Made by a program: the position numbers and the translations under genes
Source: Chaetoderma sp. LZ-2023a
Lineage: Eukaryota; Mollusca; Caudofoveata; Chaetodermatida; Chaetodermatidae
Reading direction: 5' to 3'
Length of the DNA: 64,000 nucleotides
NCBI GenBank assembly: GCA_034401795.1
Contig: CM067359.1
Coordinates: forward strand, 142,854,233-142,918,232
The notes under the pieces: generated by a model
The model's database searches: none
What the model saw: the letters and a program-made list of their open reading frames with translations, nothing else
What the model was told of the DNA's origin: nothing
Part shown: positions 1 through 64,000 of the stretch, piece after piece
How positions within the stretch are numbered: the stretch's first letter is position 1
Layout of the letters: the number at the start of each line of letters is the position of its first letter

Positions 1-560
1 TAGGTACATAGCCGACAGATAGAGAGACGTGAGAGGCATGTTGATATAAGAGATAGGAACAAGAGGTGTGCTGAAGGTTTGGAGTGGGGAGGCATACTTT
101 TGGTTTATTTTTGGCCCGAGTTTCTTAGACCTGGGTGCCTTATATATATTTATGTTGTGTGTGTGTGTGTCTGTGTGTATTTGTGATTTGCGATCGCGTT
201 ATCAACAATAAATAGGTAATTATTCCCTAGAACAATTGCGCGCGAGGACGTCTTCCTTCAGCCGAAGATTAATTACTCCATGGCTGAAGACGTCCAGGCT
301 CCTGTACATATATACATTTACAGTTTGAATGTTACAGTAATTGTGACTTTAAGCCACACAAACGATCTCTCATTCAGATATTATGCGTGTGTTTTCAGTG
401 CCGCATAATAATATACATAGATGTATTAATATATAAAATAATAACAAAAATAATTAGTAATATATGTTATTAGATATCCAATCTTCCTATAGACCGGACA
501 CAGCTGGTTTCATCGGCCAGTCATGGATGGTAATGTCTGTAAGAGTAGATTGGTCCGAAA
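1..560. other. Non-coding, no gene seen
   Basis: AT-rich sequence with a short GT microsatellite near 155-180. No open frame, RNA gene or recognisable mobile element is visible. The inverted stretches around 247-290 (gacgtcttcc...gaagacgtcc) form a short palindrome. Confidence 0.4.
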
Positions 561-561
561 C

Positions 562-1565
562 TTATTTAGGTATAAACAAAGTGTAGCCCAGCTGAGCATC
601 GCTAATTTTAAGCACTGTTGATGCCGAAGCCAAAATTTCCGCATGCGTTGCCATTGGTGTAAATGTTATTATTGGTGTGCCGATGTCCATTGAAGATGCA
701 CGTGAATGAGACACCGTGGGTGCCGGAAAATGTTGCCGAGGCCGACGTATTTGTGAGTTTCTGCAAGCCACTATATACGAGGGTGGGTGCAGTTTTTGTT
801 CTTACACACGATGGGCTGAGTTCTCCAGCAAATATACGTTTTGGCGTCTTAGGTGCCGAAGTTAATGCTAGAATCGACGCTGATGGTGAGTCAACTGAGG
901 TCGATCTTTCTGGTCTGATGGATGGTGGTGCGATGGATTGTTCATGTAATGGTGTAGTCGGCACCGATGTTGCCGAACCGTCCAGTGATACTTGATGCCA
1001 TTTGTAAGCAGTCTGGGTCATCCGAAGACAATGGCTGGAACTGGGACACAGTCACCGGACTGACCTGAGTTTGCATAAGAATGAGTGGAGCAGAATCAGG
1101 TGGAAATACCGCCAAAGATGATTTCGCGGGCGCCGATTTTCGTTTCTTGGATTTCGTGCTCTTTTCACCGAGAACTGATAGAGGAGGCTGAATGGCTAAT
1201 ATGGCCCTGAGTTCGTCCGTTCTCATATGGAGTTTGCTGGGAAATAAGTTTACTATGACACGATGATTTTCAATAGCCGAATGTGTGACGCCGAATCACT
1301 GAGTGGTGAATAATTTATTGCGCTGAGTGCAATAAGCTCACAGGAGCTTATGATCTCGGTCGATATGACACGTGAGTTCATCTTCCCTGGATTCCCATGT
1401 ACACCTAAGTTTAGGGGTTGACGTTTTTTCATCAGAAGAGTCTGACATGGCTAACTCACCTTTAGCTTCCGCCAACTGTTGAGGCGTTAGTGGCATAATA
1501 AGAATAATAATGTTCTCGGCTTTGCCGAATTTATACCTTGAATAAAATAATAAGAAGAAAAACAC
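562..1565 (-). other. Unassigned cluster of overlapping short ORFs
   Basis: Several overlapping frames of 75-137 codons are open on the minus strand (608-1021, 942-1226, 1338-1565), with a competing plus frame at 663-995. The minus products are rich in Ser, Thr and Pro, with one Lys-rich patch (residues 22-32 of the 942-1226 frame). The two longer minus frames overlap out of register, as a frameshifted pseudogene would. I recognise no domain. A decayed gag-like or host exon relic is possible, but composition bias alone could open these frames. Confidence 0.2.
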
Positions 1566-2010
1566 AGTTCGGCTGAAGTTTTGCTTAGAGCATGAAAGGG
1601 GGCCTATTGCCTGATGACGCCAAGCTAGAGAAGATGGCTTTTCGGCGACATGCTACATCCTTTTATAGTTTCTGGACCACATCACAGGATGGAGGAACAC
1701 CAATTTGTCCTTCCTCGGAGTCCACCTGTGTTATACGACCATACCTATGTAGGTATCTTCCTATAATTGGTTAAAATTCTCCAGTCCGCTGTACAGCCAC
1801 GTGATAAGTAATAACCAGTTGAAAATAAGGAGCGTTGCACAGAATCGTGTCTGCGTTGCTCCTCGTATATATGGGCCATGTCATGTGCTTGGTGCGGATC
1901 ATCCAGATGGTTAACCTGGTTAGATCTTGGGGTTTGCCATTCATGTGAGGTGCGAGTCAAGACGCTCAGAAAAATGTTCGTTATGCACACGGTCTGAGTT
2001 ACGTTTTGTC

Positions 2011-2122
2011 CAAACTGTATGTAGATTCAAATGATGATTGCTATTCAATGGGCACATGTTCTTGTCCAAACTATATGTATATTCTAGCGTTGATTGCTAT
2101 TCGATGGGCGTATGTCGGTATG
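2011..2122. repeat. 56-bp tandem duplication
   Basis: A unit starting caaact(g/a)tatgta at 2011 recurs at 2067 with the same tail (ttgctattc(a/g)atgggc). The two copies differ at scattered bases, so the duplication is not recent. Confidence 0.75.
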
Positions 2123-2622
2123 TATAGTTCTATCCAGTCCGTGCATGTGCATTATGGTTATCGTCCTTGGCGCGTTCCTTGTTCTACTGTGGCATGTGTC
2201 CATCCGCGTGTAGGTAGGTTCGTCTGTCTATGCTGAGGTCTGGACATCTTGTACCGTACAAGCACAGATGGGTCGGAATGCTGTAATGCCCGTAATGTCT
2301 GTGAATCAATGGGTGTATTCGAATGGGGCTTTTCCGTAGAGCAAATTTACTTGCTCAGTGGCCAAAATGTGTTCTGCGCAAACGTACCAGTCAAATGAAA
2401 AAAGCCCCTATCAGTATTGAAGGGACAGAATGGCCAGAAACACGATATCGCGTACATTTTACAATCTTGAAAATAAAATCCACCTTTCAGCGCTGTGTTC
2501 AGTCATAGTGAATGGTGAATAATTGTAGAATTAAGCTACCCAAGTCCTTTTCATATTTTGCATCACGTGACATACATAACGAAACATGCCACACGTTTTG
2601 GCTCCGGCTTGTTTCGTGCTCT

Positions 2623-2654
2623 ATTGGGGGGGGGGGGGGGGGGGGGAGGGGGGA
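2623..2654. repeat. G homopolymer tract
   Basis: Nearly uninterrupted G run with one A. It could form G-quadruplex structure and is error-prone in sequencing. Confidence 0.9.
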
Positions 2655-2825
2655 ATACCAGTCGAAGAAAAAATATTTTCTATGGAGCCAATGTGCTCTA
2701 AGTTTTCACCCGGTAAAGAAATCAATGCAGCGTAATGCACTTTCGCACATGCCTACCAGGAATCACGAACAAAATCGCACCGGACATAACCCTCCAAACC
2801 CCTCCCCCACCCCACAAGCACTACC

Positions 2826-2972
2826 CACACACACGCACGCACGCACGCACGCACGCACACTGGGCATAATACCACCGGACAAAATCCCATCTGGCCATAA
2901 TGCCACCTGACATAATCCCACCTTGACAAAATCCCACTGGACATAATCCCACCCAGACAAAATCTCACCTGT
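2826..2972. repeat. (ACGC)n followed by 14-16-bp minisatellite
   Basis: An ACGC/ACAC tract (2826-2860) is followed by repeats of a unit resembling gacaAAATCCCACCTG or GACATAATCCCACC to 2972. An isolated related copy sits near 2778. The units keep the minus frame open, which explains a spurious 156-codon ORF there. Confidence 0.75.
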
Positions 2973-3044
2973 ACATGGTTGACCACACGGATAACGATTC
3001 CGTTTTCAAGAACGGTCAATATCGTTCGAATCACTTCAAAAGCG

Positions 3045-3045
3045 A

Positions 3046-3123
<78 letters not shown>

Positions 3124-3137
3124 CAGTAGCAGCAGAA
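3045..3137. repeat. (AGT)n trinucleotide microsatellite
   Basis: About 28 uninterrupted AGT units, then imperfect AGC units. Homopolymeric Ser and Thr frames on the two strands are artefacts of this tract. Confidence 0.95.
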
Positions 3138-3139
3138 CG

Positions 3140-4435
3140 GCTTTGCGCGTAACTTGGTTGCTGAAAATGTTGGTTAAAAAGTTGAGTGAAACAGAGTAAT
3201 TTTCTATTTTTCCAGCACAGCAAAGTTTTTTGTTGGTACTAACATGGTTATATTGCTACTAGGTGCACACAATGCAACCACCCTAATCATGTCCACATCC
3301 TTATCTATCTATCACTATCTTACATGACCACCCTTAGCGAAAAGTATAAAATGCTGATTAAATTGAAAAAAACTGGAATATGTTAGACAGTAACGGTTTC
3401 CAGTTACCTAACCAACAAGGTGAAGAATTCACGACCCTCTTGGAAATAAGATGGTCTTCCTTTCCCTTTACTTAAATTTGAACAGAACTAAAAACACTTT
3501 GACTTGGAAAGTAATGCAAAAATTGATAACTTTATTAATTACTATAATTTACAAAGGTCGCATTGAAAGCTTGTACGACAATTGAGATAACTTTTAACGT
3601 GATAATAATTATAAGCTGCTTACTATACTAATTTGTAATCAATACGAAGATTACCACTTGGATCTCCGCTTGGAATAAAGATCTACATTGATCTAACGAT
3701 GGTAAAAAGATAACTGAAAACAGTGGAGGCACCAACTTATATACACATAAAGTCGTTCCTCTGCTCTGACGTCATTTTGGGCTATCCCAAGGATTCCCCT
3801 CTAAAACTAGCACTCTGATTGGCCCCTTGCTCCCTCGTTGTGTAATCTTGGAACTGGTGGGAACCGGTTTGGGAGTGATGGCTCCTGACAGATAATGTAA
3901 ACTTTGCTTACTTTGACAAGACTCATCAACAGCCATAGCTCGCATACTTTATGCGCCCACTCCTTTTGGTTTATTGTGACAGGAGCGTTAACCAACCAAG
4001 TAGGATACTGCTGTAAATACTTTTCATAATGGGACACTTTCCATTTAGTCACGACGACGGATGGTTACAAATCGTCATGACTTACTAGTGCCTGATCCTT
4101 AGCCCAGTGGGGTTATTCCAGGATGATCACAAGTTGTGCCATCAGCATCCGGCACCACACGGTAGTGAAACATAGAACCGGTTTCCTTAGCACTCTGTTA
4201 TGGCCGTCCCCGTTATTCAACAATCTTCCTTGGCCACCATCATAATCTTATCTTACACAGTGATCCTGTAAGACTCTGTCACGTTAACTACCAAGAACGT
4301 CTCCTTAAAGCGTCTCTGTATTTAATTCATCACTGTCTTACCGTCACGGCGTGCCGTTCTTATATTAAAACACCAGAACCAGTTCTATGGCCTGACGCGG
4401 GTAAACTCCGCCTCCTTATTTCTAATAATTTATAG
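3140..4435. other. Non-coding, no gene seen
   Basis: AT-rich sequence with only short frames. An 81-codon minus frame at 3807-4052 has no recognisable motif. No RNA gene or terminal repeats were recognised. Confidence 0.35.
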
Positions 4436-4599
4436 CTGTGTTTAAACACAAACTCAAAACGGCTATTAAAATATCTGAAATGACAAAACTAGATTGGTTG
4501 GTGATAATCACACCCAACTCAATCAAACTGATTTCAAACATGAACAGCATAATTTGTCCGCCCATACTGATCGTAATTACCAGTCTTTCGTTTGCAAAA

Positions 4600-4833
4600 C
4601 AATTCTCTACAGAATATTCAAACAGTCATTCTGACTAGTCCAGTCAATCTAAGAATTGACCTCGGCAAAATTGCAACAGAATTTCTGTCAATAGATTTAT
4701 GGCGAAGAAGCAATGGCATATTACCAAAAAAAGATCTAGCCAATTCAGCCGGTGGGAAATATATAATTTTATTCGGGTTAACCCGCACTCTTTTGTGTCA
4801 CGTTTATTACTGATTTAATGAGCGCGCACATTG
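4600..4833 (-). repeat. Interspersed repeat, inverted relative to 13490-13690
   Basis: Read on the minus strand, this segment closely matches the plus strand at 13490-13690, including gctcattaaatcagtaataa, a shared ccattgcttc block and tgacagaaattctgtt. The match ends near the outer edge of the inverted-repeat arm at 4834. It is probably a fragment of one transposon family with copies on both strands. Confidence 0.65.
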
Positions 4834-5732
4834 CCCTTACGGTCGTCAGCTCAGAATTTAAATAACTCTTCCTTTATGCTCCCCTATATCCTATTTTTAA
4901 ACTGGCACGCTTATTTAGTGTTATGTTAGGTGTAAATCTATGCTTTATGAACATTCATTTGTACAGCAGTTATTAAAATATCTGCCATGCTACCGGATTT
5001 CGAATTCTCTTCTTACTCGTTACTTTTAGTGTAGACCCCGTCTATCTTGTCTATGAGAACCACAAGCGAATACTTTAAACGTTCTACTGATGTACTGAGC
5101 TGAGATTTCTGTCATTTCCTCGTGTCGTTTTCCTCTTCTTCGGATATTCCGCCGTTAGTAGGCGTATCAGGATCAAGTTATTAAATTATGTTATAATATA
5201 ACAATTTATGATGACGTAAACTTAGCTGGGTGTGATAGGTGATAATCCACACACTTTTGGTATATTATTCATTAATACATACACTTCTCATTTTTACCTG
5301 AATGCAATGCATTTACATATACCAAGACACACATTTCTTTCAAATAAATGTAGGCAATTTGGAGCGTACTGTATGTGCCTGATTTCGATTTATTTTTCAA
5401 TTATGACATTTTAAGCAATTATATAAATTTTATATCTGCAGTTTACAAGATTTTAGCTTGTGTGAGAGATAAAAAAACCCCAAACACGATCACCGCCGCT
5501 GTCTCGGTGTTGCACTCTACATATTATAATGTTCATGGGTTTTATTTGATTAAGCGGCGATAGACCCCTTCCCATGAACTAATGCAACACGCCTACAACC
5601 ACACAGAATAACACAATCGACCTTTAGATGGCATAATAATCAAATCAAATTTGAACCATGACAGTGTTTAATGTGCATATAAATACCCTGATACAGTCCT
5701 TTCACTTAAAGGTAATGTACTTGGAGTTGTAT
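4834..5732 (+). repeat. Left arm of large inverted repeat
   Basis: This ~0.9-kb segment is the reverse complement of 8830-9711, with roughly 15-20% divergence by eye. Matching blocks include cttatttagtgttatgttag and the taagcggcgat region. The outer edge is CCCTTACGG in this arm and CCGTAAGGG in the other. No matching target-site duplication is visible outside the edges. It could be a long terminal inverted repeat of a DNA element or an inverted segmental duplication. Confidence 0.75.
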
Positions 5733-5779
5733 ACAGCCAAATACAGTCGAGTGGATACATCCATATAATGGACACTTGC

Positions 5780-6780
5780 CGACTGATGACAGGGCAATGT
5801 GGAGCATGCCACCGAAGCAGGCTATAAAATACAGGAAGGCGTGAATAAGCTACAACAGTGGACTGTTGAGGGCTGGACGTCAATGAAGTCAAAGACCTTA
5901 TCCAGCATCTTCCCACCCATGCATGGAGAGAGTACTCTACCACAGATCAGCACACTCACTTTTTGGCATCAATCTAGATTAACTCCTGGCATGAAAGCCC
6001 TCTATTGAGTTGATGGAGGTTAGGGCCAACAGAAAGCTTGGTGTTATGAGGAAGCTCTTGGGAACAACATGGTGATCAAACTCCAAGATCCTGAGAACTG
6101 CCTATACAGGTGCAGTACAATCTGTGTTGGAGTATATGCCTCAAGCACTTGGAATAATCCGTCAAAGATGAACAAATCAAATCTAAAGAAGGTGCAAAAC
6201 CTTGGACTCAGAAGCATACTTGGTGCAATGAAAATTACTCCTATATCCATGAAATGGAGAAGACGGCCTGCATCCAACCACTGGAAGCCTGAAGGGAGAA
6301 AAGAAATTCTGATACAGGATGAAAGTTTCAAGCGACTCATGGATCACCCTCTCCTAATGAAGTTGCAGGCTCTAACAAAGAGCTGAATGAAGCAACAGAG
6401 CACGACCAGCTGATAAAATGCCAGGAGAATGTAGGTGTTGTCCAAATAATCCAGATCGCTGTGAGATTCTGACACACAAGGTGTGGTCTCCAGAGCCACT
6501 CAGTGTCGGAATAAGGACCAGCGCTCCTGCACTCGCTGGAAAACAAGAACAAACTGATGCCACACACAAAGCACTGGTACAGCAAAAATCTACCAGAGCC
6601 ATAGGAGGCAGTGGTGTATTCAGCCAACACACAGAAATGCCTTCTGAAACCATTTCTGTATGCAGTGGGTCCCTCATTTCCAACCTCAGAGTGGAAATAA
6701 TTGCCCTCCATGTAGCAGCTGACAAACTGAGGTCGAATCCTGGACGCCCTCCCATATTGAATGTCCAGGTGACTGATCAG
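5780..6780 (+). pseudogene. LINE remnant: RT C-terminal region and RNase H-like segment
   Basis: Frames at 5799-6008, 6069-6386 and 6418-6783 look like consecutive pieces of a non-LTR retrotransposon. The first resembles the end of reverse transcriptase. The second has the basic VQNLGLRSILGAMKITPI segment typical of the region after RT. The third has GGSGVF followed by SNLRVEIIALHVAAD, as in an RNase H domain. Several frameshifts and stops separate them and no catalytic RT motif survives. It sits between the ~0.9-kb inverted arms and just upstream of a 237-bp tandem array. The assignment rests on motif resemblance only. Confidence 0.55.
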
Positions 6781-6829
6781 TAGTACAGGCGGAGGGGTTG
6801 TGAATATAAAATATACTGTATATACTCAC

Positions 6830-8829
6830 TAGTCTATTGCCAATTTGCAATTGGTAAATGTCAAGTTTCAGGGGTTAGGTTTGGCAAAAGGTGATCTCTC
6901 ATGGCATGACATTTATGAAATTCCATGCATCAATGATCAGAATTGGCAACATATCATCCTTCAGTGTTCAGAAGTGGCAACAAATCATGATTCTTGGTAG
7001 AAATCTCATTTTTTAGTATTAGGAATTTGTAAAGTATTGTCTTTCTGTACTTAGAATTGACAACAGATCAGCTTTCCTCACTCATTATTGGTAAATGCCA
7101 TCTTTCAGGCATTGGGTTTGACAAAAGGTCATCCCTCATAGCATGACATTTGTGAAATTCCATGCATCAATGATCAGAATTGGAAACATATCAGCCTTCA
7201 GTGTTCAGAAGTTGTAACAAATCATGTTTCTGGGTAGAAATCTCATTTTGAGCATTAAGAATTTGTAAAGTATTGTCTTTGAGTACATAGAATTGACAAC
7301 AAAATCAACTTTCCTCACTCACAATTGGTAAACGTTATCTTTCAGTGGTTAGATTTGGCAAAAGGTTATCTCTCATGGCATAACATTTGTGAAATTCCAT
7401 GCATCAATGATCAGAATTGGCAACATATCACCCTGCAGTGTTCAGAAGTGGCAACAAATCATGTTTCTTGGGTAGAAATATAATTTTTCAGCACTAAGAA
7501 TTTGTAAATTATTGTCTTTCAGTGCTTAGAATTGACAACAGATCAACTTTCCTTACTTACAATTTGTAAATGTCAATTTCAGGGGTTAGGTTTGGCAAAA
7601 GGTCATCTCTCATGGCATGACACTTGTGAAATACCATGCTTCAATGCTCAGAATTGGCAACATATCATCCTTCAGTTTTCAGAAGTGGCAACAAATCATG
7701 GTTCTGGGTAGAAATATCATTTTTGAGCATTAAGAATTTGTAAAGTATTGTCTTTCAGGATGTAGAATTGACAACAGATCAGCTTTCCTCACTTACAATT
7801 GGTAAAACTCATCTTTCAGGCATTAGGTTTAGCAAAAGTACATCTGTCATGGTACGATATTTGTGAAATTCTTTGCATCAATGATCAGAATTACCAACAT
7901 ATCATCCTTCAGTATTCAGAAGTGGTAACAAATCATGTTTCGGGGCAGAAATGATCTTTTTCAGCACTAAGAATTGGTAAATTATTGTTTCATGGCTTAG
8001 AATTGACAACAGATCAGTTTTCCTCACTCACAATTGGTAAATGTTATCTTTCAGGGGTTAGGTTTGGTAAAAGGTCATCTCTCATGGCATGACATTTGTG
8101 AAATTCCATGCATCAATGATCAGGATTGGCAACACATCATCCTTCAGTGTTCAGAAGTGGTAACAAATCATGTTTCTTGGTAGAAATATCATTTTTGAGC
8201 ATTACGAATTGGTAAATTATTGTCTTTCAGTACTTAGAATTGAGAACAGATCAGCTTTCCTCAGTCACAATTGGTAAATATCAACTTTCAGGTGTTAGGT
8301 TTGGCAAAAGGTCATCTCTCATGGCATGGCATTTGTGAAATTTTATGCATCAAAGATCAGGATTGGCAACATATCATCCTTCAATGTTCAGAAGTGGTAA
8401 CAAATCATGTTTCTGGGCAGAAATCTCATTTTGAGCATTAAGAATTTGTAAAGTATTGTCTTTCAGTACTTAGAATTGACAACAAAATCAACTTTCCTCA
8501 CTAACAATTGGTAGACGTTATCTTTCAGTGGTTAGGTTTGGCAAAAGGTCATCTCTAATGGCATGACATTTGTGAAATTCCATGCATCAATGGTCAGAAA
8601 TGGCAACATATCATCCTTCAGTGTCATCTGTCAGGCATTAGGTTTGACAAAAGGTCATCTGTCATGGAATGATATTTGTGAAATTCGATGCATCAATGAT
8701 CAGAACTAGCAACATATCATCCTTCAGTGTTCAGAAGTGGTAACAAATCCGGTTTCAGGGTAGAAATATCATTTTTCAGGAATAGGAATTGGTAAATTAT
8801 TGTCTTTCAGTGCTTAGAATTGACAACAG
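6830..8829. repeat. 237-bp tandem satellite array
   Basis: A conserved block (atggcatgacatttgtgaaa) begins near 6901, 7138, 7375, 7612, 7849, 8084, 8321 and 8558, a period of 237 bp with one 235-bp unit. A last partial unit at about 8664 is only 106 bp downstream, so one unit has an internal deletion. Units differ by scattered substitutions. The array fills the space between the LINE remnant and the right inverted arm. Confidence 0.9.
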
Positions 8830-9711
8830 ATACCACTCCAGGTACATCACATTTAAGTGAAAGTGTATCAGGGTACGTAAACACACATTAAATACTGTTG
8901 TGGTTCAAATTTGATTCGATTGTTATGCCATCTAACGTTTGATTATGTTGTTCTGTGTGATCGTCGACGTGCTCCTCTAGTTCATGACAAGGGGTCCACC
9001 ATCGCTTAATCAAAAAAGAGCAATGAACATTACAATATGTAGAGTGCAGCACTGAGACAATGGCTTTGATGGTGTTTGTGTTTGTGGCTTTCACACCAGC
9101 TAAAGACCGGGTAAGCTAGATATAAAATTTATTGCTTAAGATGTCAATAACTGAAAAATAGATTTAATTCAGGCACGCACATGTACGCACCAAGTTGCCT
9201 ACATTTATTTGAAAAAATGTACGTCTTGGTATATGTAAATACAGTGCATTCCGGCAAAAATGAGGGCAGTATGTATTAATGAAGAATATACCAAGTCTGT
9301 GGATTATCACCCACCACACCAGGCTAAGTTTATGCCAGCATAGATTGCTATATTATAACATAATTTAATAACTTGATCATGATACTCATACTAACGGCAG
9401 AGTATCAGAAGAGGAAAATGACACGAGGAAATGGCAGAAATCTTAACTCAGTGTATCATTTTGAAATATCCGCTTGTGATTCTCCTAGACTAGATAGACT
9501 GGATCTACACTACAACTAACGCGTAAGAAGAAAATCCCAAATCTAGTAGCACGGCAGCTATTTTAGTAATTGCTGTACAAATTAACGTTCATAAAGCATA
9601 GATTTACACCTAACATAACACTAAATAAGGGTGCCAGTTTAAAAAATAGGACATAGGGGAGCATAAAGGAAGAGTTAACGATTTCAATTCTGAGCCGACG
9701 CCCGTAAGGGT
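8830..9711 (-). repeat. Right arm of large inverted repeat
   Basis: Reverse complement of 4834-5732. The homology starts immediately where the 237-bp array ends and stops at CCGTAAGGG near 9710. Confidence 0.75.
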
Positions 9712-10330
9712 AACAAGGTACCTCGGAGTTACGGCGTCGCAAAGAATTATGGGTAATGTCAAAGGTCAAAGCGCATAAACAAATCTCTCGAGTCTGACAG
9801 CTCTGCGGCTACGCTACGAATTTTCCTCCTCATACATGCGTGTTTTATTGTGTTCTTATGTGTGAACTTCTTAGCGACAGCTTGATATGGAATCATATCA
9901 AGATATTTATGCAGTAGAAGTGGATTCACACTAGTGTATTTTGCATAAATTCAATAAATAAATGTAGTTATTATATGTATTTTAGAAGTACAATTACAAT
10001 ATGCTTATTTTTAAGTCCATGTAATGTCAGCGATTACGTGAGACTGACAGTGTATATGCCTACACACGTACACCGGCTTCTAAGTTAGGCCTATATAGTT
10101 TGTGTGTATGGTACTATGCATACTTGGGTCTTACAATTTCATTGTTCTAATATTCCCAATTTAACACTATATAATTCTCTAGTCTCCTTAGGGCACTATT
10201 AGGCTACCTAATGTAATCATTCAATGTAATACGTGCGCGTAGATTGCGCTATTCATTGATAAAGGAATTATCCCAAACAGAGTATAATTATGTTTATCAT
10301 ATTATCCATAAATAAACATCAGTCAAACAA
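9712..10330. other. Non-coding, no gene seen
   Basis: AT-rich. Part of 9721-9790, read in reverse, resembles 13425-13480 (tttgtttatg and cctttgac blocks), so it is probably another fragment of the family found at 13.4-13.7 kb. Nothing else recognised. Confidence 0.35.
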
Positions 10331-11200
10331 ACCACTCAGGCCGGCAGCCAGGGCAGGACCGGTACACTATGTAATATTACCCCTAATCAGGCAGCCATGG
10401 CAGGGCAAGCACTCAGGCAGCAAGGGCAGGGCAGGCAGGCAATCACGTAGCCAGGGGAGGGCAGGCAGGCAATTAGGCAGCCAGGGGAGGGCAGGCAGGC
10501 AATCAGGCCGCCAGGGTAGGACAGGCAGGCATCAGGCAGCCAGGGAAGGCAGGCAGGCAGCCAGCCAGTGCTGGCAGTCAGTCAGGACATGGCAGGTAAT
10601 CAGACAGCGAGATCAGAGCAGGCAGGCAATCACGCAGCCAAGGGAGGGCAGGCAGGCAAGCAGGCAGCCAGGGGAGGGCAGGCAGGCAATCAGGCAGCCA
10701 GGGTACGGCAGGCAGGCATCAGGCAGCCAGGGAGGGCAGGCAGGCAGCCAGCAAGTGCTGGCAGTCAGTCAGGACATGGCAGCTAATCAGACAGCCAGAT
10801 CAGAGCAGGCAGGCAGCAAGGGCATGGCATGGCAGCTATGCAATCAGACAGCCAGGGGATGACAGGAAGGCAGGAAGCCAGGGCAGACAGTCAGTCAGGG
10901 CATGACAGGCAGCCAGAGCAGGGCAGGCAGTCAGGACAGGCAGCGAGGGCAGGGCAAGCAATCAGGCAGCCAGAGTATGTCTGGCAGGCAACCAGGCAGT
11001 CAGTAGAGGACATGCAGGCAGTCAGTCAAGGCATGATAGGTAGTCAGGCAGCCAGGGAACGGCAGGCATCCAGCCAGGACTGGGCTGGGCAGGGCAGGGC
11101 AGGGCAGTGTAGGGCAGGGTACGCAATTAGGCAGCCATGTCAGGCAATCAGTCAGGGCGGCAGCCAAACAACCAGGCATATGGCAGCCCCAGCGGCAGAC
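10330..11200. repeat. GGCAGGCAGGCA-type minisatellite with 187-bp higher-order unit
   Basis: Short units such as GGCAGGCAGGCAATCAGGCA and GCCAGGGGAGG alternate through the segment. A longer unit containing tgctggcagtcagtcaggac recurs at about 10567 and 10753, giving a ~187-bp higher-order period. Long Gly/Gln/Arg-rich frames on the plus strand come from this composition and are not genes. Confidence 0.85.
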
Positions 11201-11269
11201 AGACATCGACCTATGACCCAATCCACCGCTGACCCACCCACCCACCCGCTCAGCCAGTTAGTTGGTCGG

Positions 11270-11930
11270 TTGACCAGCCAGTTGATCAATCATCCTGCCA
11301 CTCACTCACTCACCCACTCACTCACCCACACAATTTATCAGTCACTCACTCGTGAGTGAGTGAGTCAGTGGGTCTGTCAGTGAGTCAGTGAGTTGGTCAG
11401 TCGGCCAGTCAGTGAGTCAGTGAGCGAGCCAGTGAGCGAGCGAGCGAGCCATCCAGTGAGTGAGTGAGCCAGTGAGCGAGCGAGCCAGTGAGTGAGTGAG
11501 CGAGCGAGCGAGCGGCCGGCCGGACGGGCGGGCGGTTGGGTGGGTGGGTGGGTGGGCGGTGGGTTGGTGAGTGAGTGAGTGAGTGAGTGAGTGGGTGAGT
11601 GAGTTGGTCAGTCAGCGAGTGGATGAGTGAGTGGGTGGGTGGGTGGGTGGGGGCGGTCTGTCGGTCGGGTCGGGTCGGGTCGGGTCGGGTCAGGTCGGCG
11701 GGTCTGTGAGTCGGTCGGTCTGTGAGTCGGTCGGTTTGTGAGTCGGGTCTGTGAGTCGGTCGGTCTGTGAGTCGGTCTGTCTGTGAGTCAGTCGGTCTGT
11801 GAGCCGGTCATTCTGTGAATCTGTCGGTCTGTGAGTCGGTCGGTCTGTGAGTCGGTCGGTCTGTGATTTGGTCGGTCTGTGAGTCTGTCGGTCGGCGGGC
11901 CAGCCAGCCAGTCATGTACTCTGTTGGTTA
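11270..11930. repeat. GAGT/GGTG/GGTC tetranucleotide repeats grading into a 16-bp unit
   Basis: Tracts of (GAGT)n, (GAGC)n, (GGTG)n and (GGGTC)n are followed from ~11700 by repeats of a 16-bp unit like gtgagtcggtcggtct. The G+C-rich strand is the plus strand throughout. Confidence 0.85.
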
Positions 11931-13480
11931 GTCGATCACTCACTCATGCATTTAGGCTACTTGGTAGCCCAAACCGCCCCATACACGACGCCACCTCAAT
12001 GGTGCGTATATTTACCTAATTGATTGGCCGAACGATCGCATGGCTGGCTGTAATTGAATTGAATTGAATCCAACTATTGATTGATTCATTTCTTTATTCT
12101 GTAATCATTGATTGACTGAATGATTATTCTGATTGCTCTAGAGTGGCTGACTTGTTGATCCTTTGATTGCTAGATTGTTTAGGTGCATCAGTAATCGCAT
12201 TGTTTTGACAAATTATTTGATTGACAGCGTGGCAGGAGGCAGTGTCGGAAGGGTGTGAGTTAGATCTTCCCAATGAAAATCTTTGAAGATTAAGCTCGAT
12301 CTGCGAATCCTTTAAATACTTTAATTGTAGAGTTTAGACATAGGGTTGCTCTTAAAATAAAATTAAAACAATGCACCACAACATACCATACTTCACCCTA
12401 ATTTTGTTTACAAATTTTGATTTTTCAAACAAAAAAAATCACAGGATTTCCATTGTTGGAGGGGGTATAGTCTATGTGTGGGGTGGATGGGTGGGTGGAT
12501 ATGTATCACGAACGTAAATTAAAAAAAAAATACTTGTTTTCAGAACCTTACAAGTTCGTTTATTGGATTTAACACAGATACCATACAAGGACAAGTTGGC
12601 TTTTAAATTTTTGAGATGCTTGCCATATACATAGGCGTAGGGGAGGGGTAGGGGCGCTAGCAACCCTTCAGACTTTTTCTCTCAGTGTATTCTCCGTAGC
12701 GCCCATTAGGTTTTGGTCACACCCATATAGTTTAGCACCATCAACCCCCCCCCCCCTACCCCCCCCCCCCCCTCCAACCCACCCCACCCCGTCAAAGTAC
12801 GTTCCTACACACCTATGAATGTAGGCGCTATATATGATATGTGATATAAATTTCCAAAAGGTTATAGCAGCCAACTGCTATTGGGGGGAAATGGGTTAAA
12901 ACATACAGCCGAACATGAGGGTTTTTTAAAGGTTTAATAACAAATATTGACGTTCTTGACACCCCGGCCGTGGCTATTTTGGGCGTGTGTGGGGGGGGGG
13001 GGGTTTGCGTCTGCGTGTTGGTGCGCGGGGTGGGTGGGGGGGGGGGGGGTCGACGCGCTAACCGCCGAGGCTGCTAATTATATATATAAATAAAATAATA
13101 ATAATAATAGTTACAAACTGTTGATTTTGTAGGTTTTAATCAATAAGGGTATGAAATAAAAGAAGATTATATAATACCCGGCGACAGTCGCTGGAATCAA
13201 ACATAGCAGTACTACATATTATGTAGGCTAACTATACAGAGGATATTATACGAAAATAGGGTATTTCGTGCGATTCGTGTTAGCCATATGAAATTTCTTT
13301 TATAAACACGCAGTGATTACTACATAAGAATATTATCTTTATGAAGTGAGATGTTTGTAAAAAGTTTATTTAGCTGAAAACGCCGTAAAAGCTATGTGAT
13401 TATTGCAACGGCGAAGGCACACAAAGTGGTTTGTTTATGTGCTTTTGGCCTTTGACCCGACGTTTGCCGCACATGCGCAT
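11931..13480. other. Non-coding with homopolymer tracts
   Basis: No gene seen. C-rich runs lie at about 12745-12800 and G-rich runs at about 12990-13050, the latter followed by short ATA repeats at ~13092-13110. Short Gly-rich frames near 12.7-12.9 kb are products of these tracts. Confidence 0.4.
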
Positions 13481-13489
13481 TTGGAACTC

Positions 13490-13690
13490 CTTATCTGAGC
13501 GCTCATTAAATCAGTAATAAACGCGACGCAAAAAGGTGCGGGTTATAACAAATAAAATTATATTTTCCCACCGCTAGATTTTTTTCGGTAATATACCATT
13601 GCTTCCTCGCCAAAAATCTACTGACAGAAATTCTGTTTCTATTTCTTAGATTGACTAGACTAGACATTCAGTCTACATGTTTGTACTCGT
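13490..13690 (+). repeat. Interspersed repeat copy matching 4600-4833
   Basis: Plus-strand copy of the family seen on the minus strand at 4600-4833; homology begins at gcgctcattaaatcag. The two copies have drifted apart with small indels. Confidence 0.65.
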
Positions 13691-13979
13691 TATATAGGTC
13701 ATTAATCAAAACAGTCATCGGGTTTTCCCCCAACGATGTAATAATACTACGCACCATTCACGCTCATACACGCTTCGCATCCAACCTGTCAATAACGGCT
13801 TTTATTTCCTCGTACCTTGGATTCCCCCAAATGACGTAATGTGATGATACTGTAATACATATTCACCATGGAGAAGTTAACGCTTTGATTTCAAACGCAC
13901 AGTGTTGGGAAACATATACCAATATTTTCCAAGTACCATACGATTTAGTACTCGGCGGATTTGAGGGTAGCTAATCCTA

Positions 13980-14520
13980 CAATCCGATATTCACAATGGG
14001 AACATTAAATTGTCAAAATTGTACACTTTTAGAAGCCTTAGGCCTACATTGTGGGCCTAGATGTATCCAAACAAAATAAATCTTAGTAAATGACGGTTTC
14101 GTTACGCATCAATTAATATAATTTTTAAATTTGTAAAATTGAATTATAGACACGAGCCTAATTTGTACGGAATGAAATCAATCAACATATGTTAAGATAA
14201 CGATTTTCATTTCATTTAAATTAGTTTTATTGACCGCTTACACGGTTACACCTAAATGTATTTGAGCCATGACTCTATCTATGAGGTGCTTACCCGAAGG
14301 GTTGCGTAGCTCCCCCCACCCAACCCCAACCCCGAACGGTCGCAAAAGTAAGTCAAAACTGAAAAAAAATCCAAATTTAAGATGTTGCTGGGGGTATGTT
14401 GCATGATTCATTTCGTTTCATTGCGTTGAGGCGCACACATTAACCCTCTAAAAGGTTACAATTTAAACAATTTTATTTTTCACACATTCTGGTGTGGATG
14501 TGCACCTTTAATAATAATTT
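13980..14520. repeat. Second, damaged copy of the 22.1-kb foldback family
   Basis: Blocks such as aaattgtcaaaattgtacac, cattgtgggcctagatgta and catatgttaag match the arms of the palindromic element at 22132-22492. The end near 14500 has ...cacctttaat, like the 22-kb terminus. The interior is rearranged, so arm boundaries are uncertain. Confidence 0.55.
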
Positions 14521-14689
14521 TGTCTGGTGGGAATTTGTCCGAGCACCGCCTGGCACACTACCGTTTCAACTAATGTTTTGATTTTGAATATCATTTCAAA
14601 CATTCAAATGCGTACTTGATTTCCGTGACTGCCCGTCACCTGATGGTGGTTTTTGTTATCTTATTGGTAATAAATAGGCCGATAACGCC

Positions 14690-15030
14690 TGCGAATTTCC
14701 GCGAAATAACTTCTCTATGATGGCTTAGAAGGGCCATCGCGTCATCGCCTTGTAGAAATGGTGCGATGTCTGACGCGATGCACGATGCGATGCTGCGATG
14801 TCTGACGCGATGCACGATGTCTGGCGCAATGCACGATGCGATGTATGATGTCTGACGCGATGCACGATGCGATGTACGATGTCTGGCGCGATGTACGATG
14901 CGATGTGCGATGTCTGATGCGATGCATGATGCGATGTCTGTCACTTTGCGATGTCTGCCGCGATGTGTGATGCGATGTCTGACACGATGCGTGATGCAAT
15001 GTCTGTCACGATGCGATGTCTGTCTTATAC
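14690..15030. repeat. GCGATGTCTGACGCGATGCACGAT minisatellite
   Basis: Degenerate tandem units of ~10-24 bp built on gcgatg and cacgatg. The flank at 14705-14755, with ggcttagaagggccatcgcg, reappears inverted at 21280-21345 next to a second array, so array and flank belong to one mobile or duplicated unit. His/Arg/Ser-rich minus frames here are artefacts. Confidence 0.8.
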
Positions 15031-15124
15031 ACGTGTTCCGTGAAAACAAGGTGTGCATATAATGTTTTATTTAGTGTCAAATTTAACCCTTCAAAGTTAA
15101 TATCCTACTATATACATTGGATAT

Positions 15125-16205
15125 GGGCTAGCAAAGTCTGGTTAAGCCCTGGTTAACGCCTGGCTAAGGCCCGGCTAAGCCCTGTCTAAAGTCTATGTAA
15201 GTTCTTGAATACACGTATCAATAACAGGCTATGGCCAAGGTAATATCTTGCAAAGCCTGGCTACAGCATAAAAAGGCCTAGCAAACCCTTACTAAGGCCT
15301 AGTTAAGGCATAAGTAAGGTTTAGCAAAGTCTGGCTAAGGCCTTGTTAAGGCTTAGCAAATCCTGAGTAAGTCCTAGTTAATGCTTAACAACGGCTGGCT
15401 AATGCCTAGACAAAGCCTAGGTAAATCCCAGCAAAGCCTTCTAAGTCCTGGCTAAGGCCTGTCTAAGGACTGGCTAAGGCCTATGTAAGGCCTTGCAAAA
15501 CCTGACTAAGGCCTAGTTAAGGCGTAACAAATCCTGACGAAGGCCTAGTTAAAGCGTAGTAAAGCCTGGTTAATGCCTATGTAAAGCCAGGCAAAACCTT
15601 GCTAACAAAGCCTGGATAACATCTAGATAAGGTCTACATAAGGCTTATAAAAGCCAGTCAAAGGCCTAATGTAAGGCTTATCAACGCCAAGCAATAGTTA
15701 GGCCTTAGCCAGGCGCCTTTCATAGGCATTAGCAAGACTGTGCTAAGCAATTACTTGGGCCTTACCTACGCCTTAGCCAGGCTTTGCTAGGCCGTACCTA
15801 GATCTTGGCTAGACCTTATCCAAGCCTTGCACTACATTACATAGGCCTTATCCAGGCTTTGCTAAGCCTTACCTAGGCATTGGTTATACTTTATTAGTCC
15901 TTACCTAGGCCTTAGCCAGTATGTGTGTGCTAGTATTTACCTGGGTAGCATCTAGGCATTGCCAGACCTTTCCTAGGCCGTAACTAGGCTTTGGTTAGAC
16001 TTACCAGGGCCTTAACTAACCCGTAACCAGTTTTTTGCTAAGTGCTAACTAGACCGTAGTCAGGCTTTTGTAGGCCTTACCTAGGCCTTATCCATGCTTT
16101 GATAGACTTTACCTAGGCCTTAGCCAGGCTTTGTTAGACATTGCCTACGCCTTCGCGAGACTTTGTTAGGTCTTAAGTAGGCCTTATCTAGGCCGTAGCC
16201 AGCTT
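15125..16205. repeat. Strand-switching CTGGCTAAGGC-type array
   Basis: From 15125 to about 15690 the plus strand carries many degenerate copies of ctggctaaggc or cctagttaaggc. From about 15695 to 16205 the motif appears in the reverse complement (gccttagccaggctttg). The segment is therefore a ~1.1-kb imperfect palindrome made of short repeats, with the switch near 15690. No coding frame is present. Confidence 0.8.
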
Positions 16206-16209
16206 ATGA

Positions 16210-17140
16210 CCACAGCACTATTTCCTCTTATCAAAAGAGGCAGCACGATATATGAACACCCCGTAGTGCTTCGTATCTGGCGATGTTGAGTTACAGTGCA
16301 TCAACTTGGTCTACTGCCCAGCCAGACCCCTCGTGAGTGTAGTTCTCAAGTCTTACAAGACCTTGGCTTTGGTATCTTTCACAGGCACGCCACTGACGCT
16401 TGTCTTAAGGAGCACCTGTTGCTGAGACTAGAACCGTGGGTCTGTGGTCACTTCAGTTCCATCGTTCTTCGACTTATGCAGAGTCACCCCGAGAACAAGA
16501 TACAGAATTTCACTCCCTTCAGGTCAAGGGTTTCTTCCACCAACTTTTTTCTTGATCTTATTTTGGCTGCCTGCAAGTTACGCCTCTGGACCCTTCCCAT
16601 CGCTCTATGAGCATGGAGTACACATTCTCGCAGATAGTTCTCGATTGCAAATGGAATTGTCGATGTCTGGGACTGTCCTGCTTGAGGATGTTCTCCAGTA
16701 GATTGTCAAATTCGGCGTTTGAGTCTCTTTGGAGCAATTGTGAGCTTCTCAATAGCTGGCGCTGCCCATTGTCGTGGAGCCGGAGTGAGCTTCTCAGAAG
16801 CCGGTGTTGCCTTGTTACGTGGAGCTGGTATGGGCTTCGCAAAAGCTGGTGTGTGTAGCCTGCGTGTGGTGGCATGTGGAGCCACTGGCATGGGAACCGT
16901 GGATGCTTTCTACGCTGAGACAGGATGGGATGGCATGTGGCTATTCTCTCAGAGCTGCCACCTCTCTGAATATATAACAGGGCTGATAATCCCTTGCCAC
17001 AATATCTTCATCAATTCTTGGATAGCATTTTCCATGATCGGGCATGTTCGTGGATATAAGTATGGTACTGCTGTCTGGCTATTACCTACACCGATTAAGG
17101 GTGAAAACTCTGTGGGCCTCTAGACGTGTTCAGAGCCCCT
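16210..17140. other. Non-coding; ~48-nt repeats at 16719-16865
   Basis: Short frames occur on both strands without recognisable domains. Between ~16719 and 16865 related ~48-nt units (ggagc(c/t)gg...gcttc) encode an Ala/Gly-rich repeat in one plus frame. I see no gene signature. Confidence 0.35.
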
Positions 17141-17149
17141 CGTGTCATA

Positions 17150-17645
17150 AGTACACACGCACTGAACTGGTAGTCAACACTGGTCGTTCACGCTATGCTT
17201 GTTATATCACTCCTCACAGATGTCACGGCCGTGTCTTCCATGACACAGACGCTCACCTTCTTGCCCTATACAGTTTGGTGCAAATGCACTGATCGAAGTG
17301 GTAGCTCTCGCTATGCTGGTCAATAACAACTGTTCACAGCTGTGGTGGTCATGCCCTCCAGGACACAGACGCTCACTTTCACGCCTGGAAGACTCTGGGC
17401 TACGCGTGGATGTGCTGAACTGGCGGTTCGATGGGCAGGCACTGAACTGGTAGTTCACGCCATGCTGGTTATATCACTGCTGGCAGGACATAAGCTCACC
17501 TTCTTGTCTGATACTCTGTTCAGTGTGGATGCACTTAATTGGCAGTTCAGTGCATGTGGATGCACTTAATTGGCAGTTCAGTGCATATGCATCGACCTGG
17601 TATATCCCGTTATGCTGGTTATATCGCCGCTTATAGCTGTGCCCC
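17150..17645. repeat. Degenerate 120-150-bp tandem repeat with a 32-bp inner duplication
   Basis: A block like cgctatgctggttatatcac recurs near 17189, 17309, 17457 and 17607, each preceded by tgaactggtagttcac-like sequence. Inside, gtggatgcacttaattggca is tandemly duplicated at about 17525-17585. Confidence 0.65.
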
Positions 17646-17649
17646 TAAA

Positions 17650-18540
17650 TGGACGTTCATGCACTATCCATGTGTTATGGGCGGCGCCGGCTTGGGTTGG
17701 CCGACCCCAGTAGTATGACCAACTACATGATCAGTGTGATACATCCCAATATCTTGTTATAGCTGAGGGCTGGTAGAGCCTTTGGGGCTGCTCTGGTCGT
17801 AATTTCTGTTTGGAAGTTGGTGGGTGAGATTAGCCTCACTGCCAACACATGGAGGGATTAATTTTAGCTTGTCATTATTCTACTACTAGGCTTTAAACAT
17901 ATTATGCAAGGTGAACGGACAGCAAAATATGGGATGCGTCTACTAATGTGGATAATTAGGATATCTCGGTTGTAGAAATTGTATCAATGTACTGTCCAGT
18001 AGAACCTAAGATATTGAAGCACAATTTTAATGTCCGGCAAAATTAACGGATGGAGGGACTGACAGACGGATGAACGGATGAGTTTGCGCAAACAATAAAG
18101 GTCCCCTTCAACACACATTTAATGCTTCAATAATATAGTCCAATTAAATCTCTGGTTAACAACGAAAAATGGGAATATACAAGGATTTACACCTGTCCAA
18201 GAAGTGGGAATCTAAGCTATAGGAAGAAATGCTAAAATATTCCCGGATTTAGACATGTCCAGTGTGGTGAATGGCCGTGCGTGCGCACGAGCAGGTAGAC
18301 TGATAAGGTATATGAGGCATCTTCAAAGAATCAGAATCAACCTGGGTCTAAAGTTGTATCAATAAGCTCCAGTAGAATCTAAGTTATTGAAGAAAAAAAT
18401 GAAACGTTATTACATTTTGACACATTCTGCAAGATGAACGGACGGACTGACGAATAAACATATTGATGGATAGAGAATCGGAATGCAAATTAATCACACG
18501 AGTTCTAATATTATAATAAAACCATAAAAACCACCTATAA
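17650..18540. other. Non-coding, no gene seen
   Basis: Two related segments (around 17960-18020 and 18340-18400, sharing agtagaa(c/t)ctaag(a/t)tattgaag) suggest an old duplication. No gene, RNA or element recognised. Confidence 0.35.
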
Positions 18541-18554
18541 GTGGCGCCGATGTT

Positions 18555-18577
18555 GCTACAGCTGCTGCTTTTTCTGC

Positions 18578-18653
<76 letters not shown>

Positions 18654-18820
18654 ACTCCTGCTACTCCTGCTACTTATAATGCTACTTCTACCAGTACTAC
18701 CACTACCACTACCACTACCACTACCACTACCACCAACCCCACCACAACCACCACTGCCACGACCACCAGTACCAAAACCACCACCACCACTACCACCAAT
18801 ACCACCACCACCACTAAGTG
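18555..18820. repeat. (CTG)n and (ACC)n microsatellites
   Basis: A ~100-bp CTG tract (18565-18665) is followed by ACC and ACT-ACC repeats to ~18820. Long Leu/Pro, Ser and Val frames on both strands come from these tracts. Confidence 0.95.
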
Positions 18821-18829
18821 TAGTAGATT

Positions 18830-20234
18830 GCCTAGGAAAGCCGAAAAACTTCCAGATAGACGGATGCAAACGAATAATCGAAGACTTGTGAAGCGTCTTG
18901 AGTATTTGGCCATAGACTCGGACACAAATGAGTCACGTGATTCTGATAACGGTTATGTAGATGGTGTTACTTGGTGGACATTGGAGACACGTCCAAAGGT
19001 AATAGATCAAGCTCGAGACAACCAACAAATAAAGGGGGAACATCGTCGCCCAAAGCGGCAATCAAAATACAAAATACGCATATAAAGCTAGACACTGGTG
19101 CGTCAGTAAACATGCTTGACAAGAATTGTTATGAAACTCTAAATAATCGCTCGCCATTACTGCGTGGTAAGACTACAATATTCCCATATGGATCAGACGA
19201 ACCACTTCCGGTTTGTGGAAAATTCAATGCAGAGATAGAAACGAAACAAAGGATTACAACTGCCGTATTCTACGTGGTTGAAGGCGCTAGTGGTTATTAG
19301 GTTATGGCACAGCCAATGAATTGGGGATTATAAAAATATTGAACAAAAGTCAGCCTAGCGATTGCAAGACTGGCCAAATAGCTAAAATGGCAGAGGATCC
19401 AATCAAACAGTGTATGCCATGCCAAGCAACAACAAGTACTGCAAATCGTGAACCACTTCAGATGACAGATCTTCCTAAAGAGAATTGGACTAACATAAGC
19501 ATAGATTTATGTGGACCATTCCCATCGGGAGGTTATTTATTAATAGTGATAGATGACAATTCACGTTATCCAGTTATTGAAATAACAAAGTCAACATCCG
19601 CGAAAGCAGTAATTCAATTCAGTTAGGAATTCCGGAAATCGTGAAAACAGACAATGGTCCACCATTCAACGGGGAAGAGTTTCGATATTTTCAAAGTACT
19701 TAGGCTTCACGCACAGAAAGGTTACACCCCTGTGGCCACGAGCAAATGGCGAAGTAGAAAGATTCGTCAAAACCATCGAAAAGGCTATTCGTGCAGCTCA
19801 CGTCGAAGGAAAGTCATGGAAGCAGGAACTGTTCAAATTTCTACGTAGTTATCGTGCAACACCTCACTGCTCGACTAATATAATATCGGCGCAGGCACCT
19901 TTCAACAGGAAACTGCGAATCGAACTTCCACAAATTAGTAACAGTAGCGAAGCCAATGACATTCGTACTGCTGATCAGAAAGCCAAAGCAAAAATGAAAA
20001 CAAATGCGGATAAATCCAGAAATGTGCGTGAACATACATTCAAAGTTGGAGACAGTGTCCTGGTAAAGCAGGGGAAACGAAACAAACTTTCATCAGCATA
20101 TTGTAAACGACCATACAAAATTATAAAGATCAAAGCACCATGATAACAGCCGAAAGAAGCGACCATGTCATCACGCGAAATGCATCACATTTTAAACTCT
20201 TTAGCGCGAATGTCAGTGACACCTTCGTATGACA

Positions 20235-20273
<39 letters not shown>

Positions 20274-20374
20274 ATTACATTCCAACATCTATGTCCAAGT
20301 TACAGACTCCAGACCAAGAACCTCCAACGCCAGCACTAGAACAACCGCGCGCACCCATTACGAATAATATTTAA
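18830..20374 (+). pseudogene. Ty3/gypsy-like retroelement remnant lacking RT and RNase H
   Basis: A retropepsin segment (18971-19300) has the active-site motif KLDTGASVN. About 100 bp later an integrase begins: zinc-binding QCMPCQ near 19405, first catalytic Asp in SIDLCGPF near 19500, second in KTDNG near 19650, and Glu in ANGEVERF near 19750. A basic C-terminal segment lies at 19975-20145. The two later motifs are in other frames, so the integrase is frameshifted. Reverse transcriptase and RNase H should separate protease from integrase and are absent, so about 1.5-2 kb has been lost. A 3' ORF tail (20165-20374) encodes an Asp run from a (GAT)n tract. Confidence 0.75.
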
Positions 20375-20897
20375 TAAACATTTTGCAGTTTAAGGTGTCG
20401 ATAAGCGCTGCTCAGAAACGACAGACGACCTCCAACAAGACTGGCAGACTCCTATGTGCATAAATGCGTGTTAAGATAAACCAGCACGCCTGTGTGTGGA
20501 GTTAAAGGGTGTAATCCCTGGCTTGCTTATTACCTTGCATATATTCGTAGTAAATAGATGTGTTTATAATAATAGTCATTTTCAGTTCGAGAAAGGATCT
20601 ATAGTCGTATTATACTGGAAATAAGTGTACGATTTGAATTCGAAACGGATTTATTGGTTTAATATACGGCGATTACTTGTGAATTTGTAATGGTTTACCA
20701 CGCTGCGTATATTCGCCGGATTAGTGTACGTCTACACAGTTTACTTCCTGAATCCGATCAGATCCTGAAGTGGACTACTGGATCAAACATCAAAAGTTAT
20801 TTTAAAACTTTAAATCATTCTGACGCTATTGCAATGACTATTGTTTAACGCTTAATAGACTTGACTAAATTACTAAATTTCATGAAACATGGAGGGA

Positions 20898-21158
20898 TGT
20901 AATGTCTATCAGAACTCATTCTCTCAATGGCCTAATTAACATTCAAACACGCACACCCCACACTGCCGTCATCCTTAATTAGAGACCCGCCCGTATCAAC
21001 CCGTATGGAGATTATAGCTCTTATTTCTATAGTAATGTACTGCCTGCTGTAGTGAGAATGCTCTCAGATAAGTCTCTGTATCATAGCCGATTAGTAAAGT
21101 TGTCCTTTAATATCAGCGTTCGTGTACCGAGTTTGTTCTAGCAATATAATAAGTAACA
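20898..21158 (+). repeat. Candidate 3' LTR of the 18.8-kb gypsy remnant
   Basis: A purine-rich stretch (ggaggga, 20891-20897) directly precedes TGTAATGT, and AAGTAACA ends near 21158. This fits a polypurine tract followed by an LTR of ~260 bp. No 5' partner LTR was found, so the boundaries are inferred. Confidence 0.35.
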
Positions 21159-21177
21159 CGCGATATTTCACATAGCA

Positions 21178-21345
21178 TTGTGCATCGTGACAGGCATCGC
21201 ATCGTGCATCGCGTCAGACATCGCGCATCGTGACAGACATCGTGTTAGACAATGCGAGAGAAATCGTACATCGTGTCAGACATCGCGCATCGCCCTATCA
21301 ACAAGGCGAGGGAGCGATGGCCCTTCTAAGCCATCATACTTCTCG
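21178..21345. repeat. Inverted copy of the GCGATG minisatellite and flank
   Basis: Units of catcgcgtcagacatcgcgc type, then a flank (gatggcccttctaagccatc) that is the reverse complement of the flank at 14705-14755. Confidence 0.75.
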
Positions 21346-22131
21346 CCGATTGCCTGGTCGAGTGGGTGATGTAATGGTTTGACGAGATACGGAACCGTGG
21401 TGTATAGTGAACGTTTTTAATCAGGATATAAAATTATTTACCGAGATTCAAAGTAACAGTTATCAACCCGTCCAAACGGCATCACCGCATCACATGCAAC
21501 GTGAAGTCATCGATAGGCAAGCGAACCGAGCTGATCCCAATAAACCTGTTTTAGGTGAGTAAAACTGCAGTTAGCGTGCATGTATACCGTTAGATCTAGT
21601 TAAAAATAACTTGCACTTATAAAAAGTGCACACAGCTGTTGTAGGCCTATAATTTGCAGGCGTATGAGCAGGGCTGCCCCCACCCCCACCCCCGCACCCC
21701 AGGCTTTTTCTTATACCATAGTGTATCCCCCATGGCGCCCCCTAGGTTCAGGACCAATCGTGGATTTGATGTTGTCCAAGATTGCGCGATAAATAATAAA
21801 GTTAAATGTTTTATTTTAAAATGTTATTGGCTATTTCGATTGGCATCGGGTTGCAACAATAGTGTTATTGACATGGTATGAGCTCCACCAATACATCTCT
21901 GGTGTTGGGATCGATCGAGCCCTGAACTGCCTATTTATAGATTTCCAGAAAACTATACGTGTTAAATATGTCTAAACTAATTTGAATGGGTGCTGTTGCA
22001 ACGGTGCCCAGTCAAATCAGTTTCAAAATATTCAACAGAATGTTTATTAAATAGTAAAGCCATACAATTCGTGCAACGCGTCTGACTATTGAACGTTAAA
22101 GACGGACTAAATGGAGTCAGTCATTCATGCC
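21346..22131. other. Non-coding; fragment of a short palindromic element
   Basis: No gene seen. At 21975-22045 a stretch ending tcagtttcaaaatattcaac resembles the palindromic element at 33428-33510, so the two probably belong to one MITE family. Confidence 0.4.
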
Positions 22132-22492
22132 ATAATTAAAGGTGTATATTCACACCAAAATGCTTGAAAATAAAAATTGTTTAAATTGTCTACTTTTAGA
22201 GGCTTAAATTGTGTGTCTGGACGTAATTAAACGAAATAAATCTTAACATTTAATGATTTCTTTTCCTACAGATTACTATAATTTTTAAGTGCGAAGTTGA
22301 ATCAGAGACTTCTGTCTCTAATTCAATTTGACAAATTAAAAAGATTATATTAATTAAACGTAATGAAATCACCATATGTTAAGCTTTATTTAATTTCCTT
22401 ACATCTAGGCCCACAATTTAAGCCTCTAAATGTATACAATTTTGACCATTTTATTTGCACGCATTTTGCTGTCAATATGCACCTTTAATTAT
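22132..22492. repeat. Foldback MITE-like palindrome (361 bp)
   Basis: The ends read ATAATTAAAGGTG and CACCTTTAATTAT. Internal blocks (gaggcttaaattgtg, aaatcttaacat, agtctctgattc) are mirrored across a centre near 22312, giving arms of ~175 bp and almost no loop. No coding frame. A damaged relative lies at 13980-14520. The target duplication cannot be fixed because the terminal bases are AT-rich. Confidence 0.7.
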
Positions 22493-23725
22493 CCTACACC
22501 TCACTTGGTTGCTTATGACGTCATATGACGAATGGATTAACTGGAGAGGTCCATTCTGTTCTGGGACCGGTTTCATAAAGGTGCGTGAGTTACGACCATA
22601 TTTATGCCCCCAACACCCCCCCCCCCCCCCCACACACACACGACATAAAAAGTAAAAGCTGTAGAAATAAACTGCATGAGCATTTAGCTTTTGGACATGC
22701 CCACCCACTTTCTCACCAACCCACCCAGCCAAAAAAACCTCAACAAACAAACGAAAAAACAATACTACTTGGGCTCCTTACATCAGTTTTGCTAAATAAG
22801 CTGAGTAACGCCAGGGCTGTTGTTGTTGTTGTTGTTGTTGTTGTTGTGTTTTATCGGGGACGACCAGAAATTCATCAACCATTATATATATATAAGCGTG
22901 CGTGTGCAAAATCATGTATATTTTGAAATTAGTCTAACTTAAATCAGTTGAAATATTAGCAAGCCAACACATTTTAGTTAATTTGTTTCTGATAAAATCT
23001 ACAGCAACGTATCTCTAGAGTACAATAAATATGATCACCTTCTAAATAGTAAATAGTAAGGAATGGATGCCTCCATTCTCTTGTCCAATGAATTTACCCT
23101 TTAACCAGTACATACAAAACCACTGAAATCATTGGCTCAGTGATCCTCTTCTCTCCGTCTGCAAATGGGCATTTGTAAAGACCACGAAGGCTGGTCTTTC
23201 CGGTTTTTGGCATAAAAGGGTTAATAAAACAATGTTAACTCCATTCATTCAGAAATCTCTTAATCCTTAATTTGTCAAGATTTGGCCTTTTGAATGTCCA
23301 TTTGCATTACAAGAGAAGACAATTTTTGAAAATGTATGACTGATATGACTGGCTTGGTAATCGAGTCAGTCATTCCAGTGGTGAATCTTCAAAGATTATC
23401 TTATTGGAATGCAAATAGACATTTACCAAGATCAATAAATAATAGATGCTGATAGTTCTGCATGACATGGGTTAATTTACTGTTCACTCATTGTGATTAG
23501 AAGCGCTTGTCATTCAGTCTAACTATACACACATACTCAGTCATGTTATGTTGTGCTGTTGTTTATCCTGCTTAATAATTTGTAAATCTAAAAGAAATGG
23601 ATTATTTTAATTTCCAACAGTGATTATTTAAAAAAATTAAATCATTTCTCATACGTTAAAACCCGCTACATAATCATTTGCTTGTATTTGTATTTAAATG
23701 CGATACCCTGCACTTGTACCCAAGC

Positions 23726-23729
<4 letters not shown>
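22493..23729. other. Non-coding with short microsatellites
   Basis: Contains a C run with CA repeats (~22615-22645) and a (TTG)n tract (22817-22851). No gene or element recognised. Confidence 0.4.
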
Positions 23730-23788
<59 letters not shown>

Positions 23789-23793
23789 AATAT
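23730..23793. repeat. (TA)n microsatellite
   Basis: About 28 TA units, immediately upstream of the truncated LINE copy. Confidence 0.95.
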
Positions 23794-23799
23794 ATATAA

Positions 23800-26655
23800 T
23801 CAATTCAGCTTTTAGGCACCACCTTCCCATCGACGGTATAGGCCAAGGCATCCTTATCGCGCTACCCAAGCCCAAGAAGCCACCTGACACACACACACCC
23901 CAGCCAATCTGCGGCCCATTGTGCTCCTTAACAGCATACGGAAAATCATATCCAATGTTACTCTATACCGCATCCGAAACAAGATCGACGACTTCACCGG
24001 ATCATGTCAACGCGGCTTCAAACGTGGACGCAGCTGCGCAGACATTGTATGGGCTCAACGCATGCTTGTGTCGGTAGTCATGTCCAAACACTGGGATTTC
24101 CACAAAATGGGCATTGACATGTCACGCGCCTTCGACACAATTAAACGCTCAAAGATCCTAGCTGTACTACGCCAGGCCAGTTGCAATGAAGATGAGCTAC
24201 GACTAGTGAGACTACTGCTTGCAGACACCAAGCTGAGAGTACGAGTCATGTCAGTGAAGTCTGTAGAGTTTGAGACATCAATCGGCTCCCCACAGGGAGA
24301 TGGTCTTCACCTGTCACCTGGCTGCTGCATTTAAATCCATGCGGGAAAACTCCACAAGACCAAACCTCCCCCCCCCCCCCCCCGTGTCAATACTGGGAAT
24401 GCCGCTAGAGATGGAATAGGCCGACGATGTGGACTTTATAGATAAGGAAAAGAAACCCCTTGACGAACTTCTCCCAATTGCTGCAAGCAAACTAAAAATT
24501 GAGAATCTCTATGAATGAATCCAAAACAGAGTTCACCCACATATTAGAGCTGGGCGGTATTGAAATTTACAAGACGGTATCGGTACCATGAACAAATCCC
24601 GCGGTACCACGGTATACCGTCATCTGAGGTCGAGGCATGCCGCGAAATTAGAACAAATTTTTTTCATTTCCTTTTCATTTCCATCTCCAATCAACGGTAA
24701 ATATAGGTCAAATAAATAAATCGCCTTTCTGATTTAGAGAAGAAAAACATTATGGCTATTGCGACTGTTTAGTTTCACGACTTTATTAGGTTAGGTCACT
24801 ATTTTTATTGACATAATTCACGGGAATATCGGTCAAAGTGTGTGGTCGACTCGCTAATTATAACCCGCTGTTTGAGACAGTGGAGCGCGCTATTTTCAAT
24901 CTGGGTTGTTCTTGCTATTAATGCGTGCGACCAGCAAACGCTAAATTTATTTTGGCAGTCGAGCGCGTTGATAAACAGAGTCCAGACAAAATACGCGAGT
25001 ATTTAACCGAGGCCAGTGTTGTACTCTTTTATTTTTGTTGGAGTCGTGAAAACAGGCCTATACACATGCATATAACACGACATTGAACGTAGCCGGTTCC
25101 AAAGCCTCTGATAATTACCGAGTACCCGATATGCAGACTCGTTACTCGCCATGCTTCACGTGAACAATGCGTGTAAATAGCTATTTCCGCGAACTTCCGA
25201 CGTGTAGCCAGTTGAAAAATGAATTACAAAAACGAAAACACTACAATTTTTAGGTGTCGTTACTTAAACTGGATTTAATCCTTAAAGAAATTTCTTAAAA
25301 CAAGCCAGAAAAATAAAAAAATAACTTCAAAGCTGCTCGTTGTTAATAAATTAGCACGTGATCAAAATGGCGCGAACAAATACTACGTTTTAGTAAATTT
25401 TCATTGATAAATTCAGCAATGTATTTTCCCACGGTCTAGTTCATAAACAACCAATCAAACACGTCTTTGCGAGATTGCTGTTGCGTTTGAATAGCACGCA
25501 GTTTGTACGCTATTTTGTTATTCTAGAGTGTTTGTTCGGTGACAAAATGCTTGGAGTAATAAATTACAAATAATAGAAACGGGAATAGGGAATATATTAT
25601 AGTGTAATTACTACCGACAGACTGCCAGAGAATGAGTTTAGATGTTTTAAACAAAGCAATTTTACCGTGAGACTTTCAAGACGTACGGTTGCCATACAAT
25701 TCTGCAGTCATTATTTTGTAATTGACGTCTTGATGTTTGTCTTTACAAACCCTTTCACCTCGACTCGGCAAATAGTTATGGATGCCTGTATTTTTGGCAC
25801 TATTAGCACCTATTTACCCTTGGTAAAGTCAGATTTTATGGATCTATTTCTCAAATATTGCTCCAACATTATGGACGGTATTTGGAAATGTCAACGGTCA
25901 CGGTATCGGTTCACGATATACCGCGGTCCTCATGGTACTACCGTCAGACCGCCCAGCTCCACCACATATACCTATCTACAAAGCATGAAACTAATGACGA
26001 TCCACTCTGTGGCGCCGAACCATGGAGGAAAAGTAAAATCCCGGGCTCACTGCTTTGCAGTACTGCTGACATTGCTGCACCCTACATCATGGGGAACATA
26101 GCTTTCCAGTCCTTCTGGAAGCTAAGGATTCGTAGATCAAAGCTGCCCGTGGTAAAAAGACTACGTTTATACAATGCAACCTGCGTATCCTTGGTGATGT
26201 ATAACTGTAACAGCTCGGCAGCTCCAAAGGCAGCTTTAGACAAACTTGACGCCTGCCACCGCAAACACCTACGCACCATCACTGGACACCGATGGCCAGA
26301 GAGCATAATTTCCAACGATGTACTATACAAGATGTGTAATACGCCTCCGCGGTCTGTAAAAGTCGGCCAGCAAAGATAGTCCATGTTTGGCCATGTGCTA
26401 AGGATGCCAGAAGACACACCAGCACAGAGAGCCTTGGAATGCGCCTTACTCAGCGCCAGCAAATACGGAGCCAGGAGAGGGCGCGCTACGAGGTGACCTC
26501 AAGAAAGCAGGATTAGGTACGCTCAAGTCAAGAATGGACCTAAGGAAGCTAAGGATTTTGCCTGAGGACAAGACACAGTGGCCAAAAACGAAGAACTGAT
26601 TGCAGCTGTATGATGTTTCTACTACTACAGCCCAGAATACAGTAATCATACATAT
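23800..26655 (+). mobile_element. 5'-truncated LINE copy 1, interrupted by a hAT element
   Basis: This copy starts inside the reverse transcriptase domain (proline-rich LPKPKKPP region near 23860) and runs to the 3' end (atacagtaatcatacat near 26635). Visible RT motifs are IDMSRAFDTI (24117-24146) and IGSPQGDGL (~24280-24305). Next comes a C homopolymer (24368-24383) that shifts frame, and then an ADD triad preceded by TAG at 24417-24419. Downstream segments (26100-26460) encode the conserved LDACHRKHLRTITGHRWPES region. It is homologous to the minus-strand copy at 60.9-64.0 kb. A 1,417-bp hAT element splits it at 24545-25961. Confidence 0.85.
24545..25961. mobile_element. Non-autonomous hAT-type DNA transposon
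   Basis: The left end reads TAGAGCTGGGCGGT and the right end, reversed, TGGAGCTGGGCGGT, so the terminal repeats are 14 bp with one mismatch. Both flanks carry CCACATAT (24537-24544 and 25962-25969), an 8-bp target duplication as expected for hAT. The uninterrupted site exists in the homologous LINE at ~61640-61655. Inner ends repeat ggtatcggt/ggtaccgt blocks in inverted order. No frame resembles a transposase, so it depends on another element. Confidence 0.9.
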
Positions 26656-26897
26656 ATATATTTACATACTATAGTATATTATATATATTATAGTAGGGGT
26701 GGGAGGGGGAGGTGGTGGGGGGTGCGTTGGGAGGGGGTGGGGGTGGTAGTGGTATGCATGGACAAAAATTCAAATGCCTGTGGTTGATGTCATGTGAAAA
26801 AAAAGATCAAGTACCGCGGAAGATTGAACTGAATGTATGTAAATGAAATATGAGATTAGAAAGTAATTTATGTCAGTCGTCTCACGTCACTTATATA
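26656..26897. other. Non-coding, G-rich
   Basis: G-rich stretch at ~26694-26755 (ggtgggaggggg type) between the LINE end and the Tc1 element. No gene. Confidence 0.5.
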
Positions 26898-28544
26898 CAC
26901 CTGTGCAAAAGTTAAGCACCACCCTATTTTACGCACATGCGAGGGTATATTCATGTGCTATGAAGAAAGCAATAGCATAAACATTTATGTACCCACCCAT
27001 CTTAGTGCAAGAGGTAATAATGTAACTAGAGGAATGCTGATTATGATGGTGGGGAAACACTGTATGTTTTTGTTTGAACTTGAAAACGAGGCCTGAATAT
27101 GGTTACGTTGACACAACTGACAACTATTGCCCTACAGTTGACACACGTGGCTAGATTGTCATTAATGGTGTCTGAAAACGAAGTTTAACATCTGTGCACG
27201 AGTTTGAGACTGTCATTATTAATACCGGGTATATCCACCTTGTGCCTGGATGACGGCCTGGACACGACGTCTCATGCTGGTCACCAACCGACTGATACGC
27301 CATTGTGGTATTCGTTGCCATTCAAGATGGAGTGCGTCTGTTAATTCCTGTAGGTTCTGCACAGGAGGATCCCTCCTTCTCACCATGTTTCCCAGAATGT
27401 CCCAGATATGCTCAATAGGGTTCATGTCAGGGCTCCTTGCTGGCCATGGTAGGGTTTCGATGGCATTCTGGCGGAGGTATTCATGCACAGCTCTAGCACG
27501 ATGTGGTCGGGCGTTGTCATCCATGAATATAGGGTGGGTTCCAGGTGCATGATTTACAAAATGAGGGACCACAACTCTATCCAGTATGGAATCTTGATAT
27601 CTTTGTCCATTTAGTGTTCCAGGTACAGTCAACGGATCCAGCTTACAATCAAATGAGATGCACCCCCATATCATAACGGAACCTCCACCAAATGGAACTT
27701 CTTCCATGATGTTACGTTGGTCGTACGCCGTGCGTCTGGACCTCCATACACGAGTTCGACCATCTGTGGCATGAAGCAGGAACCGACTTTCATCGGACCA
27801 GTGTACCCGTCTCCAGGATCTCATGTTCCAGTGTCTTCTTTCGTTGCACCACCTCAGACGCTCCTCTTTGTGGTGTGCAGTGAGGAGAGGACGTCTGACA
27901 GGTCTCCTAGCTTTCATGCCAGCAGCATACACTCTCCTTTTGACGGTAGACATTGACACTCTATTGCGCGTTTCCCATTGCTGGCTGAGCACTCTGCTGT
28001 TGGTGAATGGAGATCTCCTAACAAGGCGTACTAGGGCTCGATCATCACGGGCAGTAGTCTTCTTCGGTCTTCCAGATCTAGGCCTGTCCTTCACCTCGTT
28101 AGTTTGCCCATGTTTTGCAATCAAACGACTGATTACAGTATGGTTAATGTTCAGCTGTCTGCCAATCTCACTGCATGACATACCAGTGGTATGCATGCCT
28201 ATGATTTGCCATTTCACACGATCACTTAACCTTCCTCTTGCCATAGCGGTTCACAATCAAGAGCTAATTCTCTCTGTACAAATAAACCACGGTCATGAAC
28301 ACAAAATTCCTAATCTTGTCGCCTAAATCTGTATGTCATGTTCTACACCTCAAACTGGACTTTTAACACGTGTGCTGTTTCCCGCCACGCACGGACATCA
28401 AGCGGCGTGAAGTCATGCATGCATGTGCATTTCGTACTTGGAATTATGTCAGCTAACGCGGGGACAAAAAGTATGGCAGCCTAGTTGTACCATCATGTTT
28501 CTACGTTCTATTGTTTTTGCTGGTGCTTAACTTTTGCACAGGTG
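26898..28544 (-). mobile_element. Tc1-like DNA transposon, apparently complete
   Basis: Perfect 24-bp terminal inverted repeats lie at 26898-26921 and 28521-28544; the first 20 bases are CACCTGTGCAAAAGTTAAGC. Each end is flanked by TA (26896-26897 and 28545-28546), the Tc1/mariner target duplication. The 1,647-bp element contains one uninterrupted transposase gene on the minus strand with ~300 bp of non-coding sequence at each end. Confidence 0.93.
27219..28244 (-). CDS. Tc1 family transposase, DD34E
   Basis: A 341-aa protein that cuts and rejoins its own element at TA sites in the nucleus. The N-terminal half has two helix-turn-helix segments (about residues 8-45 and 65-115) joined by the AT-hook-like GRPKK at 58-62. 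The catalytic triad is Asp151 (HWSDES), Asp243 (MDDNARPH) and Glu278 (NPIEHIWDIL), with 34 residues between the last two, which defines DD34E. A Gly-rich loop (FGGGSVMIWG) sits at 185-194. The length is normal for Tc1 transposases. The ATG used gives the first helix-turn-helix intact. There is no stop or frameshift, and terminal repeats are perfect, so this copy may be young or active. Confidence 0.95.
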   Translation of the reverse strand: MARGRLSDRVKWQIIGMHTTGMSCSEIGRQLNINHTVISRLIAKHGQTNEVKDRPRSGRPKKTTARDDRALVRLVRRSPFTNSRVLSQQWETRNRVSMSTVKRRVYAAGMKARRPVRRPLLTAHHKEERLRWCNERRHWNMRSWRRVHWSDESRFLLHATDGRTRVWRSRRTAYDQRNIMEEVPFGGGSVMIWGCISFDCKLDPLTVPGTLNGQRYQDSILDRVVVPHFVNHAPGTHPIFMDDNARPHRARAVHEYLRQNAIETLPWPARSPDMNPIEHIWDILGNMVRRRDPPVQNLQELTDALHLEWQRIPQWRISRLVTSMRRRVQAVIQAQGGYTRY

Positions 28545-28546
28545 TA

Positions 28547-29955
<1,409 letters not shown>

Positions 29956-29959
29956 TGCG

Positions 29960-30475
29960 AGAATGGAATGCTTCCTGTTGTTCTTAAGACATTAAGACAA
30001 TCTTATCCAAATTTGGAGCGAAGTAGCCATTTTCAAAATAGACATTTTACGCATTCTTTAATAACTGATTCTGCTGGTTCCCAGAATATATGCCAATGTG
30101 GGGGAGGGTGGGTGAGTGGGGGATGGGGGTGGTGGGTGGTGGTGGGGGTCGAAAACGCAACAGCAAAAGCTTTTACCAACAGTTTACGAAATAGAAATTG
30201 TACCCATTCTTTAATGACTCTTGTTCTGCTGGTGCAATCTATTCCAAACATGGGTGGAAGCTTGCCCATGTGGTCTAGAACCTGGATGCCAATTGTGTCG
30301 CCAAAGGCGAAAACGCAATAGATGTCAGCAACATTGTTTTCAAAATAAACATTTAAGCATTTTTCAATAACTCTAATTGAGCGATCTTTCCGAACTTGGG
30401 TTGATGTGTGTCTGTGGGGTATGGCAATGGTCAAAATCTAAACCACAACAGCAACAGCTTTCTGGAACATTGTTA
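29960..30475. repeat. Degenerate tandem repeat
   Basis: Related blocks (cattctttaat(a/g)act, ttctgctgg, gcaacagcaaaagctttt) recur at roughly 140-170-bp intervals. G-rich interruptions lie at 30098-30155. Confidence 0.55.
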
Positions 30476-31430
30476 GCTCACCTGGCCTGAAGGTCCAAGT
30501 GAGTTTATGCCATGGCGGCCGTCCATCGTCCGTCCGTCCGTCATTTGGCTGTCTGTCAAAACGCATCCCCTTATTTATGCTTTGACGGATATCAACCAAA
30601 TTTGGCTGGAACGATCCTATGGTGGTAGGCTCCAGAGCTTCTATTCAGAATTTTGATTAGTTGTTTTGGGTTTTTTGGGGGTGGAGTGGGTGGGGGGGGG
30701 GGGGGTGGGGTGGGGGGGGGGGGGTGGGGGTGGGTCGTCTTGGATTCTCCGAAAATTGTCCGGAAGTCATTTTAAACACTACTCCAATATAAATGACCCG
30801 ACTTCAACGAAACTTTGGTGGACTAATTCTAGACTGGTGGGTTTCAATGGTTCTAACGAGAATTTTTATCGGTCAATATTTCTGACGGCCATCTTGGATT
30901 TACCGAAAATTTCTGGAAATCAGTTAAACGCCTATTCTTCATTAAGCACTTGGCCAATTTCAAGCAAACTTGTTTGGGAAGACCCTAGAGTGGTTTGTTT
31001 CAGAACTTATATACAGGATTTTGATTGGTCTATTTTTTCGGTGGCCATCTTGAATTTTCCTAAAATGGCAGGAAATCGTTTAATACACTACTCGTTAACT
31101 GCTTGGGCAATTTCAATCACACCTGGCTGGAAGGATACTGTCGTGGAAGGTTTCAGATCATGCATACAGAATTTTGATTGTTCAATTTTTCAGGCAGCCA
31201 TCTTGAATTTTCCGGAAATCGGTCAAACCCTACTCCTCATTAACCACTGGCCGATTTCAAGCAAACTCGGCTGGAAGGACCCTATGTTGGTACGCTTCAG
31301 AATTGGTATACAAAACAAGACTGCTTCATTCTTTTTGGTACCCATCTTGGATTTTCCTAAACACGGCTGGACATCGTTTGCAATGCTACTCCTCATTAAC
31401 CGCTTGTTCCAGTGACTGGCTTGTTATCGA
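30476..31430 (+). repeat. Dispersed AGCTCACCTGG-type repeat with ~150-bp degenerate tandem units
   Basis: It opens with agctcacctggcctgaaggt and a gccgtccatcgtccgtccgt block, then a G-rich run (30683-30740). A ~150-bp unit containing ggccatcttgaattttcc then recurs near 30736, 30891, 31047, 31200 and 31343. The unit happens to keep one plus frame open for 249 codons (30666-31415), but the divergence pattern is that of a repeat, not a protein. From memory, repeats opening this way are widespread in mollusc genomes. Confidence 0.7.
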
Positions 31431-31965
31431 AACTGACATATCAGGAATTGCCGTACGAAGCAGGCTGAAACTCATTACATTTAATTTCATCGATACCTAA
31501 GGATGATTAAAGTTTGTTCGAGAATTTGTTTCTTGTTGAAACATGGTTGTCATGGACCAATCTAAGGTTCAATCTCATTATGTGGTCAGCGTCCAGCATT
31601 AAGTTCCCACTAAATAGTATTTCTACTTATTCCAATTTTGGATTTTATGCATTTTTACTGCTCAATTTAAAGCGTTATGTCTGTTCAAATGCTTTAGATG
31701 AAATGATAATGGTCGAGGTGAGCGCTAAGGACCTTTGGCATCCGCACGTTGTTTTCAAACTAGACACTTGACCTTACGACAACGACACAGGTATTGAACC
31801 AGTTTGCCCATGTTTAGATACAGTTCTGTGTACCCTCCTGCCAATAAGCCTGTGAATATGAAAGGCTGCATGAACTGTAGATTTACTAGGAGTCGTAGTC
31901 CAAGAACAGTCAGTAATAGCCCTGGTTGATTTATTGCCTTGTCCACATTCCACCCGACCCATTCT
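31431..31965. other. Non-coding, no gene seen
   Basis: Short frames on both strands without recognisable motifs. Confidence 0.35.
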
Positions 31966-31969
31966 CCCC

Positions 31970-32480
31970 AACTCCCACCACACCTGTGTTCGGATCGACC
32001 TTTACATTGTTTCTGCAGCCAGGAACAAACATGTCCGAACATGTTATGCGTCATCAGCATTTAGCAAGACATATTCCCACGATTCCACCATTGGTGTATG
32101 GGTCGACCTGCCCATTGTCTCTTCAGTGGGAAGCAATAGATCTACCTACTGAAGAATTGATTAACTTCATATGGATTGAGTGTTAAGGCTTTTAGCACTT
32201 AGGTGCGATCTTCGTTCAGTAACAATAGATCTACATAGATAACTCAAACCTGCCCAGTGCCTGTTCAGCCAGGAACAAACATGTCCTAACATGTTATAGC
32301 TTTGACAGCATTCCTCACCACCAAGCCTCTCCAACCCCACACCCACTGTGTTTGGATTGCCTATCCCATTGGCTCTTCAGCAAGTAGGCCTACCAATAGA
32401 GCTATGTACTGAAGAATCCATTAACTACAATTGAGTGATTGTTAAGACATTAGTTTTTGGGTGTGATATTCGTCCGGGAA
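31970..32480. repeat. Degenerate ~250-bp tandem duplication
   Basis: ccaggaacaaacatgtcc occurs near 32019 and 32269, and tactgaagaat...attaact near 32147 and 32406. Two diverged units lie side by side; a third partial unit may follow to ~32560. Confidence 0.6.
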
Positions 32481-32763
32481 CAATAGAAATGTACTGAATG
32501 GATTCTGCACTGATCCCCACATTCTCTTCATCCAGGGAACAATACATCTATGTACACACACCCTAACCCCCACTAGTCATTTCACTTGTCGTTGCACCTG
32601 TCAATCATCGATAGATCTACATACTGAACGACTGCGGCGACCAAAATTGGTCGAGAACTGGTCATGTGACCTCATTTGGACACGCCCATCCCTCATTCTT
32701 TTCATGCCTCGTTACACCTGTCAATTATCAATAGATCAACATCCCGAAAGTCTGCGGAGCGCT

Positions 32764-32976
32764 GTGTGCAACACTAATTGGTCGAGAGGGTTGTGACATC
32801 ATCTCATTTGCATATTAGGCCACGCCCACATGCCCATATATGGTCATTGGTGCGGGACCTTTAAAGATATATATAAAATTAGATCACCCACCATGACCAT
32901 TTATATGAATATGGGGGTGAACTAATATGCAAATGAGATGATGTCACAACCAGTTCGACCAATAAGAGTTGCGCAC
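32764..32976. repeat. Hairpin/MITE-like inverted repeat
   Basis: Arms at 32764-32817 and 32923-32976 share gacatcatctcatttgcata in inverted orientation. Inner arms (32824-32850 and 32888-32916) extend the match, leaving a small loop. A second ttggtcgaga block at ~32645 suggests an older neighbouring copy. Confidence 0.75.
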
Positions 32977-33074
32977 ATCTAGCTATCTACATCGAAATAC
33001 TCTGTATCGAAATGAAATTTTTCCATGCTCTTACAGCTTGGACTTTTATTATTCTAAGGTTGATTTTCATCCAG

Positions 33075-33184
<110 letters not shown>

Positions 33185-33427
33185 GCTGCATTAAAGCAAT
33201 GCTAATCTCATCTCAAATGTTGTACTGCACCGATAGAATATGGTTTATAGATTCCATATCATTCATATCCTGTCACATTCCCTGATCTGTATCGCAATTA
33301 CCTGCTTTGTAATATCGAGTAAATGTTGAACAGTGATCGACACCATTTTGTCTCCTCAAGCTATTGTGTGTGATGTCATGTAAGCTCCAATGCATCACAT
33401 TCTTTATTATGTAATGCTCATCTCATT

Positions 33428-33510
33428 GAATATTTTGAAACTAATTTGACTGGAAGTTGTTGCTGCCTATGGCAACAACAACTTCCAATCAAATTGGTTT
33501 CAAAATATTC
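33428..33510. repeat. Near-perfect 83-bp palindrome
   Basis: Arms 33428-33462 and 33473-33510 are inverted copies (gaatattttgaaac / gtttcaaaatattc at the ends) with a ~10-bp loop. A diverged relative lies at 21975-22045. Likely a minimal foldback MITE. Confidence 0.8.
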
Positions 33511-33849
33511 AACAGATTACCTGTAGGATTGCTTTTATACCACATTGCCAAACTATAACTGGCGCCTCTATGACTGGGCGTATTTATTATACCGAGGCAG
33601 ACACACTAGGGTTTTTCTGATTGGTTGAAAAGTAAATCATGACAGCCATCATAGGGTGTAGAAATGTACCAACATTTAACTACTAAATCCTGAATATCTT
33701 TCCTTAGCTGCGTGATAAAAAGCTTAAAATTACCTGGGTAGTTTATGACCGGCGTGTTAGATCACCTGCATAGCTATCAAGAGATGGGATTAGTTATCCT
33801 TTAAACTTTTTGAAACAACATTTGTATTAGCAATGGGTTATCATATTTG

Positions 33850-34590
33850 AAAAAAATGTGACAGAAGTGTTCTCTGTGATGATTATGATTATGAATAGTC
33901 CTCGTCAAAAGGAAATCGATTTAAAAAAAAAAAATTCAAATTTTTTCTGCTACATTGACCTTTTTTCAAACTACATTTACATAAACAAAGGATTATCTGA
34001 TTTGAATAAAGCTTCACAGGTTTGTTCTATACGATGCTTAGGACTAGTCCTAAATCGATTTTCAAATTTTGTCCATACTTTGCGGAGATTGAACTTTTGA
34101 TTATTTTAGGGATGATTTATATGCAGGTTATAAGTCCAGGTTAAGTTTTTGTCTGAATTAAGCTTTTTCAAAAGACATTTACATCAGCAATGGCTTATCT
34201 GATTTCTAGAAAATTCGTTGATTTGCTCTATGGGATGCTTAGGACTAGTCCACATAAAAAAGAAAGAGATTTTCTTATTTTTCCATATTTTTCGGCATTT
34301 GAACTTTGACTATTTAAGGGCTGATTTACATGCATGTTATAGGTATTAGGATGTGTTTTTCAAATGGCAATTTAGGCAACAAGGGATTATCTGATTTGAA
34401 TAAAACGTCATAGATTTGTTCTGGACGATTTTTAAGACTAGTCCACGTCAAAAGGAACCTGATTTTCAAATTTTATTCGTATTTTTATCGGCATTTGAAG
34501 TTGGACAATTTTATTCCTGGTTACAGATTTTTACAACGTGTTTACAGCATTTGGACTTTGATTATTTTAGGACTGATTTGCATCCACGTT
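33850..34590. repeat. Degenerate ~195-bp tandem repeat
   Basis: A block like ttatctgatttgaataaa followed by cttaggactagtcc recurs near 33992, 34194 and 34386, with weaker flanking units. AT-rich, no coding signal. Confidence 0.65.
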
Positions 34591-34792
34591 AAACTTTTTT
34601 CAAATGAAGTAGTAGATATATAAGGCTGTCAGAACAGAACGTGGTGGGAGCCGCGGATCGTGGATTGGTGGCTACGGGAGGGAGAGGGAGGTGGTCTGTC
34701 AGAACAGAGTGCCAGCTGGCTGCGATGTGTGTTTTACGACGTAGGGACCACCCAACCTCCAGTGGGCCCCAATTCATTGTTCAGACCATGGC

Positions 34793-35250
34793 ATGCAAGT
34801 ACAAAACTTCTATTTAGACCTACGACATCATAAGTTTATTCACGCCAAGCAAGTACAAAACTTCCACTACAAACCCATAGGTTTACTCATAAGATTCCGA
34901 ACCATGGATACACGCAATCACAATAAGTTCACAGATGATGAGGTGTATTACAACGTAGGGCCCACCACGACCCATCACAGCGAGCCACCCATTCCAGCAC
35001 CATACAGGAAGACCAAAGCAGAGACACGCCTGTACCCATACAGGAAGCCCAAAGCAGAGACACGCCTGCATAAGAACCTCGCATATGAGGAGAGCGATGT
35101 TGATGCTATTTGTCTAAAAATCTAATTTCTTCTAAAAAATCTAGCAACACATTTATTTTGTTTCAATAGCATCATTCATATGCATTGATGGACTGCCCAA
35201 ATGTGATGTCTGTATATTGTATATTAAGCACGAAATAAATAATGTTGGAT
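34793..35250 (+). other. Possible terminal exon with 3' UTR of an unknown gene
   Basis: A frame of 110 codons (34793-35125) ends in TAA and is followed by ~110 bp of AT-rich sequence with AATAAA at about 35235. The product is basic then acidic. It repeats (Y)RK(T/P)KAETRL twice near residues 71-92 and ends in an acidic stretch, as in a cytoplasmic tail. No start context, domain or splice acceptor could be confirmed; the cagacc/tttag stretches upstream of ~34790 are only candidates. This is the only host-gene-like segment I can see in the window. Confidence 0.3.
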
Positions 35251-35845
35251 CTTGAATCTTGAATCATATTGATACAGTGGATCGTCAGCAGATGATCTAA
35301 ATACTGTCTTAGTTCTGTCATAGCCATTGCTGTCAGTGGATAGCCTCTGATCCCTAACTCGTGTACTGTTGGTGGTTTTTGGGCGAGTAACTCGTCTACT
35401 ACTGTTGGGAATGTTAGGTCAGGAGAAGTTCTTCATGACTCAAGTGATCTATTTGCATAGTCGCCCATGTCAGGTAATGACCCTGACACCTTTTCCTACC
35501 ATGCTGCACAGCCTACGCCATGCATGTAACTCCATAGTTCTTTGGGGTAACCCATGATTGAGTTTCAGATTCAGTTAGCTTGATTGATTGAGATTCTGTT
35601 ACCTATACAGTTGCGTTTCTCTAATAGGGCGTCACCTGGTGGGGGCCTGTTCTGAAACACTTATTTTATAACTACTAGCTTTTTATAATTTATTATTTTA
35701 TAAGCCAAGTGTTTACTGTCAATTAGGTTGTCCAATAAGACAGCTTTTACTGTCTATGGTAAGTGAGTGTATGTGGTCTGTGAGATGGAGCAATAAGACC
35801 GATTTTACTGTCACACTGAATCAAACAAACACGTAGTCACGACCA
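35251..35845. other. Non-coding, no gene seen
   Basis: Only short frames. The copy A virus-like homology starts to the right of about 35850; no terminal inverted repeat was recognised here. Confidence 0.35.
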
Positions 35846-35879
35846 GTGTCACATCAGCATGAGGGGATTACTCACAGGC

Positions 35880-36219
35880 CCTTCCAGCTGCCTTGGCAAC
35901 GCTCACTTGGCAGAATGCTAAAGTGCCTACCATCTAAACCTCTGCAGACTCTAGCATGCTCACATGTGACACAGAGAATCTGGTGTTGTAGCAGGAACAG
36001 ACAACCCCGCCCTACCCTTTCTACAACACAGAAGTGGCAGGGTGAAAGCAGTCATAGATGTTTTTCCGCAGATGATCGCGTTAGGGATTGTACTGAGAGG
36101 CATCCCGGAAGTGGGCCGACTTGGCATCTAATATCATGGCAGTCTCAGTTGTCCGGACACCCGCACTCAGTACCATGGCAACGAGAACAGATACAAGTAA
36201 TAAATAGTGGTGCTAGCAT
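35880..36219 (-). pseudogene. Small secreted or membrane ORF, copy A (broken)
   Basis: Homologue of 59811-60228. On the minus strand a hydrophobic N-terminal segment is followed by TETAMILDAK, a block shared with copy B, and then a TAA about 27 codons later. Weaker similarity to the cysteine-containing C-terminal half of copy B continues to about 35880 in other frames. An ATG at 36219 follows TATATAG but is out of frame with the hydrophobic stretch. The function is unknown; the position next to the ~325-codon gene is the same in both copies. Confidence 0.45.
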
Positions 36220-36226
36220 GTTGGCT

Positions 36227-37174
36227 CTATATATGGAGGGTTAAACCAAACAGGGTGAACCCGTCGAGAAATATGTGTGTCAGATCGAGCCCTGTGCGAG
36301 CCTCGATGCGGATCTTCATACCATCTGGGGCAGGTCTTAGCAGCTTCACTTTACCACCAGCTAGAGGCTGCAGCTCTAGCACAATGGGTGTTGTTTTCAG
36401 ACATGTGAGCCCATCACGCTCGAGCAACTTCACTGAGCCCTTCACCTTCGAGGAGTGTGACACGCCATCAACCCGTAAGACTCCCTCCTGAATATTGATA
36501 GCTTCCTCTGGTCCATCAAAGGGGTGACGCAGCAGGAGATTTCCTCCAGTGACCCCAATCCTATGACCCACTGCAACTAGGGGTGTACCATCTCCTATAT
36601 AAGTCAGGAAAGATTCCCCCCCCCCCCCCCCTGTTATAAAGCTTCTTGGCCATGCCATCGTTCTTCGCAACAGTAGAGACGGGCGTGACCTCCAGGTCAA
36701 TAACTACGCGCACCAATTACCACGAGGTCCAGCGCGGTACCACACCACGTTCTTTTCGAAGACTACCTGCAGCTGGTTCACCAGGGTCAACACCACACCA
36801 TCATGTGACATCGGTGGGGCATGCTTCCCAGTCGGCTCTAAGACATGAACGCTGAGATCAGCGTCCAAAGTGCTAACATCCTCAACCTTGTCCAGTGACT
36901 GTTCTATCAGGGGGTGGAGGATGAACTTCTTCTTCGAGAAGTCATAGCAGAACAATATTTTGCCCCCATCCCTCTCTTGACACAGACGTTCCTTCGAGAC
37001 ATCCTTTAGGTCAGTGAGCAGCTCTATACCATCTCCACCGACGGGATGGAGGGAGAATGTCTTGGAGTCTGCTCCATATTGGAGGATGAACGACTTGCCA
37101 TCGCTTTCCTTAACCTTGGCGGCATCATCTTTGAGATCAGCTAGACTGGTTGAGTGAGCAAATATGGGCTCCAT
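36227..37174 (-). pseudogene. Unknown ~315-codon virus-like protein, copy A
   Basis: Two consecutive frames (36704-37174, beginning MEPIF, and 36227-36700) correspond to one gene in copy B (58830-59808). The break falls just after WYRAGP. The second half crosses a C run at ~36617-36630 that has probably changed length. Conserved blocks are YFDSKKKFILHP-like, PPM(S/A)HDG, GVTGG and RVDGVSH; no domain is recognised. The C-terminal stop TAG lies inside the CATATATAG sequence that also serves as TATA box for the next ORF. Beta-rich, Gly-spaced sequence would suit a virion protein, but this is a guess. Start ATG 37174 faces the 138-aa gene across a shared promoter. Confidence 0.6.
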
Positions 37175-37207
37175 ATATATATGGTTTAAATGGGGTGTAT
37201 AGCCATG
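37172..37207. promoter_or_regulatory. Bidirectional promoter module, copy A
   Basis: The start codons of the MEPIF gene (minus, ATG at 37174) and the next gene (plus, ATG at 37190 or 37205) are separated by 15-30 bp containing ATATATAT and GTTTAAAT. The equivalent copy B site is 58792-58829. Confidence 0.55.
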
Positions 37208-37618
37208 CCGATTGTCCGATTGCTAGTCCAAAATGGGGAGAATGTCATCAGACCATCTCTAGTTGGTGCAGTTCAGTATCGCATAGAATGGGTTCTCTTC
37301 AAGGTAGCTCAGCATTTCACCATGTATGTACATGCCGATGTGTTACATCCGCCACCAGGAAGTACCTACCACAGCTCACTGAGTGAAGTAGGGTTAGACG
37401 TGATAGAATATCTGCCAGGAGCCACCAACAAGCTGTGGAAAGCGATCAGCCCCAACATGTTCACCCACGTAAATCACCTGTTTCACAGCTCCACCATTAG
37501 TTTATATGCCAGCATGGATGGTCTGTTGGATGCCCAATTAGAGTTTATGCTGCTACTAGTTATTGACCTATCATCACGATATCATATCAGACCTATCAAG
37601 CATTCGCCAAGATGTTGA
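37205..37618 (+). pseudogene. Unknown 133-138-aa virus-like protein, copy A
   Basis: Homologue of 58390-58791. Both copies start MPIVRLL and share VIEYLP, LWKAISP and a SI(N/S)(I/L)YAS block near residues 60-110. An in-frame ATG 15 bp upstream (37190) lies directly on GTTTAAATG and could be the true start in copy A. The last ~20 residues differ from copy B because of a 1-nt shift after LEF. The short, mostly beta-type sequence with few charged runs might be a small structural protein; no family recognised. Confidence 0.5.
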
Positions 37619-37620
37619 AC

Positions 37621-38140
37621 AAGGAGCAGCCACACACCTCTGGGATGGCAGATATAGTGGTACAGGAAATGTGTTGTCGATAAGAAGGCGAGCGACTGCA
37701 GCGGGTGAGCTGGTATGAACAGAACGCCAGAGGGGCAGGGAGATGACGGGACTACAACTCTGTCCAAGAATGGGAGAGCCTCATCCATCGGGAGGAGGGC
37801 GTCATATGGTCAAACTTGTATGATTACTTGGATGATGAGTGTGGTGAGTCTGTAGAAGTCTTGCAATGGGAAGAGGAAAAGTGTAAATCCAAGAAATTCC
37901 ACCAACGGCGGGCATACTATCAGAGTGACAAGGTGAAGTTCCAGATGTCACGGCTGCGAAAGCAACTGGCCCCTGACATTATGCTGGATGAGGGGTGTTT
38001 GAGGGAGGTATATCGCCACACCAACAAGCTTGTTCAGTTCGCCAGGCTGTAAGATGAATCCTACAATGACTCATCAGCAGATCCTACATGTTATGGCACG
38101 AGTTTAAGAGCTAGGTATACCGTGGCATGTCAGCAAATCT
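37621..38140 (+). pseudogene. Acidic/basic small protein, copy A (broken)
   Basis: Homologue of 57832-58338. The clearest part is 37816-38052, with acidic residues, then YYQSDKVKFQMSRLRKQLAPDI. Stops interrupt the first half (near 37680 and 37750) and a TAA follows the FARL block. Related coding continues in another frame to ~38290, a region deleted from copy B. No known domain. Confidence 0.5.
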
Positions 38141-38352
38141 CTCGAGGATGGGCAGGTCAGTGATGAAGAGTACCACCATATATTGAAGCTCCAAACCGTG
38201 CACCACACAGAGAAACCAGCAATACCTCAAAGGCTCCAGAGGGCAGGTGGACATGGAGGAGCTAAACATGAGATGCTGCGGTGGGGCTGCGTCGAAAATC
38301 TCTACTGTGCCAAATAGTATGTTGCATCCGCGGCTGGAACAGTGGCTTTAAG

Positions 38353-39730
38353 ATGACTACTATAGATAGCATTCCCGATGAACCTCATGACAATCGACCA
38401 GAGCCAACCGCCCCTCACGGGTACACTCTGGACCCACTCGAGAGCTGGACTACGTGGTCTCCTGGATGACATAAATGACCTAACACCTATTTCGATCATA
38501 GTCGATGGGCGGTCCCGCATCAGCTTCTCCATCAATCCACGACCACTGACCAACCTTGCAATCACCATCAAGGATGCGAAGAAAGCTCATACCTGGATGA
38601 CAGGCCCGAATCTCTCATTCTGGAATCAACAGCTGAACTTTGCCATGTGGTGTACCACAGCCTGTTGCGGCATTGGCGCGGGTTTGCTGCACTCCTATTC
38701 TGGTACCCCCAAAGCTGTGCTCATTGCCAGCTGTCTCAGATTCCATGTGTACCACGCAGTGAGACGAATCCTCCATGAGCTGGTCGCATGCCTGCCTGAT
38801 ATGAATGATTTTAACTCACAGCCCATGGGAACTGCTAGCTACATCCTCTCAGCAGCCAGTAGACTCCAGCGAGAGTTCACCGACAACTCAGACTATCGGT
38901 GGCATGGTTGTGACAACAAGGGCCTGGACATTATGTATGGTGACCCGAGATGAGACAACTCGGGCTTCCCCTATCAGACACCACAGAAAATCGGCCGTCG
39001 GAAGACAGCAACATTCTCATTCGATCCAGACTCAGAGCCTGGAGCGAGGGTGCAGAATATGCACATAACTAGCATAAGGCACGACCACACAGATGCCTGG
39101 AAATACTTTATCCCACACACAACCTCAGGGCTTACACCAGCAGGGATCGTTCGAATCAACCAGTCCTTAGAAGCATTATGTTATTTGTCTTCTAATGGCC
39201 CAGACAAAGCTGCGCTACTCTATAGATGGGGTGAGTGGCAAAGAGGTGCAGGCTATTTTCAGCAGTCTCGTCGAGGATATGATCATCATTGCAGACCCTA
39301 GGAGCCTCATTGCCAAGTTCCAGCAGACATTACAGAAGGCCCGCCACCAGCCGGACTTTGCCATATCTCCACACCTGCGGCTTATTCCAAGCAACCTGAT
39401 CATGAATATCGAGGACCTGGTAGTCAGGGGTTATAACAACATGATAGTCGAGGAAAATTCACCTGGTGTCCACCTTGGGTTTAACACTGACATCAACTCG
39501 GCCGCGCATGTCATCCCGACGCCTATGACACCTTGGTCCCCGTGGTCTCCTTCAAGGGCCAGTGCTACCGTCATTCCAACTGTCTTCCGACACACAGAGT
39601 GCTGGATGACAAATGGCGACCAGTGCTGACACCCACCAGCCTGCCTGGCAGTACTATCAGAACGATAGCCCTACGAGTGGTGTCAGGTCTGGCTATTGCT
39701 GTGCTCGTCACTAGTCTTCTCCGCCGCTAG
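38353..39730 (+). pseudogene. ~459-codon candidate virion protein, copy A only
   Basis: The likely start is ATG 38353, directly after GGCTTTAAG as at other gene starts here. Successive frames 38353-38469, 38378-39300 (with TGA at 38951-38953), 39195-39629 and 39533-39730 carry one continuous product, so at least three frameshifts and one stop are present. Landmarks: an LNFAMWCTTACCGIGAG block, FHVYHAVRRIL, DAWKYFIP with LTPAGI, and a C-terminal hydrophobic segment ending LLRR. It resembles unannotated proteins I associate with related elements in other invertebrates, but I cannot name the family. It is a candidate major structural protein by size and copy context. Copy B has lost it through a ~1.6-kb deletion at ~57830. 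Confidence 0.5.
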
Positions 39731-40195
39731 TAGATCCAGCTCTTCGAGCAATAGATCACCCTGACTGTCTTCCGGTGCTGGAGTCATGGCAAATGAAATT
39801 GCCTGAACCCGCAAACATGCTGTCAGCAAACACACCCAAGGACTGTATGGTTCAGTGGTACAGCCTTTTTCCAGCTTGTAGTGGTGCAGAGCCTTATTCA
39901 GCTCAGAGTCGGGGGATGCCATGGATGCCTGCAACTGCTGGAACACATTCAATAGATACTCCCGATCCTAGTAGAATCCCTTAGTATGCAGGAGCAGCTC
40001 GACGGCACTGCCGCCCATAATGAGGTATTCGACGATGCAGATCTGCCCCATACCAAATCTTAGGTAGAGTTTCATGGCTGCCAGCTCTTCTGTTACCTCA
40101 GCGTTAGAGAGCTGGGCGAGCTCATCTTGTGACTTCTTCTTGTAGCCCTTCAATTCGGTGCAGAAGATGTCATAGTGCCTGAGGCATAGGGCCAT
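39683..40195 (-). pseudogene. Small ~165-codon ORF, copy A (one stop)
   Basis: The start ATG (40195) is followed by an open stretch to a stop near 39966 and then the same frame to 39683. The conserved block is KLYL(R/G)F followed by GQIC and EYLIMGGS, shared with 57530-57820 in copy B. The C-terminal end overlaps the 3' end of the ~459-codon gene tail to tail by ~48 bp. Function unknown. Confidence 0.5.
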
Positions 40196-40223
40196 GGTTT
40201 AAGCTGCTATGTATAGTGCTATG
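40196..40223. promoter_or_regulatory. Bidirectional promoter module, copy A
   Basis: 28 bp between divergent starts (ATG 40195 minus, ATG 40224 plus) containing GGTTTAAG and TATGTATA. The equivalent in copy B is 57507-57529. Confidence 0.5.
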
Positions 40224-40448
40224 GATATTCCTGAATACCAATTTAAGCAGCTGACAGATGCAGAGTGGTCAGATCTGCTTAGCTCTCTCTCGATAGAAAG
40301 TACACATTTAACCGCATTGTATACTCGGGGCATAAACAATTACGTCAATGGTAAAGATTTTAAAGCAACTCCCGGAGAGCCAGGAGAGTCTCCAGAAGGT
40401 GGAGAAGCTGCACAAAAGCAAGACCCAGAAGCTACTGGCAAAGGCTAA
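40224..40448 (+). CDS. Small unknown protein overlapping the next gene, copy A
   Basis: 74 codons from MDIPEYQF; an upstream ATG at 40209 is less likely because copy B starts at the equivalent residue. The C-terminal third (GEPGES, EGGE) is acidic and lies in a frame overlapping the next gene by ~100 bp. Both frames of the overlap are conserved in copy B (57252-57506). Open in both copies. Function unknown. Confidence 0.5.
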   Translation, partial: DIPEYQFKQLTDAEWSDLLSSLSIESTHLTALYTRGINNYVNGKDFKATPGEPGESPEGGEAAQKQDPEATGKG

Positions 40449-40740
40449 GCTCCTGGCCATTCATGTCGCCAGTAACGTGGCAGCGAATGTGGCCGTGGTA
40501 AAGATGACGGGTGGTAATGAGGTTATTCCTGCTGCTGGAGCCGCTGTCCTCGCTACAGTGGCGAGTACTGTTGTTGACCACTGTCTCGGAATAACACATC
40601 CCATCCCAAAGATCGCTATCGGTGGCACCTCCTATACTGTTGTCGCCAAGATTATGGGCGAACGCAACCCTCTAATGGAAGCCGCAGTTCTAAGGCAAGC
40701 AACGAGTGCTATGCCTGAGATCATTGTGGCCTATGTCTAG
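40348..40740 (+). CDS. Conserved 130-aa hydrophobic protein, copy A (intact)
   Basis: One of very few genes uninterrupted in both copies (copy B 56987-57388). A basic N-terminal segment (LQKVEKLHKSKTQKLLAKAK) is followed by Ala/Gly/Val-rich hydrophobic stretches at about residues 38-75 and 85-125, with IPKIAIGG between them. This could be two membrane helices or an amphipathic capsid-associated segment. The reading frame overlaps the previous ORF by 101 bp. The stop TAG lies two bases before CTTTAAG and a TA tract. No family recognised. Confidence 0.55.
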   Translation: MVKILKQLPESQESLQKVEKLHKSKTQKLLAKAKLLAIHVASNVAANVAVVKMTGGNEVIPAAGAAVLATVASTVVDHCLGITHPIPKIAIGGTSYTVVAKIMGERNPLMEAAVLRQATSAMPEIIVAYV

Positions 40741-40749
40741 CTTTAAGAC

Positions 40750-40752
<3 letters not shown>

Positions 40753-40797
<45 letters not shown>

Positions 40798-40812
40798 TTA
40801 TATATATATAAA
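40753..40812. repeat. (TA)n tract directly upstream of a start codon
   Basis: TA repeats fill the space between CTTTAAG (~40742) and ATG 40813. They occupy the position where other genes of the element have a short TATATA box, so they may be an expanded TATA element. Confidence 0.8.
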
Positions 40813-41049
40813 ATGAAAGCCTGGCAGGTCCATAACACACCAGTAGCCTATGAGGCATGTCGGGCTATGCCGGAGTCGATAGTGCATAGACGATCACACA
40901 GACTGAGGATTTCCAATTCCAAGAAATAGTGGTTAGCCCACAAGGCATGCCCCTGTGCAGAGGGCCAGTATCCTGAGCACTGCTACCTATTTCCTTGGCC
41001 CACTGCCTGGTCTACCTATGCCCATTTGTTTCACTGGGGATATGACTGA
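40813..41049 (+). pseudogene. Small Cys-containing ORF, copy A (one stop)
   Basis: 78 codons from ATG 40813 to TGA 41047, with one TAG at codon 39 (40927-40929). The second half carries CPCAEGQYPEHCYLFPWPTA, which is strongly conserved in copy B (56789-56967), where a frameshift is present. Three cysteines within ~14 residues suggest a zinc or disulphide knob. Below the length seen by simple ORF finding because of the stop. Function unknown. Confidence 0.45.
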
Positions 41050-41142
41050 CTAGGTGCCCATCTGTTTCTGCGCTTCCCGCTGGCTACGACTAGGTGCCCA
41101 TCTGTTTCCGTGCTTCCTCCTGGATATGACTAGGTTTAAGCC
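41050..41142. repeat. Short local duplication ahead of a promoter
   Basis: A phrase of about 36 bp, tgactaggtgcccatctgtttc, occurs twice (about 41047 and 41089) with a third partial copy, placing extra sequence between the Cys ORF and the TTTAAG/TA promoter. Confidence 0.6.
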
Positions 41143-41143
41143 G

Positions 41144-41201
<58 letters not shown>

Positions 41202-41205
41202 AGCA
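41130..41205 (+). promoter_or_regulatory. Promoter with TATA box expanded to (TA)n, copy A
   Basis: TAGGTTTAAGCCG is followed by ~29 TA units and then ccagcaATG. Copy B has TAGGTCTAAGCCGTC, a single TATATA and ATG at 56760. The alignment shows the microsatellite arose inside the TATA box. Confidence 0.6.
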
Positions 41206-41709
41206 ATGTCTGTATCACTTACAAACCCAGAAAGCAAGGAGATTGGGGAGTTGGCCCACTTAGATGAAGCACGCCTCGGCTCAGAGGATACTGTTGCCCC
41301 CATCTCCTTCATGGACTTTGATGAGACGGGTAAACCACGGGAAATCTGTGGTACCATACCGGTCAGAGACCTCATCAGAAATGTACAATCCATAGGAGCC
41401 TCGGCCCTTAACAGTGCCACCACTGCATACAAAGGCATGACACTAGAGGACAGGCTAATTGTCAAAGGTGCCCTTGGGACGAGTGATGAAGAAGCCATCA
41501 AGGTGTTGGCTAAATCACAGGCACATGAGCTCATTCATAACCTGTTCAAGAGTGGACGCTCCTTCTGACTGGATGGAAATAATCTAAAGACTGGTAGGAT
41601 CACGGTCAGTGATGTTAGCGTCGATGGTGAAAAGGGGGGTTGCCTCTAAACTCCAACTCCCAGAGGTGAAGAAGTCAGGGTTCTTCGGCTTGCCATTTAA
41701 GACCTCTTA
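41206..41709 (+). pseudogene. Unknown ~165-aa virus-like protein, copy A (stops)
   Basis: Open from ATG 41206 to TGA 41566, then further homologous sequence to TAA at 41707-41709, which lies inside the CTTAAAC motif before the ATPase start. Conserved blocks with copy B (56258-56760): GSEDTVAPISF, DLI, AYKGM/VYKGM, LLKS-like, and KKSGFF near the end. No domain recognised. Its position just before the ATPase is the same in both copies. Confidence 0.5.
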
Positions 41710-41712
41710 AAC

Positions 41713-42253
41713 ATGACCTCACGTGCTTGCCTCATATGTATATTCAATGTTCTGGACACTGCTACTGACACAGGCCCTCTGCGTTACCTTCTCAGCTGTT
41801 GCTGGGATTTCATGCTCGACACCTCCATCACATCATTTGTCTCAGCTGGTGGTACAGTGATGCTGGTCCTGCAGGCAATAGAGCTCATACAGTAAGTGCT
41901 TCCATTCGGGACATGAAAAAAACATCTTGTTGAGCGCCTTGCGCATCCGTCACACCAAGATCAGTCTTCATCCTCTTTCAGAAGTACACTGATGAGGTCT
42001 CGCCAGATATCCGCCACAATACTCAGTTACTGTTCTTCAGCACGAAGTGTGGCCATGCCTGCTGGAGACCATATATGACAGCCTGACCCTCAACAAGACC
42101 AAACAGGACTCTGTTGCTGGAGTACAGAGGGTGGCTAAATGGTACCAATTCATCTTCAGCAACAAGGAGACAGGTGAGCTGTCATACTTCACGCATTCTC
42201 TGGAGAAAGCGGAAAGCTTCAGCTACAAGCTGGATCCCGCCAGGAAGAATTAG
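41713..42253 (+). pseudogene. Packaging ATPase, copy A, lacking the nucleotide-binding core
   Basis: The N-terminal 61 codons (41713-41895) and the C-terminal ~70 codons (42047-42253) align with copy B at 55340-56255. About 375 bp holding the P-loop and Walker B motif is deleted near 41900-41940, and several stops occur in between. Start ATG directly follows CTTAAAC. The intact family would drive genome packaging into a capsid; this copy cannot bind ATP. Confidence 0.55.
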
Positions 42254-42301
42254 CCCAGGAAGCTGAAACACGACAGTAGTAGCAGTGGTGGGGATGCTTT
42301 T

Positions 42302-43105
42302 TCAGGGTCGAGGAACTTCGTCAGAAGCTTGAGGAACTTCTTCAGAAGCTTGAGGAACTTTACCAGTAGCTTGAAACTTTATCCAATCAGGATAGAATGG
42401 CATGACCTTTTTCTTCCCAGACTTCTGGCGGTAGACCCACTTCTCCCATCCCCTCTTAGCATCTGCCTTGCGAGCAGGCTTGAGGAGGTAGTCGTGGTAG
42501 TTCTCGCTGGGGAATATTCTAAATGCTGTCTCATCCCTTGCCAGCTGCTCGCACCCTCTTTCCTTGAAGATGTGCTCAATGGTCTCCTTCCGACCCTCAG
42601 CCCACCCCTCCTTTGTACCAGTGGCATGCCCAGCCTCACGGCCCTCAGTCACAGCTTTTCTGATCTCTGCTCAGAAGTAATTTGTGGCCCCAGCCTGTAT
42701 ATCATCGAACAACTGGTGTTCATCATCAGTGTGGATATTGAATACACCAGTCCACTTCCCTACTGTTAGGAGATCTTTGGGATCAACCATAAACTTCTGG
42801 AGGGCTAGAATTACAGGACTCCTGGGGAGATCTAGAGACCTGCCCTGGGCACTGTCAAGCTTCTGATACAGCATCCGAGTCAATAATTCCTTCGTACTAT
42901 GGGCCAGTGTGTGTTCCTCTATAGCAGTCAGTATCTCCACATCAGACGGAGATGGGACCTTAGCTCGCTCGTGGATAATGTTAACATCACAAAGTAGTCA
43001 TCAGACCCTGTCAATCGGCAGCTGTACTGGTTTCTTCTTGGAGGGTTGCACTGGTTTCTCCCCTCAAAAGACGATCTGCTGGAGAACTTTACCTAGCATC
43101 GCCAT
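42302..43105 (-). pseudogene. Unknown ~270-codon protein with C-terminal 7-aa repeat, copy A
   Basis: Homologue of 54495-55311. ATG 43105 lies in TTTTAAATGG. The N-terminal part is interrupted near 43060 and 42955; then 42671-42940 (STKELLTR, DPKDLLTVG) and 42302-42652 are open in different frames. The latter ends in a tandem QASDEVP-type repeat (21-bp unit, 42304-42370). Charged, helix-prone sequence; function unknown. Tail-to-tail with the ATPase, divergent from the ~350-aa gene. Confidence 0.5.
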
Positions 43106-43134
43106 TTAAAACCTGTATATACAGACGTTTAAAC
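43106..43134. promoter_or_regulatory. Bidirectional promoter module with central TATATA, copy A
   Basis: 29 bp between ATG 43105 (minus) and ATG 43135 (plus): TTAAAA, then CTGTATATACAG (a perfect 12-bp palindrome), then GTTTAAAC. Each start codon touches its own TTAAA motif, and the TATATA core is shared. The copy B equivalent (54465-54494) keeps the same order. Confidence 0.65.
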
Positions 43135-44187
43135 ATGCAGCAGTATGTACAACATCCAGATGAAGCAGGTGAGCCTGCAGTCTCGCATCACACTGATCCT
43201 CGGAAGGACTGTCTGACAGTCATTCGACCTAATATCCATAATGCAAACCCTTTATCCATAGTGGGGAAGTTCATTGACTTCGCCCTCTCGGGACAGATCC
43301 ATGAGATTAGGGGCATGACACTCAAGTTAAAGCTCAAGGGCACAGAGGCGAAGAAGGTAGAGCTCCCGCAGGTGCGAGATTATGCAGAGCAACAACACCC
43401 TGGACACCACCTATGTGAACGATGGGTACTGGATCATGGCTCCACTTTCTACTATGTGAATGGGAAAGGGTACTATGTCATTGGATGTAATGATGGCTTC
43501 ACAGAATTCGACTTACAACCAGACATAGAAATACCTTTCGCGGTGCCACTCTTCTCCATCCTTGAGAACACACATATGAACCCAGCCTTGATGCAGGACA
43601 AGCTGTTCCTCAAGGTATACACCGAACATCTTACGGATATAATGATGACTTCTTCACGACATCAGGTCTGGCATGATGAGAATGACCAGGAACTAAAATG
43701 TGCGGGCTCTAGACAACGAATCCTACATGTAGAGCGAGCGCATCAGTAGATTCAGGCCACAGCTAACCAGCATCTAGAGTTGACATTGTAACGAGGTGCC
43801 TCAGACTGCGTAGCTGTAGCAGTCTTGGTTCAGAAGGGAGGGATGGTCCAGGAGGTGAGGGAGCTAGATGACTTCAAACTTGCCTTGGCTGGAACCAATG
43901 TACTTGGTGAGGTGCGCAATCTGGCTGATTGTTGTTTCTATCGACAGAAAACGAGGTCATATGCCCTACTCCGCCTAACCAGTGGCCATGAGGATCTCGA
44001 GTTGGTGCTCGATGGTCAGTGCCATCTCAGAGAAGGGACATCCCACCTAACCATGGCAACCAGCTCAGCTTTAATGTTGGGAACCTGCGAGGAGGCACTC
44101 ATCCGGTCAGAGTAACAGTGCTGTACTTTGGATATAGCAAGGTTCACTTCTCGCAAAATGGAGATATTCAGCTTGAACATGCATAGA
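43135..44187 (+). pseudogene. ~350-aa candidate virion protein, copy A
   Basis: Starts MQQYVQHPDE right after GTTTAAAC. Open to TAG 43747-43749, then the same frame continues past TAA at about 43789 to ~44040, after which a frameshift leads to the common C-terminus at 44187. Aligns over its length with 53399-54464. Conserved blocks: NPLS.(V/A)GK(F/Y)IDFA near residues 39-51, FYV(N/K)GKGYY, ENTH(M/V)NPA, WHDENDQELK, GASDCVAVA. The pattern of short strands around an IDFA segment would fit a jelly-roll capsid protein, but I cannot demonstrate this. Confidence 0.55.
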
Positions 44188-44321
44188 GCATAACTCCAGC
44201 AGCTGTCTCAGCTACCATCACAGCTCTCTTTTCTCTCTACCTCCGCCGCTTTATGGTCAGCGAAACTGAGACCCAAGTTCATCAACACAAACACACCTGC
44301 ATTCAAGATTGCAGATGCCAT
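44168..44321 (-). pseudogene. Coiled-coil protein, copy A, internal deletion
   Basis: Starts MASAILNAG like copy B (53037-53453), reads ~30 codons and then joins the C-terminal hydrophobic segment (MLYACSS) after loss of ~240 bp that encode the helical middle. Its end overlaps the end of the ~350-aa gene on the opposite strand, as in copy B. Confidence 0.5.
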
Positions 44322-44371
44322 ATCTATACAGGTGATTTAAACTCGCCATATAGTCAGCAGGACTGCAAGCA
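44322..44371. promoter_or_regulatory. Bidirectional promoter module, copy A
   Basis: 50 bp between divergent starts 44321 (minus) and 44372 (plus) with CTATACAGG, GATTTAAACTC and CATATAG. The copy B equivalent is 52976-53036. Confidence 0.5.
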
Positions 44372-44814
44372 ATGTATGAACCAGAAGCTTTCGAGAATCC
44401 AGTTGAGGACTACGATGAGGACTATGATGAGGATGACTATGATGAAGACGAGGACAATGATGAGGACGCCTATGATGAAGACTATGATGGTGATTATGTA
44501 GAACCAGAATCCCGCCAACTAATCCACTGAGCCAAGGGAATTTGTTGTACCTACTTGAAGGGCTCTCTTGGCCCACTAGCAGCAGCAGCTGGGGCTCTGA
44601 TTGCTCTGTTTACAACGAAGGCTGGCAAGATGATCCGCAAAATCGCAAATAATGCTGTCCATGGAGTTCAGAAGATCTCTGAGACTATTCCAGCCATTGG
44701 CTGGGGGGGGGGGGTGTAGGTACATTCTTTGGCGTTGCCTGTTCATGGCTCCCGTATGTTGTGATAGCACTCGCAGTCATCTGGGCTGCCGAACATTTAA
44801 GACATGCTATATAA
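44372..44814 (+). pseudogene. Acidic protein with C-terminal membrane segments, copy A
   Basis: The N-terminal 50 codons are extremely acidic (repeats of DYDED from (GATGA)-type codons). A TGA at about 44528 follows. The same product continues with an Ala-rich helix, a basic patch, a G homopolymer (44701-44713) that shifts frame, and a hydrophobic helix ending at TAA 44812-44814. Homologous to 52566-52975, where the nonsense codon lies a few codons further on, so the two inactivations are independent. Might be a virion membrane or scaffold protein. The next gene starts one base later. Confidence 0.5.
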
Positions 44815-44815
44815 G

Positions 44816-45062
44816 ATGGCTTCTCTGCATGACCTCGTCAAGTCCCTTAACTGGCAAGCATTTGTTGATAAGCTTCCTTTCAGTGATGGCGCCAGCACTG
44901 GAGATATTAGACAGCAGTGTTCACAGGTACTTGAAGAGGTGTTCATCGATGGTGGGATGAACGACAGTCATCTGTTCGTCTGTCACATTTTCCCGAGCTG
45001 TACAGGAGAGGACAGGAGTCGACATCAGCGATGACATCCGAGGTCCTGACAGCCTCTCTTGA
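44816..45062 (+). pseudogene. Unknown ~80-codon protein ahead of integrase, copy A
   Basis: Starts MASLHDLV after TTTAAGA and CTATATAAG. Shares LVDKL(P/S)FS and MND(S/G).LF(V/I)C with 52239-52562. A frameshift around 44990 precedes the single copy of the GVDISDD unit, which is triplicated in copy B. Function unknown; overlaps the integrase start. Confidence 0.5.
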
Positions 45063-45230
45063 AGATCTCTATTACCGACCCAGCAGCTATTAGCGTGAGC
45101 CTCACCAGCTTCTCAAGGCTGCATGTCGCAAGGGTAATAGATTCACCTTGGAGATGGTTAGACAGTGGCTTACCAGACAGGCGATGTGGCAGATCTACAG
45201 ACCTCATCCACAGCACATTCGGTATGTAGA
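45031..45230 (+). pseudogene. Integrase N-terminal fragment, copy A, cut by LTR
   Basis: From ATG 45031 the product carries LEDLYY and a QWLTRQAMWQIYRPHP block matching residues ~49-100 of the copy B integrase frame. An in-frame TAG interrupts it near 45078. The catalytic domain is missing because the gypsy LTR begins at 45231. Confidence 0.65.
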
Positions 45231-45467
45231 TGTAACTCACCAGATATAACTCACCGAACCTCCAATCTTATACCAGCCCAGGCTGCACTTCCGAATTACA
45301 TCCGTTCTCATCTAATCATTTTCTTCTTTACGCCTCTTGCACGATCTTACTTGAGTGCACATAAACTGATGACGTCAGCGGAGTTAGTGCTTAAAGCTGA
45401 TGGCAGATCTTAAATATCCCTAATAGACTAAACCGATCATAGTCTCGGCAATTCCAACTGTGTTACA
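45231..45467 (-). repeat. 3' LTR of the gypsy element (237 bp)
   Basis: On the minus strand it starts TGTAACAC and ends GAGTTACA, so its termini are TGTAAC...GTTACA. The flank is gtaga at 45226-45230. A polypurine tract (minus strand AAGGGGGGAAGAA, 45468-45480) adjoins the start, as expected for a 3' LTR. Confidence 0.8.
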
Positions 45468-45480
45468 TTCTTCCCCCCTT
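45468..45480 (-). other. Polypurine tract
   Basis: AAGGGGGGAAGAA on the minus strand immediately before the LTR start; plus-strand primer site in retroelement replication. Confidence 0.75.
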
Positions 45481-45698
45481 GAATGATAGGCCCCCAGCCT
45501 GGTACAAACAAATTAGTAATTAGAACTAAAGACTACATATATGTACATATTGTATAACATTGTATATACGTGAAACAAAGCTTGGAAGTCACCAATATGA
45601 AGTGACCATTATATTTATATACAAAATGATAAATTCAGTTAGTTTACTAGTTAACAGAATCTAACTAATTATATAATGATATTTACACATTCATCTCC

Positions 45699-48600
45699 AC
45701 TCAGTCCACTATAAAAGCATCAAACCGTGCTGGCCTTGTTGTTGTTCTACCAGAACGGGTTGTGCATGCCTGCCAATTGTCACCCAGAGGTTCAGCAACA
45801 GCTCTCGGTTCCATTTCCTGCACACAGGGAGCATCAGTGGCCATGGCCAGAGGTTTAGCAGCAACATCCGGTTCCCTTGCCAGCACACCTGGAGTACCAG
45901 TGGCCACATGCATGTCATGCGGCTCACTCTCGCCAACTAACACTAAATGTTCTGTGAATTTCCCAGAATTGTCTTCATATGCCTGCGTATCTAATGGCAT
46001 ACTGGTATGTGTAGGCCCATCATTGAACACCTGCTCCATATGATCGCAAGCAGGTTCAGTACTCCTGAAATCTGCACACTTCCATACCCTATTGTAGTGA
46101 ATGACGATCCTCTTGCGGTCTTCATCTCTTTTCAAACGGTGAATGACATCAGTAATTTTCTTCAACACAGTCCAGGGTCCAGACCAGCACTTATGCAATT
46201 TTTTCGTCACACCTTTCTTATATGCTGGAGAATACACTCACTCTGTCACCAACCTGAATCAATGATCCCTTAACTTTCCTATCATAAAATTGCTTTTGTT
46301 TCTTCTGCGCCATTTTCGTATTGCTCCTCACTAACTCATAGGCTTTTTCCAACATCTGCTTCATACTATTTGCATATTGAGTAGATGATCTGAATCTTTC
46401 TCTCACACCACCAAACATGACGTCTACTGGCAGTTGTACCTCTCTAGCACACATAAGGAAATGGGTGTAAATCCAGTGGTTGAATGAACAGTAGCCCTAT
46501 AAGCTAGTTGGGAGAAGTTCATCCCAGTCTTTTTGGTTGTTGTCGCAGACAATCCTCAACATCCCAATTAAAGTTTGATTTAGATGCTCTACTAAACCAC
46601 CAGACATCAGATATTCATCATATTGCTGATCTCCCGAATTACAGTTGATTCAAAGTCTCCCCTGATCTGAATGAAGTCGTGATGGCACACCAAACCTACA
46701 GAAAATCTCATCTACAAGGGTTTTAGCTACAGTGACTGCTTGATGATCCTTTAATGCAAACGCCTCTGGCCATTTAGTGAAGTAATCTGATACCACTAGT
46801 ATAAAAGTTCCAATTGTTTGACACTGGCAAAGGTCCAATTATATCCATTGCTCGATGTTCAAAAGGATAACTGGGTTGTTCTTGAACAAGAGACGCCCTT
46901 GCCAGTTGCGGTGGTGATTTTGCAGCCAAATGCTCATCACAACTCTTACACCATTTCTAAATATTATCTGTCATCCCAGACCAGTAGTATCTCAAGCTTG
47001 CTTTCGACAAGGTTTTATCGATCCAGACATGACTACCTTACTGTCCCACCGTGGATTTGTTCCAGAACCTTTTTAACCATATATTTTGGTATAACAATCT
47101 GGCGTTGTTGTTTACCTAAACAGTCCTCATACTTGCGGTACAGAATATTATATTTAACGATAAAATTGTGTGTGTTTCCACAGCTCTATTCCTCCAGAAG
47201 ATGTGCTAAGTTCACGATTGGCAATAAATTTACCATCTTTCAATGCCTGCTTTATAAGATGCAGCAACATGTCATTATACTGCTCACTCATCATGTCATA
47301 GGGTTCCATATCTTCTTCTCCAATGTCTTGCGCAACAGTGTTTCTAGCATCCACTTCAGCCACATCTACCTCAGACATTCTAGATAAACAATCAGCATTT
47401 GTATTTTCATCACCTTTCTTATGCAAAATTTCAAAACAATAGCTACTCAGCCCTATAGATCAACGTGTATGACGACCTGTTGAGGCATTTACCTGATTGA
47501 TTGACTGTAGATTCAGTAAAGGTTTGTGGTCTGTAAACACAGTAAACTTCTTTCCACAGAGATATGGCCGAAAGTGCCTCACAGCCCAGACAACAGCATA
47601 GAACTCTATCATATGGACCCCAGTTTCTCTCTGATTTCTTCAATGTTGCACTAGCATATCCAATAACTCTTTCCTCCCCTTTCTGATTTTGTGATAAAAT
47701 GGCTACAACAAATGTATTCGACGCATCTGTAGTTAAAATAAAACTCACTAAGTTTGGAAATGACAACACTGGATATTTCACAAGAGCTTCCCTTAAGGTC
47801 AAGAAAGATGTATTACAGGCACCTGTCCAATTAAATGATGTTGTCTCTCCTAGTTAATGTAATCAAAGGAGCAACTTCCGAAAATGATGGCACAGTCCGT
47901 TGATAGTATGACGCCAATAATAAAAAAACAATTTGCTTCTTTGACTGACGTTAGGGTGGGAAAATTCTACACCGTGTCAATATTCCATGTGTCAGGTGCT
48001 GTGCCAATCTTTGACACTTGGTGACTAAGAAATGTTACCTCCCCTTGAAATAGTTGGCACTAGCTGGGCTTAAGCTTGAGCACCGCTCTCCTCAGTCACA
48101 ATAATACTTCCTGTAACAGAGATAAGTGCTCGTCCACTGTCTTTGTATACAGAATGATGTCATCACTGTAGAGCAGACAAGATATCAAATGTAACCCAGT
48201 CAGAACTAAATCCATCAGCCTCCGAAACATTGCAGGAGCATTCGTAAGACCAAACGGCATAACTCTGATCTGAAAAAGATGTGTTCCAGTAGAAAAAGCT
48301 GTTTTTTCATGATCTGCTTCATCTACTTCAACTTGCCCGTAGCCAGAAGTGCAATCTAAAGTGCTAAACACATTGGCCCTGCAAAATGCATCCAAACTGT
48401 CATCCACGCATGGTAGAGGATACGCGTGTTTGTGAGTTAACAGATTTTATTTTCTATAATCCACACAAAATCGAAGACTTCCATCATACTTTCGTACTAA
48501 TACTACAGAACTCCATGGACTTTTGCTTTCCTCTATAATACCACTCTGTAACATATCTTTAGTTTGTTTCTCAATATCTTGTGTCAGATGGACAGGAACA

Positions 48601-49746
48601 CGACGACATTGTTGCTTAATGGGTCGACTATCACCAGTATCTATTGTATGCTTGGTTAGACAGATTTTTCCCAAATATGAAGACCCTTGAGAGAATACAT
48701 CCTTATACTTCCTGAGCAAATAATTACAGGATTGGAAATCTGATCGGATACATAAAATGGATAGTTAATCATGACTGATCCAATCTTAATATCTAAATCC
48801 AGACACCCTTTAAAACTGATGGGGGTCACTATTTACAGATGATGCACTTAAGAGAATGTCTGTATTTAATTTTATTTTCTTCAAGACTGAATTCATCAAT
48901 CTGAAACCGTCGCTGATAAGGCAAATGCCTGCACCAGTATCAATTAAAGCCTTCACAGATATGCGATGTTTTTATTGGCCCAATTGAACCTCTGGCTGAC
49001 ACCTCGGGCACAGTCTCAGCCATTATTCGTTTAACTGCTCAGAACCATGCCTGCGCAGCGCACCCCTCTGCCAACTTCCTCGAGACATTCTTCTACCTCT
49101 AAAACAATCTAGCAAAATGACCCAGCGATCCACAGTTAAAACAACTCAAACTTCCTCGACCAGCAAGTCCACGCCAGCCTTGACCTATTGATACCCGATT
49201 ATTAGGACAGTTTCTAGCAAGGTGCTCAGGAGAGCCACAATTAAAACAATCCTATTAACTCTGCCTAATGGTTGAGTAGACAAACTTGCTACTAATGCCT
49301 CTAATTCTCCTACTCTGCACTTCATCTCGTTCATCTCAGTTTCACCCTGCTTCACAGATGCAGGTTTTACAGCACTAATTGACACAGACTGTAATTTTTC
49401 TCTCTGTTTCCAAACGATATTCCAATCTTGATGTGAATTCAAGTGCCTCTTCCACCGATTTTCGATACTTATGGCGTACCTTAATACCTATTTCACCTGT
49501 ACCAGCAAGAAACCTTGTTAGCACTACATCAGTAGCCGGTAGTAGAAAAATACCACCTACCTGATCACCTCCCTCAACTGGAAATCCATTTAGACAACTG
49601 GATTTCCATTTAGACAAATGGACATGGCCAAGAATATAAAACTCCTGTGTGGACCCCACTGTCCGGGAGAACCACAAATACATACAACCAGGCCCTACAC
49701 CCATTAGCCCAAGGTTTAAGATCTTGATATAGACTTTATCAAACAT
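45699..49746 (-). pseudogene. Gypsy gag-pol remnant
   Basis: Visible parts, in coding order: a gag segment (49375-49746); a Cys-His knuckle region (~49090-49140, CFNCGSLGHFARL); protease active site LIDTGAGICLI near 48927-48944; RT first half 48447-48719 (SPWSSVVLVRKYDGSLRFCVDYRK-type strand pair); RT core 48096-48407 with FSTLDCTSGYGQV and the catalytic YSDD; RNase H 47443-47802 (LTTDASN...); integrase linker and zinc region 47154-47426; integrase core 46650-46838 (VVSDYFTKWPEAFAL); and the C-terminal domain 45701-46454 with SGPW(T)VL and VIHYNRVW. Frameshifts separate nearly every segment, so no functional polyprotein remains. Confidence 0.85.
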
Positions 49747-49758
49747 GCATTATAATAC

Positions 49759-49974
49759 ATGCAAATGGCTTGCAAATGGCTTGTGCGAGGTAAGCCTTTT
49801 CGATGCTTAAGGCAGTGTGTTGGAGAATATTGTGCGACACACAATGCTCAGATTCAGAAGGCTGCTGTTGAGCCGAAGCCGTGCAGAGGATGTGGGACAC
49901 GTATTTTTACAGACTGTGGACTATGTAAAGCACGCGGGGGTGGGCGTGGGGGTGTAAACATTCCAACAGAATGA
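49759..49974 (+). CDS. Cysteine-rich small protein, putative zinc binding
   Basis: 71 codons from ATG 49759, or 69 from 49765 (MACKWL), which also has good context. Eight cysteines include a CRGCG and a CGLCK pair separated by ~8 residues, followed by a Gly/Arg tail (ARGGGRGG). The paired CxxC-like knuckles suggest a zinc ribbon that might bind nucleic acid. No homologue is seen elsewhere in the window. The gypsy truncation point is only ~12 bp upstream, so the promoter is probably lost. Confidence 0.4.
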   Translation: MQMACKWLVRGKPFRCLRQCVGEYCATHNAQIQKAAVEPKPCRGCGTRIFTDCGLCKARGGGRGGVNIPTE

Positions 49975-50045
49975 ACTACAAGGTCTGTGCCAGGAGAAAG
50001 TTCAGTTTAGTTATGGAAGAACCTAAATGCGCCATGCCACGCATT

Positions 50046-50395
50046 TAGAGACAGGGATATACACCACCCACAGGTACTGATCACCACACATAATAGGGTC
50101 TGAATGCCCATTTAGAGACAGGCATCCACAGGGATATACACCACCCACAGGTACTGATCACCACACATAATAGGGTCTGAACACCCATTTAGAAACAGCC
50201 TTCCACAGGGATATACACCACCCACAGGTACTGATCGCCACACATAATAGGGTCTGAACGCCCATTTAGAGACATGCATCCACAGGGATATACACCACCC
50301 ACAGGTGCCGATCACCACACATAACAGGGTCTGAACGCCCATTAAGAGACAGGCATCCACAGGGATATACACCACCCACAGGTACTGACCTTGCA
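50046..50395. repeat. 77-bp tandem array
   Basis: The phrase acaccacccacaggt recurs at 50061, 50138, 50215, 50292 and 50369, exactly 77 bp apart. Units are nearly identical (1-5 differences), the first is shorter. Translation in any frame gives repeats of VVYIPVDACL-type sequence, but 77 is not divisible by three, so the frame rotates. Confidence 0.92.
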
Positions 50396-50396
50396 T

Positions 50397-50480
50397 CATG
50401 GTTACTGTAACACAGCTTTGAGTGATGGCAAAGCAATTCGGTCTTAGTGGCTATTCTAAGGCCCGCAAAGCTGACCTGCT
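50397..50480 (+). pseudogene. SAP-like helical segment
   Basis: Reading from ATG 50397, after an in-frame TGA, comes FGLSGYSKARKADLLKMM. This fits the helix-turn-helix pattern of SAP or Rho-N-like DNA-binding motifs (GLSG.SK..KADLL). It runs into the polymerase segment after a stop, so either a short gene precedes the polymerase or the two were joined by deletion. Confidence 0.35.
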
Positions 50481-50539
50481 CAAGATGATGAGATATCACG
50501 AGTCTGGGGTTACCCGAATTCACCGAGGTAAGCGAGTAT

Positions 50540-51287
50540 GTTAACGTCTCCTTGGTTATGATGCAAATGCTCTGTATTTGTCAACCATGGTACAGGCAAT
50601 GCCTTGTGGTAAAGAAACTGTACGATGGTGGGGTGGGCGTGTAAGCAGTGATATTGAATGCTTTATGCAGGATCTGCTAGCGGATCATTGGTTCGGGTTT
50701 TCTGAGGTCGACATTGAGGTACCTAAAGTGTTATGGCCAAAGTTCGAGGAGATGTCTCCCATCTTCTATAATCGTGAGATCCCAGAAGAGGCTATACCTT
50801 CGGAGATGCTTGCATACCTTGATAAAACAGATCGAAAAAAGTCTACAACTAGCAAGCTCATTGGTGCACTCTCTGGTAAGAAGAGGGTATGCACCAACTC
50901 TCAAGTGGTACGTTGCCCACGGATTAGAGATTACTGCTATCTATCGCACTATAGACTACACCTCACAGAAACCTTTTGAATGGTTTGTAGACTCTGTTAC
51001 TGAGGCACGTTGTACCGGGGATGTTGACAAAAGTAAAGCTTTGTTGGCTGATCTCTTCTCGGCAACAGTGCATATGGGAAGCTGATCGAGGCATTAGAAC
51101 ATCATTCCAACACGAGCTTCACTAAGGATGAACGAGCAGTAGACAGAGCCTTGCGTAGCGTATGGTTCGAGGATCTAGAGGAGATCAGTGATTCCTACGA
51201 ATTGCTAAAATCACCATTCGTCGCTAAAATGACCATTCGTCGCCCCTTCCAGATGGTGTCCACACCGAGCCCATCGAGTATCATGTG
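50540..51287 (+). pseudogene. Family B DNA polymerase, middle section (motifs A and B)
   Basis: Motif A is seen as GYDANALYLS near 50550-50580. The frame 50578-50979 continues with a Trp-rich strand and an IPEEAIPSEMLAY segment. A frameshift near 50890 leads to 50714-51085 (LKWYVAHGLEI, FEWFVD). A second shift near 51060 leads to motif B, GNSAYGKLIEAL, then DERAVDRALRS and an abrupt end after RRPFQM at ~51247. Exonuclease/N-terminal part and motif C are absent. The arrangement matches protein-primed polymerases of Maverick/Polinton elements, which would copy the linear genome. Non-functional. Confidence 0.75.
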
Positions 51288-52267
51288 AGCACCCTAGAAG
51301 GTGGTAGCTGTGTGTCTTCAGGGACTAGCTGAAGCTCATCTATGACAAATGGTCGCCTAGGCACTCCGTGCTGGCGTGCCAGGTAGTACAGTGTAGGCCG
51401 CCCCTCCGCCTCCACATACCTGTCAAGCCTGTGAACATCTATCGACCAGTTATGATCTGTTCCACGCCGTCGACACCCTTCCGGCTCACCAGGCTCATAC
51501 AGGTACCGAACCAGAGCATCAGGTGGTAGGCACTCCTCTCCCTTGTTCGCTCCTCTAGAGCTGTGAGCATCTATCGGCTTCTTCCCGATTAGCCTAGTAA
51601 CCTCGGCATTGGAACTCTCCACCACAGCAGGCAGCCCTCTCACCCATACTCTAGAACGTTCACTTGGCGCGCCCATTTCTTGGGCGTATTGGTGTGGGAA
51701 CAGTCTCTCTGCCAGTGTCCGATTCCACCGCTCAACGATAGCCTGGGCATGGTAATGCCTTACCTCGCCTCGCCTAACTGCCACACCGTTTTTCTGCATG
51801 AGGGCTGCAGTCTCCCCTCTGAGCTCCTTAACCTCATCCACCTGCAACAATTCCGGCCACTGGAGGAGATTTTCCGAAGCCTCATAGACACCCTGGAATG
51901 TCTGAGCCACCTGGCCAACTGACTTGTATGTGAGCGGTACTGCCACCTTGTACCTGCTGGCGACATCGACGATGGTGAGGGCATACTTGTACGTCTTATG
52001 ACCAACCGAGTCGTGTAGAAGGAATAGAACATCTGCCTGGTGAACTCTGTTCGAGACAGTTTCCTCGAAATGGTCATGCCTGATGTGTCGTGGACGAGGT
52101 CTGTATATCTGCCACATCGCCTGGCGGCTGAGCCACTGGCTAACTGTCTCCAATGTGAAGTTGTGGCCCTTGCAACGTGCAGCCTCCAGTAGTTGAGGGG
52201 GCTCACGGTAATATCCACCATGCTGATAGTAGAGTTCCTCAAGAAAGATGCATCGCCCGGATTTCAT
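51281..52267 (-). CDS. DDE (RVE-type) integrase, copy B
   Basis: 328 aa from ATG 52267, chosen because copy A has an ATG at the equivalent place (45031); the frame is open 41 codons further upstream only through a 48-bp repeat. The enzyme would insert linear viral DNA into chromosomes. An N-terminal helical region ends in QWLSRQAMWQIYRP. The catalytic core has Asp in VHQAD (residue 79 from this start), Asp in LLQVDE (144) and Glu in AIVERWNR (179), with 34 residues between the last two. A VDVASRYK strand follows the first Asp. The C-terminal region has VRYLYEPGEPEG and a strand-rich end typical of Maverick integrases. No internal stop, so this is the best-preserved enzyme here. Confidence 0.85.
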   Translation of the reverse strand: MKSGRCIFLEELYYQHGGYYREPPQLLEAARCKGHNFTLETVSQWLSRQAMWQIYRPRPRHIRHDHFEETVSNRVHQADVLFLLHDSVGHKTYKYALTIVDVASRYKVAVPLTYKSVGQVAQTFQGVYEASENLLQWPELLQVDEVKELRGETAALMQKNGVAVRRGEVRHYHAQAIVERWNRTLAERLFPHQYAQEMGAPSERSRVWVRGLPAVVESSNAEVTRLIGKKPIDAHSSRGANKGEECLPPDALVRYLYEPGEPEGCRRRGTDHNWSIDVHRLDRYVEAEGRPTLYYLARQHGVPRRPFVIDELQLVPEDTQLPPSRVLT

Positions 52268-52562
52268 CACTGACGTCCACTCCCATCCTGTCACGCATGG
52301 CCTGGATGATTTTATCACTGACGTCCACTCCCGTCCTGTCACGCACGGCCTGGGTGATTTTATCACTGATGTCCACTCCCATCCTGTCACGCACGGCCTG
52401 GGTGAACTCTAAACAGATGAACAAACGGCCATCATTCATTCGACTATCACTGAAGACCGCCTCAAACACCTCCATACACCGGTGTCTAGTCTCTGCTGGA
52501 TCCTCACTGAACGATAGTTTATCGACCAACCCTCTGACCAGGTTGTGCAGAGATGCCATCAA
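52239..52562 (-). CDS. Unknown ~107-aa protein with triplicated 16-aa unit, copy B
   Basis: Starts MMASLHNLV (or at the second Met, matching copy A) after CTATATATTG. The second half is three tandem 16-residue units of the type TQAVRDRMGVDVSDKI; copy A has a single unit. It overlaps the integrase start by 29 bp in another frame. Function unknown; coupling of the two genes is conserved in both copies. Confidence 0.5.
   Translation of the reverse strand: MMASLHNLVRGLVDKLSFSEDPAETRHRCMEVFEAVFSDSRMNDGRLFICLEFTQAVRDRMGVDISDKITQAVRDRTGVDVSDKIIQAMRDRMGVDVSDEIRAMHLS
52260..52403. repeat. Three 48-bp tandem units within coding sequence
   Basis: Units begin at 52260, 52308 and 52356 (gattt(c/t)atcactgacgtccac) and differ at a few bases. 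Being 16 codons long they keep the reading frame. Confidence 0.92.
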
Positions 52563-52565
52563 TAT

Positions 52566-52975
52566 ATAGTATGGCTTAAATGTTGGCGCGAGTGCTATGG
52601 CAACGTATGGTAGCCTGCGACTCTGAAGAACGTACCTACTCCTGAGGCGATGGCTGGTATGGCTTCAGAAATATTCTCCACCCCATGGAGAGCATTGTTG
52701 GCGATCTTGCGTACCGTCTCGCCAGCCTTCATTGTGAACAGAGTGATCAGAGCCCCAACTGCTGCCAGCGGACTGATAGAACCTTTTACGTAAGTGCGAT
52801 AGATTCATTTCGCTCTGTGTACTAGCTTGCGGGATTCAGGCGCTACATCATCATACTCACCAGCGGTCTCTGCTACATTGTAGTCGTCTGCATCATCATC
52901 CTCATCATAGTCTTCCTCATAGTCCTCATCATCTATATCCTCGACTGGATCTTCATAAGCCTCTGGTTCACACAT
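52566..52975 (-). pseudogene. Acidic protein with C-terminal hydrophobic part, copy B
   Basis: From ATG 52975 (MCEPEAYEDPVED), Asp/Glu/Tyr-rich for ~45 codons, then TGA near 52805. Homologous sequence continues to ~52566 with an Ala/Leu helix and a basic VRKIANNALHG block. Copy A has the same layout with a nonsense codon at a different site. Confidence 0.5.
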
Positions 52976-53036
52976 CGCTCTGGGGATCCATCGCTGGGGG
53001 ACAGCTATATAGTAGCTTTAAACTGTAGTCTATAGC
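52976..53036. promoter_or_regulatory. Bidirectional promoter module, copy B
   Basis: 61 bp between ATG 52975 (minus) and ATG 53037 (plus), containing GCTATATAGTAG and CTTTAAACTG in a row and a further CTATAG just before the plus start. Confidence 0.55.
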
Positions 53037-53453
53037 ATGGCATCCACAATCTTGAATGCGGGCATGTTTGCCTTAGTGAACTGGGGACTCAGCTTCACTG
53101 ACAAGGCGGCAGCAGAGGTCGAGCATGAGTGTCATAACCAGGCGATGGAGAAGCTGTCTAAGGAGAAGTTTGAGTACAGCAAAGCCCTCGAGCATATGTG
53201 GCAGAGGGAGGCACGCCGACGCCAACTCCGAGCTCAAGCCAACCAGAGCCTCAAAGAGGCAGATGAGAGTCTCGATGAGTACTACGAGGCTGTAAAGATA
53301 TCTGAGCCAACGCTCGACAATGAAGCATCAACAGGTCAGAAGACAGCAGAGCTTATAGTAGTGGTGGCAGCTGCAGCGATGACCACAGGAGTCATGCTCT
53401 ACACATGCTCAAGCTTAATACCTGATGTGTTCGACACGCATACCTTAACATAG
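53037..53453 (+). CDS. Coiled-coil protein with C-terminal membrane helix, copy B (intact)
   Basis: 138 aa. After a hydrophobic start (ILNAGMFALVNWGL) a long charged helix (residues ~25-95) with regular Glu/Lys/Leu spacing (EKLSKEKFEYSKALEHM) predicts a coiled coil. Residues ~106-122 (LIVVVAAAAMTTGVMLY) form a membrane-type helix. The 3' end overlaps the ~350-aa gene's 3' end by 55 bp on the opposite strand. In copy A the coil is deleted. A role in capsid assembly or entry machinery is possible but unproven. Confidence 0.55.
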   Translation: MASTILNAGMFALVNWGLSFTDKAAAEVEHECHNQAMEKLSKEKFEYSKALEHMWQREARRRQLRAQANQSLKEADESLDEYYEAVKISEPTLDNEASTGQKTAELIVVVAAAAMTTGVMLYTCSSLIPDVFDTHTLT

Positions 53454-54464
53454 CCAAAGTAAAGTACCGTCACACCTAATGAGCGAGTCCCAGATATGAG
53501 GCTTCCGATGTTGAAGCTGAGCTGGTTGCCCTGATTAGGTGGGATGTCCCTACCCCCGAGGTGGTGACGGCCCTCGAGTGTCGTCGCTTCCACTGGTTAG
53601 GCGCAGAAGTGCATATCACATAGTTTTCTGTCTGTAGCATTGGCAATCAGCCAGCTCGCATACCTCACCAAGAACATTGGTCCCAGCAACCACATGCTTG
53701 AAGTCGTCTAGCTTATCCACCTGCTGGATGGCTCCTCCCTTCTGAACCAGGATTGCAACAGCGACACAGTCCGATGCACCACGATGCAATGTCAGCTCTA
53801 CCCGTTGGTTAGCTGTGGCTTGGACCGGCTGGTGTTCTCGCTCCACATGCACGATCTGCTGTTTGGAACCTGGTTGCTTCAGCTCCTGGTCATTCTCGTC
53901 ATGCCAGACATGAAGTCTTGGAGCATTCATCATCGCATCTGCGAGCTGCTCAGTGTACACCTGGAGGAACAGCCTATCCTGCATGGCAGCCGGATTCACG
54001 TGTGTGTTCTCGAGGAGGGTTAAGAGTGGAACTGCCATGGGCTTTTCGACACCTGACCGTAGTTGGAATTCTGTGAACCCCTCATTGCACCCCACAGCGT
54101 AGTACCCCTTTCCCTTCACATAGAAGGTTGGGCCACGAGCCAGCGGACCTAGGACTTGGTACTCATCGTTCACATTGGTGGTGTCCATGGTGCTGTTGCT
54201 CAGCCCGATCTCCCACCTGTTCAGAACCTGCAGGAGCTCTACCGTCTGTTCTATTGTGCTCTGAAGCTTGAACTCGAGTGCCATGCTCTTGATCTCGTGG
54301 ATCTGTGCCGAGATTGCAAAATCAATGTACTTCCCAGCAGCGGACAACGGGTTCTCATCATGTATCCTTGGTTGAATGACCACCAGGCAGTCCTTCCAAG
54401 GATCAGTGCAGTACGATGTCGCGGGTTCAATGGCCCCATCTGGATGTTGCACATACTGCAGCAT
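53399..54464 (-). pseudogene. ~350-aa candidate virion protein, copy B (one frameshift)
   Basis: ATG 54464 directly follows TTAAAC; the apparently longer frame to 54629 is antisense of the divergent neighbour. Open to ~53616 (about 283 codons), then shifts into frame 53399-53593 for the last ~65 residues. Blocks conserved with copy A: YVQHPDG at the start, AAGKYIDFA, YVKGKGYYAVGCNEGFTEF, ENTHVNPA, WHDENDQELK, GASDCVAVA, VTVLYFGY near the end. Sequence character and gene neighbourhood suggest a capsid-type protein; family not identified. Confidence 0.6.
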
Positions 54465-54494
54465 GTTTAAGGTCTGGGTATATAGAGGGGTTAA
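54465..54494. promoter_or_regulatory. Bidirectional promoter module with central TATATA, copy B
   Basis: 30 bp between ATG 54464 (minus) and ATG 54495 (plus): GTTTAAGG, then GTATATAG, then GGTTAA running into the ATG. The order of elements equals copy A 43106-43134. Confidence 0.65.
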
Positions 54495-55311
54495 ATGGCT
54501 GCCATGTTTGGTAAAGTTCTCCAGCAGATTGCCTATAGGCAGAAGGACAAGTCGGCACGACAGCCACGGCGTGCACTGTCCCACTGTGACGGGGCCCAAA
54601 GACTGCTTCGTGACATCAACATTATCCACGAGCGAGCCAAGGTCACCCCTCCTTCTGATGCGGAGATACTGGCCGCCATAGAGGAAGGAGCGCCAGCTCG
54701 TAGTACAAAAGAACTCCTGACTCGGATACTCTACCGGAAGTTTGACAGCAGCCAGGGCAAGACACTCGACCTACCCATGGCCCCAACCAACAGTCCTGTT
54801 ATTCTAGCTCTCCAAAAGGCGAGGGTCGACCCCAAAGATCTACTAACGGTCGGGAACTGGGATGCCATACTTAGCCTCCATAGCCAGGAAGAGCGAGGTA
54901 TGCTGGATAGCCTGCAGTCTGGAGCAAATAACTACTTCAGGGAGGAGGTCAGTGGCGCTGGTCATGCAGAAGGTACTCAGGAGGGGTTCACTGTTGGCCG
55001 CAAGGAGGTGATTGGCCAGTGATCTGGCATCATTTCTGAAATTCCCAGATAACTACAAGGACTACCTCATCAAATCCGCTCGCAAGTCAGATGCTCATCG
55101 CGCATTCCATGAGAAGTTTCAGAAGAAGAGAGTCCTAGACTCTGACCCTTAGTGGGCAGAGTTTAAGCGACAGGCTTCTGACGAAACTGACGAAGTTCCT
55201 CAAGCTTCTGACGAAGTTCCTCAAGCTTCTGACGAAGTTCCTCAATCATCTGACGAAGTAGCAGAGACCACGGACGAAGTAGCGGAGACCGCGCAGCCTT
55301 CTGATGAATGA
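54495..55311 (+). pseudogene. Unknown ~270-codon protein with C-terminal 7-aa repeat, copy B
   Basis: Open from MAAMFGKVLQQ at 54495 to TGA 55020-55022 (175 codons), then continuing in another frame with DNYKDYLIKSARKSDAHRAF, a TAG near 55150, and a tail of SDEVPQA repeats (21-bp unit, ~55183-55260) ending at TGA 55311. Helix-rich, charged. The repeat tail is shared with copy A but differs in number. Function unknown; tail-to-tail with the ATPase. Confidence 0.55.
55183..55262. repeat. 21-bp in-frame tandem repeat
   Basis: gacgaagttcctcaagcttct units repeated about three to four times, encoding SDEVPQA. The reverse-strand equivalent in copy A is 42304-42370. Confidence 0.85.
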
Positions 55312-55339
55312 AAAAAGTTGCAGCAGCTGCGACAGTCTG

Positions 55340-56255
55340 TCAGCGATGATGCGTAGAGCAGGCTAGTTTCCTGGCTGGATTCAGCTTGTAGGTGAAGGTC
55401 TGTGCCTTTTCCAGAGATGACTTGAAGTGTGACAGCTCACCTGTCTCCTTGTTCTGAAGATGAAGTGGTACAGCTCAGCTGCCCTCTGTACACCTGCGAT
55501 AAAGTCCCGTTTGGTTTCCTTGAGGGTTAGGCTGTCGTTTATGGTCTCGAGCAGGGCACATCCACACTTGGAGCTGAAGTATAGCAACCGGGCATTGTGC
55601 TGGGTGTCCGGTAGGATCTCGCGGGTGTACTTCTGAAAGAGGATGAAGACAGTTATCTTTGTGTGCCGGATGCGCCTGGTGATGTTGCTGAGGTAGGTGA
55701 CTGTCTTCTGGTCCATTGCAGGGTCATCGATAACTAGAACAAGTGGTTCCGTCAGTCAGGCGGCCAGTAGCTTCTCCATCAGTGCTTGCAGGTTCTGCAT
55801 CTTGGTGATTGGGCCATTGTACCATTGATCATTACTGTCAACCGCCTCAGCGGCGGAGTCAGACACCAGAAGGATGTATTGAGAGTAGATTTTCGGCCAG
55901 GAGAGCCCACAGTAAGATGTTTTTCCTGTGTCCTGATGGGGCAATGATCAGCACCACCTGGCCAGCATCGGCCGGCCTACTGTCGAATGGTACAAACATG
56001 CGTGCGGAGGATGGTTAGCACTTGGTCGGCGGTAGCCTCATCTATATCTGGGAGACTAAACGGCAATACTTCCTGCACAAGCTCTTTTGCCTGCAGAGCG
56101 GGGAATCCTGCACCTCCGGCGGATACAAAGGATACAATGGAGGCATCAAACATGAAATCCCAGCAGCAGCTGAGAAGATAGCGTAGAGGGCCTGTGTCAG
56201 CACCCACAGTGTCTAGTACATCCAGTATCTGTATGATACATGCATGGGAAGTCAT
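55340..56255 (-). pseudogene. A32/FtsK-like genome-packaging ATPase, copy B (frameshifted)
   Basis: Frame 56255-55977 gives the N-terminal 92 residues. The P-loop lies near 55925-55960 but is split by a frameshift: APSG is read in one frame and GKTSY in the next (55756-55944). A Walker B strand with two acidic residues (LVLVIDDP, ~55719-55743) begins the last section, which continues with an arginine/histidine-rich strand and FILFQKY (55381-55716). Order and spacing match the packaging ATPases of Maverick/Polinton and large DNA viruses, which pump DNA into capsids. At least three frame breaks make it inactive. Confidence 0.65.
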
Positions 56256-56257
56256 GA

Positions 56258-56760
56258 CTATCCTGTGGTATTAAACGGCAAACTAAAGAACCCTGACTTC
56301 TTCACCTCTGGTAGCCGGAGGCTGGCGGTAGCACCTGTTTGGCCGTCGACAGTGATATGGCTCAGGCCGAGGGTGCCTATCTTGAGATTCTCTCCATCCT
56401 GTCGGAATGAGCTCCGTGATTTCAGGAGATCCTTAACCAGGTCCTGTGCATAGGACTCAGCCATAACCATGATGTCTTCAGCCTCATCGACTCCGAGCAT
56501 ACCGATCATCGTCGCCCTCTCCTTGATGCCCATCCCCTTGTATACAGTCTTGGCCTTGTTAATGGCCGATTGTCCTACCGTATCAGTGTTCCCGATGAGA
56601 TCTCGGGCTGGGATGGTACCTCGGATTTCCCGCGGGTCTCCCTTCTCATCGAAGTCTAGGAAGGAGATAGGCGCAACAGTGTCCTCTGAACCGCGGCAAG
56701 CCCACCACGTGAGCAAGATCGCCTAGCTCTGCTTTCTAGGTCTGTGAATGACAGAGTCAT
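56258..56760 (-). pseudogene. Unknown ~165-aa virus-like protein, copy B (N-terminal shift)
   Basis: Frame 56258-56716 is open for ~150 codons (GSEDTVAPISF ... KKSGFFSLPF). The matching start is ATG 56760 after TATATAGCACT, in a different frame, so a small indel lies near 56710. The stop is adjacent to GTTTAAT, just upstream of the ATPase start. Function unknown. Confidence 0.5.
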
Positions 56761-56788
56761 AGTGCTATATACAGACGGCTTAGACCTA
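56761..56788 (-). promoter_or_regulatory. TATATA/TCTAAG promoter, copy B
   Basis: GGTCTAAGCCG then TGTATATAG then ATG at 56760. The unexpanded counterpart of the (TA)n promoter at 41130-41205. Confidence 0.5.
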
Positions 56789-56967
56789 CTAGTCATACCC
56801 CCAGTGAAATAGTTGGGCATAGGAGGACCACGCAGTCGGCCAAGGGAATAGGTAGCAGTGCTCAGGGTACTGGCCCTCTCCACAGGGGCACACCTTGTCT
56901 GCATGCTCGACTATGAGCTACACACAGCACGCCATGCCTCATGTGCTGCAGGGGTCTCGTGATCCAT
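56789..56967 (-). pseudogene. Small Cys-containing ORF, copy B (frameshifted)
   Basis: ATG 56967 follows ATTTAACC and the stop is at 56789-56791. The start and the conserved CPCGEGQYPEHCYLFPWPTA block are in different frames. Conservation of this block with copy A, while the rest diverges, argues for a real gene. Confidence 0.45.
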
Positions 56968-56986
56968 CTCTCACTATTCAGAGGGG

Positions 56987-57388
56987 TTAAATGTAGGCGA
57001 CGATGATCTCAGCCATTGCACTCGTTGCTAGCCCTAGAACCATGGCCTCCATTAGTGTAGCACGTTCACCCATGATCTTGGCAGCAACAGTGTAGGAGGC
57101 ACCACCGAGGGCGATCTTTGGGATGGGGTGAGTTATTCCAAGAGAATGCCCGGCCACCCCACTCACCACTGTAAGCAGGACAGCCGCAGTGGCGGCAGGA
57201 AGAACCTCATTTCCCCCTGTCATCTTCACCATGGCCACATTCGCCGCCACGTTACTGGCTACATGGACTGCCAGAGGTTTTGCCTTGGTCAGTAACTTCT
57301 GTGTCTTGGTTCGCAGCAGGTTCTCCACCTTCTGAAGACTCACCTGGCTCTCGGGCAGTTGCTTCACGATCTGTACCATTGACGTCAT
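56987..57388 (-). CDS. Conserved 133-aa hydrophobic protein, copy B (intact)
   Basis: Homologue of 40348-40740, ~70% identical by eye, no stops. Basic helix (LQKVENLLRTKTQKLLTKAK) then two Ala/Val/Gly-rich segments separated by IPKIALGG. The stop lies inside TTTAA upstream of the Cys ORF. Its 5' part overlaps the preceding ORF by 137 bp. Confidence 0.55.
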   Translation of the reverse strand: MTSMVQIVKQLPESQVSLQKVENLLRTKTQKLLTKAKPLAVHVASNVAANVAMVKMTGGNEVLPAATAAVLLTVVSGVAGHSLGITHPIPKIALGGASYTVAAKIMGERATLMEAMVLGLATSAMAEIIVAYI

Positions 57389-57506
57389 TGTTTAAGCACT
57401 GAGTATACAACGTGGTTAAACGTCTGCGTCCCCTGTCGAGAGAGCTAATAAGAGCTTCCCAGTCTGCATCTGCCAGGTGGCCGGGTTGGTACTCAGGAAT
57501 ATTCAT
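57252..57506 (-). CDS. Small unknown protein overlapping the next gene, copy B
   Basis: 84 codons from MNIPEYQP. The second half (REPGESSEGGEP) overlaps the start of the 133-aa gene in another frame. Matches 40224-40448. Function unknown. Confidence 0.5.
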   Translation of the reverse strand: MNIPEYQPGHLADADWEALISSLDRGRRRLTTLYTQCLNNDVNGTDREATAREPGESSEGGEPAANQDTEVTDQGKTSGSPCSQ

Positions 57507-57529
57507 CTCTCTATTGAGACATCTTAAAC
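57507..57529. promoter_or_regulatory. Bidirectional promoter module, copy B
   Basis: 23 bp between ATG 57506 (minus) and ATG 57530 (plus), ending in CTTAAAC immediately before the plus start. The TATA element is degenerate (CTATTG). Confidence 0.45.
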
Positions 57530-57820
57530 ATGTCCGGGCTCATGCCATGTGAGAAGTACTATGATGTCTTCCAGAGGGAGTTGACTATAAGAAGAAGACA
57601 CCAGATGAGCTCGCTTAGCTCTCCGGTGCTGAGCTGACAACTGTGAAGCTCTATCTAGGATTTGACAAGGGACAGATCTGCTTCCTCGAATACCTTATTA
57701 TGGGCGGGAGTATCGTCGAGCAGCTCCTGTGAGCTAAAGGTTTCTACAAGGATCGGGAGTATCTGTCAGATGTGTTCCATCAGTTGCAGACCGCCATGGC
57801 CACTCTGATTTTGCCATAGT
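57530..57820 (+). pseudogene. Small ORF, copy B (stops, truncated)
   Basis: Starts right after CTTAAAC. Shares VKLYLGF, GQICFLEYLIMGGS and KGFY with copy A 39683-40195, with stops near 57618 and 57730. The C-terminal part is missing because the ~1.6-kb deletion ends here. Confidence 0.45.
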
Positions 57821-57831
57821 ATACCTGGAGA

Positions 57832-58338
57832 TTAAATCGGCATCACCTGCAGAATCTGCTCATGAGTCATTTTGGAGAGCCTGGCGAATCGTGCCAGCTT
57901 GCTGGTTTCGAGACAGACGTCTCTTATACATAGGTCATCCAGCACTATGTCGGGTGCCAGTAGCTTTCTGAGACGTGACATCTGGAACTTCACCTTATCA
58001 CCAAGATAGTAGGTCCGCCGCTGGCTGGTTTTCTTGATCTTACACTTCTGCGCCATCTCCTCTTCCCACTGTATGACATCTGGCTCATCCTCGTCTGAGA
58101 AGCCACCTGACTCATCATCGTCTGTGAAGACAGCTAGCTCATCGTCATCTGTCAAGACCCCTGCATCCCGCTTACTCTCCTCCAGGAGGGCCTGCCAGTA
58201 TCGGAAACTTTCACTGTTCCTTCGCCTCCATGCAAGGCTTGTGTTCTGTTGATACCAGTTCTCCCACTGTAGTCGCTCTCCTTCTTGTTGCAGTGCGAGC
58301 CTCTGTTCGTTTAAGGCCTTTATCTGTGCAGGGGTCAT
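57832..58338 (-). CDS. Acidic/basic small protein, copy B (open)
   Basis: 168 codons. A Gln/Glu-rich helix, a Trp/Tyr region, a strongly acidic middle (TDDDE, DEDEPD) and a basic C-terminal part with DKVKFQMSRLRKLLAPDI. Copy A is broken in the first half but longer at the C-terminus, so the copy B end (QILQVMPI) is probably created by the deletion junction. Function unknown. Confidence 0.5.
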   Translation of the reverse strand: MTPAQIKALNEQRLALQQEGERLQWENWYQQNTSLAWRRRNSESFRYWQALLEESKRDAGVLTDDDELAVFTDDDESGGFSDEDEPDVIQWEEEMAQKCKIKKTSQRRTYYLGDKVKFQMSRLRKLLAPDIVLDDLCIRDVCLETSKLARFARLSKMTHEQILQVMPI

Positions 58339-58389
58339 GAAGGGGCTAACCTGTCGGCCAAGGTCAGATAATGCTGATATGATATCATG

Positions 58390-58791
58390 TCAGGTCAATG
58401 AGTAAAATAAGAATGTAAACTCTAAATGGGCATCCGATATCCCATCCGTGCTGGCATATATGTTAATGGAGGGGCTGTCAAACAGGTGATTTACAGGTGT
58501 GAACAGGCTGGGACTGATAGCTTTCCATAGGTTGCTGTGGGCACCTGGGAGATACTCTATCACATCCCGGCCGACTTCTACTAGTGAGCTGCTGTGTGCA
58601 CTGCCCAGAGGTTGAGCTGCTGTGTGCACTGCCCAGAGGTTGATGTAGCACATCGGCGTGTAAGTATGTTGTGCCCGCTGGGGCACCTCGAAGGGGACCC
58701 ATTCTACATGGTACTGTACCACCCGTCTCCCCTCTAGAGAGGGTGAGATTATGTTCTCACCACTGGAGAGCAGCAGTCGGACAATCGGCAT
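58390..58791 (-). CDS. Unknown 133-aa virus-like protein, copy B (open)
   Basis: Starts MPIVRLLLSSGEN; the middle contains a short duplicated phrase (AVHTAAQPL / SAHSSS from repeated gctgctgtgtgcactgccca at ~58579-58625) absent from copy A. Conserved DVIEYLPG and LWKAISPS. No family recognised. Confidence 0.5.
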   Translation of the reverse strand: MPIVRLLLSSGENIISPSLEGRRVVQYHVEWVPFEVPQRAQHTYTPMCYINLWAVHTAAQPLGSAHSSSLVEVGRDVIEYLPGAHSNLWKAISPSLFTPVNHLFDSPSINIYASTDGISDAHLEFTFLFYSLT

Positions 58792-58829
58792 AGTTATATG
58801 GCTTGTTTAAACCCCTCCTATAGCATGCT
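58792..58829. promoter_or_regulatory. Bidirectional promoter module, copy B
   Basis: 38 bp between ATG 58791 (minus) and ATG 58830 (plus) with GTTATATGG, a central TTGTTTAAAC and CCTATAGC. The equivalent in copy A is 37175-37204. Confidence 0.55.
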
Positions 58830-59808
58830 ATGGAACCCATCTTTGCTCAGTCGACTGGTCTTGCTGACCTGGCAGATGTGTACGAGTTGATGCTGCCAAG
58901 GTAGAAGAGAGTGATGGCAAGTCATTCGCCCTACAGTATGAAGCAAGCTCAAAGGCATTCTCCCTCCACCCCATTTTGGTGGTGATGGGGTGGAGCTGCT
59001 CACAGACCTCAAGGATGTGACGAAGTAGCACCTGGGTCGCAACATAGATGGCAATAAGATTGTGTTTCGGTACGATTTCCCGAAGAGGAAGTACATCCTC
59101 GAGCCAATGATTGAGGTCTCGGATACAGAGGTGGCAGACATCAACACCCTGAATAACGACCCCAGCTTTCATCTGGTCACACCCTATTCGAGCGGTGCCC
59201 CGCCGATGGCCCACGATGGCCAGCTATTGACCCTGGCAAAAAACCTGCAGTTCATATTTGAGAAGAATGAAGTGTGGTACCGCGCTGGACCTGGGGGTGA
59301 CTGGCAAACATGGTTGCCCCTATATAGGCCTCCTGCAGTCATTGACATAGAGGTTACTCCCCTCTCCGCTGTTGTAAAAAAGGATGGGACAGTTCGAAAG
59401 CTCTACAATCGGGGATCGTCCTTCCTCACCTACATAGGTGAAGCTGTCTCCCTGACGAGGGTGGGTCACCAGATCGGGGTTACAGGTGGAAAGCTCCTGC
59501 TGCGTCGTCCATTCGATGGACCAGAAGAAGCTGTTAACCTCCAGGAGGGCACCCTACGGGTAGATGGTGTGTCACATGTCTCCAAAGTCAAGGGTGATGT
59601 TAAACTGCTTCAGCGAGACGGACTCACTAACCCACAAACGACTCATATAGTCCTAGAACTACATTTCTTAGCCGGCTGCAGAGTGAAGCAGCTAGCCCCT
59701 GCCCCTGAGGGGATGAAGATCACTATCGATCCGGATGGAACAGGGTTCGATCTGGCACAGATATTTCTCTAGGGCTTCACTCTGTTAAGTTTAACTCTTC
59801 ATATATAG
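58830..59808 (+). pseudogene. Unknown ~325-codon virus-like protein, copy B
   Basis: Begins MEPIFAQST; frameshifts and a TAG near 59025 break the first ~75 codons, after which 59062-59772 is open for 236 codons. A TAG at 59770-59772 precedes the stop used in copy A (equivalent to 59806-59808). Blocks: PPMAHDG, VWYRAGPGGDW, SFLTYIGE, HQIGVTGGKLLLRRPFDGP, RVDGVSHVSKVKG. The sequence is beta-rich; no domain recognised. Confidence 0.55.
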
Positions 59809-59810
59809 CC

Positions 59811-60228
59811 ACGATTCTCATCATACTGCTTGCGCTGACGTCTACAGCAGGGGCACAGGACGTTGAGACTGCCATGATATTGGATGCCAAGTGGGCCCAC
59901 TTCCGGGATGACCCCCCAGTACAATCCTTGGGTCGACCCCTTGCGGAGAAACATTTATGACCGCTTTCACCCACGTGAAGAGATCATGTCTGTCTGCCAC
60001 TTCTATGGAGTGGAGAGGGTAGGCCGTGGTTGTCTGCTGGAGACCCCTGCTCAGCACCAGATTCTCTGCGTAACATGTGAACATGTCAGAGTCTATCGTG
60101 GTTCAAATGCTAATCACTTTATCCTCCTCCCAGGTGAGCATGAAAACATCCATTGGAGTGATGGCATCCTTATGACCATAAGCCAGGGTGTCAATACCAT
60201 CATGAGCGATCCATCGCTTTATGTCTAA
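59811..60228 (+). pseudogene. Small secreted or membrane ORF, copy B (frameshifted)
   Basis: A hydrophobic signal-like segment (LIILLALTSTAGAQ) starts just after TATATAGCC; the expected ATG is ACG here. It is followed by TAMILDAKWAHFRD. A C run near 59912 has one extra base compared with copy A, moving the rest into frame 59884-60228 (four cysteines: CHFYGVE, GRGCLLE, ILCVTCEH). The end overlaps the polymerase fragment tail to tail. Could be a small secreted or envelope-associated protein. Confidence 0.45.
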
Positions 60229-60886
60229 GGGGGAGGCTTGTTTTGGTCTGGTGGACCCCATAGAGGTGGTGACCCTCACTTCGCAGCATGTTCATACCAT
60301 GGTGGAAGACATTTCGCTTGAAGAGGCATTCCTTGTACTGCTCATGGCGAACCTGTCTAACCACAGCCCTGCACACACCCTTTGCCTTCTTGACTTCCTG
60401 TTCATCCAACCGCTTGATAGAGTACATCTTCGGGTGCAGGCCAACAAACTCCTGGATTGGCACCCCGGCACACTCATCCTTCATGTTGCCCAGGACCCAC
60501 TTGTTGGCAGTACTGTGTAGCGGGTGTGTTACTGGGTAGTTGCTTGGATCATAGAGGTCGCTCCTCGCAGCCATATCAGCATAGACAGCCTTAGTCTGGC
60601 TCTCCACCAGGAAGCTATCTGTGTCAGTGTACAGGAGCACACAGTTGGCACCATATAGATGCGTCAGCTGGTTGTAGTAGAAGTTGGCTTGGCTATTAGG
60701 TGGTGCAGCTTGTCCTCCTCGGATGCCTGCACTAGCTTGACATCCACTCACGTGCTCAATTTCTCCATGGTCTTACCGAAGACAGTGTTATTCATCAGCT
60801 TGTAGAGATCGATCCTCGCCGCCAAATCAGCATAGACAGCCTTAGTCTGGCTCTCCACCAGGAAGTTATCTGTGTCAGTGTACACT
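60200..60886 (-). pseudogene. Family B DNA polymerase C-terminal fragment (motif C), rearranged
   Basis: Frame 60751-60200 carries motif C as YTDTDSF (residues 41-47), then KWVLGNMKDEC, VGLHPKMYSIKRL and the thumb region, typical of protein-primed polymerases. Upstream, a motif B-like MNNTVFGKT is read near 60785-60760. Further upstream still, a second diverged motif C stretch (YTDTDNF, ~60860-60886) appears. The ~82-bp segments 60553-60634 and 60805-60886 are duplicates, so the order C-B-C is a rearrangement. The rest of the gene is cut by a LINE. Confidence 0.75.
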
Positions 60887-60904
60887 ATTGTGTCACACTA
60901 GATT

Positions 60905-63900
60905 TAACTGAACCTGTTATGCGTTATCTATGTATGATGTATGATTACTGTATTCTGCGGCTGTAGTAGTAGAAACATCATACAGCTGCAAACAGTGCTT
61001 CTTCGCTTTTGCCCACTGTGTCTTGTCCTCAGCCCAAATCCTTAGCTTCCTCAGGTCCATTCTTGACTTGAGTGTACCTAATTCTGCTTTCTTGAGGTCA
61101 CCTCATAGGACGCTTAGCAGATTTATGCAATGACGTCCTCTCCTGGCTCTGTATTTACTGGCTACGAGTAAGGCGAATTCCAAGACTGTGCTGGTGTGTC
61201 GTCTGGCATCCTTAGCACATGGCCAAACATAGACCATCTTTTCTGGGCGACCTTTACAGACAGTGGCAGCATATTACACATCTTGTATAGTGAATCGTTG
61301 GAAATTATGCTCTCTGGCCATCGATGTCCAGTGATGGTGCATAGGTGTTTGTGGTGGCAGGCGTCAAGTTTGTCTAGAGCTGCCTTTGTAGCTGCACAGC
61401 TGTTGCAGTTATACATCATCAAGGATACGCAGGTTGCATTGTATAAATGTAGTCATTTTACCAAGGGCATCTTTGATCTACGAATCCATGGCTTCCAGAA
61501 GGACTGGAAAGCTATGTTCCCCATGACGCAGCGTGCAGAAATGTCAGCAGTACTGCAAAGCAGTGATCTCAGGATTTTACTTTTCCTCCATGGTTCGCTG
61601 CCACAGAGTGGATCGCCATTTTCTTTAGTTTCATGCTTTTTAGATAGGTATATGTGGGTGAACTCTGTTTTGGATTCATTCATAAAGAGATTCTCATTTT
61701 TTAGTTTGCTTGCAGCTATTGGGAGAAGTTCGTCAAGGGGTTTCTTTTCCTCATCTATAAAGTCCACATCGTCGGCCTATTCCATCTCTAGCGGCATTCC
61801 CAGTATTGACACGGGGGGGGGGGGGTTTGGTCTTGTGGAGTTTTCCCGCACGGATTTCAATGCAGCAGCCAGGTGACAGGTGAAGACCATCTCCCTGTGG
61901 GGAGCCGATTAATGTCTCAAACTCTACAGACTTCACTGACATGACTCGTACTCTCAGCTTGGTGTCTGCAAGCAGTAGTCTCACTAGTCGTAGCTCATCT
62001 TCATTGCAACTGGCCTGGCATAGTACAGCTAGGATCTTTGAGCGTTTAATTGTGTCGAAGGCTTGTGACATGTCAATGCCCATCTTGTGGAAATCCCAGT
62101 GTTTGGACATGACTACCGACACAAGCATGGGTTGAACCCATACAATGTCTGCGCTGCTGCGTCCACGTTTGAAGCCACCTTGACATGATCCAGTGAAGTC
62201 GTCGATCTTGTTTCAGATGTGGCATAGAGTAACATTGGATAGGATTTTCCATATGCTGTTAAGGAGCACAATGGGCCGCAGATTGGCTGGGGGCCCACGT
62301 GGCTTCTTGGGCTTGGGTAGCGCGATAAGGATGCCTTGGCACACAGCGTTGATGGGAAGGAGGTGCATAAAAGCTGAATTGATTATGTGTGTGATCGGTT
62401 TTGACATAATGTCACTTGCATGTTTGAATAGGTCATTGCTTATGCCATCAGGTCCAAATGCACGCCCATTTTTCAGGACTTTAAGTGCCTTCTCAACCTC
62501 TGCTGTATTAATTGGTGTTAGTAATGGCCTGGGGTTTCCTGAGAATGGGTGCAAGTGCTCATCATCCTGGTCAGTGAACTGTTCCTTGAACGATTCTCGA
62601 ATTGCCTCGTCTTTGCCCTGGTCAGTCCCGATAAAGTGTCCTTCAGAGTTGTGTACAGTTAGTGGTGGTGTGTAGTTAGCAACTCTCAGGGCTTGGGCTT
62701 CCCGAAACATTTTGTGGCAGTCATCCGTGGCAGTGATTTCATCTGCTAGGGTGTCTGCTTGTTGGATAGCAAGATCTTTTAAGCATTCGCTAAAGTGGGT
62801 TGAAATGTTATTGCGTTCCTGGCGTAGTTTGGTGCGATCTTCACTTTGGCCACTAATAGATCTGCAGACGTAACGCTGATAGTTTTACTATAAGAGGGTC
62901 GTCAGTATACCGAGTTCTATTGTTTTTTAGAACACCTATGCTGCTAGTAGCTGATGATTCCATAGATATCAGTATTTTGGTTAGGGCTTCGTTTGGATTG
63001 GAGCTGACGTCGATGTTAGCTATTTGTTCCCTGAGGGCCTTTTTGTATGACATTTGAGTGTCAGTGTCGCTAATGAGCTTGGGTAAGTTGTAGGTGACTC
63101 TACCCTCTTGCGTAGTATGGCGTTTATACATTAGGTAGAGCTGGTTCATAGGGAGACGTGTAATGACTAGCTTATGATCAGTATTGAGGTCTATGCCTCT
63201 ATAGGAAGGAGCATCCCGAAGTAGGGGTTTTGCTGCTGTCTTGCATAGTATGAAATCTATTTGGTTGAAGACAGGTTTGTAGCCTTAGAACCTTTTGGGG
63301 CTTTGCGATCAGCAATGTGTCCAGTCCATGTTGTCCGCTGGTGGCATGGGTGTTTGAAAGCCATATTTGTGGCAAATAGGCCATTGGAACTAAGGAATGC
63401 CACCAGTGCATCTCCATTGCTGTTGCATGTGCCCTCTCGTAAGATTCCCTGCATGAGCCAAGTCCTGAACTTTTGTCCACAATGCCGAGTTTACCCAGCT
63501 TGGAGTTGAAATCGGCACACATGAACAGTTGCCATCTAGCTGGGATAGTAATGGCGGAGCTCAGTTCTGCATAGAAGGAATCTAATATAGCTGGATTCTC
63601 TTTGGCCCTTTTGGTAGTTGGCCCATATGCATTGACTCTGCGACACTTAGTGGTGGTGCGCTTTCACGTTGGTATAGCCAGGTCGATAAATGCAACACGA
63701 TCACTGACGGATCCAAAATTAATGACATCGTCCAATACCCTTGGTCCGATTATGACATCTAATCTATGGTAAGTTGCCTGTTTTTGCTCCATGGGTACTA
63801 GCTTATGGACTGTCTGTAGTTGCTGCTCTGAGTGGTTAGCTACTTTAGTCTCTTGAATACATGCAATATCGATGTTTTAGTGTTCACAGTCTGCACCTAA

Positions 63901-64000
63901 GGTTTGCCTCTGATGTTGCAGTCAGACCACGTACATTCCACGTAACTATGGTAAGATCCTGGGAAGAGTGCTTTGTCCCAGGATGCCAAGCGCAGTTTCT
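60905..64000 (-). mobile_element. LINE copy 2 (APE-RT non-LTR retrotransposon), runs off the window
   Basis: Minus strand, 3' end near 60930 (same atacagtaatcatacat tail as copy 1). From the window edge inwards: apurinic endonuclease start (TWNVRGL near 63940), endonuclease fragments (63199-63522), a spacer (62853-63149), and RT 62213-62710 with FGPDGISNDLFK and the LPKPKKPRGP region. RT then continues at 61751-62128 with IDMSQAFDTI and IGSPQGDGL, followed by post-RT segments (61162-61767). Many frame breaks. The polymerase YADD tyrosine is TAG (61779-61777), as in copy 1. It lies next to the copy B polymerase, probably inserted into it. Confidence 0.85.

What the first reader, a model, noticed from the sequence alone, without database searches (positions are those of the whole stretch)
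35880..60886. Relics of an apparently undescribed Maverick/Polinton-like virus lineage
Seen: RVE-type integrase, packaging ATPase and family B polymerase fragments together with about a dozen small genes conserved between two copies. Known: integrase + protein-primed PolB + A32-like ATPase is the hallmark of Maverick/Polinton/adintovirus elements. Unusual: no protease of the adenovirus type and no capsid protein I can name; most genes are unknown and very small. Inference: a divergent lineage with its own structural proteins.
Basis: partly seen in the sequence, partly recalled or inferred. Interest (0 to 1): 0.88.

Follow-up and report, generated by a model that had tools for sequence, protein, structure and literature searches.

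The report
Broken Polinton-like viruses, unusual lineage
The window holds two old, broken copies of a Polinton/Maverick-type virus family that is found in many other places of the same genome; its integration and packaging genes are of a known kind, but its gene order, DNA polymerase and probable shell proteins are unusual.

Summary
Copy A (about 35.9-45.2 kb, +) and copy B (about 49.5-60.1 kb, inverted) share about a dozen collinear genes, main blocks 66-79% identical in DNA. In 14 gene pieces compared, dN/dS is 0.13-0.45, so both descend from functional elements. Hallmarks are a Polinton-type integrase (1872 database relatives; 12 aligned are 46-53% identical), a family B polymerase and an A32/FtsK-type ATPase.

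A search of the same genome scored 118 further places, all matching. Five copies with both ends measure 15.7-16.6 kb, with inverted repeats of 274-488 bp and AGTAGT...ACTACT termini as in vertebrate Mavericks. Target duplications are 5 bp, exact in four of five; vertebrate Mavericks have 6 bp.

Integrase and polymerase converge at one end. The polymerase is about 23% identical to one lying beside a related integrase on an outside contig. No capsid protein, penton or Ulp1 protease was recognised. A ~420-aa protein has distant database relatives; for the 358-aa protein X9 none was found.

"Undescribed" and "own structural proteins" remain unproven: both fold predictions failed. The polymerase fragment at 60172-60884 belongs to a different Polinton type.

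The parts
35875..36051 (-). copy A, X12 remnant
   Evidence: 58.6% over 58 aa to B 59878-60225, E 1e-20
36227..37174 (-). copy A, X1 (two frames), opposite strand to most genes
   Evidence: 57-71% aa to B 59029-59769, dN/dS 0.14-0.20
37190..37618 (+). copy A, X2
   Evidence: 57% to B 58393-58806, dN/dS 0.23
37747..38049 (+). copy A, X3
   Evidence: 50% to B 57835-58389, dN/dS 0.45
38378..39629 (+). copy A, the ~420-aa protein with a QLNFA...RFHVY motif, in two pieces (38378-38953, 39195-39629); deleted in B
   Evidence: P0001 E 4e-9 and four more database relatives of the first piece; present in 14 of 15 sister stretches; dN/dS 0.10-0.26 against sister copies
40336..40740 (+). copy A, X4
   Evidence: 78% to B 56990-57391, dN/dS 0.19
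41206..41568 (+). copy A, X5
   Evidence: 57% to B 56261-56722, dN/dS 0.33
41701..42250 (+). copy A, X6 and packaging ATPase remnant; Walker A and B not found here
   Evidence: 70% and 64% to B pieces
42302..42997 (-). copy A, X8
   Evidence: 63% to B 54495-55019, dN/dS 0.22
43135..44183 (+). copy A, X9 (358 aa in sister copies), broken
   Evidence: 58-76% to B, dN/dS 0.22-0.25
44211..44336 (-). copy A, X10 remnant
   Evidence: 68% over 31 aa to B 53022-53450
44531..44716 (+). copy A, X11 remnant
   Evidence: 69% to B 52598-52804, dN/dS 0.13
45046..45246 (+). copy A, integrase N-terminus; similarity stops here
   Evidence: E 1.8e-7 to P0017; 73% to B
49532..49830 (-). copy B, right terminal inverted repeat; element end near 49532
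   Evidence: 49533-49830 is 88% to the right end of sister copy L057; terminus itself damaged
49771..49947 (+). copy B, Cys-rich ORF at the element end
   Evidence: 37% to an L001 ORF, E 6e-11
50051..50388 (.). copy B, 77-bp tandem array, related to arrays beside the terminal repeats of sister copies
50420..51260 (+). copy B, part of the family polymerase (motif A and motif B region), ends approximate
   Evidence: a sister copy piece matches DNA_pol_B_2 at E 0.0042
51281..52390 (-). copy B, integrase, convergent with the polymerase; the first residues of this ORF are a tandem-repeat frame
52598..52804 (-). copy B, X11
53037..53453 (+). copy B, X10
53402..54464 (-). copy B, X9, broken near its 3' end
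   Evidence: 119 of 119 scored places in the own genome match the 53616-54629 query, the window included; no database relative found
54495..55308 (+). copy B, X8
55384..55980 (-). copy B, A32/FtsK-type packaging ATPase, broken
55977..56255 (-). copy B, X6
56258..56716 (-). copy B, X5
56987..57388 (-). copy B, X4
57832..58338 (-). copy B, X3
58390..58791 (-). copy B, X2
59029..59772 (+). copy B, X1
59884..60228 (+). copy B, X12; similarity to the three other left ends compared stops before it
60172..60884 (-). polymerase C-terminal fragment of a different Polinton type, rearranged; not counted as part of copy B
   Evidence: 47% to L001 polymerase, E 1.7e-39; internal repeat

Best explanation
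Copies A and B are decayed insertions of two subfamilies (about 25% apart in DNA) of one Polinton/Maverick-type virus lineage that multiplied in this genome. Shown: integrase, family B polymerase and A32/FtsK-type ATPase genes; terminal inverted repeats with AGTAGT//ACTACT ends; 5-bp target duplications; a 15.7-16.6 kb unit; purifying selection between subfamilies and weaker constraint, near neutral, among copies within one. Inferred: the linear DNA is copied from its ends by a protein-primed polymerase, packaged by the ATPase into a capsid built from some of the unknown proteins (X9 and the ~420-aa protein are the leading candidates), and joined to host DNA by the integrase. The lineage pairs an integrase of the common Polinton kind with a distant polymerase, convergent at one end, so it probably arose by gene exchange between Polinton types.
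For: Collinear inverted copies; dN/dS 0.13-0.45 and 0.10-0.26 for the ~420-aa gene against sister copies; integrase relatives and a tree of 123 integrases in which the four family members form one clade, support 1.0, stem 0.56; polymerase motifs A, B and C in sister copies; DNA_pol_B_2 0.0042 and Pox_A32 0.0016 in sister copies; a textbook P-loop in one sister copy; integrase followed by convergent polymerase in 4 of 7 right stretches of sister copies and in the outside contig L001; terminal repeats, target duplications, lengths; 119 of 119 scored genomic places match X9.
Against: No capsid protein, penton or protease recognised; TSD is 5 bp, not the 6 bp of vertebrate Mavericks; no OTU-like motif found in the stretches scanned (no positive control run); Pfam scores for polymerase, ATPase and integrase are below the curated cut-offs; of five family polymerase pieces compared with L001 only two gave a match. 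Fold predictions failed. Polymerase exchange rests on one outside contig.
Confidence: 0.8

Rival explanations
1. A sub-case that does not exclude the best explanation: an ordinary Polinton/adintovirus whose standard capsid, penton and protease genes are present but too diverged or decayed to be seen with the tools used; X9 and the ~420-aa protein would be the usual capsid genes.
For: The ~420-aa protein has database relatives; termini, size and TIR length fit vertebrate Mavericks; Krupovic et al. report below 15% identity between Polinton and chlorovirus capsid proteins and low similarity among pentons (PMC4028283, section 3 part 1). No HHpred-grade search was available.
Against: No relative of X9 was found by the protein search (810 candidates scored) and no PDB profile hit; gene order and TSD length differ from vertebrate Mavericks.
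Confidence: 0.45
2. A transposon lineage that has lost its capsid genes and spreads only inside genomes, as some Polintons do.
For: No capsid or protease recognised; Krupovic et al. report nine Polintons lacking MCP, protease and ATPase together; many copies in one genome.
Against: The packaging ATPase remnant and about ten further genes show purifying selection between the two subfamilies, and a sister copy keeps the ATPase P-loop.
Confidence: 0.15
3. A and B are one old insertion that was later duplicated and inverted within the host chromosome.
For: They lie near each other in inverted orientation.
Against: dS about 0.7-1.6 with dN/dS 0.13-0.45 requires long functional divergence before insertion; B is 6-8% from 29 other genomic loci while A is on average 25% from them.
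Confidence: 0.03

Closest known systems
Vertebrate Mavericks/Polintons (Barreat and Katzourakis 2021, PMC8097293; passages and section 7 seen)
   Same: rve integrase, family B polymerase, ATPase; AGTAGT//ACTACT termini as their commonest motif; TIR 274-488 bp here against a mean of 402 bp (46-1,447); 15.7-16.6 kb here against a mean of 16.9 kb; mostly defective copies
   Different: TSD 5 bp here, 6 bp there; integrase and polymerase converge at one end here, while there they lie in separate modules that point to the centre from different strands (a toad and a frog are named as exceptions); ATPase lies in the block with the unknown genes here, in the polymerase module there; no protease, MCP or mCP recognised here
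Adintoviruses and related animal viruses (definition as passages in the Buck et al. preprint PMC11071296; Starrett et al. 2021 not held)
   Same: integrase, polymerase and FtsK-like ATPase in an animal; the preprint also describes an adomavirus from a Tegillarca clam dataset with adintovirus-like virion proteins and an ATPase
   Different: no hexon or penton recognised here; no OTU-like motif found in the polymerase stretches scanned; no chromodomain reported by Pfam in the integrase
Polinton on outside contig L001 (MAG 'Oligoflexia bacterium' JANQFH010000027.1)
   Same: integrase 51% identical in its best segment, convergent with a polymerase, Cys-rich ORF beyond the polymerase
   Different: polymerase only about 23% identical where comparable; no capsid-side gene was recognised on this short contig
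Mavericks of the clam Mercenaria mercenaria (PMC8905726, one table row seen)
   Same: the row gives 7091 and 6453 with 1.69 and 1.93, which I read as copies and percent of genome: Mavericks can be very numerous in a mollusc
   Different: no gene content in the passage seen

Membership tests
Polinton/Maverick | rve-type integrase of the Polinton kind | tested here: met
   1872 relatives; 46-53% identity in the 12 aligned; D120, D185, E220 (taken as the catalytic triad) invariant
Polinton/Maverick | protein-primed family B polymerase | tested here: inconclusive
   family B motifs A, B, C in sister copies, DNA_pol_B_2 E 0.0042 below cut-off; terminal-protein/OTU part not recognised
Polinton/Maverick | FtsK/A32-type packaging ATPase | tested here: met
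   Walker A site in 6 of 7 sister stretches and window B, intact in one; Pox_A32 E 0.0016, below curated cut-off
Polinton/Maverick | terminal inverted repeats with AGT/ACT ends | tested here: met
   five copies with both ends; one of the ten ends departs by one base; a sixth copy had no recognisable left end
Polinton/Maverick | 6-bp target site duplication (as in vertebrate Mavericks) | tested here: not met
   5 bp exact in 4 of 5; in the fifth 4 of 5 bases agree
Polinton/Maverick | double jelly-roll MCP and single jelly-roll penton | tested here: inconclusive
   no family or PDB sequence match; models failed
Polinton/Maverick | Ulp1/adenain-type protease (identifiable in 74% of Polintons per PMC4028283) | tested here: inconclusive
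   no Pfam match among the window pieces and sister-copy ORFs scanned; not every ORF was scanned
Adintovirus | polymerase with N-terminal OTU-like domain | tested here: inconclusive
   no OTU-like motif in the seven right-end stretches by pattern, no positive control run; no Pfam hit
Adintovirus | hexon recognisable by BLASTP | not testable with these tools
   no reference hexon sequence was at hand

The most novel reading that the evidence does not exclude
A Polinton lineage of an animal genome that kept a standard integrase and packaging ATPase, exchanged its polymerase for a distant one, makes 5-bp instead of 6-bp target duplications, and builds its particle from proteins unrelated in sequence to known Polinton capsid, penton and protease.
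Probability: 0.3. Interest if true: 0.75.

Novelty: new variant of a known kind. Interest (0 to 1): 0.52.

Why it matters
Polintons are held to be near the root of many eukaryotic DNA viruses. A lineage with a recombined replication module and unidentified particle genes, found at over a hundred places in one genome, gives enough natural sequence diversity to ask which Polinton parts are exchangeable and whether capsids outside the known set exist.

Tried and rejected
Rejected: (1) my first idea that the ~420-aa protein is the major capsid protein: it rested on recall; the model of its window piece failed (pLDDT 38.7, mostly helical at low confidence) and the PDB profile search gave only chance hits; identity left open. 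(2) That the 50-kb and 60-kb polymerase pieces are halves of one gene split by an inversion: the 50-kb piece runs on past the supposed break and the two are of different polymerase types. (3) Duplication of one insertion as the origin of A and B. Copy number is therefore only a lower bound.
Full report
What was checked. The window lies in a 2.44-Gb assembly of 2753 contigs. Self-comparison of the window shows two inverted, collinear copies: A, 35901-45226 on the + strand, and B, 60139-52075 on the - strand; the main blocks are 66-79% identical in DNA. Stop-to-stop pieces of A and B pair gene by gene. For the 14 coding pieces tested, dN/dS is 0.13-0.33 in 13 and 0.45 in one, and dS 0.73-1.61. 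Of three other-strand controls one gave 2.14, but two gave 0.38 and 0.16, so this measure alone does not fix the coding strand; the frames kept in sister copies carry that part of the argument. A and B are therefore not a recent duplication of one dead insertion.

What the genes are. The integrase of B (51281-52390, -) is weak in Pfam (rve, E 3e-4) but has 1872 relatives; the 120 listed score E 1.6e-99 to 4.7e-79, and the 12 of them aligned with it are 46-53% identical, with three acidic residues taken as the catalytic triad invariant. In a midpoint-rooted tree of 123 integrases the window copy and three genomic sister copies form one clade (support 1.0) on a stem of 0.56 substitutions per site; the tree holds only the listed hits of at most 400 aa, L001 and the family, and no named references. 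The ATPase of B shows a Walker A-like and a Walker B stretch in different frames; six of seven sister stretches show the same site, one with a textbook P-loop, the others altered; one sister piece matches Pox_A32 at E 0.0016, below the curated cut-off. The family polymerase is represented in B by about 50.4-51.26 kb; sister copies show motifs A, B and C and one piece matches DNA_pol_B_2 at E 0.0042, below cut-off.

Outside comparison. A scan of prokaryote genome contigs with the integrase alignment gave one confirmed locus, L001, 5.1 kb, filed as an Oligoflexia MAG. It carries integrase, then a convergent polymerase, then a Cys-rich ORF, and is most likely eukaryotic DNA binned by mistake (inference). 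Window B has the same order: Cys-rich ORF (E 6e-11 to L001), polymerase, convergent integrase. The family's own polymerase is, however, only about 23% identical to that of L001: of five natural family pieces compared, one matched over 317 positions (E 4e-17), one over 67 (E 4e-5) and three not at all. The polymerase fragment at 60172-60884 is 47% identical to L001. So two polymerase types lie in the stated span, and the 60-kb fragment is not counted as part of copy B.

The family in its genome. A search with X9 of B scored 119 places and all 119 matched: the window itself and 118 others, 84-89% identical (8878 first-look candidates were not all scored, so this is a lower bound); 36 of the 119, the window included, have no stop inside the match (counted by hand). 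Two pairs among the 29 other loci fetched are identical (L015/L016, L027/L028) and may be assembly duplicates. These 29 differ pairwise by a median of 5.9%, without close clusters apart from those pairs; B differs from them by 6-8% and A by 25% on average. Private changes in X9 among 30 loci have dN/dS 0.68 (83 synonymous, 178 replacement, 10 stop), and three ~420-aa genes compared with each other give 0.66-0.80, against 0.10-0.26 between A and these copies: selection between subfamilies, weaker constraint within one. The loci were chosen by high X9 score, which biases the first figure downward.

Ends. Left and right stretches were fetched for chosen copies. Of seven left stretches five carry X1; of seven right stretches four carry integrase followed by convergent polymerase, one (L058) the polymerase alone, and two (L055, L059) neither. 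Six copies were examined for both ends; in one (L065/L057) the left terminus was not found. The other five measure 15,678-16,565 bp, have terminal inverted repeats aligned over 274-488 bp at 84-98% identity, and begin AGTAGT (one with one base changed) and end ACTACT; 5-bp target duplications are exact in four, and in the fifth four of five bases agree. Vertebrate Mavericks have the same commonest end motif and similar sizes but 6-bp duplications and a different arrangement of integrase and polymerase (PMC8097293, passages and section 7). A search of the held library for Maverick, Polinton and '5-bp target site' together gave no paper. The right end of window B lies at about 49,532, found by alignment; a pattern search for the terminus found none in the window. 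Its left repeat was not found. A and B share a piece X12 on that side, while similarity of the three left ends compared (L047, L049, L053) stops before it.

The unknown genes. The ~420-aa protein is broken in A, absent from B, and present in 14 of 15 sister stretches fetched for it. Its first window piece has five database relatives at E 4e-9 to 9e-4, of unknown source organism and without a name; candidates were limited to short proteins by the query's length. For X9 (358 aa in sister copies) no relative reached E 0.001 among 810 candidates, and a profile found nothing in PDB sequences. No capsid, penton or protease family was matched by the pieces scanned. X9 reads as strand-rich and is my favourite for a capsid protein; this is inference from reading the sequence only.

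Likely working. Shown are the parts list, ends, duplications and selection pattern. Inferred from the known families: protein-primed copying of linear DNA from its repeat ends, packaging by the ATPase, insertion by the integrase. That the particle proteins are new is possible and untested.

Literature seen. PMC4028283: abstract and section 3 part 1. PMC8097293: passages and section 7. PMC11071296, PMC11071308, PMC2836005, PMC10294476, PMC8905726: passages found by term only. PMC10294476 states that Mavericks occur in all mollusc genomes it analysed. Searches for mollusc, bivalve or gastropod Polintons, Mavericks or adintoviruses listed, by title and abstract start, no paper devoted to the gene content of such elements; the library lacks most subscription journals and the founding adintovirus paper. 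Some integrase hits come from MAGs of Thiodiazotropha and Sedimenticola, which I recall as bivalve symbionts.

Noticed in passing
window 45701-48719 (-): Ty3/gypsy-type retroelement relic between copies A and B: reverse transcriptase E 5e-20, RNase H E 7e-15, integrase p58 C-terminus E 2e-7; no LTR-like direct repeat pair found at 45100-49800.
   Followed up: partly
window 60929-62386 and 23796-26660: Two repeat blocks of 87-94% identity, one of them directly beside the 60-kb polymerase fragment.
   Followed up: no
window 16258-16350 (-): Short match (31 aa, 48%, E 4e-4, one stop) to the N-terminal part of the L001 polymerase: a possible further Polinton relic.
   Followed up: no
window 60552-60633 and 60803-60884: An 82-bp piece of the polymerase fragment is repeated at 94% identity, so this fragment is rearranged.
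   Followed up: partly
L001 and hits: Polinton-type integrases sit in records named as bacterial MAGs (Oligoflexia, Thiodiazotropha, Sedimenticola), most likely animal DNA binned as bacterial.
   Followed up: no
L047, L049, L061, L062 terminal blocks: The terminal repeat of one subfamily is itself bounded by inverted copies of the terminus about 285 bp apart, beside arrays with a 67-bp step.
   Followed up: partly
window 6848-8624 and 10385-11893: Long tandem arrays (237-bp unit, 7.5 copies; several short-unit arrays).
   Followed up: no
L001 1894-3291 (-): The L001 polymerase frame also matches Pfam Endonuclease_7 at E 1.3e-4, just below the cut-off.
   Followed up: no
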